Assembly (NCBI GenBank): GCA_038049695.1 | Contig: CP142458.1 | Span: 41,075,501 to 41,139,500, forward strand | Length of the DNA stretch: 64,000 nt | Source of the DNA: Cinnamomum chago | Taxonomy: Eukaryota > Streptophyta > Magnoliopsida > Laurales > Lauraceae | Direction: 5' to 3' | Shown here: one piece after another, positions 1 through 64,000 of the stretch | How positions within the stretch are numbered: the stretch's first letter is position 1 | Layout of the letters: every line of letters starts with the position of its first letter | Notes under the pieces: model-generated | Seen by the model: the letters and a program-made list of their open reading frames with translations, nothing else | Database searches by the model: none | Told to the model about the DNA's origin: nothing | Translations under genes and position numbers: made by a program

Positions 1-1100
1 ACTCAGATAGACACACCATCCTGTCGTGAAACAATGAGTGTATGGGCAACCATCTCAATCAACATCACAGGATGCAGAAAGTAATTGAAGTCAGTTGGAA
101 AGAAAACCTCATGTTCAAATGCGCCAAGGAGATATGTAATGATTCTTTAAAAAAAGGCCAGATGAATATGTCATGAATTGACTGACATAACCACATGAGA
201 AATGTCCAGCCAAGTAATTGTCAGGTAAACAACACTGCTTACAGAGTGTGGGAGTATCGACGAGAGTGTGGGATCTGAAAAAGTATCGCTTTCATCTTTG
301 ATGTACTTCACATTCAGTTATATGGGAGTATCAACCAGGGTGGGTCATATTTTGTATTTGAGGCAGCACAATAAGGCCCTTAGTGTACTTATGTTAGTTG
401 ATAAAAAGTATTCCTTTGAATTTGTGAACCTCAAGTTCTAGGAAATGAGGGGACCTAAATCCTTACAAAGGAAGGAATCATGAAGAGGTTTTTTCAGTCG
501 GAGGATGCTATTGGGATCAGTCCCAGCGGCTATGCTGTCATTTACATAGAAAAGCAAGATAGTAATGCCATATGGTGAGCCTCACAGGTGCCGCTACATT
601 TGGTGCGCCCTACAGTTCCACTTTTCATGATCATTTGGAAATGGTGACATAATCATGTACAACAAGTGATCACATCAATCAATGATTAGAGTGTCAACAA
701 AGGACCTTCATTTCTCAGTCTCACGTAGAGATCGTAGATGTGAAGCTTTCAGTCACGTCTCTATAATATATCGGTCCATGGGAGCCCATTAAAGGAGACC
801 AAAGATATTAAGCTTTGGTTTTTATTTTATTTTTAATGTTTTCCCTAAGATGGGCTATTGGTCAGGGGTGGTACTTTAAATTTGGAGTCCCAGGGATCAA
901 TCTGGAAAAGTCAGTGATGCAGGACAGACCCATGGTGCCCCATGAGTCGACCCGCCATTGGGCCTAAACAGTCAGTTTTAATTTTATTACGTATTTTTAA
1001 TTATATTTTAGGTGCTTTATGTCTTTTAATTTGATGTTTTAATCCTGACCATCAAATGGTACAGATTAGTTCTAGGGTTTCTTATTTTCCTATATAATGA
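1..1100. other. Unassigned intergenic DNA
   Basis: I see no supportable gene or complete repeat here. The sequence is AT-rich without a long reading frame. The last 250 bases (about 842-1100) have the feel of the 3' part of a copia-type LTR (a phrase resembling CTAGGGTTTCTTATTTTCC followed by a TATATAA run), but no second copy or target duplication is visible, so I leave it unclassified. Confidence 0.4.
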
Positions 1101-3946
1101 TGTAAAGACCCCGACCCAGGTTTGCCTTGATTAGCGTCATTTAAGCCGAGATTAGATCTTAAGTGCAATTAGAGGACGTTTAGCTTAGATTGTGAGCTCG
1201 ATAGATTTTCCATAGCTTTGAGAATTTTTTAAAGCCATTGAAGTTAGCTTGACATGGGCCGGGGGTGGCCCGTGTGACCCGTGTGCGTGTGGGCAGAATT
1301 TATTTGTGATTTGGAAAAATATGATTTTTAATTCCTTTGATTGTCAAAATAGGATTTACAACTTTTAAGTTCTCTCCATCCGTTTTCGAAACTCCGAAAT
1401 CGCATTTTTCAGAAAAAAGGGCAAAATAGACTTTTCACCTCAAAATCTGTGCATGAATTTCAATGTTTGCAAAATCATGTGAAAATTATATTTTTGGAAG
1501 CTAGATATTTCGACCATCATTTTACTCTCTTTCGTCAATCTCATCTAGGACCCGCATGATGGGTTTCCAAGCCCTTGAAGTGATTTGGCGTGGTGGGGCC
1601 CACACCCCACCCAACTCAAAAATAGCCTACGTATGTTTCTTCCCCCTTTATGCATTTCATGTTTTGAAATCACCTAAGTCCAGCAAGAGAGAAACCAGCT
1701 CTTCTTCTCTACTTCTCTCCCTTGCATGTTAGATTTTTCTTGACAAAAGTGAAGATTTAAGTTCACCAAACTCTTTCTCATCTCTCAAGCTTCCTCTTGG
1801 TACAATTTTCAAAGGTTTTCAGCTGGGATTGCTTCCTTCTTGAGGTTCTTCTCTATTGTTAGAGCTTCTAAAGAGGTAAGTGATTGTTTTCATCTTCCAA
1901 CCATGATTTTATGGAGTCCTATAGAGCTCCAATATCATGCATGCAAGGCTTCCTATGGAGGAACCCTTTCTCTTCCAAAAAATCTCCTTGATTTTGAGCT
2001 CTTTTCATGGGGCTTCTTGTAGATTGGAGGTTCAGCTGAGAGAGGCGTGTTGGGAGATCATCTTTGAGTGCATTTTGAGCCAAGGCAAGTGAATGAATGA
2101 AATATGAATGTGCATGTGTTGATTTATGGGTTTTTATCTTGAATTCTTGTTTTTGAATTAACTATGTTTAATCTTGTTTTGTTTTGAAGTTTAGTTTACT
2201 AAACATATGTTTTAATGTTCATGTGTTTTGGATTCATTTAATTGAATTCAGTTTTGAGATTTGTTTCATTTAAATTGGAATTTTCATGCTTGGATTGTTG
2301 GAAATGTGAAGTGAATGAAGGAGGTTTGGTTGGTTGGAATTGAAGTGATAAAATGGAAGTGTTGAATAATGAAATGGAGGAGCTTTTGAGCTCATTTTAT
2401 TGCAGGGAATTGATGTGTGGAATAGAGAAATGTTTTGGAGAAAGAAAGGGCTGCAATAGTTTAAAAAAACTGAACTGCCCGCTGACTGGGTGGTCAGCAG
2501 GCGGTCACCAGATCAGTAAGGGGGGTTTACAGGTTTCTGATGGGGCGGCTGCCAGTCGGCTAGCCGACAGGTGATCGGCCTTCCTGCACTTTTGGGGAAT
2601 TGAAGAGGATTAGAGGGGTCTTCCATCCCAAGCACCTTTGGACCCTTCCTAGTCGATGTGTATACCTTGATGTCTTAAATGTCGTTGAAAAATTGGGCAC
2701 CATCTAAACGAACGAACGACATGGGATTTCAAAGTATATACGATTCGACGGTTACGGTCTCATGGTATTGATGAGGATCGTGGTGTGGAATTATGATTTC
2801 TAAACCAAATTCTTGTTTTGCAATTCGTATCGTCTTGAAAAGAATGTTTCCAAGGTTTTGATTTAAAACCCGTTTGGGAATCATTGCGTGAATTGTGTTT
2901 TTATACACATCGTGTCGGGACTACTATTTCGTGAACGAGCGTGCGTGTACTTGATATAGAGTGAGTAGTTCCCGGATTTGAAAGTGTCAAACATTGTTTT
3001 GAAAGCGTGTGCATTTTCGTGTCGGCTCCACTCAGCTTGGACGACCATTGTCGGTTTGATCCGCCGCCTTGGATCCTTAAATCTTGTCCAACATTAGTTT
3101 GGAAAATACGTACGTGCTTGCTCGCTTGTTTAGCCCGTTCCGCAGCGAGACTCGTGAGTAGTTCTCAGTTATACTAGGTTACTACAATTATGATAGTGAC
3201 TCCCTTCACCATGCGTGACGGAGAATCTTGAGTGTTCTCGTCACTTCGTGTGACGGAGAATGTAGCTCCATGTGGTTTCCAAGGTATTGTTTTCGAATGG
3301 TCATCTTGATTTGACATCTGATCTTATAAATGATATGGTCATTGAAATGCTTGTTTTATTCGGATTCTCTTTATCATACATGTTGTTTTTATTAAATTCA
3401 AAACTATTGAATTATAGCATGATCGTACTTTATTCTTTTGCCTGCCAGACCGTCGTGTCTGACCCCTTTCATTTTGGTGCTCAGATCCAGGTTTCGTTGC
3501 CCTTGAGGAGGAGCACGAAGAGGCAGCTCTGTTGAGCGTGAATGGCAGCCCAACGATGTCATTTAGATGTTGGGTTGGGTCTTGAGATGCGTACACTTTG
3601 GGGAAATTATCTCCTATCTTTTGGGAAACTTGTTATTAGCCTTTGTTGGCTATCTTTTGGGACATGTAAAACTTAACTTTATGTTTGGTGTGATGCACAA
3701 CTTGAAACTTGAACTAATGGGCATGCTAGTAATGTTTCTCCCTCTGACATGAGTTCTTTTGTACTCTACTTATGTATGATGTTACTCTTGGGTTTGTTAC
3801 ACGCTTCCGCAAATAAATATTTATTTGTGGTCATGAGATGATTCAATTTAAAAAAAAAAAAAAAAGTGTGGAATCCTCACCGCGAGAACCTGTGGGAAAC
3901 GTCGCGGCGCCGGATTAGGGCCTCGGCTTGGTCCGGGGTCTTGACA
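1101..3946 (+). mobile_element. Long solo-LTR-like element D
   Basis: The unit opens with TGTAAAGACCCCGACC and closes with GGTCCGGGGTCTTGACA. These ends are inverted matches of each other and give the TG...CA ends of an LTR. No primer-binding site or coding region lies beside it, so it looks like a solo LTR. It shares with elements E and F the phrase CCGTCGTGTCTGACCC (near 3450) and a GCTTCCGCA motif near its 3' end (about 3808). A GC-rich block at 2475-2580 contains the palindrome TCGGCTAGCCGA (2556-2567). The flanking five bases (AATGA and AGTTC) do not match, so the target duplication is lost or one end is misplaced. The family is unknown; long-LTR Ty3/gypsy is a guess. A short unassigned stretch (3947-4066) separates it from copia C. 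Confidence 0.65.
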
Positions 3947-4066
3947 AGTTCTCTTCGAGATCTCTTCCTCACCTGTGATAGGGAGTTTGGCTTGAGGCCA
4001 AGATTTCCAGGGTTTCCCTGACCTACCCCCTCTACCTTCCATATCTATTCCACCCGCCTTGCACCT

Positions 4067-4997
4067 TGAAGGTTCTAGTTTGATATCTAGATTGCTCAAC
4101 TCCACATCCCAAAGTGTGCAAAAACATATGATATGCAGCGGAAATAAAATTTAAAAAAGCACACACCAGAATGGACACCACATATAACGTGGAAAACCCT
4201 AATCGGGTTTAAAAACACGGATCCAAACTGGATCAACAATCAAGAACTATGAATCTCACAATTACAAGACACTCATAGATCCCTCCCTAGATAATCACTA
4301 CCTAAGGACTATAGTTACCACTTGTGTAGCTTCATGCCTCAACGACTTCACACCGTTGATTGCAGCAGATTCAACACCGCTTGACTCCTCAGATCTTCTA
4401 CGAAAAAAGATGATCTTCTACAAGAGAACTAGAAGAAGCAGCTCTCTAGATCAACTCTTCAACACAAGTCTTCAATAAAGTCTCTAGAGAAGAATTATCT
4501 CAATTATAATCTCTAACTCAGAACTTTGAGAGGTGTGTTATCTCTTTAGGGCAATCATAGAGTCCTTTAAATAGGCTTACGGTCGAGCTTAAAGTTGCCT
4601 AACTTGTTTAGGACTAAAACAAGCGGTTTGAGCAAAATTAGAAATAGAAAATCTAATTCTCGTCAAACTCTTTTGCGTCGCCCGCTCGAGCAGAGGAAGT
4701 GTTTGATCGAGCGGAAAAGGTTCTGTTTGGCGACTGGCTGCTTACTGACTACATCCGCTCGAGCGGGAGAAGGTGGGCACTCGAGCGGGCCCTTATTCTG
4801 GTTCCGAAAATTCAACAAAACTTCTAATTCTTCCAAACTTTCTTTCTTCTATTTCTTCCAAATTTTCTTCTTCTAAGCCTTCCAATCTTCTACCTTCAGA
4901 GTAGAATCACACTACTTTTCTAAAAATAAAAATTATAACTCAATGGACCCAGTGTTTTGTTCAACTCATGAGTTAACCAACACTAAAAAACCTAACA
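4067..4997 (-). repeat. 3' LTR of copia C
   Basis: This is a 931-bp LTR, TGAAGG...CCTAACA on the plus strand. It contains a GC-rich block with the palindrome CCGCTCGAGCGG (4755-4766) that is also present in the partner LTR. The stretch next to it at 4998-5010 is pyrimidine-rich on the plus strand and acts as the polypurine tract on the minus strand. Confidence 0.85.
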
Positions 4998-5119
4998 ATC
5001 TCCCCCTCTGGCACTTCATGGACAAAACTCGCTACAACGATACAAATTGATCTACCCAAAATACATTGAATTTAAAAAAAAAAATGGCAAGCAGCGCTAG
5101 GGTAGGAGGTTGATCTTCT

Positions 5120-6404
5120 TGATCAAGGCTTTTTGTATGTAGCCACCCACACTAGCGTAGTTGGGTCTTTCAGCATGGTGTGAGCAACTTCCTTAGGCAA
5201 ATCAGATCTTTTTACCCAAATTGCAGTAATCTTGGTTGGAGAGAAATTCTTCCGCCATTGCTTAGTCTTTGGTAGACTTTGTAGCTTTTTGCAATGGGGA
5301 CGAATGTGTCCTTTTATTTCACAATGATGATAAGTGGATCTGCGTGCAGTGTGTGATACGTTCTTTTTCTTAGAACGACTCAACACATTATTTGGATGTG
5401 TAGTATGCGGGGTAGTGTATGCAACACTTGAAATGAAAAAAAGTTTTACCTTTCAAAGTGGATGCACCATGATCATAACCGAGACCGCTTCTGTCAAAAG
5501 GACACTTCTGACTACACAAGATGTTTTTTAAAACTTTTGAACCAGTATTCATCTTGTTTAGAGAAGCTTGCTTAACCTCTAGTTCATACAAAGTGATCTT
5601 CAGTCTGCCTTTCAAGTCTTCATTTTCTGTTTTTATAATTTGCAACTCTTTTTTCAAATTCTCTATCTCTTGTTCAGCCTTCTTGATTTTCTAACTATCA
5701 ATAGTCAAATTTTCAGCCATGGAGTTTTTCTGACTTTCCAAGGGATGAACCTCTTCTATTGCTTGCTCTAACTCATTCTTCAATGTAAAATTTTATTCTT
5801 AAGCATCTTTCAATTTGATTGTAACCTTGTTGCCATACTTGGCCATCCTTACACAATCAGCAAATGCATAATGATATTTTTCCTCCCAATCCTTCTCTTG
5901 ATCTACATCTCATCATCATCAATATCTTATTCGGAATAATTCTCAGAAATAGATTTAACCATGAATGCCATAAACTTGACATTGACAATTTCAGATGGAT
6001 CAGCCTCGGATTCTTTTTCTTCTTCTTTCTCTTCTTCAGAAGATTCATCATCCCATGTTGTGTTGAAAGCCTTTTTCTTGTTGGCACACTCATTAGCATA
6101 GTGACCATAACTTTGGCACTCAAAACACTTTTTCCCTTTACTAGAATCCTTTTTCTTGGATTTAGAATTCTTTCACTTGCCTTGTTTTGACTTCATGTAT
6201 TTCTTGAAGCACTTCATTAACTCAGCCATATCATCTCCAGCCTCCAAATCAAAATCAAAATCAATTTTCTTTTCAAGTTTCTTTTTTTATTCTGTGATGG
6301 CTTTCAAAGCAATACCTTTCTCTTTAGATTTTCCCTTATCCAATCGATTAGCTTCAAAAGTCTGAAGATTTCTAACTAGCTAGTTGACCTTGACGGTGTC
6401 TAGA
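5120..6404 (-). pseudogene. copia C gag, C-terminal part
   Basis: This is the fossil C-terminal half of a copia Gag. Reading leftwards on the minus strand, a CCHC zinc knuckle (FECQSYGHYANEC) is recognisable near 6070-6130, then acidic and lysine-rich stretches, a likely coiled coil (about 5400-5700), a second knuckle-like segment (HHCEIKGHIRPHC) near 5300 and the phrase IWVKRSDLP near 5200. In intact copia polyproteins the last phrase lies just upstream of the protease; here the LTR follows directly. It belongs to the same element as the gag piece at 14193-14712, from which the insertion of element B separates it. Broken, with several breaks. Confidence 0.7.
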
Positions 6405-6861
6405 TGTCACGACCCGGGCCCGAGATCCGATTAATCCAGACAAACCCCGAGTCGCGATGTCCATACTTACTCTCGTAAACTCCAAATTAACCAAAGTTAA
6501 AACGAAATCCTTAAGGGATAACAATTTTTAACACCTGCTAAATGTACAAATTTTGCGGAAATATATACATTGACGGAACTAATTACACAAGTCCTTTACC
6601 ATAAAAGTAAAGTTCATATATACATCTCATCTTTCCTAATTAAGTAAACCACTGCATATTTAAAATACAATGCAGGTGACATCACTTACAAGTCCAAAAT
6701 GAATATGCAAAAGTATTTCACAAAACATTTCCAAATGTTCTAATTCCTTCGCACTCCGATCACGTCTACTCAATCAAACCTCCTGCAGGTATCGGATTGG
6801 CCTCCCCCACAAGCGGCACAGCCTCTACATGACCGGCACGTGTAACTGGGCCTGTAATGTC

Positions 6862-7139
6862 TGACAATCTCAAGAAGGTATGACTGATCAGAATTTCTGA
6901 AACTGTATTCTCTTATTGTGTGTTCTCCTTTGGAGATCATATGTCAATATATAGTTATTACAATGCCTTAATCAAGGCTCCAATTTAAGAAACTAACTAA
7001 TTACAATCAATTTCTATTCTAAGTTAGGAAACCAAAACCTTAATAGAATATGTACAGCTGAATGATATATTGACCAAATCAACCCACGTGTGATATGTGT
7101 TGGACTGGATCCTGTTATGGGCCTTGGGCCTGTTTAACA
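6862..7139 (-). repeat. 3' LTR of copia A
   Basis: 278-bp LTR with TG...CA ends. On the plus strand it is followed by CACCCCCCCTC, the complement of the polypurine tract. It is nearly identical to 11896-12165. Confidence 0.92.
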
Positions 7140-7146
7140 CCCCCCC

Positions 7147-10100
7147 TCAAATTGATGCGGGAGAATCAACAAGCATCAATTTACCATCCAAGAATTGATG
7201 GCGAGGTCGTGGAAGACCTTTGGTGAGAATATCAGCAATTTGAAGTTCAGTGGAGGCATGCGGAAGGCTGATGACATCGCGTTTAAGCTCATCTCGTATG
7301 AAATGACAATCAACCTCGATGTGTTTAGTGCGTTCATGAAAAATCGGATTTTCAGTAATTCGAATTGCACTGGTATTATTTGCATAGAGGGGGGTAGCTC
7401 CTTCTGCTGGAAAACCAATATCAGAGAGCAGACCTCGGAGCCAAAGAATTTCGGAGCAGGCAGCAGACATGGCTCGATACTCAGCCTCGGTAGAGGATTT
7501 GGAAACTTTTTCATGTTTCTTGTATTTCCAGGAAATCAGACTATCACCCAAAAACATGCACCATCCTGTCGTTGATCTACGAGTATCTGGACAACCAGCC
7601 CAATCAGCATCTGAATAAGCTTTGAGAGATAGAGGATTGTTGGATGGAAAAAACAACCCCCGAGTCGGTGTGTGAATAAGGTACCGAATGATGCGGCGAA
7701 CAACAGCCATATGAAGATGACGAGAAGCAGTCATGAACTGACTCATTAGGTTGACCGCAAATGAGATATCAGGACGGGTGATCGTGAGGTAGATCAAGCT
7801 ACCCACTAACTGGCGATATGCGGTAGGATCTGGAAGAAGGACACCCTCCTCTTTACTGAGCTTGACATTTAGTTCAATCGGCGTATCGACTGGAGCGGAA
7901 GAGGTAAGGCCAGCCAAATCAATAAGATCAACCGTGTATTTGTGCTGATTGAGAACTATACCCTTCGGCGATTGATGAACTTCAAGACCAAGGAAATAAT
8001 GTAAGGGGCCTAGATCCTTCATTCGAAATGTCTGATGAAGAGAAGCTTGGAGTGCCTGAATCATTTGTGCATTGGGACCAATAATGATAATGTCATCTAC
8101 GTGGACTAGGAGCACAGTAATCCCGGACGGAGCATGATGTAAGAACATGGAAGGATCATACTGGCTAGGATGAAAATCCAAACGGAGAAGGGCAGCTTGA
8201 AATTTCTCAAACCATGCGCGAGGAGCTTGCTTCAGACCATAGACAGAGCGACGAAGCTTAGCAACCATACCCTTCCCAGAGGAGGACCCTGGAGGTAGAC
8301 GCATATAAACATCTTCTTTGAGATCACCATGAAGAAACGCATTTTTTACATCCATTTGATAGAGAGGCCAGGACTGAGATGTAGCAACAACAAGGATGAT
8401 GCGTACGGTGGTCATCTTGGCGACGGGAGCAAAGGTCTCATCATAATCAATGCCATATTCCTGCCGATTTCCGAGAGCAACTAGGCGCGCCTTATATCGA
8501 TCTAGAGTATCATCTGATTTTAACTTGAGAGAAAAGATCCACTTGCAGCCAATAGGTTTGACACCCACAGGAGAGGGGACAATATCCCACGAATGATTTT
8601 TCTCTAAAGCAGCCAATTCATCTTGCATAGCCTTGTTTCAACATGTATCCTGCACAGCCTGAGAATAGGATTGGGGAATGGAAGAAGAAGACAAAGTGAC
8701 CATTAAGGAAGTATGGGAGAACCCATAGCGGTCGGGTGGGACCGAAATGCGAGTGGAGCGACGCAATGAAGGAGGGCCAGATGGACCAAGTGCCGGAGGT
8801 GGACCGGATGCTGGAGGAAGATCAGGAGGGGGATCCCTGGGAGGTGCTTCTCTGTTCTGTCTGTGATACACAAAGTCTGGATTAAAACGAACAACTGAGG
8901 TGTTGTAAAAAAAACCAGGTAAAGACACCAAGGAGGAGGAGGCAGGAGGATCAAGGTGTTTTTGAAAAAAATACTCTGTTTAAAAAAAAACGACATTTCT
9001 AGAGGTCCTGAAGCGACGAATGTGAGGATCATAACAAAGGAACCCTTTCTGGAAGGGCGCATAACCTAAAAACACACACTTAGCTGATTGTGCGGTAAGT
9101 TTGGTTCTCTCAGAAGAAGGCAAGTGCACAAAGCAAATGGAGCCAAAAACATGAAGATCATCATATGATGGAGATGTCTGGTACAAGCGGTAATATGGGC
9201 TCTGATTTTCAATAGAGGGTGATGGCATACGATTTATAAGATGAGCTGCTGTAGCCAGTGCCTCAACCCAAAAACGAGAAGGAACTGATGATTCAAGAAG
9301 GAGGGAACGAGTGACATCAAGGAGATGTCTGTTTTTCCTTTCAGCGACTCCATTCTGCTGTGGAGTATAAGGACAAGTTCTCTAAGAAATAATGCCTTTG
9401 CTTTGTAAAAACTTTTGAAAATCAGAGGACACATATTCCCCACCCGAATTGGATCGCAAGATTTTGATGCAGGTGGAAAATTGATTCTCAACATAATCTA
9501 AATTTTTTTTAAAAACAATGAAGACATCAGATTTGGAATGCAGAAAGTAAACCCACGTGAGCCGACTGAAATCATCGATAAAAGTCACAAAGTATTTATA
9601 GTGAGCATGAGAAAGAGCGGGAGCAATTCCCCATACATCACTATGAACTAAATCAAAACACCGAGTGCTGTGTGAAGTGGAAAGAGGAAAAGGAAGAGTT
9701 TTGCTCTTGCCCATTTTACAAGTAGCACAATCAAAAGGCACACAAGAAGATAAGCCAATAGATTTATTTAATAAACCAGAATTTAACATAAGGGACAAAG
9801 CCTTGGAATTAGGGTGTCCGAGTCTTTTATGCCACAATTGGCAGTTATCTCTAATGGAAAAACAAAACACATCATTGTCAAATTTATTCCTAGAAGTCTT
9901 AGAAAAATCCAACGGAAACAAGCGTCTACACTTAGGCCCCCTCGCGATCTCCTTCCCGGACATCTGGTCCTGCACAAAACAACCAAAAGAAGAAAAAGAG
10001 ATGTTACAATTATTTTCAACGAGCTGCCTGACTAACAAAAGGTTGGAAATTAAATTTGGACACAGATAAACATTTTTCAATGGAATGGGACCAGGGATGT

Positions 10101-10290
10101 CACCGACAGCAGTAATGGGAACAAGGTCCCCGTTAGCAGTTTGTATTTGAAGATGGCCATTGTATCTTTGCACATTTAAGAGTGGGGCACGGGAAGACAT
10201 CATATGATTAGACGCCCCGGAATCAAGGAACCAAGTAGAAGATGGAGGGGGATGTACCTGAGAGACCAAAAGCAGAGAGGGCATTGACAA
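7147..10290 (-). pseudogene. copia A pol: protease, integrase, RT, RNase H
   Basis: Fossil pol region. Going leftwards on the minus strand: an aspartic protease motif (FLDSGASNHM, near 10240), the GAG-pre-integrase HLGHPN-type segment and integrase core (about 9400-9850), the integrase C-terminal region (about 8640-9230), then a long stretch at 7147-8628 with RT and RNase H. RT is recognised by MDVKNAFLHGDL and the catalytic VHVDDI box. RNase H is recognised by YSDADWAGC and SSTEAEYRA. The domain order places it in Ty1/copia. The lineage within copia is not certain. Broken, with a few breaks. Confidence 0.9.
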
Positions 10291-11242
10291 TCATCTGTTG
10301 GACCAATTCAGGAGTGAGAGAGGATGAGGGCTCAGGCTGTGAGGGTGCCGATGGAGGAACAGGCATAACCGAAGAAGCAACATACGCATGCGGAGTCTGA
10401 TACTGCGGAGTCTGATACTGTGGTGATGGACGTTGTGGACGGCGGCGACATTCAGAGATGATATGTCCCGACTTTTTACAGTAACTACAGACCTTCTGTT
10501 TGCATTGAGTTGCAATATGTCCAAATTTTTGACAACTGTAACATTGTGTTTTGCTCAAGTCTCGAGGTGGAGGCTGAGAAGTCCTATTGGCAGTGAACGC
10601 GACGGAATAAGTCTCGGTCTTTGATTGAGCTATATGAGCCGAGGTCGCAATGCGCTGTTCTTCGCATAGGAGTTCATTCAGGCAGACATCCAACGAAGGT
10701 AATGGCATCCGATTCATTAGGGCAGATCGGACAGTCTCGTATTCATTCCGCAATTTCATCAAAAACTGATCCCTTTGAGTAGAGGCCTGAAGGTCTTGAA
10801 TTACTGTCAACACATTGTCAGCCACATCCGCATACTTAATACTATCGTATTCTGACCACAGTGTACGGAAACCTGAATAGTAGTCTTGTACCGACAAGGT
10901 CCCTTGTATATATTCAGCAATCGCACATTCAAGATGAAATTGACGCGCAGAGTTATCTTGATGGTATACTTTCTTCAAATACCCCCACATGGCTTTAGAG
11001 GTTGAATAAGGCTTGAGATTCATTATCAGATGAGGCTCGACAGATCCCAGAATCCAGGATTTGATTTTGGCATCTTTAGTATGCCAAGAAGAGATCTTTT
11101 TCTCATCCTCAGTGGGTTTAGGGTCAGTGCCAGACACAAATCCCCACAATTCCTTAGCTTCTAGGTAGATTTGAAATTGGAAAGACCGGGCAAGGTAATT
11201 CTTTCCCGTAAATTTGATCAACGTGACCTCCGATTTTTCCAT
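10223..11242 (-). pseudogene. copia A gag
   Basis: Gag region of about 339 residues, opening on MEKSEVTLIKFTGKNY, a typical copia Gag start. It contains the UBN2-like core (FHLECAIAEYIQGTLSVQDYY) and two tandem CCHC zinc knuckles (CYSCQKFGHIATQC and CSYCKKSGHIISEC) near residues 230-265, which in this family bind the element RNA. It lies directly upstream of the protease in the same transcript. It looks close to whole as a single reading frame, although the element as a whole is broken. Confidence 0.88.
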
Positions 11243-11883
11243 CTCAATTTTATATTGGCAAACAGAGTGAAACAGTGAAGGAAAGTGATCAAATCAAGCA
11301 ACAGTTGTAGGAAAAAACTGTTTGTGAGTGCAGAAGGCAAGATCTAACCAAGCAGAAAAGGAAAAGAAATCAAAGCAGACCAATAACAGTAAAAAAACCC
11401 CACTGACGACCTTGTCTGAGGCTGCAGATCCCGTACACGAGCCCCACGGATGGATCTGACCACTGATCAGATGTTTGATCTGAGAAGCTACAGTATTTTC
11501 GCACCTACTGGAATAGATTTGAACCTATTCCGCTGAAAATCCAAGATTCTGGATGGTTTTGATTGAAACTGCTGTAATCTTTTGAAATAACACGAAAATG
11601 ATCAGAAGAACTACCTGGAGGTGCTGAAAAATCCTGAAAAAATCGCCAATAACCTTAGAAATATCAGGCGACCATGAAGGGATGATTTCAGAAGTTGATC
11701 TGATTAATCAAGGGTGGGCCACCATCAGGATGTCAATGACGCAGCAAAAAGAGGTCACTAGAATGGAATTTTCTTGAAAGCAGATTCTGGATCTGTTTGT
11801 TGCACGAAAGAGACTTATTTCTCTCTATCCCTAATCCCTTGATGCTATGGAAGATGTCTAAGATCAAGACTGCCTTGAGCCTT
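11243..11883 (-). other. Untranslated leader of copia A
   Basis: About 640 bases between primer-binding site and gag start. I see no coding potential, which is normal for a retrotransposon leader that carries packaging and dimerisation signals. Confidence 0.6.
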
Positions 11884-11895
11884 GCTCTGATACCA
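11884..11895 (-). other. Primer-binding site of copia A (tRNA-iMet)
   Basis: The minus strand reads TGGTATCAGAGC immediately after the 5' LTR, the standard plant copia match to the 3' end of initiator tRNA-Met. Confidence 0.92.
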
Positions 11896-12165
11896 TGACA
11901 ATCTCAAGAAGGTATGACTGATCAGAATTTCTGAAATTGTATTCTCTTATTGTGTGTTCTCCTTTGGAGATCGTATGTCAATATATAGTTATTACAATGC
12001 CTTAATCAAGGCTCCAATTTAAGAAACTAACTAATTACAATCAATTTCTATTCTAAGTTAGGAAACCAAAACCTTATGTACAGCTGAATGATATATTGAC
12101 CAAATCAACCCACGTGTGATATGTGTTGGACTGGATCCTGTTATGGGCCTTGGGCCTGTTTAACA
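11896..12165 (-). repeat. 5' LTR of copia A
   Basis: 270-bp LTR, nearly identical to 6862-7139. It is flanked by target duplication ATGTC at 12166-12170. Confidence 0.92.
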
Positions 12166-14192
12166 ATGTCATCAATAACAGTGTGAACACAACGGTTCAA
12201 CAATATATATACAGATCTATGACAGTACATGCTTATAAATATACAAAATCTATTCAATCTAACAATTAACAATTCTACAGTTAATATTCAACTCTAACGA
12301 TTCTACTCAATCTGTACAATGACAATAATCCGAGTATTTAGAGTCAAATAACGAACAGTCACTAACTTGGCAACTACCATAGCACTTGTTTCATTTCGTT
12401 TCATTTCACATCTTCCTACAAGGAAGGAATCATTCAGTATCATCTTCCAAGAGGAAGGAATCATTGTTTTTTTTGGCACAAGGCAGAAGGGCGCACCATT
12501 CATGACCCAGGCCTCAGAAAGGAATTATTCAGTTACTTATGTATCATCTTCTAAGAGGAAGGAATCATTCAGTACGGTGGGATCTACCAGTGTCCGGGTC
12601 AGGGACATCTGGCGGTACCACGGAGCTTCGAAACACTCCAATTCATCTACTGCAGTAGGATTAACCATTATTCATTGTTACATCTAGTAACTATTCATTT
12701 ATTGTTCATTTCAGCTCTATAGCGAGCTTAAGAAACTACTATGTAGTGTCAGACTCGGGAATCAATCAAACCAATAAATTCTACTCAGTCTAATTCAATT
12801 CTAATCAATTATCTAACTAATTATCTAAACCAAGCAATTTAGTGAAACGTTCGTTATCTAATGTACGTGTTATTCTCGATGAACATCACTTTAGATTGTT
12901 ATTTGTACATTAAGATAACCTTAGCTAACACCTATGAAGGTTTAAATATCATTAACACTGGCCTTAATAATTAGGCTCTCAATTCAGAACGAATCAGAAT
13001 TCAAACTGTAATTTTTTCTCAGTGGCGGTTACCTGGCGGTTAGCCGAAATCTGGTTGGCGGCTAGCAGAATCAAGTTCGGTCAGCTTGCGGTTACCTTTC
13101 GGCTAAATTTCGGCTAACCGAAATTCGTCGGTCAGCTTTTCAGAGACTGACCAGTTTCATGGATTTCGGCGGTTAGCCTTGCGGCTAGCCGAATTGCACC
13201 CAAAAACGAATTCTGGAGCTTCAGAAATTTGAAGCAAAATCTGAAACTTGAGTTCCTTGAGTTCAAATCACTTCAATAACACTATAAAACATAGAAAGTG
13301 TATATACCTGCCTTAGCTTGAGATGAATTGACAAAAAGCCCTTTTGTTTAGCTTGATTTTTTAGATGAAATCTCTCCAATCCAAGCTCTAACTCTATGAA
13401 AACATTGAAGAATAGAATCCTATGAACTATTTGAGCTAGAAACCATTCCTAAGCACTTAATAGAACCTGAAAACCCTTAAAAAAGTTCAAACTACTTACT
13501 TGTGAATCCTTGAAGAGAAATCTTGAGTTCTTTCTCAAGTTCTAACACTCCAAAATGGGATGAACTTTGATGGAGAAGATGAAGTAGAAGGAGTAGCTCC
13601 AATCTCTACTAATATCACTTGAAACCTTGACACTTGATGAGGAAGAAGGAAGAAAAAGAAAAAGGAGAAGAAGACTCTAGGATTTGGATCTTGAGATGAA
13701 TGAACTTAAATGAGTTCATCTTATCCTATATAAGACCAAATTTGCATTTAGGCCCTCCACTTCCTAACTCATTTCAATTCAAGTCAAATGAAGGGTCATT
13801 TGATCCGTTTTTCTTCAAACGAGTTCAAGTCTTTTATGAAAGTTAACGTACTCTTCAAGATACACGTGTTGGTATCAAGAGTTTCCGTATTCGACAAAAT
13901 ACGCGGAAATTGGTATTTACGGAAAAGTCCTTAATTTCCTTGTTTGAGTCTAAACTCCGTTCAATTCATTCAATATCATTCACTATCCTTTCATTAAGCC
14001 TAAATCATTCATTTTAGGCTAATTCAATTCCATTTGGTCATAAACCATCATTAGCCTAACTAAACATATTTAATCAGCTTAATTCTCAATCGATTAGGGT
14101 TAATCTCAATTAACTCGGGACGGGGCCTAACACTATATTCTTATTTTCTTCAATTGCATCAACTTTAGAATCAAACGTCGAAAGTAGAGACC

Positions 14193-14712
14193 TCAAAATT
14201 TTTTTAACAATCTTGTTTCAGCTATTTCCTCACCCAAATCGAAAACAAAATTGACAATATCATTCAGCTTAGCATAGAATTGATCAAAGGTCTCATCTTC
14301 TTCCATCACAATGGTTTTAAATTCCTTAGTCAGCCTCTGCAATTTAGATTGCTTTACCGTATATGTACCCTCATAAACTGTTTGTAAGACATCCCATGCT
14401 TCTTTTGCAGTTTTGCATGCAGAAATCCTACGAAATTCTTCAACAGACACTCCATTGTATTATACCATTCATCGCCTTATTATTACAATTGGAGGCATGC
14501 TTTTCATCCTTCGTCCATTGGGCCTTTGGTTTATGAATAGTTTGCCCATCAGTCACAACTATTGGTTTGGAGTAACCTGCCTCAACAATATCCCAAACAT
14601 CATCAACAATGGACTTAAGAAACACAATCATCATTTGCTTCCAATATGCATAATTAGTCACATCAAGCAAATGAGGCTTTGAAGTTGATGTACCTTCTCG
14701 ATTGAGCACCAT
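14193..14712 (-). pseudogene. copia C gag, N-terminal part
   Basis: Fossil copia Gag N-terminus. The minus-strand frames contain the DUF4219-like phrase NYAYWKQMM and then the UBN2-like segment (AKEAWDVLQTVYEGT, KLQRLTKEF, ETFDQFYAKLNDIV) that characterises plant copia Gag. It lies just downstream of the 5' LTR and primer site at 14757-14768. The remainder of gag is at 5120-6404 beyond the nested elements. Broken, with at least one break. Confidence 0.8.
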
Positions 14713-14756
14713 TCTAGAAATCTCTTAGGATCAAACACAGTAAATATATGCAACCC

Positions 14757-14768
14757 GCTCTGATACCA
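14757..14768 (-). other. Primer-binding site of copia C (tRNA-iMet)
   Basis: The minus strand reads TGGTATCAGAGC two bases downstream of the 5' LTR, matching initiator tRNA-Met. Confidence 0.88.
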
Positions 14769-14770
14769 CT

Positions 14771-15701
14771 TGAAGGTTCTAGTTTGATCTCTAGATTGAT
14801 CAACTCAACACCCCAAAGTGTGCAAAATAATATGATATGAAGCATAAATAAATTCAGAAAAGCAGACACCACAAGAGACACCAAATATAATGAAGAAAAC
14901 CCTAATCGGGTAAAAACCACGAATCTGAACTGGATCAACAATCAAGCACTATGAATCTAGCAATTACAAGATACTCACAAATCTCTACCCGGATAATCAC
15001 TGGCTATGGACTGCAGTTACCTCTTGTGCAGCTTCATTCCTCAACGACTTCACACTGTTGATTGCAGCAGATTCAACACCGCTTGACTCCACAGATCTTC
15101 TACGAAAGAATATGATCTTCTACAAAAATAGTAGAAGAAACAGCTCTTTAGATCAACTCTGCAGCACAAGTCTTCAATAAAGTCTCTAGAGAAGAGAATC
15201 CTCTCAATTATAATTTCTAACTCAGAACTTTGAGAGGTGTGCTATCTCTTTAGGGCAGCCATAGAGTCCTTTAAATAGGCTTACAGATGAGCTTAAAGTT
15301 GCCTAACTTGATTAGGAATAAAACAAGCAGTTTGAACAAAATTAGAAATACAAAATCTAGTTTTCATTAGACTCATTTGCGTCGCCCGCTCGAGCAGAGA
15401 AAGGGTTCGATCGAGCGGGCAAGGTTCCGTCTGGCGACTGGCTGCTTACTGACTATATTCGCTCGAGTGGGAGAAGGTGGGCACTCGAGTGGGCCCTTAT
15501 TTTGGTTCCAGAAATTCAGCAAAACTTCTAATTCTTCCAAACTTTCTTTCTTCTATTTCTTCCAAATTTTCTTCTTCTAAGTCTTCTAGTCTTATATCAT
15601 CAAAGTAGAATCACAGTCCTTTTCTAAAAGTAAAAATTACAACTCCATGGACCCAGAGTTTTGTCCAACCCCTGAATAAGCCAACACTCAAAAACCTAAC
15701 A
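14771..15701 (-). repeat. 5' LTR of copia C
   Basis: 931-bp partner of 4067-4997, same length but with many substitutions. The CTCGAG-containing GC block lies at about 15380-15500. Confidence 0.85.
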
Positions 15702-16729
15702 CTCCTATTACATTTTCCTCATGTATCCTATTGTTGGTATGACAGGGCTCATGTGAGCCCAACACGAATGACCATTAGAGCCTCAACAGCTCCTCAACCG
15801 ATCAAGGCCCCCATTTGAAGAAACCTAAGAAGATGCTGGGCATTTGGCTTGTTGCCAGAGAATCGTTTCAGCGGGCTTCAAAAAATCCAACTGTTGGATT
15901 ATTATAAAAGGAAAAGCACATCACCAAGGATACATAATAAAAACTAAAGATGGTGAAAGACAACATAGGAAAGCTTTCAAGCCAGAGATCACCAGCCTTA
16001 GGGACACTCTTAGAAAATCCACACCTGTGGAACTAATTTTCAAGTGCCTATTGATTTATTTATGTTCGGAATTTTAAAAAGATGGTCCCATTGCAATTAT
16101 TTCAACAAAAGGGAATATTAAATATTCATGTGCATCCATCCCTCACCATCTAATGATGAGGGACAACATAATGGGCCTGACTTATGATACATCCGAACCA
16201 TCTACACACATGGGACCCCCTTAAGTACACTAAATCCATCAAATTTTCACCTATCCAGATGGATTGGACCAGTGGATCAAAGGTCAAAAAAAATAATTCT
16301 TTAATATAAAGTGGTTAAATTTATGGGTCACGGATGAAGGGTTATACGCATGGAATTGACCCCAAATTTATGGGTTAATTTATGGGTTATAGGCATGGAA
16401 TTGACCCCAAATTTGATATATGGGCCCATCCAAAATGTCTTTTTCCATCTCCCACAAGTCCCATGATTAGTGGGGCTCTAGGTGCGCCCCATTAAGTTTG
16501 CGTTTTAGAGCTAATATGTTCAAGCTAATTTTAGTGGTCCAGTTGTAACATACAAGCATGAATAGAAACCCAACACTATCCAGAATGTGGTCTGTCTGAG
16601 GATGTGAAGAGGTGAAAACCCAAAAGGCTAAGGGAACTATAAAAAAAAGTACCTCAGAGCGCAGGACTCGCTTGTGAATTAGCTGCCCGGGTCTAGAAAT
16701 CATGGCCTAAATTCTCATTTGCTGTTAAG
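15702..16729. other. Unassigned intergenic DNA
   Basis: No gene is supported. A short imperfect duplication containing GGCATGGAATTGACCCC occurs twice between 16318 and 16425. A 77-codon frame at 15844-16077 has no recognisable domain. Confidence 0.4.
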
Positions 16730-17085
16730 GTTAAGCTGCCAACAGGTACATTGTTGAACATCTTCAAGCATTCATTTCATCAAACACATGTCAAGCACCT
16801 GTTTCGTCGCCACATCTGATCATTAACTCTGCTCCTGCACACTATCCCCCACCTATCGATATATGCATCATGACCGCTTTGCAGTAGCTGTTCGACAAAG
16901 CTCTCGGTCTCATCTAAAGCATCTTCATAACGATTCTTTGATTTCCTAATCATTGGCATTCTTCCTCTCCAACGAAGCTGTAGTCTGCTCGCGTCCATTC
17001 CCAAACCGCATGGAGGAAAGTAACAGGACCATTCAGTGGAGCTCCAGATCACCAAAGTATGGTCTCTCGGTCTATTGGGAACAAG
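16730..17085. repeat. Dispersed repeat H, copy 1 (possible gene fragment)
   Basis: This segment matches 38190-38560 in the same orientation, for example TTCATTTCATCAAA, CGTTAACTCTGCT-like and TAGTCTGCTC stretches in the same order and spacing. On the minus strand copy 1 keeps a 91-codon frame (16780-17055) with a phrase like YFPPCGLGMDASRL that is partly conserved in copy 2 (YFPP, MD, SRL). This hints at decayed coding sequence. I do not recognise the protein. Confidence 0.5.
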
Positions 17086-17231
17086 CCCACAAACTTTAGC
17101 ATTCCCTTAAATTGGTCAACCCACTTTAGGCCTAACAAGCCCAACATCACCCATAAACATGCGGATTTGATCGATCTATGTGGTCTAAACCCATTAAAAA
17201 CAAATCTATGAATTAGTGAGTAATGGAAAAA

Positions 17232-17348
17232 TACTTTTAAGTGGTATCTAATCCACAAACAACAACAATGGTTGATGGGAGCTGCAAATATACTTTTTAG
17301 TGGTATCTAATCCATAACGACAACAATGGTTGATAGGAGCTGCAGGTA
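17232..17348. repeat. Two-copy tandem repeat of about 59 bp
   Basis: Units at 17232-17290 and 17291-17348 share TAGTGGTATCTAATCCA-like and ACAACAATGGTTGAT phrases with a few differences. No function is evident. Confidence 0.75.
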
Positions 17349-19001
17349 GTGTTGTTTGTAAGACCAGAAGCATCATCCAGACCTCTAGTCTCACCGCATA
17401 CTTGGAGTTTGTTAAGTAGTTAATTTCGACCTCTAGGTTGTATTGGTTTGCAACTTTGAGATTGTATCAAAGTCAACACGTCCCAACAAGCAAGGTGAAA
17501 AAAATCCCCGTGCTGTGCTGAGTGTTAAAAATGCTTGTCATGTGTGGGCGGGTGTGCTCCGGAGAAAAAGGCCCCATCCTCCCTTTGAGCATCTCATGTG
17601 GACGCGTGCTTCGAGTCTGGGTGGTACCCTGTCCGAGTGGGGGTGTTATGTAGTGAGTTTACCGCGCCCCTAGCACCTTAGGCATTTTGGGTGTATTAGT
17701 TAGCACCCTTTGAGAAAGGGTGGGCCATGTGGGCCCCACACCATATTTGCAGTAAGTTGCCAGACGTGGCCAAATTCTGGAAAATTTCATATTTCCTTTA
17801 TTTTCTTAGCAATATCTTATTGTTTTTAATTAGAAACTTTAATTAAGATAAATAATTGTGAAAGGAACCTAGTATGGTAGGAGTTCTAGGGTTTTAGAGA
17901 TATTTTGAACATTATATATACTATGATAGTGTAGACTGTAAAGAGAAGTTATGATATTGTTATTTGATATATAGTTCTGAAACAAAAAGCAAAACTGCTC
18001 TGTTTACGATTTTCTACCCTCTCCCATGGTCGTGTGTGCTATTGGTGATTGAGGACGGTTTCAAGGTCAAGTTTTTGGGTTTTTTTGCATTATTCCTAGC
18101 TTAAATCCTGATTTTGGAATTTCTATTAAGTGTCTAGACATCTCTATTTGTTGGATTTTGCTGGATTGGATTTATTTGTGTTCTAGACAGTCCAATAGGG
18201 TCTAATCATGACTATGTCAATTATTCAGAAAATTTGTTTACAAAAAGGGTTTCCATCGAAGGAAGAAATTACAAGCACTACTAACTATTCCACATTAATT
18301 TTGAGCCCAAGTACACATGGAAATCTGAAATGTTTCACCAGAATTTTGAATCGACTAAAATATTTCAGTTTGGAGCCATAATAAACAAGCTCCAAAACAA
18401 TATTGACAACTAGGGTTCAAAATGAAAGAAGTGACTCAGAGAAGTTCAAGTTTGATTATTGCTACATACTACAGGGATTTTAGAAGCGCCTTAGGTCAAG
18501 GGGGTGTGAGGCATCTCTACCTTCCAGTGAGATACAAGGATGAAGGTATTTACTCAGGGCAGCTTGACAGAATCCAAGCCAAAGCAGAGATTGATGGATT
18601 AAACATTTGGTATTCCGAGTTGATTGGTCTTGTGGATCTTGTGACCCTCTTTATCCATTTACATAACCGTCAAACCATATTAAATTTTACTGTGTGCGCT
18701 TGTTTATTTGTTGTTGCATTGTGATTGTGATTGATCATAGATTTTGCTTTGCACAACACACGGTAATGATTCACAATTAGGGAAAAAACACATAAGCATG
18801 TTTATGAAATGTTTCCTTATTTTAAAATGAGGAACCTATTATGGGAACATGGATGCATGCCATGGAAGAAGGTAGGGTGGTTAGAGCTAGATGTTAATTA
18901 TGAGTAGACCAAAAATAATCTCAACCAACTCATCATCACCCTTCATTTTTTTTACCCTAGATAGACTGTGATTTTTAAATCCATTATTTTTTAACAGTTC
19001 G
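17349..19001. other. Unassigned intergenic DNA
   Basis: Mostly AT-rich. A region at about 17690-18060, with a GGTGGGCCATGTGGGCCCC start and a later TATATATACTATGATAG stretch, resembles an LTR promoter region but I find no partner. A 100-codon frame at 18422-18724 (starting MKEVTQRSSSLIIATYY) has no domain I recognise and no gene structure around it. Confidence 0.4.
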
Positions 19002-19681
19002 TGTGTGGGGTCATTTCCTAATGATAGACTTGCGTGGGACCACTCCCTAATTTCAGGGAAGTCCCTAGTCTCGGTGTTACCCAGCTCGGTAGAAGCGCCG
19101 GCTTGGGGAAGCACGGAGCCCATCTCGGTGGCCACGTTTGCGGGTGCCTATCTCGGTCTCGATCTTAACTTGATCTCGGCCGCCTATCATTCAGCCATAA
19201 ATGCAACCATAAATGTGCTGCCATGACGGTGGACGGCAAACTGACAAGTAGAGTGGGCGCCGGACCTACATAAGTGGCACGCCTTATCTTAGGGTCACAT
19301 CCACAGGCATAGGGGGTGGGCCGATGAGACTTTCCCTTTTTACCTACCCCCACCCAGGAGAGAGGGTACATGCTGATGGGATTTTCATCTCTCTCTGAGA
19401 GTTCCACTCCAATGATGACTTCCACGTCTATATAATGCATGAAGAAAAACCACAGAAGGTACGCAACAAACCTGCCCCATACTCCTTCTTCCTCGTTTTC
19501 TCTCAATTACCAAGCTAACTCAGGCATCGGAGTGCCTTCGGCTACCTACTGCCAGAGGCTCTGACCTTTGTTTCTCTTTTCAGATTACCGGAGATCGATC
19601 TTTTCCCATAATCATCTCAAGATCACCAAGTCTAGAGTTTAATCATTTCTTAACCAAGTCCGTAATTTTTAGGCACTTACA
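19002..19681 (+). mobile_element. Solo LTR of the Tat-type Ty3/gypsy family
   Basis: 680 bp running TGTGTGGGGTC...GGCACTTACA. It is the reverse complement of, and clearly homologous to, the 668-bp LTRs at 24037-24704 and 34736-35403. A perfect target duplication GTTCG flanks it (18997-19001 and 19682-19686). No internal sequence remains, so it is a solo LTR left by LTR-LTR recombination, in the opposite orientation to the complete copy 4.3 kb downstream. It is more diverged from both LTRs of that copy than they are from each other, so it comes from an older insertion. Confidence 0.92.
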
Positions 19682-19686
19682 GTTCG

Positions 19687-20460
19687 ATCATTGTCAAATT
19701 AGGCAAAGTGCCAATACATGGAGGAATGGGTGCTTGTAAGGGTATGGATTCATCTTAGGTGAGATGTATGAAAAGTTCCCTTTATCTTGAACTCTAATAT
19801 ATTGATATAGAATATTATTATGTGCACTACTTTTCTGATGTGAATTGAGTTCAAAATTATAAACTGCAAACCTTTATGTCGAGCGTAACACATGCATGAC
19901 AAGTAGAGATGTCCATAGTAAGGTTCAGTTGGGTTGAGCAGTGGGTAAAGTGTACAGGGTAAATCCGAGCTCAAGCCAATTTATGAATTGGGGTGAGAAT
20001 GTCAACCTGAACCGAGCCCATGACTCAAAACGGTCGACATAACCATTAATGCACGGTTGTAACCAGGTTGGATTGGTATATTATAGTTGAGACTAACTGG
20101 GTTGACTGGGGTTGAAGTTGGTTCGGATCAAAATAACGGTTGCAACAAGTCCGAATTAAATTGACACATCCAATAGAAACATACTCAACTCAAAACCCAA
20201 CTCATTTATTAATCAAGGAAAAAAAATGTCTGACTCAAAAACCCCAACCTAAAAGTAAAAATCGTCAACTCGAACCCTAAGTTACGGAATTGAGTCAGAG
20301 GTTGGTTGTATCAGAACTCACTACGCTTAGTGGACTGCAGAGCGATCCTGTTTGTATGTGAAGGTTATACTAAAATTATGTCATCCTATCCATTGATTTG
20401 AGGGACTTGAAGTCAAAGTACTTTTCAAGACATGATGAAGTGCATTGGTCTTGCTCAATC
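19687..20460. other. Unassigned intergenic DNA
   Basis: AT-rich, without a supportable gene. A segment at 19900-20180 has phrases typical of plant hAT-like miniature elements (GTTCAGTTGGGTTGA and similar), but I cannot find convincing terminal repeats. Confidence 0.4.
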
Positions 20461-20720
20461 TAAGGGCTTATTTGTGTAGCAAGAGGATCTTGCTCTCCAG
20501 GAATTTCTATTTCCATGGGAGAGCATAATCTTACATTCTAAGCTCTCCCATAGAAAATCAAAATCCTTTCTATCAAGGAAGATTTGCTCCTTTTTTTTTT
20601 CTCTCTCCTTTTTTACAAGGAAAATGTGTTGTAGCAACCAACGAAATTGTAAGCTAAATGAAAATCAAAACAGTTTTCCACTTTACCAGGGAATCCTCTC
20701 GTTGCACAAACGCACCCTTA
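20461..20720. mobile_element. Small inverted-repeat element (MITE-like)
   Basis: The 260-bp segment begins TAAGGGCTTATTTGTG and ends CGTTGCACAAACGCACCCTTA. The ends match as inverted repeats at about 20 of 27 positions (TAAGGG, TTTGTG and AGAGGAT blocks conserved). An internal hairpin (GGGAGAGC...GCTCTCCC) and a T-run are present. There is no coding capacity. The target duplication is not clear, so the superfamily (hAT or PIF/Harbinger) is undecided. Confidence 0.55.
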
Positions 20721-21156
20721 ACAGTATTGCAGAATCCCAAATCCACATAAAAGTTTTATGCATTTCGCAAAAAAACAAGTCCTAACAATGAAAAAGGAAT
20801 TGATTTTTCATGAAATTGCGGAAGACTCAGTTCATTTTTTTCGCTTTTTCCGCCAAACATGGAATTTACTATAGCGTGGAAACATTTTTAACTTTCTATG
20901 CGGTTTTCCAAATAAAAAAAGCGTACACAAACATGCCAAAAGACTAAAGAACTAAAGGTGCTTTAAACCACTAGGAGGGCCATCTAACCCACTCAAACCC
21001 TCTGTCTTGTACATTTCCCACTTTGATCCCCATCAAAGAGGCAACCACAATTTGATAAAATAAACCTCTCTTCTATTGGTAGAATTTTCTATCACTTAAA
21101 ACCCATGGCTATCTTAATTTGATACGATCAGTTTTGGCTACCATTGGTCCACTCTA
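20721..21156. other. Unassigned intergenic DNA
   Basis: AT-rich, nothing recognisable. Confidence 0.4.
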
Positions 21157-22212
21157 TGTGAGAACTTGGTCCGGGCGGCACCCTTAACCACGAGGCGTAG
21201 CGTATCAACCACGGGCTTTAAACGGTGAGTCTCCGGTAGCCCGCATCGTAAATATTCAAGTCCTAACCCTAGGCATATAAGTCAAACTCCGTCTCAACTC
21301 AACATGAGGCCTTTTAAAACTGTGTGGCCCCGTAAACCGTAAGAACGCTAGAGTTAAGCGTGCTCGGGGAAGTACTAGGATGACTGACCTCCTGGGAAGT
21401 CCTCGAGCGCATGCGTGTGTCAAAGCGGACAATTTCATGTTTAGTTGGCGGGGTTGTGACAGTTGGTATCAGAGCCGAGGACGGCTCTATTTCTGGCGGG
21501 GGAAAATGTGAGAACTTGGTTCGAGTTGCACCCTTAACCAAGGGGAGTAGCGTGTCAACCACATGCTTCAAACGGTGAGTCTCCGGTAGCCCGCATCGAA
21601 AATATCCAAGTCCTAACCCCATGCTTATAAGTCAAACTCCGTCTCAACTCAACATGAGGCTTTTTAAAAATGTGCGGCCCCAGAAACTATAAGAACTCTA
21701 GAGTTAAGCGTGCTTGAGCGGGAGAAGAAATATGATGAGGGACCTGTTTGGAAGTCCTCGAGCACATACGTGAGCCAAAGCGGACAATTTCATGCTGAGT
21801 TAGGCGGGGCTGTGACAATTGGTATTAGAGCCGAGGATGACTCTATTTCCAAAGGGGGAAAATGTGAGAACTTGGTCTGGGCGGCACCCTTAACCATGGG
21901 GCATAGCGTGTCAACCATGGGCTTCGAACGGTGAAGTCTCCGGTAGCTTGTATCAGAAATATCTAAGTCCTGACCCTGTGATTATAAGTCAAACTCTGTC
22001 TCAACTCAATATGAGGCCTTTTAAGACTGTGCTGCCCCAAAACTGTAAGAACTCTGGAGTTAAGCGTGCTCGGGCAAGAGCAGTATTAGATAAATGGTAG
22101 CTCGCATCAGAAATACCCAAGTCCTGACATGTGCTTATAAGTCAAATTCCATCTCAACTCAACGTGAGGCCTTTTAAAATGGTGCCGCCCCGAAGTCGTA
22201 AGAACTCTGGAG
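21157..22212 (+). mobile_element. Cassandra-type TRIM, tandem multimer with 5S rRNA-derived LTRs
   Basis: Three LTR units begin TGTGAGAACTTGGTC or TGTGAGAACTTGGTTC at 21157, 21507 and 21863, and a partial fourth follows at about 22094-22212. LTR1 is 21157-21461 and LTR2 is 21507-21817. Between them are only about 45 bp, holding a TGGTATCAGAGCC primer-binding site (21464-21475) and a GGCGGGGGAAAA polypurine tract (21495-21506). Each LTR carries a stretch matching the 3' half of plant 5S rRNA, including the phrases GTTAAGCGTGCTCGGG and CTCCTGGGAAGTCCTCG. This combination defines Cassandra. It has no coding capacity. The right end is ragged and lacks a matching target duplication. Confidence 0.88.
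21339..21412 (+). repeat. 5S rRNA-like segment in Cassandra LTR1
   Basis: Contains AGTTAAGCGTGCTCGG, AGTACTAGGATG and GACCTCCTGGGAAGTCCTCG, matching roughly positions 45-110 of plant 5S rRNA, where the RNA polymerase III internal promoter boxes lie. It is not a 5S gene: the 5' part of 5S is absent. Confidence 0.85.
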
Positions 22213-23589
22213 GTGCGCGAGCACGCTTAACTCAAGTTTAACTCAAGTGGGCCAACAACGTATACTTCAAGAAATCACCATGAGTCCCATTCACACTCTT
22301 TGAACAATTCCTCTTTGCTCCCACCATGGATGACTCTCAAGCAAAATGATGCTTGGAAAATCGTGATAATAGGGGAAATTTCTGACGATTCCCCTCTTTT
22401 AACAGTATTTTATATTTATTTATTGCTTCAAGCTTTTTAGGAACCAATTTACTGTTTGCAAGGTTTTATCCCATCAGATTCTACGAGAACCTCAAGCTTA
22501 AAACTATTCCAACATTTTTGTAAGACAATAATTCCCATGAACTATATTTTGACACCGGTTGCGAGAATATATGCCTACACTTCCTCTTTAGTGATAAAGA
22601 CCGACTTTCATGCTTCTCAAATTTCTGGTTTTAGCACTGAAACATACATGAACAACATAGATGCATTATTTAAAGTAACTAGCGTTAGTTCTTAGCTTGT
22701 GTTTTATTCAGATTGATTATAGTTTTTCATTTAATCTACATCAATTACTGCCAATCTGCTATAGCACAGTGGTGAGGTACCTCCTTTCCACATAAACAAC
22801 CAAGCAGGGATTGATCATTGGTAGCTGCAGCGCTGATGGTGAGGAACTTAATGGTGAGGAACTTAGATTAGTATGTGGGTCTATGAGTATTTACGATAAT
22901 AAAATCATAGTAATCTACATCAAACGTTTCTCTAATTAACCCAATAAAATACGTAATTTAAGGAAATTAGAGCTAAAAAACCATGCCAGTGTTGAACAAC
23001 CAAAGACGTTTGGGGTTGGAATCCAACCGAGAAACATCAAAACTTCAGTCAAAGCTACATAGATGATCGGGAATAAGCAAATAAAAAAAAAAGTCTCTAA
23101 TATATTTGTAGATGCGATTTCGCCAAAACCAAAGTATTAAAAATACTAAATCTATCACACATATTGAGATGTTGTAGTTACCGTAAGAAGGTCGTTCATC
23201 TCAGCTGAATCACATTCGAGATCGAGAGATAGATCAAGAGAGGGAGAGAGAGTTGGTTTTCTTTAATTTACATATAAGTTCGCCGGCCATGACCATAATA
23301 CATAGTAACGACAAAGGCGTTAGAAACTTGGTTAATGAGTTCGTAAGTCGGCATAACAAGATTAAATAACTTGAGCGTTTCCTACGAGGGTGATGTTTCC
23401 CACTGGCGTATGTACCTCAGACCTGCGAATTACCCCGTCTGGATCCAGTAACCCACGGCCCAAATTCTCACTTGGTGACGATTGTTAAAGGCCGGGGTGG
23501 ACGCACGTTAAGAAATCCGAAAGAGTCAAATGGTCTCCGTGCCCATCGCCCCACTTCAGCAAAATAGTCGCCCCACTCTAAAGTGAACT
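22213..23589. other. Unassigned intergenic DNA
   Basis: No supportable gene. A 79-codon frame at 22456-22695 is unrecognised. A short duplication containing ATGGTGAGGAACTTA lies near 22840-22865. Confidence 0.4.
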
Positions 23590-23850
23590 CCCTCTCCTTT
23601 CATCCTTTGCAACAGGGGGAGAGAGGCAATTAAGGTTTCTGCAACCAAGGGATTGCCGCTGTGAAATCTTCTTCGCTGCCGTCGCCATTGTGTTGCCATC
23701 GCGTCACCTCCTCCTCCTCTTCATCAAAGAGAAAAATCCGGGCGGGGTTTCCAGTCGTCTTGGTTCTTGTGTCCTGTGCGAGGGTTTCTTCCAGTCGTCT
23801 TGGTTCTTCTGTCCTGGGCGAGGGTTTCTCAACTCTCAAATTCTAGAGTC
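23590..23850 (+). other. GC-rich patch, possible host gene leader or promoter
   Basis: This stretch stands out from its AT-rich surroundings: CpG-containing and pyrimidine-rich (CTCCTCCTCCTCTTC), ending in AGGGTTTC phrases typical of plant 5' leaders. Short frames exist on both strands (60-69 codons) but none has a known domain. The Tat element inserted about 190 bp downstream would have separated any promoter from its gene. I infer a decayed or displaced 5' region and cannot name the gene. Confidence 0.35.
23749..23828 (+). repeat. 40-bp tandem duplication
   Basis: Two adjacent 40-bp units (23749-23788 and 23789-23828) share TTCCAGTCGTCTTGGTTCTT and GCGAGGGTTTC and differ at two positions. 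Confidence 0.85.
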
Positions 23851-24036
23851 ATCTAGCTTTTTTGTTTTATCTATAAGCAGTTAGGTTCGAGCCCAATCGA
23901 TCTAAGGATGATCACCTAACCTTTTTCCAAGTGTCAGTACTTGGTATCCTATTTTACTACTTATTAATTACTGAGCTTAATATATTACCACTCTTTCATA
24001 AAGGAATTTTTTTTCCTTTTAATGCATAATATTAGG

Positions 24037-24704
24037 TGTAAGTGCCTAAAATTTACGAACTTGGTTTGGAGAGAATTAAACTCTTAATTTGATGATTTTG
24101 GGAAAGGATCAGCCTCCGGTGACCTGAAAGGAAGAACAAAGGTCAGAGGCCCCTGACTGTAGGCAGCCGAAGGCATTCCGATGCCTAAGTTAGCTTGGTA
24201 ACTGGGAAAATAAGGAAGAAAGAGTATGGGGCAGGTTTGTTACGTACCTCATGTAGTTTTTCTCCATGCATTATATAGACGTGAGAGTCATCATTGTGCT
24301 GGCCCCTCAGGGAGAGATGGAAGTATCATCAGCATATACCTTCTCTCCTGAGTGGGGGTAGGTAAAAAGGAGATGTCCCATCTGCCCATATCTCTACGTC
24401 TGTGGATGTGACCTTGAGATAAGGCGTGCCACTTATCTAGGTCTGGCGCCCACTCTATTTGTCGGTTCGCCGTCTACCGACATGGCAACGCATTTATGGT
24501 CGCATTTATGACTGAATGACAGGCGGCCGAGATCAAGCTAAGACCGAGACCGAGATGGGCACCTGCAGACGTGGCCACGGAGATGGGCTCCGTGCTTCCC
24601 CGAGCTGACGCTTCTACCGAGCTGAGTAACACCGAGACTAGGGACTTCCCTGAAATTGGGGAGTGGCCCTACGTAACTCTGTCATTAGGAAGCGACCCCA
24701 CACA
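24037..24704 (-). repeat. 3' LTR of Tat element
   Basis: 668 bp, TGTAAGTGCC...CCCCACACA on the plus strand. A purine-rich tract on the minus strand (GAGAGCTAGGGG) lies beside it at about 24707-24720. Confidence 0.93.
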
Positions 24705-25318
24705 ATTGCCCCTAGCTCTCGACCTCTTAGAATTGAGGCCGGGAGCTAAGATTGAAAAGATGTGCGGGCCCCCGTCTTAACGCCGCTTGCTAACGTGTGA
24801 TCCTCATTATGCTGCCGTCTCGTCTGCCCTAGGCAATAAATGTGGTACCATAATCATTTCACCAAGGTGGGCACGCGGACGTCGTTTCGTATGCCCGAGG
24901 TGATAAATAATGTACCAGAGTTATGGTGGGAGAGGAACTGGTGGTGCCACATGTCACCTTCCGTCTGGTTGTTTACTGGGATCGAAGCGACGCGTGGAGA
25001 GTCCGAAGCGTTGCCTTGCACACGTGACATTCAAGAAGGGCGTCCCTCTATAAAATGGGGATGCCCTTTTTCCTTTCTTCCTTTATCTTTGCTTTTGCTT
25101 GGAAGAAGATTATGCTGAAGAAGACACTCTGCTGAAACCAGACCCTCAGCGAACTCGGAGAACTCTTTGCAAACCTTTACATTCCCTCTGTGAGTTCTCT
25201 TCTCCGTTATTCTCCTTCCACCTCTTCTTCCTTTCGTCTAGAAGGTTTTCGCCCCTTAGGTTTTTCTAGGTCTTGCTCCTTCTTCTTTGCCCTCTGCCCC
25301 CTTTTAACCTTTAGGAAA

Positions 25319-27521
25319 TGAGAATTTACAGCCACTGGTAAAAGGGCCCCCAAGCCCTGGAGGGACTTAGGGCAGCGTACGATATACCAGACGACATTTT
25401 AGTGAAGCCCAACGACCTCCAGGGCCTCTTTGATGGCCTCTCCAGATTCAAGAATTGGATGCCTTTCCCCCTGGTGTCGGTAATCGAAGGTGGGGTTAGG
25501 TTTCCTGTCCACCCGCTTCTCCGATCTTGCCTCAGCTCGTGGCGGATCTGCCCTTTCCAACTGATGCCAAATGGGTTCAAAATAATAATGGGTGTGGCGG
25601 AGTTAAACCGAATCCTAGACATCAACATCGCATGCATGACATAGAGGATGTCTATGACATTTGTAAGTCCGCGGGGGGCGAGGACTCATTCTATCTTCGG
25701 GTGAAGGCGAGACGCCGACCCTTGATTAACGCCCTGGAGGACTCAAGCAAGTACGCCAGGGATGACCGCCTGCTAGTCTCGGGGAACTGGGAGTTAGGGG
25801 CGGCCGAGACCGAGATGGAGCGGAGAATCCAGGTTCCGCGAAAACCTGGGACCCCTCCGAGTAAATACTCGTTTCTCCGGGCTATTTGTGTTGTTTTACT
25901 GCTAATTCGCCAAGCTGATGTCCTCTGTTTTCTGCGCAGGTGTTCAGCGAAGGAGGAGAGACGCCGGCCTCGATCGTTGGAAGAGGAACGACGCCTGGCT
26001 CGAGAAGATCTATCAATACTATGGCCACAACGATCGGGCCGCCTTCTCGCTGCTCTGGTACAAGCCGCAGTACCAGTCTTATACCAGAAAGACTGCCGAG
26101 ATCCCCCTTGAGCCGATAGGGGAGATCGTGCTTGCGCTTGCGGAAACAGGTGGTCGAGCCTCGGAGCCCTTCGGTCCGATCCTAGTCGAAGACAACCCTT
26201 CCGCCCGAGACCAAGCAGAAGAGGAAATGGAAGGGCAACGTCCCCCTCTAAAGAACCTGGGAGCCTTGGTCCTTAAAGGCCGAGTTCCTCCCGCTCCGAG
26301 GCGTGCTCATAGCGGGCCCGGCGCCGCTCAGGGATTTTCAGCCAGCGCCCCCTCTGGTCCCTCGGGCGCAGCAGGGACCTCCTCCTCGGCGAAGGACAAA
26401 GGCGCGCGAGGCCCTCCGCAGGAGAAGAGGGGGAGGTCGGAGGAGCCCCCCAAGGACACCCGACCACGGGTCGCCGAGGCCGAAAAGGAGGGTGAGAGGC
26501 CCCCTCCCTAGAAGAGGCCCCACGTGGGGGGCGAGAAGGAGCAGGCTTCTGGGGCGGCCCCGTAGAAGGAGCAGACTTCTGGGGCGGCTTCGCAGCTCCG
26601 GCCTGTCAAACCGCCCCCCTTCAGGCCCAACCTCGACCTCAACCCCGGCGAACCCCTGAGCGTGGAAGACCGGATGGGGACCTCCACCAGGACGATCTCG
26701 GCGGTCGCCAGGGCTTGCGCTCTCCCTTGGGACATGGAGAAGTATAACAAAGCCGAGCAAATGAGCCTAATCTACTCGACGATGAGGGCGTCGCTCGAGG
26801 TAATTTTCTTAGTTTCTTCTGTTTTATAAGCATTATGCCTTAGTCGCTTGCTCTGACCCCATTTTCCCCTTTCTCTTTGCAGAATGTACAGAGGCTTCAA
26901 GTACTACTGGAGAGGACGGAGCAGACACCTGCGCGGGTCATCGAGATGGACGCCGAAAAGAAGAAGATGGGAGATGCCCTGGAGGCCAGTGCAGGAGAAA
27001 TAAAGAAGGCGGAGGAGAAGATTGTCGAGCTTGCAACGGAGCAACAAACGACGAAGTTAGAGATCATCAAGTTGCGAGACGAAAATAAGCATCTAAAGGG
27101 CGCGACTGAGAGCAAGGCGAAGAGGGTGCATGAACTAGAGACCGAGCTCGCAAAGAAAGAAACCGAACTGGCTGGAAAAGATGCCGAGCTCGAGTCTTCG
27201 AGGAAGGAGCGGGCCGATGTCGAATCCATTCTGCGAGCTCAAGCCGCAAAAGCTTATCAAGAAGGAGTGGATTGGGCTTTGGCGGAGTACGTGGCTCAAA
27301 TCAAGGACCTGAGCCCAATCTTGTACGAGATGGGATCCAGGGAAGCACTTTGTGAGTACGGGGTCTCTGAGGATGACCCCATATTTGCGAACCTTCCCCA
27401 ATTCCAGTCCGTCATACCTAGTCCAGAGTCAGAGCCCGACTTCCACCCTCTAGAAGCCCCTCTTGAAGCTCCAGGCCCTCCTCCTCCGCCCTCGACTCCC
27501 TCCAAGGGCAACCAAGCCTAG
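25319..27521 (+). pseudogene. Antisense ORF of the Tat element (Transposase_28/aORF type)
   Basis: Plus-strand coding region opposite to gag-pol. Three exon-like blocks with plant splice signals are visible: up to 25860 (donor GTAAAT), 25940-26799 (acceptor TGCGCAG, donor GTAATT) and 26883-27521 (acceptor TTTGCAG). The first has the phrases LVSVIEGGVRFPVHPLLR and MPNGFKIIMGVAELNRIL, typical of the plant proteins called putative gypsy-type transposon (PF04195). The middle is rich in Pro, Glu and Arg. The last is a long coiled coil of Glu and Lys heptads (about residues 20-130) followed by an acidic, proline-rich tail. Tat elements such as RIRE2 and Grande are known to carry an antisense gene here; its function is unknown. 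It is a fossil and not fully open. Confidence 0.75.
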
Positions 27522-28285
27522 GCCTCTTTTGTGGCTCCTCCGCTCGAGACCCTGGGCGTTTCTGATCCTGCTTCATCCGTTCTTCCAGAGAATAAAGCCG
27601 CGGCGCCCGAACAATAATGTGTCTGTATTTTTCTTTTTTCTTTGATGTTTTTTCTCTTTCTTTTCTGAGTGTACAGAACTTTGTAACTATTTCCTTCCAT
27701 TAATGAAAAAGCAATTTTCTGTTCCCTGCTCAATTGTCTTCCCATTTCTTTCTTTTTGGCAATGGTGTGTGGATGCTTATTATTCTAATCATGAACAAAA
27801 TTGAGGCCCCGTGTTCTGACCAATTCTCCAAACCCTTAAGTGGCTGAGGTCGGTGAACTCATAGAAACTGGACTTATCCTTCTGAGAAAGATATTGGTCA
27901 AAATTTATGCCCTGTCGCCGATCGATTCCATAAACCTTCAAGTGGCCGAGATCGGTGGGTTCATGAGACTGGGACTTGACAAGGCTCCCTGTCTCTGGCC
28001 AACTCTCCAAACCTTTAAGTGATTGAGATCGGTGAACATCTGGCCCTAAGGCCGGGGCTTTAACATCATGCTTCTGAGGGAACGACCTTTAAAAGACCTC
28101 GCAATTAGCTTGGACTCACACCCTGGGGTGCGACTTCGTTACTGGAGGTAAGTTTCCATAATCGAGCTGGGGTCGTAACGCCTACTTTGATAACTCAGAG
28201 GGCATGGCCGAGCTCAAAGGTAGACCGAATTCCGCAACTTGAACAAAGCAAAGCAGCCGATTTCGTTTTTTACCTAAGGGGCCGA
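27522..28285 (+). other. Spacer between antisense ORF and repeat array in Tat element
   Basis: Contains a T-rich stretch and AATGAAAAAGC-type phrase near 27700 that could be the 3' end of the antisense transcript. Three imperfect repeats containing AAGTGGCTGAGGTCGGTGAA-like sequence lie at about 27826, 27923 and 28002. Confidence 0.5.
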
Positions 28286-28708
28286 GGGGTTGGTCCAACG
28301 ACCGAACTCGAGGAGGCTGGCCCTGCGACCGGAGCCTTGGGAGTTGGCCCATTGACCGAACACGAGGAGGCTGGTCCTGGGACTGGAGCCTTGGGAGTGG
28401 GACCAATGACCGAACTCGAGGAGGTTGGTCCTAGGACCGGAGCCTTGGGAGTTGGCCCATTGACGAAACTCGAGGGGGCTGGTCCTGCGACCGGAGCCTT
28501 GGGAGTGGGTCCAATGACCGAACTCGAGGAGGCTGGTCCTGGGATCGGAGCCTTGAGAGTTGGTCCAATGACCGAGCTCGAGGAGGCTGGTCCTGCGACT
28601 GGAGCCTTAAGAGCTGGTCCAATGACCGAACTCAAGGAGGCTGGTCCTGCGACCGGAGCCTTAAGAGCTGGTCCAATGACCGAACTCGAGGGGGCTGGTC
28701 CTGCGACC
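28286..28708 (+). repeat. 54-bp tandem array, about 8 units, open in one frame
   Basis: About eight imperfect 54-bp units (the first shortened). On the plus strand each encodes an 18-residue unit like GALGVGPMTELEEAGPAT, and the frame stays open from 28187 to 28768. The minus strand is also open over much of the array because the unit length is a multiple of three. It lies between antisense ORF and integrase. Confidence 0.88.
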
Positions 28709-28786
28709 TTGATTCATAACTTGAAAGAGACAAGGGACATGTTTTCCATAAGATCCTTCTTTCATTGACTTATCATGTAGGTACAT

Positions 28787-29668
28787 TTAGAAATAGTATT
28801 TCTTGAGGTGCGCGACATTCCCTGGTCGCGGCAATTCTTTACCATCCATGCTCTCAAGTCTGTAGGCCGATCTCCCGGATGTCGAGACTACCTTGAAAGG
28901 CCCGAGCCAGTTCGGCGCGAGTTTGCCTTCATTAGGATCTTTATTTGTTGGAAGCGCCCTTTTTAAGACCAATTCCCCGATTGAGAACTTTCTTTCTTTG
29001 ACCTTCTGATTGTATCCCCTGGATAGCTGCTGCTGGTAGGAGGCCAGGTGCACGGATGCTGCTTCCCTTCGCTCCTTGGCCAAGTCGAGCTCTTTGGCCA
29101 GATTTACTTCATTCTGCCACTGGTCGAAGAGATCCGACCTCAAGGTCGGTAGGTTGACCTCAAGAGGGATTACATCTTCCATCCCGTAGGCTAGGGAGAA
29201 AGGATTTGCCGAGGTGGACCGTCTCGGGGTGGTCCTGTATGCCCAAAGGACACTTGGTAATTCTTCTGCCCATCTGCCTTTAGCTCTGTCGAGTTTTTTC
29301 TTGAGTCCGTCCAGGACCACTTTATTCGAGATCTCTGCTTGTCCGTTGATCTGTGGATAGGCCGGGGTAGCATAGAGGTTCCTGATACCAAGCTCTTGGC
29401 AGAAGTTTTTGAAGAAGTTGGAATGGAACTGGGTCCCATTGTCTGATACCAGAGCTCGGGGGACCCCGAACCTTGTGACAATGTTCTTCCATACGAAATT
29501 CTTTGTATCCCGCTCGGTGATGGAGGATAAAACTTCCGCCTCTATCCATTTGGTGAAATAATCAATGGCCACCATCAGCCACCTCTTATTTCCTGGAGTT
29601 TGGTGAAGAGGTCCCACGATGTCTAGCTCCCACTGAGCGAAGGGCCATGGGCTGGAGAGAGGACTCAA
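28787..29668 (-). pseudogene. Tat element integrase
   Basis: Recognised by the gypsy integrase core: the first catalytic segment in WELDIVGPL, the second in LVSDNGTQF, and downstream AYRTTPRRST. The C-terminal part (about the last 70 residues) has the chromatin-proximal phrase LAPNWLGPFKV common to gypsy integrases. It follows the second RNase H on the minus strand. Part of a broken element. Confidence 0.9.
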
Positions 29669-29746
29669 GTCCTGCGTCGGTTGGTGCAGAGAGTGGGAGA
29701 ACTTCTGACATTTTTCACATTTCCTGGCGTAGAGCTGGGCATCTTT

Positions 29747-30514
29747 CTACATGTAGGGCCACCAGTAGCCCTGACTGATGGCTCTATATGCCAGTGATCT
29801 TCCTCCGATGTGGCTTCCGCAGATTCCCTCGTGAATTTCAAAAAGGAAGTCTTCGACCTTGCTCGGGTGAACGCATTGGAGATATGGTCCCGTGAAGGAC
29901 TTTCTATAGAGCTTCTCTTCTGGGGATAGCAAAAAATGAGTTGCTTTCATTCTGACCTTGTGGGCTTCATTCTTGTCTTTATGGAGTTTATCTTCTTTTA
30001 AGAATGCTATGATCGGATCCATCCAGCTCGGACCGAGGCCGACGCACAGGACTTGCCGAGGTGGGAGGAGCTCTATGCTTGGTTTTTTTAGCGTCTCCAC
30101 GTCAACTGTCATTCTTTTTCCTACTTCCACGGCAGAGGCTAAGTTGGCGAGGGCATCTGCATGGCAGTTGGACTCTCTGCCGATTTGCTTGACTTCTGCT
30201 TTCTCAAATTGGGAGAGGAGCTGTTTTGTGTGGGCTAAGTATGCTGCCATCCTTTCGTCATAGGCTTGATAGTCTCCACTTAGCTGGTTCATCACCAACT
30301 GAGAGTCGCTAAAGACTACTAGCCGACGTGCCCCCAGGATTTTTGCGCTACCGAGACCCGCAATCAGTGCCTCGTACTCTGCTTCATTGTTGGAGGCTTT
30401 GAAGTTAAGTGTCAGGGCTTGTTCGATGACTAGGCCCTCTGGAGACTGGAGGACTATGCCAGCGCCAGCCCTTCTGGATGTTGAGGATTCGTCGACGAAG
30501 ACTTTCCAGGCCAA
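29747..30514 (-). pseudogene. Tat element second RNase H (aRH)
   Basis: A second RNase H-type domain lies between the first RNase H and integrase. It is recognised by WKVFVDESSTSRRAGAG, NNEAEYEALIAGL and the SDSQLV segment, followed by SNCHADALANLAS and then the zinc-binding N-terminal portion of integrase (about the last 80 residues). This archaeal-type extra domain is a hallmark of the Tat lineage. Part of a broken element. Confidence 0.88.
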
Positions 30515-30535
30515 CTTAAGGAATTGTCTCCAAGA

Positions 30536-33183
30536 TCAGTCTTCCTCGGGCTCGGCTGTATCATTCTCCCTGCTGCCCCCCAGTTCCGTATCAAGCGAGG
30601 TCGGTGCCGAACTAGGAGGAGTGAATTCGACGATGAAGTCTGCCAGAATTTGTACTTTGATCGCCGTCCTGGGTTGATATTGGATATCGAATTGCCCCAG
30701 TTCGACGGCCCACTTGGAGATTCTTCCGGAAAAGTCCGCCTTTCGAAAAAGGGACTTGAGCGGGTACTCTGTGACAACCACCACCGTATATGTCTGGAAG
30801 TAGTGGGAGAGTTTGCGAGAGGCACTAACGAGTGCTAGCGCAAGTTTCTCGAGTGGAAGGTACCTGGTCTCGGCGTCGAGCAGAATTTTGCTCGTGTAGT
30901 AAATGGGCTGCTGCTGCTTGCCATTGTCTCTGACTAACACCGAGCTCACCGCGTGGTCCGAGACCGCCAAGTAGAGATAAAGGAGATCACCTTGTGATGG
31001 AGTGGACAACAGTGGTGGCGAGGAAAGGTATTCCTTGAGTTTCTCTAACGCTTGACCACATTCAGGGGTCCACTGAAATTTGGAGTTCTTTCTCAGGAGT
31101 TGAAAGAAGGGGCGACATTTGTCTGAAGCTCGGCTGATGAAGCGATTGAGGGCAGCGGCCATCCTCATGAGTCTCTAGACCTGCTTTGCCGAGGTCGGGC
31201 TCTGGATCGCCTGGATTCCTGAAATCTGTTCTGGATTAGCTTCGATCCCACTCCGGGTCACCAGGCTTCCTAAGAACTTGCCAGATTCGACCCCGAACGC
31301 ACACTTGGAGGCATTCAGTTTAATCCAGAACTCTCTGAGGATGGCGAATGTCTGGCGCAAGTCTGCCAAATGGTCCTGCGACTTCTTGGACTTGACCACC
31401 ATGTCATCGATGTAGACCTCCACCGTCTTCCTGAGCTGTGCTTGAAACATCTTCATGACCAATCTCTGGTATGTCGCCCCAGCATTTTTTAACCCAAAGG
31501 GCATCACTTTGTAACAGTAGATGCCTCGAGGTGTTATGAATGCGGTTTTCTCCTCATCGGGCCCGTGCATGGGGATCTGGTGGTAACCTCGGTAGGCGTC
31601 GAGGAACTCATTCTATCATGTCCCGAGGTGGCGTCGATCATCTGGTCGATCTTTGGGAGGGGGAAGCTATCCTTGGGGCAAGCTTTATTAAGATTGGTGA
31701 AGTCCACGCAGACCCTCCATTTGCCGTTTTTCTTCTTGACCACCACAGTGTTGGCCAGCCACTTCGGATAATGCACTTCTCGGATCGCTCCGGCCTCGAG
31801 GAGCTTGTCTACTTCTTCGACGACCGCATCTGTCTGCAGGACCCCTGTTCTGCAGGCTTTTTCCACATTTAGCCTGGGGCACATGACTTCGGGGTCGATC
31901 CCGGGCATCTCATATGGAGTCCAGGCGAAGACGTCCTTATTCTGCAATAGGAAGTCGAGCAGCTCGGACCTCTCGCTGTCGGGGAGCTGGCTTCCCAGCA
32001 GGAAATACCGCTCGGGGTCATTGGAATCGATCCTGACTTCGGTTAGTTCCTCTATGCTCTTGCACTCTGCTGATCGACCGACGTCCTCAAGTTCGGCCAT
32101 ATGCACTTGCCGCGGCTCCGTTTCGCCAGGTACTACGGCCGTGAGGCACTGTCTGGCCATCTGTTGATCTCCTTGTACTGTCACTATCTCTATCACCCCT
32201 CTGACCTTCTCTAGTGGAAACTTGAGCTTCTGGTGAAAGGTGGAAGTTACTTCCTCCATGTCATGCAGCCAAGCACGCCCCATTATCACATTGTATGGAG
32301 ACGGTGCGTCCACCACCATGAAGTCGGCTATCTTTGTGGCACCTCCTATCCGGACTTCGAGTGAGATCATTCCCTTAGGATACACCAGCTTTGCGCTGAA
32401 GCCCACCAAGGGGACGCGGGCTTCCTGTAAATCGGACTCTATCAGGCTGAGCTGCTTGAAACAACTGAAGTAGAGGATCTCGGACGAGCTCCCTGGGTCC
32501 ACAAGGACGCGCTTCACAGTGTGATTGTTCAGCCGCAGGGTGAGGATGAGTGCGTCGTTATGGGGGAGCTGGACCCCTCCTAGGTCCTCGTCCGAGAACC
32601 AGATCGTGGGCTTATCTTTCCTAGCTTTCTTCGGTGTCGGCTCTAGTTCGGCCGACATCACCTGTTTGCCATGGGCGGTCCTCCTGGCCTCTGACCGAGC
32701 TTGGGTACTTCCACCATTGGGAGCGGGGGCAAGATGTATGACGTTGATGATACCCGCCGGCTCGTCACTGTCCTGATCTGTACTGGGTGGGGCGCACTGC
32801 TGAGCTTGGTTGACCCTCTCCCTTTCCTTGATGTACTCCCGAAGGTGCCCATCCCTGACGAGCTCCTCGAGGTGGGACTTCAGAGTCATGCAGTCTTCGG
32901 TCATGTGTCCATGCTGCTTGTGGTAAGAGCAGTTCTTGCTTCGGTCTCGGGTAGGTGGGTCGCCTCTCATCGGCTGCGGCCACTGGAAGTTAGGTTCTGC
33001 CTTGATTTTACCGAGGAGTCTGTAGATGGGCTCCTTGAAGACAACATTGACGGCCCTGTAAGGATCTCCGGCCGGCCTGGTAGGCTTGAACTTTGGTCTC
33101 TTGCTGCTACCCGAGATGGAGGTTGAGAAGGTCGCCGAACTGGCGGTGGCGCTCTTCTTTTCTGGCCTCTGTTTGGGGAACAT
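30536..33183 (-). pseudogene. Tat element protease, reverse transcriptase and first RNase H
   Basis: On the minus strand: a gag-derived zinc finger (CSYHKQHGHMTEDC, about 32890), a protease region with VKRVLVDPGSSSEIL (about 32520), RT with VNVEKACRTG-like, CVDFTNLNKACPKDSFPLP and the catalytic YIDDMVVKS (about 31400), then RNase H with LPLEKLALALVSASRKL (about 30840). RT order and motifs are Ty3/gypsy. Broken, with a few breaks. Confidence 0.9.
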
Positions 33184-34681
33184 CCCTTCTCCTCTGGAGG
33201 TTTGACCCTTTTACGGGAGGCCGAACTCTCCTTGCCTCGAGCTTCGTCCTTTTCCTGCTCGATGTACTGATTCACCTTAGCCATCAGAGCCTTCATCGTG
33301 GTCACGGGGGTTCGGACCAGGTCTTTGCGGAGCTCATTGCCTGGGAGTAAGGCCTGTCGAAAACACATGATGGCGACGTCATCTTCGGCGTCCGTGATCT
33401 GGCTATAGATCGTCCAGAATCTTTTGGCGAATGCAGTGATGCTTTCATTGTCCTTCATTCGGATGGCCATGAGGTTGCCACCCGTCTTCGAGATGACACG
33501 GTGCGCTTGGAACTTCTCAACGAAGGAGCTTCGAAGCTGCCGCCAACTTGAGACCGACCCAGAAGGGAGCGAGCAGAACCATCGGAGTGGGAGGTCGCCT
33601 AGGCTGGAGGAGAAGACCTTGCAGGTCAGGTGGCCGACGTCCCCTCAATCCGACATCCGCTGGGTGAAATGCCGTAGGTGCGCTTCTAGGTCCGAGGTCC
33701 CGTCATAGAGAACGAACCTCGAAATGCTGAATCTCTCGAGAAGAGAGAAGTCCTTTATTTCCTAGGAGAAGGGGGACATGCCCTGGTCTTCTGCATCGCA
33801 GGCCTCTGTTCGGTCTCGGGCGAAACCGATCTCGGCCATCCGGGCCTGGACCTCTTGTTTGACGTAGTGGTCGAGCAGCTCCCTCAGGCCCGTGATGTTC
33901 TCTGCCCTCGGGGACTCTGGCTCGCGATGCGACCTCCGAGGTCGCTACGCAAATGGCTACTGCTCGAGCCTTCTTCTTCATAGCGATTTCTCCTTTTGTC
34001 GTTGAGGACTTGCCTTAAGTCTCGGCTGTCCGGACGGTGCTGTTGTCGCCCGAGAGGTGGAGCAAGAGTTCTTCTTTCATTTGCCTTAAGTTGTTCTTGG
34101 AGATGATGAATCATCTCTTCTTTTTCTTGGAGGACCCGGTTCTGGGCCTTGAGCTCTTCAAGCAAGGGGTCATCTTCTTCGTGGGCCCGGTGAAAAGACT
34201 GAGTATCATGGTGAGTGTGGTGATGGGAGCGGTGAGATTTTGCTCCGACAGGGGTTTTGCCTCGTCGTCGAGGATCAGACGGGGAAACATTCCGCCGTGG
34301 ACCCTCGGGTGGTTGAGCATCTACGGGGTGAGGAGCCATATGGCGGTCTTCACGTCAGGGGAGTGCTGTCATAGGTCGGGACGAGGAGTCCGACTGGACG
34401 ACACCCTCTGCGTACATGGGACTGGACTTTCCTCCGGATCTCTTCTGGCGGGGAACTGCCGATAGCTCCTGTAGGACGGGGGGAACCTCCGTTAGACCCG
34501 GAGGGGGAAGAAGAGCAGGGTGAGTGCCGGTGGGCACTACTGGAGGTAGCGATGGGAGCGGCTGAGGCTGTGGCTCTGGTCGCGGAAGCGATGGTAACGG
34601 TGGTTGTTCCGGTAGAGGAAAGGATGATGCTTTTGGGGACTTCGACGACCCCTCGCCGCCGTATCTGGTTTTTGGAGGCAT
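32967..34681 (-). pseudogene. Tat element gag
   Basis: The start MPPKTRYGGEGSS lies about 55 bases downstream of the primer-binding site. A proline-rich N-terminus is followed by a histidine-rich and then coiled-coil segment (LEELKAQNRVLQEKEEMIHHL, near 34140) and the retrotransposon Gag core (NESITAFAKRFW, near 33430), then basic RNA-binding sequence that runs into the zinc finger of the next block. It is typical of Tat-lineage Gag. Broken, with a few breaks. Confidence 0.82.
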
Positions 34682-34716
34682 GACTTTTGTAGGTTTGGTT
34701 TTGGCAAAGATCCTGT

Positions 34717-34734
34717 TCCCACAGACGGCGCCAA
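34717..34734 (-). other. Primer-binding site of Tat element (tRNA-Asp-like)
   Basis: The minus strand reads TGGCGCCGTCTGTGGGAA next to the 5' LTR. Its first nine bases match the complement of the 3' end of plant tRNA-Asp, then the match fails. This form of site is common in Tat-type elements. Confidence 0.7.
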
Positions 34735-34735
34735 C

Positions 34736-35403
34736 TGTAAGTGCCTAAAATTTACGAACTTGGTTTAGAGAGGATTAAACTCTTAATTTGATGATTCTCG
34801 GAAAGGATCAGCCTACGGTGACCTGAAAGGAAGAACAAAGGTCAGAGCCCCTGGCTGTAGGCAGCCGAAGGCACTCCGATGCCTGAGTTAGCTTGGTAAC
34901 TGGGAAAATAAGGAAGAAAGAGTATGGGGCAGGTTTGTTATGTACCTCATGTAGTTTTTCTCCATGCATTATATAGACGTGAGAGTCATCATTGTGCTGG
35001 GCCCCTCAGGGAGAGATGAAAGTCCCATCAACATATACCTTCTCTGCTCAGTGGGGGTAGGTAAAAAGGGGATGTCCCATCTGCCCATATCTCTACGTCT
35101 GTGGATGTGACCTTGAGATAAGGCGTGCCACTTATCTAGGTCCGGCTCCCACTCTATTTGTCAGTTCGCCGTCTACCGTCATGGCAGCGCATTTATGGTC
35201 GCATTTATGGCTGAATGACAGGCGGTCGAGATCAAGTTAAGACCGAGACCGAGATGGGCACCCGCAGACGTGGCCACCGAGATGGGCTCCATGCTTCCCC
35301 GAGCTGACGCTTCTACCGAGCTGGGTAACACCGAGACTAGGGACTTCCCTGAAATTGGGGAGTGGCCCCACGTAAATCTGTCATTAGGAAGCGACCCCAC
35401 ACA
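34736..35403 (-). repeat. 5' LTR of Tat element
   Basis: 668 bp, same length as 24037-24704, with about 30 substitutions and compensating single-base gaps. Flanked by target duplication TTAGG at 35404-35408. Confidence 0.93.
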
Positions 35404-35408
35404 TTAGG

Positions 35409-35899
35409 CTAGTTTTATTATGTATTCAATGTTACGGTCAGATCAAATCATATGGAAGTGGAAGGAAATAGGGCCCTATCGATATATATTTTTAGCTTTT
35501 AATATTATACATTTATATTTATTTATTTTCATGTTTTTCTGAAATATAACTCTGAAATATTTCGCTGAAATTCTGAAATATTTTGATTTGGACGCCAGGC
35601 TAAAATGGGGTTCAAAACAAAATTGATGACTGTGGACTACATGCATGAGGTCCTCGTCATTAACCCTATGGCCAGCCTTGGTCTGATTTGATCTACTTCA
35701 GATCATACCAGATCTGATCTGATCTAGTTTTTTTATAAAGATAATATGGATGATCTGATCTTTCCTTAAGAGTTTTAGTGTCTTTTGTGGTTCTCTTGCT
35801 TTTTAATTTTATGTGTTCGTTTTTGGCTTTTGATCTTGTCTTTGTAAAGGAAGAGAAGGACCAAAGACTCTATATCTGTAGAGAGATCTTTGTTGGAAT
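35409..35899. other. Unassigned intergenic DNA
   Basis: AT-rich. It contains a short run of GATCTGATCT words near 35710-35725 and nothing recognisable as a gene. Confidence 0.4.
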
Positions 35900-37667
35900 T
35901 GTTAGATTGTATGGTCTCAATCCATCAGTTGATGTAATAAATTGATTAATTTCTTTATTTATCAATATAATCATGCTTTCCTTTCATGAGATGAGTGGTG
36001 ATTTATTACTTAATGCACATGACCAATACATATGATATAATGGTTCATGAGATGAACCGGGTCCCATTAGTATATTAGATGTGATATATGTATATGAATG
36101 AGATCCACATACGGGAGATATGTGTCACAAATCTTATACTTAAAATATCTTCACAACCAGTGATGAGATTGGACATCTCATCTGACAAGGTTGTAGCACT
36201 TTGATCACTATGAGATAGTGTGGTTTGTCTCGATCATTAGAATGTAAGATTCTGAATCATAGGTCTGGCACATTGGATGTATTGAAGGACCATGAGAAAC
36301 ACCTTATGAAATACTGTCTCGATTTAAGGATTGCTCTCATAATTCCCTAGCAATAGGCTCTCAATCCTGAGACATTGATGAACTCAAGTTTCTGTCTATT
36401 CATTTGCTTTGAGTCACCAATGAGTGAGGCCAACTGTAGGTCAACACCTCGGTGTCTTGGGTACGTGGTAGTAGGACTGTGGGAACATGCAATGATCAAG
36501 ATGGAATCCATCTACATTATCCCCTTGTGCCAATTAATGGATTTATCATTGGTAAGTGCGCACCCATTCCGATTAAGAGTTAATTGGACCGGTACCAAAT
36601 GATCACTATAATTAATTGGGGCTAAAGGATAATAAGATGTGGATCTAAGATTGGATGAGACAGATTTATTCCAATTGATCCATGTATAATGATAGAGGGG
36701 CCTACTTGTGGTAATTGGGAAGTTTAGGGTCTTCATTGTAATTTATTCCTAAGACTGGAGTGCAATTACATTTATATAGTGGAGTTATTTGCAATTAACT
36801 GTGGGCCCGGATCGCACATGAGATGTGGGGTCGCGTGTCCTAGTTGGAGCCAGCTTTCTAAGGAATCCCTAGTGGTCCTCACGCTAGCCCAAGATATTAG
36901 AAATATACTAATTATAGTAGAACTCTAAAAGGAAATAGAAAGTTACTATTTCTATTTGAAGTGAGACTTCTAATAGTGGTAATAGTAAGTTACTAATTAT
37001 TAATGGAAGTGAGACTTCTATTTTAATTAGAAAAGAGGAAGTTACTAATCATATTTGAAGTAAGGCTTCTAATTGTGATTTAATAAGCAACTAATTGTTT
37101 TGGAAGTGAGACTTCTATTTCAATTAGTATGAGGAGGTTGCTTGAGTGCTATAAATAAGAGGAGAAGTGCCTTGGACACCCCATGGTATTCCATCATTAG
37201 AATTCACGCCCAAGCCCTAGGTTTGTACAAGTATTGCACACCACTCTCTTCCTCTCCCTCTTCTAGTTTCTCTTTTACTTTCCTTTAGGGTTTTCTCTTG
37301 GAGATTCCACCATCTTCTTGAGAAAAGAGAATCTGATACGGGTTATAGCGTGGAAGATCAAAGGGTATTGGAGATTCTGATTTGATTAGTGAAGGTGTTC
37401 ATCATCAAAGAAAGAATTCAAATTCTCCATTAGAGCACAACTAAGCTCCAAAGGTATAATCTACATCCTTGTATGTTGTGGATTTTGTGGTTGCATGTTT
37501 ATGTGCTATTTTCTATCTTTTAGATAGGTAATATTGCTGTACATGATTTATGAGTTTGAGGGATTGCATCCTGGATTGAGTTTGTTGCCTTGTAGATGGT
37601 TGATCCTTGCATCAAGTGGGTCAAAAGTTTTTGAAACCTATCTGAATGACCCACTTATTTTCCAACA
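35900..37667 (+). mobile_element. Solo-LTR-like element L1 (about 1.77 kb)
   Basis: The unit runs TGTTAGATTGTATGG...TTTTCCAACA, good LTR ends, and its first 260 bp recur at 38866-39125. A TATAAATA box at 37150-37157, followed by a leader-like stretch ending in introns-free AT-rich sequence, fits U3-R-U5 organisation in plus orientation. Flanking sequence offers two readings of the target duplication (AATTG at 35897-35901 and 37667-37671 if the ends are moved inwards, or GGAAT with an extended right end), so the exact boundary is uncertain by a few bases. No coding region. Confidence 0.65.
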
Positions 37668-37672
37668 ATTGG

Positions 37673-38189
37673 AATAATTTTAGTAGCATTTACAAACTAT
37701 TCTGAGGTATGAATTTGCATTTTTTTTTCTTCTTTTGGATTCGTTGTGATCTTTCTCCATCTTAAAGAAATCACATTGATTTGATGATACGATATTAGAA
37801 ACTATAAATTATAAATGGTTTTATTTGGGAGAATTTTTTGCTCATTAGATGGCCGAGTTAAGTATTGAGGTAGCTGGTGGGGGACATTTGGCTGTGGAGT
37901 TTGTGATAATTTATTGAGTATTTGTGTATTTTATTTTATAATAGTAAATTGGGGTGGAGTTAAGTGGTGGGCCATGAGCTGATAGAAAGAACCCACAACG
38001 GATGAAAATTTGGGTGCAGTGGGGCCTCTAGATGCATGATTTTTTAAAGCTATGTGCATGTTGTATGGGTCTGCGTTTTGATTTGAATTTGATTTATGGT
38101 CTGTTTTTCAGTCTTTTCTTAACTTCCTTATATATGTCTTGCCTAGTCCGCCCTTCCCAAACGAAATTCCTGAATCCGCGACTTAACTT
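37673..38189. other. Unassigned intergenic DNA
   Basis: AT-rich, no supportable gene. The last part may extend repeat H (38190-38560) leftwards at low similarity. Confidence 0.4.
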
Positions 38190-38560
38190 AAAGCGAAGAA
38201 GCTTATGGCGGGTACCCTATTGTCGAACATCTTCCTTCACATCAACCCATTCATTTCATCAAAACACATGTCGAGCATCTTCTTTTATCCCCACATCCGA
38301 TCGTTAACTCTGCTCTGCTCTTGCACACTATTCCCTGCTTATCAATATATGCACCACATCGCGAGAGGCTTTTGCAAGCTCACTCGAGCAGCACATTCAA
38401 GAACATCCGGCACCAGTATGCAGTTTTTCTTTGCTTTCAGGCATTTGCATTCTGCCTATCCGTCGACGCTTTAGTCTGCTCTTGTCCATCGTGGAACCGT
38501 TTGGAGGGAAGTAAGAGGACAAGTTATACCAATATTTAAAATATGGTCGCCCAGTCTAGA
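38190..38560. repeat. Dispersed repeat H, copy 2
   Basis: Matches 16730-17085 in order and orientation (CATTTCATCAAAACACATGT, ACTCTGCTC, TAGTCTGCTC and GGAGGGAAGTAA-like blocks). It is more decayed as coding sequence than copy 1. Unrecognised. Confidence 0.5.
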
Positions 38561-38865
38561 TGGATGTTCACACAATCAATTGTTTTGAGGATACTGATAC
38601 TGAAGCCGTTTTAAGATTTGAGTACTCTTGGAATGCCGTCAAGATTGTGGGAACGACAGCGCTAGCATCAAAAGGGGTGGGAGTGGGGGTGATTAGGTAG
38701 GAGAGAAATTTGGAGTCCTCCGCTAATAAAATACTCAGCTGGGAGGTTTTTTTTCCATTTTTATTTGAAGGGATTTTGACCGTGCCTTTGGATGGACATT
38801 TGTGCATGTGTAATCGAAGTTTAAATATTTCCCACATTCTTATTTGTTTTGAAAGAGAAAATTGT

Positions 38866-39125
38866 TAGATTGTATGTCCTCAATTTAGTGGATTATGAAC
38901 AATTTCATCTTTATTAATATTTTTATGCATATATTCGTGAGATGAATAGGATTTTGTTATTTGTTTCACATGATTTAATAATAAAAATGACATGGTTGTT
39001 CATGTGATGAATAGGAGCCCCTAAGTATATTAAATGTGATCTATGTGTGTGGATGAAATTCACATGTAGGAGATATAAATCACAATTCTTACATTTAAAA
39101 TATTTTCACAATCAGTGATGATACT
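38866..39125 (+). repeat. Fragment L2 of the L1 LTR family, CACTA insertion site
   Basis: It starts TGTTAGATTGTATG and follows the first 260 bp of L1 with moderate divergence. It is cut by the CACTA element at 39126. On the far side (63769-63776, GGGCATCT) a few more bases still fit L1 before element G begins. Confidence 0.7.
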
Positions 39126-39560
39126 CACTACAACAAAAATCATTTTTCGCGGCGAATATTTACCGACATTTTGAAAATTTATCACTAAATATTGGTTTTC
39201 GCGACAAAAAATTCATTTCGTCGCCTAAAACGGAAATACAAATGATTTAACGACGATAATTTTTAATCGACGCTAAATATTGTCGCGAAAAGTTTGGCGC
39301 AAAAAAATGGGACTGGCGCCATGAAGAGGTACAAATTTGGCGACGAAATTATTTATTTTGTGACGAGTTTATTTCATCGCTAAATCATCTACATTGTATT
39401 TTATTAAAGAGATTTTGCGACAAAAATATGCCGTCGCAAAATCCCTTTATAATATTCCGCAACTAAATTATTTCGTCGCGGAATGCATAAAATTTGGGAC
39501 GCGCGGACTTTCTTGGCGGTTTATTTTTTGAGAGGTATTGGCGACGAAATGAAATATACT
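39126..39560 (+). repeat. CACTA left terminus and subterminal region
   Basis: Perfect 26-bp terminal repeat (39126-39151) followed by about ten scattered TCGTCGC, GCGACGA and TCGCGA words up to about 39550. In En/Spm such subterminal motifs are binding sites for the element proteins. Here they are less regular than at the right end. Confidence 0.85.
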
Positions 39561-39862
39561 GAAAAGAAGGAACAGAGCACGCAGAACTCTTCCATTTCTT
39601 TCACAGCGGAACGAACACGCAGACATCACCTCCTCTCCCTCTCGATCTTGGCCCCCCCCCTCTCTGTCCATCTCGCAACCCCCTGCGCAGACCCATCTCA
39701 GAGGCAGCCCCCCTCTCCAGTCTCTCTGCTCTTCATCTTTCTCATGCCCACGGACTATCGCCCCTTCTTCCTCCAAGCGCAGACTGCACCACCACCAGCA
39801 GCGCAGAGCCCCATCATCTCTCCCTCTTCTCCCTCCACGCGCAGAACTCATCCCATTCACAG
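39483..39862 (+). other. Possible leader exon of a CACTA transcript
   Basis: A frame open from 39483 runs into a consensus donor (CAG/GTAAGAG at 39862/39863). The sequence is strongly pyrimidine-rich with C-runs and low-complexity Ser/Pro coding, more like a transcribed 5' leader than a domain. Its position just inside the left subterminal region fits the first exon of the transposase transcript, as in En/Spm. No homology is recognised. Confidence 0.4.
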
Positions 39863-42412
39863 GTAAGAGCCTCTCTCCCTCCTCTCTGCATCACCATCGC
39901 ATCCCTCAACACTTCCCCTGCACGTGCACCCTCTCCTCTCATAGAGATCTCCAGATCTCCAAGAAGGAGATATATATCTTTTTTAATTTTTTATTCTGGT
40001 TTTTTCTTTTTGTTGTTTTTGTGGGGTTTTTTTTTGGATGAGAGATTGGTTTTGAGGGATGCTTCATGTTGTAAGATTGATCTCGGATCTGAATAGATTC
40101 AAAGGTCGTCGGTTCTTTCACAATGGTAGATGCTAATGATCTTTCATACATGAGACTGCATATTTTATTTGATTTTTACCTTATCATTTTACATTCACAA
40201 TCGTGCTATTTGTATATGTAGACGTTTGCAGATCATGGGCTTCCTCATTTTGGATTCATTCGGTGTTATGTGATTTTCTTGTAAACTCTGAGCTATGGTG
40301 AAGAATAGATCTTCACTGCTGAAAGAGGAAAATAAGAAGAAAATTTTATATTAGCTTTCTCTTACAAGAAAAGGGCCAATGAAGGTTTTTTTTTTTCTGA
40401 CTGCATCAATCTTCTGAGTTGCTCATGAAGAAGTAAACACCACCTTCAAGAACCCATGACTGAATCAATCTTTTGAGTTCCTTTGCTTTTTCTTTGAATG
40501 AAAAGAAGTCCCTTGAAAACCTTTGCCATGATGATTTTTTCTGACCCAAATCCAGTTAGATTTTATAACCGGGATCCTGGCCTGGATATGGATAGATGTT
40601 CAGTGCCCATTTACTTTTTCTAATTATCTAGAGTTTGAGCCCTGCTGAGGCAGCCACTTTGGTATCCTATTCCTACCAGAGGAAAAAAAGAATAAGCACA
40701 AATTGTTGGCAATTCCATCTTAATTATTTGTTGCCACCTGTAACCAACCCAAGATTCACAAACAATCACTTCAGTTTATCCAACAAAATTAATGTTTGTA
40801 TATAAAAAAGGAAACTCAGCAAAGTGTAAGATATTGGGTGCAAGTGGATATGCATAGTGATGTTCTAGACATAATTTAAAACCAAGAGAATTTACAACAT
40901 AAAGTTTTACCACTGTGATAAGTAGAAAGTTGATAATTCTGCAGGATATCTACATCAATCACAGGCCCTTGATATGGATCCCATGACATGGATCACATGA
41001 TGAGGGTGCAGAATCTGTCTATAGAATCAAAGAACTCATCGTATTGTATTGTTCTTTTTCTTTCCGTTTATTTTTTTTTCTTGTTTTCCCCGGTAGCTGC
41101 CAAATGGAAGCAGTTTCTACCCCATAGGAAGCTCAATGGTGGACCTAGAACAGGTTTTGAACCTATCCTCCCACCCTTAGACAAGGACTTTGTTTGATCA
41201 CTTTCCCAGTGTGACGGGCATAATCAAACCTACTTACTTTTTTGGATTTTTTTTTTCAATCAGCAACAACCTAGCACAAAATGCTATGTTCTTCAAAGTA
41301 TATCATGAACCTGGATGTGGCTTAAAAGACCAATTCCCAGGGCTTACCTGAATGTGAAGTGATCAAAGCGGAAGACTATTATACACACTAAAGCTTTCAA
41401 GATCCAGTAGTAGTCAGCGAGATGATGCCATCATTAGTATTCAAATTTTTGCTTTCATTTGAACAGAACAAATCGATGCTTAGACATGAAAAATCCAGTC
41501 TATTAGCCGTTAATATTCTTTTGCTGACTTTGAGATTGACGAAGTTTCTGAATGTTTCGTTTCTTGATGCCGCTTCTAAACAATGAGCTTGCCAAATATG
41601 GTGCACCCATCGAACAAGAATCATTCTTTCTGCTTTGTGGAATACTTTTCCTTTTTAAGTACCGAGCTGTCTGTGCTTGAACTGTTTTAACCACCAAAAG
41701 ACACAGAAGTGAAAATGAAGATGAGCTACTTGAAACAGTCTAGAAATAAAACAAGATTATGATTAGTAAGAACAGAGAAAATTATACCGACAACAATATC
41801 CATTTACTTGAAAACATTTCCAAAGTGTACACACAAGTACTGCCATAAAACAGAACGTCCTATGATGATTTAAGTAAATCCATCCTACTGTATTATTTCT
41901 TTCCAAATTTTGAATGGGAAAAACTTGCAGAGCATGTGTCCGACTCCATAGTTATAAAAGTTAGGTACCTTAAGTGTTTCCATATGAAAATTCAATGCAC
42001 GAGAAAAATTGCATGTGCATATTGTCGGTGCAAGTCTTCTTTTAAAAAAAAAAAGAAAAAGAGAAATTTATGTTGATGATTCGATAACACAAACATTACA
42101 ATAACACAAAGATAATTATTATTAGTATCCAGTGGGTACACGACATCAGCCATAATAAAATAAGCATACTGGATTGTGAAGCAACTAATGTCCTGGCCAT
42201 ATTTTGGATGGCTTCTACTTTACTCCTGAAGACCTTTGCCATGATGAATTTTTCCTTTCCAATTTATTGTGAAGTTGTATGGAAAATACATAATTTGGTG
42301 CATTCATTTTGTTCCCTGCTTCTTATCCTTCAAAAGGTCTGATCTGACACACTTCTTTGATTCCCATTGTTTGGTCCACACTCTCTAAAGTCCAACAATA
42401 TTGTCTGTGCAG
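39863..42412. other. CACTA internal sequence, mostly unassigned
   Basis: Long T-rich intron-like or captured non-coding DNA. Phrases such as GACCTTTGCCATGATGA occur near 42235 and, similarly, near 40520, suggesting a small internal repeat. Short frames at 40988-41197 (+) and 41397-41697 (-) have no domain I recognise. Confidence 0.4.
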
Positions 42413-42647
42413 TTTTTCTCAGGCAGCGGCTGCAGCTCAAGCTGGTGGTTTTGTGATCCAGATTTTTGTTTGTCGCGTCAGGGTAAGGTTCCTTAATTTA
42501 ATGACCATGCATTTCAAGTGTTCACTGAGAAATGCTGATTGATTGAAATTATGTTGTATAGGACTGGGCTCCCAATCATTCTGGTGATCCTGAGGTAGAA
42601 GCTGCTTGCAGAAGTAGAGAAGATCCTGGATTGGCCCTGCTTGCCTG
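42413..42647 (+). pseudogene. Captured fragment of a transaldolase gene (two exons)
   Basis: Two exon-like blocks with proper splice signals: 42413-42482 (acceptor TGCAG, donor GTAAGG) and 42562-42647 (acceptor TATAG, donor GTGAGT). They encode FSQAAAAAQAGGFVIQIFV and DWAPNHSGDPEVEAA plus EDPGLAL in the order found in plant class 2-type transaldolase of the pentose phosphate pathway, where this segment spans part of the barrel near the active site (conserved family text is SFSQAAAAAQAG, VGRxRDWARNHSGD, EDPGLALV). The intron between them is kept, so capture was from DNA and not from mRNA. Several residues depart from the family consensus and no other exons are seen. Non-functional as an enzyme. 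Confidence 0.85.
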
Positions 42648-45600
42648 GTGAGTTTGGTTCACCATTCATTCTCTCTATGATAATATGTTAGTTTTCTTTT
42701 GTCATAATTTCACTTTAATCTCATTTTGTATCTTAAGTTTATATGAACTGAATTTATTATTGCAAGGACATGCTAATGTTCACACTTATTTGGTCAAAAA
42801 CATTTCATGTTGGATTTCATGTAAATCTTTTTTTGGCCAAAAGCACTTATAAGTAAGATGTGGTGGTAAGGCTCTAAAGCTTAAGTGTGAGTGACTTAGT
42901 GTTATAAAGAAAACTCAACAAAGACACATACTCAAAGTCAAAACTCTTCCAATTGATAGAAGACTCCTCTCATGGGAACCCACCAAGATAAAACAGCCCT
43001 ATAAAATGAATAACACTCCCAAACCAAAGACTGTTTATTTGACACAACTCTAAACATTAATATAGGAAAAATGACTCTCCAATTAAAGACCCTACAACTA
43101 ACCAATCATCCAACCGGATATAAACAGAAATAGCTTAAATAGTCTTTCTTCCATTCTTTTACCTGTTTTCTATATTTTCTTCTTCAAACAATCATTTGCA
43201 GTCATTGTGAAAGCCGCACACACACACACACACGTATATATATATATATTCCAAATAACAAGATGATGAAAAGCTCTTTCCATGCTGTGAGCCTGTGACC
43301 ACTAGTTGGTGGCACCTGTTATGTATGAAAAAGATGACAATAACTACCATGCTTAAACATTAACACCAAACAAAAGTAGAAATAACTTGTGCCCTTGGGC
43401 ACCTAGGTTCCTTTGTTTTAAGTCCCTCTTTACAACAGAGAAATTTCCCTACCAATGAACTTCTCACAAAAGTCAGGAAGTTCCTTCTTTCTGATTCCCT
43501 TGATGAAGAATAAAGAACTCCTGCAGCAAAATCTAGAAGAAATATAAACAGTACACCAAAGAGAAAAACGAACTTCAATATAAGCTGATCTTCCAGCTAA
43601 AAAGAGCAAAACGAGTTTCAGAGCTCGGGTTTTACCCAGAAATGGATGGAGTTTTTTTAATCCGAGATGCACAAACAACCTTATAATCTAATGGTTCAAC
43701 TGACTGTTGTTTCACTTCCTTTTCAATCCTTCAAACAGCTTTCAAACCTTACTACAAAGCCATACTTGGATAAGATATGAACCTTTCAACAGGAAAGCCA
43801 CTGTGGCCCGGTTGGCAAACACGCACCAAATTGCTCAAGTTAGACCCCAAATTTTCAACAGACAAAACTTCTTGGATCATTTGATCTGGGTAATTTTTTT
43901 AAGCGGCCAAAATCACACATTAGAGATCAGAGAGCAAGTTATATATTATCCAGTGTGTGTTGGAATTTTTTTTCTTTTTTTTCCTTTTTTGGGTAGAACC
44001 CTCTCGTAGTCTCTTGATGTTATCCTTTGTTAGTTGAATTCAAGGAACAGCCTGCATTCAATTTCAACAGGAAGGAATAGAACTGTCAGGAGCATTACCC
44101 GCAAAAAACATTAGGAAAATTCCAATTTTGGGTATTTTATCCACCTTTGCATGGGTTGGATAGTCTGGTTGAGAGTATCATGCATGGAGAGTTGTTCACT
44201 GAACCAAAAAGGAAAAAGAAATGGTGGATCTGAACCCTTGCGTCATTATGTGAATGTCACTTGCATTACTGCATCTTCAAAACACTAAGTTCTGCATTGC
44301 AATATAAACTTCAGCTTCCGATGGATAGAATTGACAAGCAGACTGTTTCTTAATGTTTAAAATAAAAAATTACAAAAAATAAAAATTCAATTAAACAGCT
44401 ACATTTCATCAAGATTAAAAATCTACATTACTAAAACATGGAAGATATATGATTCCAATATCTTCCCCTGAAAAACTTTAATGGGCTACTGACTGCACTG
44501 TTCCACCCACGTCAACTATCGCACTTTGTTGCCACCTAAACAAAAATAACATGCTGCATCAGATACAGAATTATAGGTTCCCCTAGATTAACAGAGCTCC
44601 AATTCAACGAGCTAATGAACAAAGAAAAGTTGATTTATCATCAAAGAAGCAACTTAAAGGTAAGGCTTCCTACACGTCTTTTCTATAGAAGATCACAGCA
44701 AGCATCATATGCAAGAGGAAACATTAAGGTGGTGTTAAAGTCTGAAATGTACAGACTGGATAGGGAATCCACCCACTCTGGATAGGAATAGATACTTCCC
44801 TGAAATGGATAAGTAAATTTCTACTTGACATAGACCACATTCGTTAAGCAGGATTACACTAATAGTGAATGGGGATGGAAAAAACAAAACCCACCACATG
44901 CCATGATCTTAATACAAATATCAGATTACAAAATCCCAGAACTGAAAGCAGTCAAGCTGACCACAAGCACACATCAACAAGCCTAGGATGAGAGAAATTC
45001 AAAGATGAAAAGAATAAACAGAAGTTGACATCGGATGTTCTAGAATTTCACCCTCAGAAAGATTATCTTCTGATTATTCTAACCCCGACTGATATATTGC
45101 CCCTTGATTCCATATCATTTGGGTGGAAATGTCTAATACCTGCCATTTTCTCAGACATCCAAAAAGCACTCTAATCTTTAATTCACCACTATTTTTGTTT
45201 TTAGGAGAATAGAAAATAATAACAAAATCATTCATAATGAAGCAATTCTAAACTGACTATTTGGTGATCCATCCTGTTGCCTGCTTGTGAGACTGACATA
45301 TCTTTCATGCCAACAGGCAAGAGGCATTCAAGGTGACCCAAATTACCATTACAAATGTAGGTTCACTTATGGCCAAAAGCCAGTAAGATTCTTTAATTAT
45401 TTGTTTTTGTGAATGGAAAATCATGGGGATTAAGGTTCCCCAGCATTGGCATTCTTGGCCCTTGGGAAAATCCCTAACAAAATGGTGACACACTCACTCT
45501 TTCAAATTATTGGGAGACCACTATTCTAATTTTTATTAACAGCACCATTATCCTAATAGTTTTAGCCCAGAGGGGCCAATGTATGATGGAAATGAAGAGA

Positions 45601-45700
45601 GTAACAGAAAATGAAAACACATTGATAAAGTGCCCCTGCAATAGACCTAAAAGCTATGATATCCAAATACTTCAAAACAGTTTTTTGTGTAAAATGTGCA
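42648..45700. other. CACTA internal sequence, unassigned
   Basis: No domain is recognised in either strand. A dinucleotide repeat lies at 43216-43250. On the minus strand near 44480-44537 a short frame preceded by TTTGTTTAG and ending in a stop could be a last exon, unrecognised. Several 60-100-codon frames on both strands lack support. Confidence 0.4.
43216..43250. repeat. CA/TA microsatellite
   Basis: About eight CA repeats followed by CG and about seven TA repeats. Confidence 0.9.
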
Positions 45701-45786
45701 TAACTTGAGTCCCATCCCTTGCTGGTTCGTGTTTGGCTACTGGTTCTCTTCTTGAAGGCTCTGCATACCACCCATCCTTCTTCCTG
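45690..45786 (-). pseudogene. Captured fragment of a NAC transcription-factor gene
   Basis: On the minus strand an acceptor (TTTTACAG) is followed by a frame EEGWVVCRAFKKRTSSQTRT and GWDSSY. EEGWVVCRAFKKR is the diagnostic last block (subdomain E) of the NAC DNA-binding domain. The RT.QT..GWDSSY continuation is seen in the NST/VND-like subgroup, where the third exon commonly begins at this point. After GWDSSY the frame loses resemblance to NAC proteins. Earlier NAC subdomains are not seen upstream on this strand, so this is a one-exon fragment lying antisense to the transposase. It cannot bind DNA as a NAC protein. Confidence 0.78.
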
Positions 45787-47112
45787 TAAAAGGCTCCAAA
45801 AGAAGAAAGAGAGAGAAAATCTCAGTTAGTGCAGTATAGTTTTCTCTCTCCTTTATATGTTTGTGGAAAGCATTTTTTGCAGAAATGTAAATATTTCCCA
45901 AGGAATCTGATTCCTTTTCTTTTCTGTTCAAGCACCAACATTCTTTGGGGGTTCTCATTTCTTGATTTCTGCAAAAACTAAATTTAGATTTTAGACCCAA
46001 AAAGGTAGAGAACCATCATTGGGTGGTGTAGATAGATTTTGTGGTGTTGATCATTTTGTGGTGTTGATCTCAAGTGGTGCCCACATTTGGATGTTACTTG
46101 TAGATTTTAAAAGTGAGGGCCAGTAGGCTTTGTCTAGGGGACGGGGGCTTTGTTTTTTCCTTTTTCATCTTTACGATTGATCTCATCCAAAAGAAAGACT
46201 TTGTATTGTTCTCATTCATGTGCAAATGTGCTGGGTCCCGCCATAAATGACTTGTGCCCCAAAGATTAGACCAGCACTTTGATATATTTGAATGGACAAT
46301 TAGAAAGGCAATCAAACTTAAAGCTGGGACTTGATGGGAGAATGTCATCCAATCACCCATTAGGGTCACCTAAATAATGTGATTTGTGAGGGCTAGGCTT
46401 CAGGGGTTAGAATGATTTGAAGGAGTTGATAGTTTGCACACCACTAGGTTTAAATATTGCTCTCTTTCCATCTTCTCACTCCACACCCCTTAAGGGTTAA
46501 ACCCACCTTTTGGTTCACATGGCTCCAAGTGCACACCACAAACACGGCCACACTATCCCTATGTGTGGACAGTTCTTACATGGATAAAGTATTGTATTCA
46601 ATTGTCCAAAATTTCAATGTTGATATGAATAAAAAAAATTTGAAGTTTCCACTTGAAAAGCAAACAGAAAAGACAAACACATGAAACTACTCTAAGAAAT
46701 CCATTTAAAATTTCTTGTTCAAGTAAAAAATGGAAGGAAAGAAAAGCAAACTTTTTTGACTTGTCCTCACAACAATACTAAAAGGAAAGCAAAGTGAACT
46801 TAATTACATGTCCTCACAACGGTTTCATATCTGAACCATTCAGATAATGGTTTCCAGATTAGAAGTAAAGACATCATTAGTTAAGATGGAGAAAAATATA
46901 ACAGACTTTTATTGTATTTTGTGATCTTAAGGGCATTGTATTATTAGCATAGATGTTCCTGCAAACAGTTATTCATGCTGTGCATACTCCATATAAATGC
47001 TTTTATGTTCCACTTATTCTGAGGACTGGTTATTTTTATTTCTTTAACACCAATAATGTGTGATTTTTAAGATTAGAATAGAATAAAACTACATTTAACT
47101 GTGATGTTGTAG
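45787..47112. other. CACTA internal sequence, unassigned
   Basis: No domain is recognised. It probably includes captured non-coding DNA from the NAC locus and the intron upstream of the transposase coding exons, which begin after the acceptor GTTGTAG at 47112. Confidence 0.4.
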
Positions 47113-50100
47113 GTCACCAAATACGGACAAGACTTGGATGAATTGCAAGAATAAACTTCGACCGGAGTATAGAAATGGGGTGAGGTCGTTTATTAAATTT
47201 GCCAGTGAACATATGCGTGAGCATAGTAAGATTTGGTGTCCGTGTTTGAGATGCATGAATGTAGAATTGCATCCTTATCCCACCGTCCAAGAACATTTGT
47301 TGTTTAACGGAATCATGACTTCTTATACGGCATGGATACTCCATGGGGAGCCAATGCCTATGAATGTAGAGGGTGTACATGATGATGATTCCGACAATGA
47401 GGGGGGAAGTGTTCATGGTGGAATCTCTGACACAGAAGACAACCCTCATGATGAGTTGCCCGAACTTCTGGAAGACATATACAGGGGGGGTTTTATGGAC
47501 GATGATTTTGGGAATCTTGGATCTGGCCACGATTTTGATAGTGTTGGGCGAGAGAATGTCCAGAACTTTGAAAAATTGTTGAAAGATGTCCAGCGTGCCT
47601 TATATCCAGGTTGCACAAAGTTTACATTGTTGTCATTTGTCATTAAGATGCTGCATGTAAAGGTGTTGAATAACTTGAGCAATAAGGCATTCACATGGTG
47701 ATGATGATAATGAAGGATGTTATACCAGAGAGTGAGATGGTTCCAGATTCCCTTTATGAAGCAAAGAAATTCTTACGTGAACTGGGGTTGGGATACAAAT
47801 CCATTCACGCTTGTAAGAATGATTGCATGCTTTTCAGGAAAGAAAATGAGAATCTTGAAAATTGTCCAGAATGTGGGGAGTTTCGATATAAGCGCAATGA
47901 TGGCAAGGGTAAAAAAATTCTAGTGAAGGTGCTGCGACACCTCCCACTGATCCCAAGGTTACAGAGATTATTTATGTCAAGGAAGACAGCTATAGATATG
48001 CGGTGGCACAAGGAGAAGCTTGTGGATGATGGGGAATTCTCGACGCACCCCGCCGACCGTATTGAGTGGAAGGATTTTGATCGGCAGTATCCTGCATTTG
48101 CCCAGGAGTCCCGCAATGTTAGGTTAGGGCTGGCTACTGATGGGTTCAACCCCTTTGGTAATATGAGCAAGTCCTATAGTATGTGGCCTGTGATACTCAT
48201 GCCTTATAACCTGCCACCCTGGAAGTGTATGAAAGAACCATTTTGTATGATGTCTTTGCTTATTCCTGGACTGCAGGCACCGGGAAAAGAAATCGACGTG
48301 TACATGCAGCCATTAATAGATGAGTTAAAAGAGCTTTGGAATGACGGTGTATTAACTTATGATGCATCCAAAGGAGAGAGTTTCCGAATGCATGCGGCTC
48401 TTATGTGGACCATAAACGACTTTCCAGCATATGGTAACTTGTCGGGATGGAGTACTAAAGGTTATATGGCGTGCCCACTTGTAACAAGGATCCATCATCA
48501 CAAAGGTTGAAAGATAAAATAGGGTACACGGGCGCCCGCCGTTACTTACCTGAGAACCACACATGGCGAAGGAGTAAGCTCTTTAACGGTAAGTCAGAGA
48601 ATTGAACGATTCCAGTGGAATTGTCAGGGGAACAAATATTAGAGCAATTGGATTGCTTGGCGAATGTCAAGTTTGGGAAGCATCCACTGAACAAGAAAAG
48701 AAAGCGCTTGCCGGAGGAATTGAACTGGACAAAGAAAAGCATTTTATTTGAGCTACCTTACTGGAAGAAACTAAAACTCCGACACAACCTTGATGTCATG
48801 CATGTGGAGAAGAATATATGTGAGAACACTCTTGGAACAGTGATGGGCATTGATGGGAAAAATAAGGACACGGAAAAGGCTCATATGGATTTGGAGGGTA
48901 TGAAAATTAGGAAAGAATTACACCTACGTAAGCGTGCTGATGGGTCCTTTGAAAAGCCCCCCGCGATCTACACATTGTCCCTAAAGGAAAGACAGGATTT
49001 CTGTGATTTCTTGAAATCGGTCAGGTTTCCTGATGGTTATGCAGCAAACATTTCGAGGTGCATAAACACCAAGGATGGTAAGGTATTAGGACTAAAAAGT
49101 CATGACTGCCATGTAATTTTACAAAGACTTCTGTCGATAGGAGTACGTGGGCATCTTCCTAAGGATATCTGTACCACATTGTTTGAGCTAGGCAATTTCT
49201 TCGAGCAGTTGTGCTCGAAGAGATTAAGATTGAAGGACTTGGAGGCATTACAGGACCGAGTAGTTTTAATACTATGCAAGATGGAAAAGATTTTTCCACC
49301 AGCATTCTTCGATATTATGGTCCATCTAGCCATTCACTTGCCTCGTGAGGCCATGCTTGCCGGGCCAGTGCAATATCGATGGATGTACCCTATTGAAAGG
49401 TATTAATGCCTAACTTTCATTTAAATTAAAAATTTATCTCTACTGCATTTTCATGCTAACAAAAAATAAAATTCTCTTTTTTTTAAGGCAACTAGGAACT
49501 TTAAAACGGTTTGTTCGCAATCGAGCTCGACCTGAAGGTTCGATTGTTGAGGCTTACATTGTCAAGGAATGCCTTACTTTCTGTTCAATGTATCTACAAG
49601 GGGTAGAAACTGTATTCAATCGGGATGAACGAAATGATGATGGTGGTGAAGGTGGGCTAGGGCTGGGGGTATTCTCACAAGATGTTCGTCCTTTTGGTCA
49701 AATGAGAAATGCACCTGAGGTGTCGCAGAAGGAACGTGATATGGCTCAGTGGTTTATACTGCATAATAGCCCGGAGGTGGCACCTTATCTAGAGTATGTG
49801 ATCATATATTATGCATGAGCATTACTTGTAATAGTGTGTGTTAATGCTTATAATTTATTAATTACCAATGACATGTATTCTAATTAGGGAGCACAAGAAC
49901 CTATTAATGATGCAAAGCAGTTATGATATCGACCAGTGACAACAACGAGAGTTTCCGAAGTGGTTTAAAAAATGGGTAAGATATATATATATAGTTACCT
50001 CATGTATAATCAACTTAAATTGTAGTCATTCATTATGTTATGATTCACTCTATATATTTTGGTCATGCAGATGAATGAATTGCGAAGTCAACAATTAGCA

Positions 50101-50860
50101 GAAGCTACAGATGAACTTTGTTCATTGGCAAATGGTCCAAATCTGTTGATGAAGTTTTACTCAGGTTGTATGTGTAATGGGGTCCGATTTCACACTAAAG
50201 ACCGTGACAACCAACGTAAAAGTCAGAACAGTGGGCTGGTGGTAAACGGGGATCATGACGGGAAATATATTGACTTCTACGGCTACTTGTGTAACGTCTG
50301 GGAAATGACTTACATTTTTGGGTATCGAGTTGTCTTGTTCAGCTGCGAGTGGTTTAACCTTGGTAGTGGGCGAACTGTACAAACCGATGCACATTTTACA
50401 TCAATTGATGTAAGAGGTTGATGGTATCAGAACGACCCCTTTGTCCTACCTAGTCAAGTGCAGTAAGTCTTTTATGTGAATGACCCCAAATTGGGCCCAC
50501 ATTGGCAAATCGTCCAGCAGATTCAACATCGAGGAATATGGGATATACCAGAGTTGGATGATGTAGAATCCAATGATGATGGACCATCTATTCAAGATGA
50601 TGTGTTCCAGCAGGAAAAAACAACTGAAGTGGTCCCCATCGTAGTTGAAGATCCAGACAGGATGGATCAACCACGGTATGATAGGTCTGATATTGATCCA
50701 GAGAAGTGGAATACTCTCAGAGGAAAATAGTCGAGAAGATATGTTGGTTGATGATGACTTTATCTGCGATGACGAAGATGAGACATTGGAGGAGTATTGT
50801 GATGAAGTGGAAAATGATTTACATAGTATAGATGACTCTGATGCAGAATCTGATTTGTAG
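47113..50860 (+). pseudogene. CACTA transposase gene (TNP2/TNPD type), decayed
   Basis: This encodes the catalytic transposase of CACTA elements, which cuts and joins the element ends. Exon-like blocks with GT-AG borders lie at 47113-49399, 49488-49793, 49888-49975 and 50071-50860. Domains in order: transposase-associated domain (about 47134-47350; SKIWCPCLRCMN), the tnp2 core (about 47750-48850; CPECGEFRYK, LGLATDGFNPFGNMS, LRHNLDVMHVEKNI), DUF4218 (about 49130-49600; HDCHVILQRLL, LPREAMLAGPVQYRWMYP, YIVKECLTFC) and DUF4216 (about 50150-50480; VRFHTKDRDN, GYRVVLFSCEW), then an acidic tail. The gene has frame changes near 47693, 48478 and 50725 and in-frame stops near 48602, 49936, 50421 and 50464. 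It therefore could not make a full protein. Confidence 0.9.
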
Positions 50861-51058
50861 TTAATGTTTATTTGTATAAGAACCACTACTCTATAATCAT
50901 AGCTAAGATCATTCTTTTTTTTTGTTCGACCTTATTATCTATTTACATGGATATCGGTAATATTACATAACAATTCACTGTATAATGAATTGTTCTTATA
51001 TAATGGTAAGTTAACTAAATTATGTTTTTAGATACTTTTTCTTAAGCAGGTCACATAC

Positions 51059-52248
51059 ATGGCACCTTCTTCGCGACTTCGCCCTCGATCTGCACCGGCA
51101 TCCGCACGACTGTCTACTGACATCGCTCTGCCACCAACTGATGTGATATCATCACCATGCATACCAACTCCCAATGCATGCACTGACTGCAACATTGTTG
51201 GTGAGATGTCAAATCTAATCATGTAAGCTTCATGTTTTAGTGCATATATTGTTTGTACTAACAAGGTTTTATGTGAAATTTATAGGTTCTACATCCCGAC
51301 GGGGGCGGGGGCCAACTAAAGGGTTTCGCTCAGAGCGTGTAAGAGCCAAGACTGGGGGCAAACTACTGGTTCAGTTTAGGAATAATGTGCCAGTAGGGAT
51401 AAATGCCTCAGATTTTGTGAGTAAGGTTGGGTTACAAGTTAGGAACGTTGCCCCAGTTAGGGGCGTGAGGAGATGGAAAGAGATTCCAGCTGATGTTCGT
51501 GAAGTCATCAAGGCTCGCGTATTTGTAAGTCTAAACTTGTCAACTTTTTGATGTATAAAGGGTCCTCTAATAATCGTATTAATTTGAATTTCAGACAAAG
51601 TATGAGGTCGTGGATTATGACAATAGTGATGATGTGCTGGTAGCTGTCGATCGTAAGTTTCAAGCTAGGTATAGGGATTGGCGCAGCTTGATGCACAATC
51701 ATTACAAGAATTGCTTGAAGGAGAAGATTGATCCAAAGACCGTACCCTATGGAGGTGTTGACAAGGATGATTGGGTGTGGGTGATAGAAAATGTGTACGA
51801 GGATAAGAAATTCCATGTAACAGGCTATGCTTTACAACTTTGTTTTCAATTCTTAACTTCTGATATGTTGTGTTTCTATTTAGTCAACACGTACAGTAAC
51901 TAAAACTTTATAGCTCACTTATTATTCATTGTGTACAGGAACGCTCTATGAAGAATATTGAAAATCGGAAGAGATCACCTTACAATCATTGCATGGGTTC
52001 CAAGTCTTTCCAAGCTGCAATGCATTCCTTGGTGAAGTGTTTTTAATTTATAGCTTATTAAATTTGTGGTTGTGTAATTCTGAATTTGTTATTACCTTAC
52101 AATCTTAATTATGTACTAACACTGAAATTTAAGCAAGTAGGCGGACCCCGAGACAGGGGAGGATCCTCACATCGTTGATTTTTAGAAGGAATCACACTAC
52201 AGTAAGAAGAAATCCAAGTGGATGGACCAAAAATGTCAGGAAATACAT
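51059..52248 (+). pseudogene. CACTA second gene, TNPA-like (Transposase_24 family)
   Basis: Five exon-like blocks: 51059-51200, 51286-51524, 51595-51816, 51939-52031 and 52141-52248, all with GT-AG borders in matching phase. It starts MAPSSRLRPRSAPAS and contains RRGRGPTKG, then VREVIKARVF, FQARYRDWRSLMHNHYKNC, DDWVWVIENVYEDKKF, NRKRSPYNHCMGSKSF and ADPETGEDPHIVDF. This order (helical core, SPYNHxxGSKSF, then PxTG) is typical of the plant En/Spm protein family PF03004, the second product of CACTA elements, which binds subterminal repeats. One stop interrupts the last block near 52183 in a position where the family has tryptophan. The 3' end is not traced beyond 52248; element E is inserted 320 bp downstream. 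Confidence 0.82.
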
Positions 52249-52570
52249 GTAAGTACAATGATAAGTCCTTAAAGGTACCAACTCATCACTGATTTATCTG
52301 TAATTTGTTATAGATATATACATAGGGATTTAAACCCATGCACTCGCACGTGCACACCATGTTACTTACCAACAATGAGCTGCAGTTGGGAACAATTGAA
52401 AGGTTTTTTTGCATAGAAGTAAAAATGATTTTCTTTTTTCCCTTTCAGTAGTGTGGCTGAATTGGCTAGGAATCAATTGAAAGTATTACTTGTGGTATAT
52501 TTTATTTAGAAAGTGATTAATCTATTTATATTGTATGAATCAAGTTCATATAGAGATAGGAAATGAAGCC
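52249..52570. other. CACTA sequence between TNPA-like gene and element E
   Basis: No recognisable exon. Probably intron or 3' part of the TNPA-like gene. Confidence 0.4.
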
Positions 52571-54117
52571 TGTGAGAACCCGACCCCTAATCTCTTGGAT
52601 TAGTGTTGTTTTATTTGTGGATTAGTTCTTTTAGTGGGATTAATATTTGTTGGGTTGAGTTTGTGAGCTAGAATGGGTTTTCTTCTAGTTTTGGGCTTTT
52701 GAGTGCTTTGGTAGCTTGTGGGGCCCTTTGGGGGTTCCCTTTTCGGCTTTGCATTTACTTGTGAGATTTTCCCGATTGGTTTCGTATTGTGTTTTTGGCC
52801 CGTTGCATTCATCTTGAGGAATCCTACAACTTTCATGTTGATCCCGCATCCATTTGAGAACCCGAAACCCGATTTCTTGGCCTTGAGGGCAAAACAGTCA
52901 TTGCACACCAAATCTGTACCCAAAACTTGATATTCCCGAAACCCACGAAACATATACTTTTTGGAAACTAGATATTTTGACGATCATTTCTTCCTTCTTC
53001 GTCGAATCCATCCGAGGTCCCGAATTAGATGATTTCAGCCAAACTAGTCCTTTAAGTTGTGGGACCCAACCTCCTTTGTTAACATAAGAGAACCCACCCC
53101 CTTCATTGCATCCCATTCTCCATTTTTCCAGCACAGCCAGCTGAACCTAGGGTTTTCCCTGGTGTTTCTCTTCTTCTTCTTGCTTCTCCATCTCCAAGCC
53201 ACACCAATAGTTCATCAATCAAGAAATGGAGATCACCAACCTCTTCCTCATCTTGCAAGCTTCACCTTGATACCATTCTTGGAGAAATCTTCCCATATTG
53301 AGACCTTCCTTGAGCTTGTTCTCCTCATTTGAAGGTCATCCAAGTAAGTGTTCTTCTTCATCTTCTAGATTTGTAGTCTTCTAGCCTTAGAGTAGCTCCA
53401 CCTTTATTATTGAAAGGTTTCCTTGTCATTTTATTGTTTAACCCATTTTAGGGTTTGTTTTGGGGGTTTTTGTAGAGATTGTGGATCTTGAGCTTGAGAG
53501 GTGATTAGGAGCTTGATTTGCTTGATTAGAGTCAACGGCAAGTGGATGAATGGATGGTTTGAATGTTATTAAGTTTTATGAGAAAAACCTAAGTTTTATT
53601 ACTTGTTCTTGATAATGTGATATATGTTTCTACACATGCTTCTTGTCATATTTCTAATGATTTCGAAAATGCATATTAATGGTTGTTTCTCTCTTGTTAA
53701 ATCCCTTGGAAATATATGCATTTCATTTGGTCAAAGTTTATTCATATGGTTTTGAAATGAATGGGGTTGGTTTCTCCACCCATGTTTATGTTTACTAGCT
53801 TGCATTGATTTGAAATAGATGCTCATTTAATGAGTTTTGCTAAATCATCTATGGTTAAGGAAATGTGAATCAATAGTCTTGATTTATCTCTAGATTCTTG
53901 GCTCAAATGGACCCTTGTGTATATTGGGGATTCTTCCCTTTGTTTAATGTGAAATGAGAAGAAAGAGGTGTTTGGATTTAATGTTCATTGAAGTTTGATG
54001 GGAGTTTTTATTTTAGTTTGGATGTTTGTTGAAGCAAGGAAAAGCTCACTTTGTATAAGAGTTCAAGTGGAAGAGAAATGAGGGAAAGGATGTAAAAAAA
54101 AACAGCAAAATTTCGGA

Positions 54118-54272
54118 TGCCTGGGAGGTTTCTGCCTCCTGGCGTCCGGACGCCAGGAGACAGAGACCTGGGCGCCCTTTTCGGACGCCAGGAGACAGAG
54201 ACCTGGGCGCCCTTTTCTACTTCCGGGCGTCCAGACGCCGGGTTTCTGGCGTTTGGACGCCGGGAACCTGCA
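54118..54272. repeat. GC-rich palindromic block in element E
   Basis: Contains the 14-base perfect palindrome GGCGTCCGGACGCC (54141-54154) and a 35-bp tandem duplication starting at 54147 and 54182. The block is much richer in GC than its surroundings. Confidence 0.85.
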
Positions 54273-55269
54273 GGAAAAAAAAAAGAGCCATTTTGAAACG
54301 CCTATAACTTTTGATTCCCATATCGGATTTGGAAGTTCTATATACCGTTGGAAAGCTCTTGAAGCAAGGAATCCAATGGTATACTTATCTTAGTGATAAA
54401 AGATTGAAAAGTGAAGTGGATATTTGAACCAATGAAAACTAGTATGTGATTAAGAGTTTTCAACTTGATGTTGTGCATTTGAAAATCGTAAAAGTGCATA
54501 AGGAGCCCGGAATGTCTTCAAACTCAAGGAATACCAAGTAATGACTATAATCGACATACGGGACCCCTATTCACTTAAATAGATCTTGAAATTAATACTT
54601 TTCCCGAAATTGTTATAGTTTATTGCTTCATCTCATTTCCAAGATTTGCATTATATGACTTGTTTTCCCGAAAGCATTTGAAGTTACTCTAGTAACAGTT
54701 AATTGTCCCGAAATGTATTGCCCGATATGAAATGACAATGTGCCCTTGAGCACCCCCGTTTTACCCGTTTAATTACTGTACTTGATTTACTTGCATATGT
54801 CTCGATTGGTTTTTACCTATGAGTCGGCATCACTAAGCTTGGATAACCTTGTCAGTCTGATCCACTGACTTGGAGATCCCCCTCCCGTCCCGCCAGCTGC
54901 AGTTTGGATCCCGATACTCGGTTATTGCCGTGGTCCCGTCCCGATACCCGGTTCGCTACCGTGGTCCCGTTCCCGTATATTTATATTGTATATATGATTT
55001 GCGTTGAGTCTCCTCACCTTGTGTGACTGAGACCAACATCCCGTTGTACTCTTGTCACTTCGGTGATAGAGGACTTAGCTTTTTGTGATCGCCATCTTGC
55101 CAGTTCCCGATCCCTTGGATACCCGACATGTTTTATATTGCTTATATGTTTTCCAATAAATGATTCGTTTCGTTTATGAAAGTTGTTATTTAGAAAGTGT
55201 TAATATTCTCCAAAGTGAATTCAGTTATTGTTATTATGTTGTTTTCTGTTCCTTGTACAAGTACATGTC

Positions 55270-56000
55270 TTAAATGAATGGCGGTTGGGTGAATACCCAT
55301 GCTTTTACATATGCTTCAAACGGTCGATGATTTTACTTGATTTATACGATTACACATGTTTTAAATGGATACCCGTATTGTTAAATACCCATGCTTTTAA
55401 AAATGTTTCAAATGACACTTGTTTTGCCAGATCCCTAGGTTTATACTTGTTTTAAATGAATACCCATATTGTTAAATACCCATGCTTTGAAAAATATTTC
55501 AAATGACACTTGTTTTGCCAGATCCCTAGGTTTATACTTGTTTTAAATGAATACCCGTATTGTTAAATACCCATGCTTTGAAAAATATTTCAAATGACAC
55601 TTGTTTTGCCAGATCCCTAGGTTTATACTTGTTTCAAATGAATATCCGATTTGTTAAATATCCCTGCTTTGAAATATGTTTAAATGAACATTAGTTTTGT
55701 CAGATTTCTTTGGTTACACCTGTTTTAAATGAACACCCGGTTTGTTAAATATCCGTATTTTCACATATGTTTCAAATGGACATTGGTTTTGCCAGACTGC
55801 TATGAATACCTGGTTTGTTGTATAATTATGTTTTTACCTAAGTCTCAAATGAACGTTTGTTTTGTCAAACCACTATATTTATACATGTTTTAGACGAACA
55901 CCCGATTGTCAAATATCTATGATTATAGATGATGTAAATGAACACATGTTTTATTTGATCTTCATGTTTTACCCATGCTTGAAACGAATACATGTTTTGC
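55270..56000 (+). repeat. 91-bp tandem array in element E
   Basis: Units containing TTAAATACCCATGCTTT and GACACTTGTTTTGCCAGATC begin at 55381, 55473, 55563, 55654 and 55745, spaced 90-92 bp, and decay toward 56000. The middle units are nearly identical. Confidence 0.88.
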
Positions 56001-56636
56001 CCGAGGTCCACGATTTTGCACCCGTTTAATTATATGCAGCATTTGATCGAATAGCATGATTTATCATATGTTTAATTCTTCGGTATATTATTATCTTTTC
56101 ATCCACCTGCCATACCGTCGTGTCTGACCCACTACTTTTGGTACTCAGGTTCGGATTTCTTCGTCCCGAATTGAGTGCTTGAGTTGGCTGTGGAGCCATG
56201 TTTTGCAGGTTGTTTTGTCGGCTATGTCATGTAGACATTGAGCTTGACATTGGAGCTACGTCATATTTGGGGTAGTGGTTATAGCTTATTGTTGTATGGC
56301 TTCTCTTAGCCTTTTTCTTGGGATTCTTAATTAATGTATATTGATAATTGTAACTTGAATATATTTGGGAATGTAATATACTGTTACTGTCAGCTCTGTA
56401 ATTTATTGTGATGGGTACTCCAGTCTGATATGATTCTTGATATATTAGCTATATGCTAAAGGTTGAGTGCGACGCGGAATCTGATGGCCACGGACTTCGG
56501 GTAGCAACGCCACAAAAGCTTCCGCAAAATATTCAGAATGTGTTGTCTTCACACACGTGGATCTTGGGAGAAAAATATAACTATCCTTAATCCCATTCCC
56601 GCCCCCGAGGTTTCGGTTCGGGGGCGTGACAAAGCC

Positions 56637-57202
56637 ACTTTCATCATTAATATCCATCTTTTGTACACTTTCTGTAACTTCACAGCAGCTTCATGTTTGG
56701 GACTGCTTGGTTCAGCTGTGGGTGGAATTGGGTTTGCATCTATTAAGGTGTTTGACACAGGCACCTGGTTTTCACATTCTCTGCCCTTGAAGCTGGGGTT
56801 CGGATATGTATGGGCATGTGTTTCTATATGCAGGCAAGCTTGGATATTACACAGCCTGGCCTGAGCGGTGGCGCTCTGCCCAAACCTACTCTTATTAGGG
56901 CACCTTTTTTTTTTTTTAGAAACTATTAGAGGCAGATTTGGTATTGGAAATACATAACATACTTGGGCCCAACCCAAGTCCTTTGTGGTTGGTCAAACTA
57001 TTTCTCCAATTGTCATTATATTTGTTATTTTCTTTGAGTACCAAATAAGGCAAATGATGGCCTTTATTACTGGAGATTGGGCCCCCTGTTTAGAAACGTA
57101 AGGCTTAAGTTCTTTTACAGAACTTTGAGTGTTTTTATTTTATTTTATTTTATTTTTTGCTTTAAGGTGAAAATTGTATTAGTAGAGAAACAGAGAAGAG
57201 GA
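56637..57202 (+). other. CACTA internal sequence, possible captured exon
   Basis: A frame after element E reads LGLLGSAVGGIGFASIKVF and LPLKLGFGYVWACVSI, hydrophobic and membrane-like, up to 56864. I do not recognise it and the splice context is unclear. The rest is AT-rich. Confidence 0.35.
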
Positions 57203-57784
57203 AACATGGAAATGCATTCTTACCTTGTTAACTTGATTGCACTCCTCAAAACCTTCCTAATATGGAAACATTTATATCTTTGAACTCTTCAATACCCTTT
57301 CCTTTTTTCTTGCTGTCCTCTTACTTCTTCATTTCCTTTGTCTTTGGAATTTCTCCTTGCCATTGTTCATATTTTATTTATTACTTCTCACTCATGTGTG
57401 AATACTATCTACAGATCGCAACTTTCTTCTCTTAAAGCATGAAGGAATCGATGGATATGTTTTTGCTCTTTTTGTGGGTGTCCATCGGTTACTGCTGTTA
57501 CTGAAGGTGGATTTTCTACTGTTCATAAGCCTCATTTTCTTAGTGGATTTGGTCTTTTGGATTCTAAGGTATTGAACCCTTTTTGCATTTTCGCATGCAT
57601 TAAGAGATTGAGTGGTTTTAGTTAACTTTTCTTCTGTGTAAAATGGGTTGGTAGAGAGGTCATCATTTTCTTTGAGATTTCTGTTATTAGATCAAAGTAA
57701 ACTCTCTTGATGCTTTTTTTATTTTTTTATGTTGTGTTGTTTGGTGTTTGGATTTCTGGGTTCTTTTTTACTTTGTGGGCGTTG
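57203..57784 (+). repeat. 582-bp direct duplication, copy 1
   Basis: Nearly identical to 61892-62474, with about nine substitutions and two T-run length differences. It includes an exon-like block (about 57418-57569, acceptor TCTACAG, donor AAG/GTA) open in one frame in both copies (KHEGIDGYVFALFVGVHR), which I do not recognise. Confidence 0.93.
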
Positions 57785-58063
57785 ACTATTTGATAGTCAT
57801 TTTCTTGAGATGGAGACTTTGCTTGGATTTGATTACTAGGAGAGGGCTGAGTATTCATTTCCCATCTCCCTTATATTCAATTTTCCAAGAGGAGACTATT
57901 TGATGGTCGTTTTCTAATATTCACCCGTGTTTCTTCAATTTTAATCATATATACAAGTCTCAAAATTACCAGGATGTCAATTACATCAAACAAATGGCCC
58001 AAAGTGAATGTCACATCCAAAATGGACTATATACTATACACCTTTTTTTTTTTATTCTTGCAG
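57785..58063. other. CACTA internal sequence
   Basis: Intron-like T-rich DNA ending in the polypyrimidine tract and acceptor TTCTTGCAG (58063) of the next captured exon. Confidence 0.5.
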
Positions 58064-61000
58064 GGTAGGACTTTTCCCTTATACTTGATGTCCAGGTATC
58101 CATTTATGAGGAAGGCTTTAGCAATTCTGGAGAGGTTTGTGAAGGTGCCAGAAATGGGTTGGAAGAGTGGGGTATTGGGTGTCAGCTTGGAAGGAAAACC
58201 ACTGGCCCTGTTGTCGCGACCCCGGACCGGGAATCCCAATCCGGGATCGGGACATTAGTGTGTAATGATAATTGGTGATGATTATCTACCTCCACAATAT
58301 AGAACTTATTCAATTTCCCACAGGTGTCCGCGGTGAGGATATCACAACCTTGCATGAACATTTCTTTGAGTGCGGAAGCGTGTAGCAAATCAAATAGTAG
58401 GACTATCTCTAGTCATGCAAGCATTAATATCAAATGTCAAAACTGTATCAGAAAGAGCAATGATCTATAGCATGTTTCCCAAAGGTTGTTAAAGTTAGAC
58501 AAAAATCATTTAGTTACATTCTCCAAAAATTAGAGGCCAACAAAGGCCAATATTACAAAATAATAACCCAAAGAATAGTTAACAAGTCCTCCCCAAAATG
58601 TTACGCCTCTTGGCAACCCGATGTCTACATGACATCGTCAGCACGCCACTCAACTAGAGGCTGCAGCCCACCTACCGCTTCCTCCGGCTCCTCCTCAAGG
58701 AAACCGGCAACGGGACCTGAGTACCAAAGCAAAGGGGTCAGACACGACGGTCTGGCAAGAGAGTGAGAAGATGCAACAACATAAAATAGATGAAATATCT
58801 CGAAAAGCATGGAAATCTGTTTAAGCAAAAACTCTCATGAATAGATAAATCATTTGCTAGAAAACATGTAAACAAGATAAAACTCATAGGGTATCCAAGG
58901 AATCAGGAACAAGCAAGATGGCGACCACACGAAGCTAAGTCCTCTATCACTAAGGTGATAGAGTAATAACTAGGCCCTGGTCTCAGTCACTCGAGGTGAG
59001 GAGAAACAGGGGATCTCATATAAATACATATGCATATACAATACTATACATGACCACGGTAGCGAGCCGGGCATCGGGGACCACAGTAGCAATCTGCGGT
59101 ATCGGGACAAGACCACGGTAATGACCGGGCATCGGGATCCAAACTGCAGCTGGCGGGACAAGAGGGGGATCTCCAAGTCAGTGGATCAAACCAACGAGGT
59201 TATCCAAGCTTAGTGGTGCCGACTCATAGGTCAAATACAATCGAGACAATGCAAGTAAATCAAGTACAAGTATATAATCAAACGGCCAAGACGGGGGTGC
59301 TCAAGGGCACACTGACATATCATGTGGTGCAATGCACTTCGGGTCAAGTAACCATTTCAAGTGTACAACAATGCTTTCGGGGAAAACAAGTCATGTAATG
59401 TAAAATCTTGGAAATGAAGAATATAATGAACTATACCAATCCGGGAAAGATAATGATTTTAAGATCTATTTGAGTGAATAGGGGTCCCGTATGTCGATTA
59501 TTGAAATGACTTGGTACTCCTTGAGTTTGAAGACATTCCGGGCTCCTTATGCACTTTTACACTTTTCAAAACTTCGAATGACATCCTTGTGATATGGTTT
59601 CTTTCTCAAATGGCCTCATACAATGCCTAGTGAATCTCCTTTGATCGATAAAGTTCAACGCTCGAACGAACCGGAGAGTTCGTTCGAGCGGGGAGCTTTT
59701 CGAAATCTGGAGAATTTCGGTTACCTTGCAGTCAGCTGGCGGTTAGCCGCCGCTGGGACGGGCGGCTAGCCGCTGGCTGACCGCGCAGCTGACCGCGGCT
59801 GGGCTGCAGAAATGCAGCTCACTGGAAAGCTGACCGCCAATGCGCGGTTACCTGGCGGTTAGCCGCCGATGGGTTCCGCGGTTAGCCGCTGGCTAACCGT
59901 GAGGCTGGCCGCGTTTTCAGGGGGAAATTGATGCTCTCTGGAAAAGGCACCGTGACATTTCGGTTACCTGGCGGTTAGCCGCCAGTCACCAGACGGCTAG
60001 CCGCCGGCTGACCGCAGGCTGACCGCCAGTGCGGGAAACACCCACTGTGTGCAGATTTGAGTTACTTTCCTCCTCAAAACCATCCTCCTCACTTTCACTT
60101 AATCCTTGACACAAAACTGAGCTAAAAGCTCCTCCAATGCATCTATTTTCACTTCTCCCAATACTCCAATATTTGTTCATTCATCCCTTCCTCCATCCAC
60201 ATCAAATCCAATACAAGAAAGAAGGAAACCATATCACCATAGAGTACATTGGGTATAAACAAGAAAAGGATTAAATGCCATTCACTACTACACTTATAAG
60301 TCATAATTGCAATACCATAAATGCACTACTAAAGCTCCATTATGAACATTTATGTCAAACTAATGTAATAAATAGACATGAGTGAAAAACACCAAAAATC
60401 ATGGAAAGCTTATAAAGATCAAAACCTATACTTGCCTTGTGTCTCCTAACAATGCAATAAAGCCCTAATACTCTTCCAAGCAAGGAATCCAAGCTATGAA
60501 CAAAAATCCCCAAAAACAAACCCTAAAAGAGTCAAACCAATGAAATAGAAAGGGGAACTTTACAATAATGGAAATGAAGCTTCTCAAGGGCTAGAGGAAC
60601 ACTAATCTAGGAGATGGGAAGAATCACTTACTTGGGTGGCCTTCAAATGAAGAGAACTAGTTCAAAGAGGATCTCTAGATTGATGGATTTCTCCAAAAAT
60701 GGTGTCAAGATGAAGCTTGTGAGATGAGGAAGAAGAAGATGATCTCCATTTCTAGCTTGGTGCAAGTTTGGGTGTGGATTGGAGATGAAGAAACAAGAAG
60801 ATGAAGAAAAGTTACCAAAAGCAAACCCTAGACTCCTTTGTGCTGGAAAAAGGGAATGAAAGGAAAGGGTTCTCCTTAAATAGCAAATGGGAATGGGTCC
60901 CACTACTAAAGACACTTGCTTGGCTGAAATCATCTAATTCGGAACCTCGGATGGATTCGACGAAGAAGGAAGAAATGATCGTCGAAATATCTAGTTTCCA

Positions 61001-61517
61001 AAAAGTATATGTTTCGCGAGTTTCGGGAATCTCAAGTTTTGGGTACAGATTCGGTGTGAAATGACTGTTTTGCCCTCAAGGCCAAGAATTCGGGTTTCGG
61101 GGTCTCAAACGAAAACGGGATCAACATAAAAGTTGTTGGGATTAACAATACCAATAAAACGAGATTAAAACCATGAATGTAAAAATCTCCGATAAATCCT
61201 CAAACATATGCAATGTCAAGAAAGGGAACCCCCAAAGGGCCCTACTGACACAAAGCCAATCAAAATCCCCAAACTATAACAGAAGCTATTCCAAACCCAA
61301 CTTAGCCAAAAACTCTAATCAAGCTTAGCACTAACACGCAACTTAATTAGCACTAATCGGGTTCACTCGGGTCGGGGTCTTACACCTGTACACAGACCCT
61401 GTTCTGTCTGGTGTTACAAGTTGTGTTAAAATAGGGAGGCATCTCTACTTTGGCTCCCTGGTAAAGGACTATGTCAGCAGACTTTATCTGGCCATACACC
61501 CTGCACGTACCATGTGA
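58064..61517 (+). pseudogene. Captured fragment resembling a strictosidine synthase-like gene, last exon, split by element F
   Basis: An exon begins after TTCTTGCAG at 58063 and reads YLMSRYPFMRKALAILERF, KVPEMGWKSG and GVSLEGKPLAL up to the insertion of solo LTR F at 58212. Beyond F and its target duplication (from 61390) the same frame reads YTDPVLSGVTSCVKIG and HLYFGSLVKDYVSRLYL and reaches a stop codon at 61515-61517. The pattern (hydrophobic helix, G-V-LEGKP-A-Y-DP, SGV-S-VKIG-HLY-GSLV-DY) resembles the C-terminal propeller blades of plant strictosidine synthase-like proteins. These are mostly secreted or vacuolar and only a few have known substrates. Only the last exon is recognisable. 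The family call rests on memory of the motif pattern and is moderate. Confidence 0.55.
58212..61384 (-). mobile_element. Long solo LTR F inside the captured exon
   Basis: 3173 bp. The plus strand runs TGTCGCGACCCCGGACC...GGGTCGGGGTCTTACA, inverted-matching ends with a perfect target duplication CCTGT (58207-58211 and 61385-61389). In reverse orientation it carries the D/E phrase (GTCAGACACGACGG, about 58738-58751), GCGGAAGC near 58372 and the GTGCCGACTCA module of E (about 59215). A GC-rich block at 59655-60040 is full of GGCTAGCC and GGTTAGCC words, including the palindrome GCGGCTAGCCGC (59762-59773). No coding region. Confidence 0.88.
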
Positions 61518-61891
61518 TGAACGACTTGGATTTAGTTGAATAATCTATATGGATCTGTTAAAGCATTTTCCAGTTCTGTTTTATAGTAACTGAAGGCCCG
61601 CTTTGATCAATGAAAAGTGTTGGAATGAATGGAGAGGACATTGGAAATGTGTTCTTACTGATATTTTAAAGAAAATGGGAAGTTGTGTGGATCAAGCTAT
61701 GTTGTGGCTTGTTGGGCCCAATCTGAAACCTATGATTCAGGCTTAGACGTGGCCTGTGGAGCCTAGCCTATAAGGCAATTACCAATTCAGGCACCATGCA
61801 TGGTTATATTTGTATACATGATCAATTCAATAGTGTATATTGCTATTCTTAAAATAATTTGAGCCGATTGCCACATAAGAGGGTTAGGTTT
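61518..61891 (+). other. Probable 3' flank of the captured gene fragment
   Basis: AT-rich sequence after the stop codon at 61515. It looks like 3' untranslated or flanking DNA carried along with the captured exon. Confidence 0.4.
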
Positions 61892-62474
61892 AACATGGAA
61901 ATGCATTCTTACCTTGTTAACTTGATTGCACTCCTCAAAACCTTCCTAATATGGAAACATTTATATCTTTGAACTCTTCAATACCCTTTCCTTTTTTCTT
62001 GCTGTCCTCTTACTTCTTCATTTCCTTTGTCTTTGGAATTTCTCCTTGCCATTGTTCATATTTTATTTATTACTTCTCACTCATGTGTGAATGCTATCTA
62101 CAGATCGCAGCTTTCTTCTCTTGAAGCATGAAGGAATCGATGGATATGTTTTTGCTCTTTTTGTGGGTGTCCATCGGTTACTGCTGTTACTGAAGGTGGA
62201 TTTTCTACTGTTCATAAGCCTCATTTTCTTAGTGGATTTGGTCTTTTGGATTCTAAGGTACTGAACTCTTTTTGCATTTTCGCATGCATTAAGAGATTGC
62301 GTGGTTTAGTTAACTTTTCTTCTGTGTAAAATGGGTTGGTAGAGAGGCCATCATTTTCTCTGAGATTTCTATTATTAGATCAAAGTAAACTCTCTTGATG
62401 CTTTTTTTTTATTTTTTTATGTTGTGTTGTTTGGTGTTTGGATTTCTGGGTTCTTTTTTACTTTGTGGGCGTTG
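61892..62474 (+). repeat. 582-bp direct duplication, copy 2
   Basis: Partner of 57203-57784 at about 98.5% identity. The exon-like frame remains open in this copy too. Confidence 0.93.
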
Positions 62475-63361
62475 CATTAGTATAACTTCCATTTCACCAT
62501 AGACTTCACATACTCATATTAATTGTTAGGATAGTGATTCAGGTTTGTGATCTTGAATCAACTTGTTTAGGCTCAAGTGCACTTTTATTTTATAATTTTC
62601 TCAGGATTTTATTTTGTATACTTACTTTGCTTTTGATTCCCATGTTTAATTCCAAACAATTTTTTTTTTTTACCACAGGTTGGGACTGAAGATCAATGTA
62701 ATAGAGGCCAATTGCTTGAACATCTTTTTGTTTTTCATAAAAATATTGTACTTACACTATTTTGGATGCTACATTTTTACTTGAATCAGTAACAACAACG
62801 TTGCTAAACTTGTGGGTCGTATTTAATAGTTATATGTTTCCTAATATGTTGAAAGGGCATGCATTGTACATTTTTCATTAGTTAAATGAGCATACTTTAC
62901 TGTACATTTTGTTTGAGTTGAATGGCCATGTTTTATTGTACATTTTATTTTTGTTGAATGGGAAGGTTTTATTATACATTTTATTTTAGTTGAATGAGCA
63001 AGTTTTATTACATTCAGCGTAAAGGAGGTTTTTGAGGTAGCATGCGGTAATTTAAAAAAATATATATTATTTTTAGCGACGAATTTTATTTGTCTCCTAA
63101 AAGGAATAAATATATCCTCGACGTATATAATTTGTCGCGTAAGAGAAATTGTGGCAAGGTTAAATATTGGGCGAATTGTCTACAAACTATGCGCGACAAA
63201 ACTAATTCGTCACCTATTATAACTTATGGCAATTCATGCACTATTTGGCGACAATAAAGTTTTGTTGGTAAAAAACTATAATTCAGCGACGACTCCATTT
63301 TGTCGCCTAATTCCTTTTTCACCATTTTTTATCCATTTTCTCGTAATGAATCATGGACATT
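62475..63361 (+). other. CACTA right-hand internal region
   Basis: No gene is seen. It includes the 36-bp repeats at 62888-63015, and subterminal TCGTCGC/GCGACGA words begin at about 63075. Confidence 0.5.
62888..63015. repeat. 36-bp tandem repeat, 3.5 units
   Basis: Units at 62888-62923, 62924-62959, 62960-62995 and a partial one from 62996. Each contains TTTTATT(G/A)TACATTTT and ends AGTTGAAT or TGTTGAAT. Confidence 0.85.
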
Positions 63362-63384
63362 TGGCGACAAAAAATATCATTTTT

Positions 63385-63643
63385 GCCGACATAATGTGTT
63401 GTTGTAGAAAATTGATATTTGGCGACGCTAATGTGTTGTCGCAGAAAAATGATATTTAGCGACGATAATGTGTTGTCGCAGAAAATTGATATTTAGCGAC
63501 GATAATATGTTGTCGCAGAAAATTGATATTTAGCGACGATAATGTGTTGTCGTGGAAAATTGATGTTTAGCGACGATAATGTGTTGTTGCAAAAAATGGA
63601 TATTTAGCGACGATTAATTGTGATCGTCGGCAAAAACAATCAC
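63385..63643 (+). repeat. 37-bp subterminal array of the CACTA element
   Basis: Units start at 63385, 63422, 63459, 63496, 63533, 63570 and (partial) 63607, each exactly 37 bp apart. The core GCGACGATAATGTGTTGTCGC is a 5-bp dyad (GCGAC...GTCGC) around an 11-base spacer. By analogy with the En/Spm subterminal motif bound by TNPA, these are probably binding sites for the TNPA-like product. Confidence 0.88.
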
Positions 63644-63739
63644 CGACACATAATGGGGGACGAACGGGTGACAAAAATGGTTTCGTCGCAGAATATATCT
63701 TGCGATGATTTTGTGATTTTCCGCGACATATATTTGCAT

Positions 63740-63765
63740 CGCGAAAAATGATTTTTGTTGTAGTG
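63740..63765 (-). repeat. CACTA right terminal inverted repeat
   Basis: 26 bp, a perfect reverse complement of 39126-39151, followed by target duplication ACT. Confidence 0.95.
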
Positions 63766-63776
63766 ACTGGGCATCT

Positions 63777-64000
63777 TGTAATGCCTCAATTCCGAATACC
63801 GATTTTACCGCCAAGGTACACGAATTTGGCGCTCTACTTCCTGAAGAAACCGGGAACTTCCAGGATCATAGGTCCGCAGTGAGGTCCGCTTTTTAACAAC
63901 ATTTATAACAACAGTCGAGCACATAGAAAATAGAAGAAGCAAATATCATATAAGCAGAAGTAGATAAAGAGGTATTAGTCTCATAAAGAAAATGTAAAAG
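63777..64000 (-). mobile_element. Start of another long-LTR element G, cut by window edge
   Basis: It begins TGTAATGCCTCAATTCCG, a C-to-T-decayed form of the TGT..CGCCCCG ends of B and F. It has GGTCCGCAGTGAGG near 63871, matching TGTCCGCGGTGAGG at the same distance into F. It interrupts the L2 fragment that also received the CACTA element. The far end is outside the window. Confidence 0.55.

Follow-up and report, generated by a model that had tools for sequence, protein, structure and literature searches.

The stretch between positions 39126 and 63765 of the window (the 64,000 nucleotides of Cinnamomum chago DNA analyzed here) is, with a probability we put at about 0.85, one complete mosaic copy of a gene-collecting CACTA transposon, which bears two solo LTRs and a broken tnp2 gene and for which we propose the uptake of host DNA in the course of break repair. 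The pickup of gene pieces by cut-and-paste transposons is still argued over, and at this locus a capture can be read at the level of single bases from the donor gene, both breakpoints, copies free of the piece, and a duplication left as a record of the capture. An earlier note on this DNA had described a single complete CACTA element with DNA from several host loci, and this central claim is supported by outside matches on three different contigs (Table 1).

Boundaries and nested insertions

The element displays the hallmarks of the CACTA (En/Spm) transposons, namely termini starting with CACTA, a 3-bp target-site duplication (TSD), a Tnp2-type transposase, and subterminal repeat motifs. Its terminal inverted repeats are identical at 26/26 positions, and the subterminal motif GCGACGA occurs eight times in the 1.1 kb of the ends as against once in the 23.5 kb of the interior. 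When the flanks were joined with the element excised, 25 of the 40 scored genome matches (the best 40 of 2312 first-look candidates) crossed the insertion point by 6–11 bases, beyond which they meet another repeat. The flanks were once adjacent, as these paralogous empty sites attest. Together with the repeat family defined by the 26-mer (see below), the empty sites bear out the unit limits that had been drawn from the perfect 26-bp termini and the ACT duplication.

The previously given size of 24.6 kb likewise holds for the unit, but it includes two solo LTRs that had been missed. Both have TG..CA ends and 5-bp duplications (AAGCC/AAGCC and CCTGT/CCTGT); the site of the first is empty in copy c5_22.7, and the second is absent from the donor gene of a captured piece. 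Hence, the CACTA element itself measures about 17.4 kb. Two LTR retrotransposons would have entered it later and shrunk to solo LTRs, bringing it to 24.6 kb. A nested foldback element, as might be read from the large inverted repeats, was rejected, these repeats being the two solo LTRs in opposite orientation.

Table 1. Features of the CACTA element and its flanks (positions in the window).
Feature	Position	Strand	Evidence or remark
Target-site duplication ACT, left copy	39123..39125	.	
Left 26-bp terminal inverted repeat	39126..39151	+	26/26 identical to right end
Left terminal module	39126..40513	.	First 430 bp align in 21/21 relatives
28-bp element repeat, left copy, beside the 40542-42202 segment	40514..40541	+	
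Captured segment	40542..42202	.	Lone outside match C3:129225302-129226966, 97.5%
28-bp element repeat, right copy	42227..42254	+	26/28 identical
Captured segment	43387..45680	.	95% outside match at C4:7375174-7377436; L054 shows the left breakpoint
Exon tail with NAC-like motif EEGWVVCRAFKK	45699..45790	-	80% match C3:16343705-16343799
Transposase module	46141..52570	+	Identity to copy c5_22.7 97.9% over aligned bases
tnp2-type transposase gene pieces, frame broken	47105..50418	+	PF13963, PF02992, PF13960, PF13952
Solo LTR 1, 4,061 bp, TG..CA, TSD AAGCC	52571..56631	-	Site empty in c5_22.7
Exon-like piece, IQ-motif protein-like, ends transposase module	56632..56796	-	Weak
582-bp element sequence, copy A	57203..57784	+	
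Strictosidine-synthase-like piece, 5' part (intron plus first portion of last exon)	57784..58211	+	
Solo LTR 2, 3,173 bp, TG..CA, TSD CCTGT	58212..61384	+	Absent from donor gene
Strictosidine-synthase-like piece, 3' part (remaining last exon and 3' flank)	61385..61891	+	
582-bp element sequence, copy B	61892..62474	+	9 substitutions/581 relative to copy A
Right terminal module, common to family	62475..63765	.	
37-bp subterminal tandem array, 6.2 copies	63387..63614	.	
Right 26-bp terminal inverted repeat	63740..63765	-	26/26 identical to left end
Target-site duplication ACT, right copy	63766..63768	.	Also paralogous empty sites

A family with common termini and mosaic interiors

A search of the same genome for further copies of the termini, suggested in the earlier note as a check, recovered 170 exact copies of the 26-mer in 1.06 Gb as against 0 for the reversed control, which identifies it as the end of a repeat family rather than a chance match. 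We compared 21 end-to-end relatives, which by selection possess both exact termini and come from facing termini among 100 listed of the 170 places. They have common termini and mosaic interiors, and a perfect 3-bp TSD borders 19 of them. Some sister copies contain host-gene exons, with matches to 11 Pfam families (E<=0.001, 97 ORFs), five ORFs having been confirmed individually. Because the genome search scores the best candidates only, the numbers of copies obtained with DNA queries are minimum figures. The members of the family are thus alike in their termini, some also in the tnp2 region, and unlike in their interiors; we attribute the latter to the addition, shuffling and amplification of pieces of host DNA, introns included.

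The expectation that captured segments would recur in sister copies was borne out for one part of the element and not for another. Positions 40100-46140 are 96–98% identical to a copy at C2:16.65 Mb, with parts also in many other copies. The strictosidine-synthase-like piece, on the other hand, has no second transposon copy of its 3' half in the genome search, and any movement of it with the element is accordingly hypothetical.

The transposase module is found, whole or in part, at no fewer than 28 scored loci, counting the present element. In the tnp2 region the PF02992 match (7.8e-79) is divided between two reading frames, and comparison with the sister copy c5_22.7 reveals two 1-base gaps, at 47693 and 48474; this reading takes the sequence as assembled and unspliced, and errors of assembly could account for the frame breaks. 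For the second gene (TnpA or Ptta type), the sole trace is a Transposase_24 match (E 0.0052) in 1 of 61 ORFs. Hence, of the two genes of an autonomous element that had been claimed, the Tnp2 region is present with a broken frame and the other amounts to this one match; as assembled, the element does not have the uninterrupted transposase genes of an autonomous CACTA. Since the tnp2 frame is broken, we infer that the element, if mobile, would be moved by proteins from other copies.

Captured host DNA

What the element captured most recently is part of a C9 gene of the strictosidine-synthase-like kind, 929 bp long, 97% identical and with its intron included. A plus-strand fragment of this kind, termed probable in the earlier note, is thereby confirmed and traced to its source. 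The donor (C9:70519730-70520233 together with the part upstream) is identical to the two halves at 416/428 and 492/507 positions; there, both halves are contiguous, without solo LTR 2. The neighboring tandem paralogue of the donor gene yields a Str_synth match (2.3e-25).

Two further segments each have a lone outside match, on C3 and C4 respectively. The 28-bp element repeat beside the former (40542-42202) is single in copy L055, which is without this segment. The latter (43387-45680) has no flanking duplication, and neighboring copies differ there by other changes.

The remaining gene names fared less well. The proposed minus-strand NAC fragment stands as an exon tail of about 27 codons containing EEGWVVCRAFKK, a putative NAC motif from which the piece has its name; the genomic relative at C3:16343705 has an identical QEEGWVVCRAFKKR reading. 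However, searches of Pfam and PDB with this exon ORF returned no NAC match, the one Pfam hit being a sub-threshold match to F-actin-capping. The proposed plus-strand transaldolase fragment was rejected at the sensitivity of our searches: genome-wide, the two PF00923 matches share a single place on C6, with none in the window, and transaldolase is absent from the Pfam matches (E<=0.05) of 77 and 61 ORFs, sets made up of ORFs of at least 42 codons outside the two solo LTRs. For the IQ-motif-like exon, the Pfam IQ values (0.052–0.11) lie below the cut-off.

Mechanism of capture

The C9 piece is flanked on both sides by the 582-bp duplication of transposon DNA and the 40542-42202 segment by the 28-bp repeat, an arrangement of sequences that suggests capture during break repair. 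The process would begin with a staggered break inside the CACTA element; both overhangs would then be filled in, which would leave 582 bp of the element in two copies, with host C9 DNA as the filler between them. We infer capture by staggered-break or template-switch repair within one element at roughly even odds. Beyond the duplications flanking these two captured pieces, it is favored by the 1-bp and 0-bp homology at the C9-piece junctions and by rice, in which the repair of adjacent nicks commonly yields tandem duplications (PMC7971508). In copies c5_2.4 and c5_33.9, the 582-bp duplication is absent and the module runs directly into the right end. Against it, there are just two such cases, and the 43387-45680 segment is without a flanking duplication. 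In rice, the share of patch repair among insertions drops from 70% to 5% by 200 bp (PMC7971508), a fall-off against which 582 bp is long. Moreover, 2 of the 9 differences between copies A and B are common to other copies, so that a pure duplication needs homoplasy or conversion in addition. Finally, both duplications are equally compatible with the end-fusion of two neighboring elements.

Such a fusion is the chief alternative, and we regard it as rather unlikely: two CACTA copies would have flanked the C9 piece, lost their inner ends, and moved as a unit by their outer ends. On this account the 582-bp repeat, with the same limited likelihood, would be the retained overlap of the two elements. 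The predicted order of element, host DNA and element matches the observed one exactly. The original Pack-CACTA paper is reportedly that of Catoni 2019. Fusion of this kind is the published Pack-CACTA model (PMC8903248; PMC13317346). However, the best match of copy B besides itself is copy A (994 bits, the next being 969, among the best 40 scored of 95 candidates, with B and not A as the ranked query), so that fusion would need sister insertions. Further, when 2 kb fetched from the C9 donor were compared with positions 57001-62700 of the window, the captured piece was the only match, and the second case (40542-42202) offers only a 28-bp repeat.

Two other readings have hardly any standing. That the ends of the element stem from different insertions around ordinary host DNA, which the earlier note had named as fatal to its own interpretation, is highly improbable: nothing except the unusual length speaks for it, and it is contradicted by the matching ACT on both sides, the paralogous empty sites, and the interior blocks that lie contiguous and in equal order at another locus (C2:16.64-16.65 Mb). 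We reject as practically untenable the notion of an LTR retrotransposon at 57203-62474 in which the 582-bp sequences, as two long direct repeats separated by 4.1 kb, would be the LTRs. At the scored places this repeat belongs to the family as a module of its own, it has neither TG..CA ends nor a TSD, and the interior consists of a gene piece and a solo LTR.

As a general rule, that host DNA enters as filler in staggered-break repair, leaving a direct duplication on both sides of every new piece, is a tentative proposition that we hold somewhat less probable than its opposite. Were it so, capture would arise as a by-product when breaks are repaired rather than when neighbors fuse, and the captures could be dated and put in order from the flanking duplications. 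Twenty-two elements were scanned for further repeats at the borders of captures, which yielded 10 rows: the two known cases of the window, two that read as nested LTR pairs, five short repeats of 35–43 bp in c3_3.3 and c6_59.0, and one further 43-bp pair in c3_3.3. A literature search for CACTA capture with flanking repeats found no related report, though such reports may exist. Given its 170 exact termini and numerous mosaic interiors within a single genome, the family offers enough events for a statistical test of fusion against repair, and it allows one to examine whether gene collection is as frequent in members with a transposase as in the rest.

Comparison with known CACTA systems

The contrast with the usually small Pack-CACTAs is weaker than the earlier note had it, given at least 28 loci with the transposase module and the cases described from grapevine (PMC2528002) and morning glory (PMC5105172). 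As in Pack-CACTAs, gene pieces lie between CACTA termini, were captured from DNA, and were amplified with the element (PMC8903248). By the Pack-TYPE rule given there, a transposase match places an element among the autonomous ones and their derivatives (PMC8903248), and the present element falls outside the class on this count: in terms of packFinder, it has the host coding piece (from the C9 gene, 929 bp at 97%) but contains tnp2.

In Cactavine-5 of grapevine, the transposase ORF is similarly followed downstream by a host gene piece (coding portion and 3' UTR), though a single one is described (PMC2528002), as compared to outside matches on three different contigs here. On wheat chromosome 3B, CACTA-mediated capture and exon shuffling are described at scale, across many families rather than the single one examined here (PMC4290129). 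The soybean CACTA Tgmt* (20.5 kb) likewise combines a very large size with a tnp2-type transposase, but is described as putatively autonomous, and the main text of its report mentions neither a host gene nor capture (PMC2613891). Tpn1 of Ipomoea nil is also a CACTA family with conserved termini, captured host genic interiors, a 3-bp TSD, subterminal repeats and some transposase-bearing members (PMC5105172). It too has hundreds of copies that differ widely in size (339 copies ranging from 161 bp to 40.6 kb, in a 750-Mb genome; PMC5105172). It differs in its terminal repeat of 28 bp against 26 bp here, a comparison of lengths and not of sequences, and is described with two TnpA- and five TnpD-coding copies (PMC5105172), as against the tnp module found whole or in part at no fewer than 28 scored loci in Cinnamomum chago. 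The element is a further, well-documented example of this already known gene-capturing type of CACTA transposon.

Termini and insertion site

The exact ends proposed for the CACTA (En/Spm) element in the earlier note stand: its 26-bp terminal inverted repeats are identical at 26/26 bases and ACT flanks both. The window lies at C8:41075501-41139500 in a genome of 1.06 Gb and 14 contigs, where this 26-mer has 84 forward and 86 reverse occurrences and its reversed control none. When the element is cut out, its two flanks together form a repeat, and a related copy within the window (35897-36178, 72%) aligns 8 bases over the flank join. Of 2312 first-look candidates in a genome search with the junction at query base 126, 40 were scored: 25 extend from the left flank past the junction and stop at bases 132-137, two are the window's own flanks, two cover the left side only (one reaching 2 bases beyond the junction), and 11 cover the right side only. 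As the last start at bases 133-142, another repeat begins there. None of these 40 of 2312 candidates spans both flanks at length.

Features of the window (pieces (a)-(e), host-like segments; A and B, copies of a 582-bp element sequence)
Feature	Position	Strand	Characteristics
Long direct repeat	4065-5000 and 14769-15704		88% identical; outside CACTA element
Copia-type LTR retrotransposon	6862-12165	minus	LTRs about 270 bp (96%); ATGTC both sides
Lone inverted copy	19002-19684		84-86% like Gypsy LTRs; perhaps a solo LTR
Gypsy-type LTR retrotransposon	24037-35403	minus	LTRs 95% identical; TTAGG both sides
54-bp tandem array	28289-28708		inside the Gypsy-type element
CACTA element	39126-63765		
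Piece (b)	40542-42202		
Piece (c)	43387-45680		
Piece (d)	45699-45790		exon tail
Transposase (tnp) module	46141-52570		
Solo LTR 1	52571-56631		TG..CA; AAGCC both sides; site empty in sister copy c5_22.7
Piece (e)	56632-56796		exon
A	57203-57784		
Piece (a)	57784-58211 and 61385-61891		416/428 and 492/507 identical to C9
Solo LTR 2	58212-61384		TG..CA; CCTGT both sides; absent from C9 donor gene
B	61892-62474		

The two nested solo LTRs are 77-79% alike across two long blocks in inverted orientation, which accounts for the large inverted repeats of the element; without them and their target-site duplications it measures 17,396 bp.

Transposase region

PF13963, PF02992, PF13960 and PF13952 follow in order over 47105-50418, with PF02992 resuming in a different frame at 48459-48602. 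Sister copy c5_22.7 is identical at 6287 of 6422 aligned bases; 1-base gaps fall at 47693 and 48474 in the window, and c5_22.7 has gaps of its own elsewhere. As assembled, and read without an intron model, the transposase is open throughout in neither. The TnpA-like gene is a weak match (E 0.0052).

Capture of host DNA

The fragment earlier thought to be strictosidine synthase-like is borne out: the two parts of piece (a) form a single 929-bp stretch of a gene on contig C9, which contains an intron and the last exon and extends into the 3′ flank. This donor has a tandem paralogue 16 kb away that carries a Str_synth domain (2.3e-25) and whose last exon reads alike. The 3′ half has nine genome matches: the window, the donor, four more in the donor's C9 cluster, a single C3 match, and two of 81 bp (88%), one on C4 and the other in sister copy c1_58.9; none is a further copy of piece (a). 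The stretch in c1_58.9 (element bases 2245-2325, against window 61479-61559) may have been captured independently from this C9 gene cluster.

Piece (a) is flanked by A and B, the family's own sequence, which differ by 9 substitutions in 581. In two sister copies without the piece (c5_2.4 and c5_33.9), the 582-bp sequence is single and continues into the right end. The two junctions of piece (a) show 1 bp and 0 bp of homology. Among the best 40 scored places, ranked for B only, the top match of B besides itself is A (994 bits; next 969). Against four other copies, A and B alone have three sites in common, and their nine differences comprise seven private to one or the other and two split. The divergence of donor and piece is 2.8% (26 substitutions over about 934 bases) and that of A and B 1.5%; the duplication may be as old as the capture or of a different age. 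On each side of piece (b), too, lies a 28-bp stretch of element DNA (26/28 identical) that is single in a copy without the piece, while no such flanking repeat was seen at piece (c). We posit that capture would have proceeded by break repair within the element, with host DNA as filler. The flanking-repeat, junction and A/B evidence favours this, at odds that we judge to be about 5 to 3, over fusion of two neighbouring elements, the model in passages of PMC8903248 and PMC13317346, which we consider the somewhat less probable route.

In sister copy c3_3.3, a perfect 43-bp direct repeat (element bases 3422-3464 and 3757-3799) surrounds 292 bp that all other fetched copies lack; this may be one more capture marked by a duplication on either side.

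Piece (b) has a lone match at C3:129.2 Mb (97.5%), with no exact 26-mer terminus within 1.6 Mb among the matches listed, and is present, whole or partial, in several other copies at 94-98%. Piece (c) matches C4:7.375 Mb at 95% overall and 98.6% over the part read; among the matches listed, C4 has no exact terminus below 27.9 Mb. We infer that both passed from host to element. Pieces (d) and (e), putatively NAC-like and IQ-like, respectively, by their motifs, are shared with other copies. The transaldolase fragment of the earlier note was recovered neither by Pfam on the element's ORFs at E ≤ 0.05 nor by the transaldolase profile PF00923 over the genome, which matches one place on C6 and none in the window.

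A gene-collecting family

Facing termini at most 36 kb apart, from 100 listed of the 170 places, gave 22 pairs; all but a 35-kb pair on C5 were fetched. Exact termini at both ends of these 21 result from selection; a perfect 3-bp target-site duplication flanks 19. Lengths are 4.7-23.8 kb (median 11.3 kb, window element included), and the copies share at least 0.4 kb at their left and at least about 1 kb at their right ends, with differing interiors. By translated search, tnp2 is present in only one, c5_22.7. A genome search for the tnp module scored 28 of 870 first-look candidates, and all 28 loci (window included) hold all or part of it at 94-98% identity, except one 337-bp row at 87%; 14 besides the window have at least 5 kb in a single match, and some hold a part without tnp2. 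One relative with parts of 40100-46140 and the module lies at C8:40.47-40.49 Mb, ~0.63 Mb from the window element.

We scanned 97 of the 203 sister-copy ORFs of at least 88 codons, omitting terminal, transposase and Copia ORFs and some shorter ones. This gave 11 Pfam families at E ≤ 0.001 (MFS_1 below its own cut-off), in which some pairs probably represent one gene each. Checked singly, five ORFs were confirmed (ubiquitin-conjugating enzyme, GYF domain, peptidase M76, EF-Tu-type GTPase and tubulin) and five others gave no match. As sister copies too hold host-gene ORFs, the element belongs to a gene-collecting family rather than being a lone oddity. Sister copy c6_59.0 holds a nested 1,875-bp direct-repeat pair, 100% identical and 4 kb apart, which probably belongs to an LTR retrotransposon that inserted very recently.

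Comparison with known systems

Gene-capturing CACTA families are already known, as passages of the respective sources describe: Tpn1 (PMC5105172), Pack-CACTA (PMC8903248), wheat 3B (PMC4290129) and grapevine (PMC2528002). To these the present case adds one capture reconstructed at base level in a transposase-bearing member and, as a candidate second addition, the duplication footprint at captured pieces.
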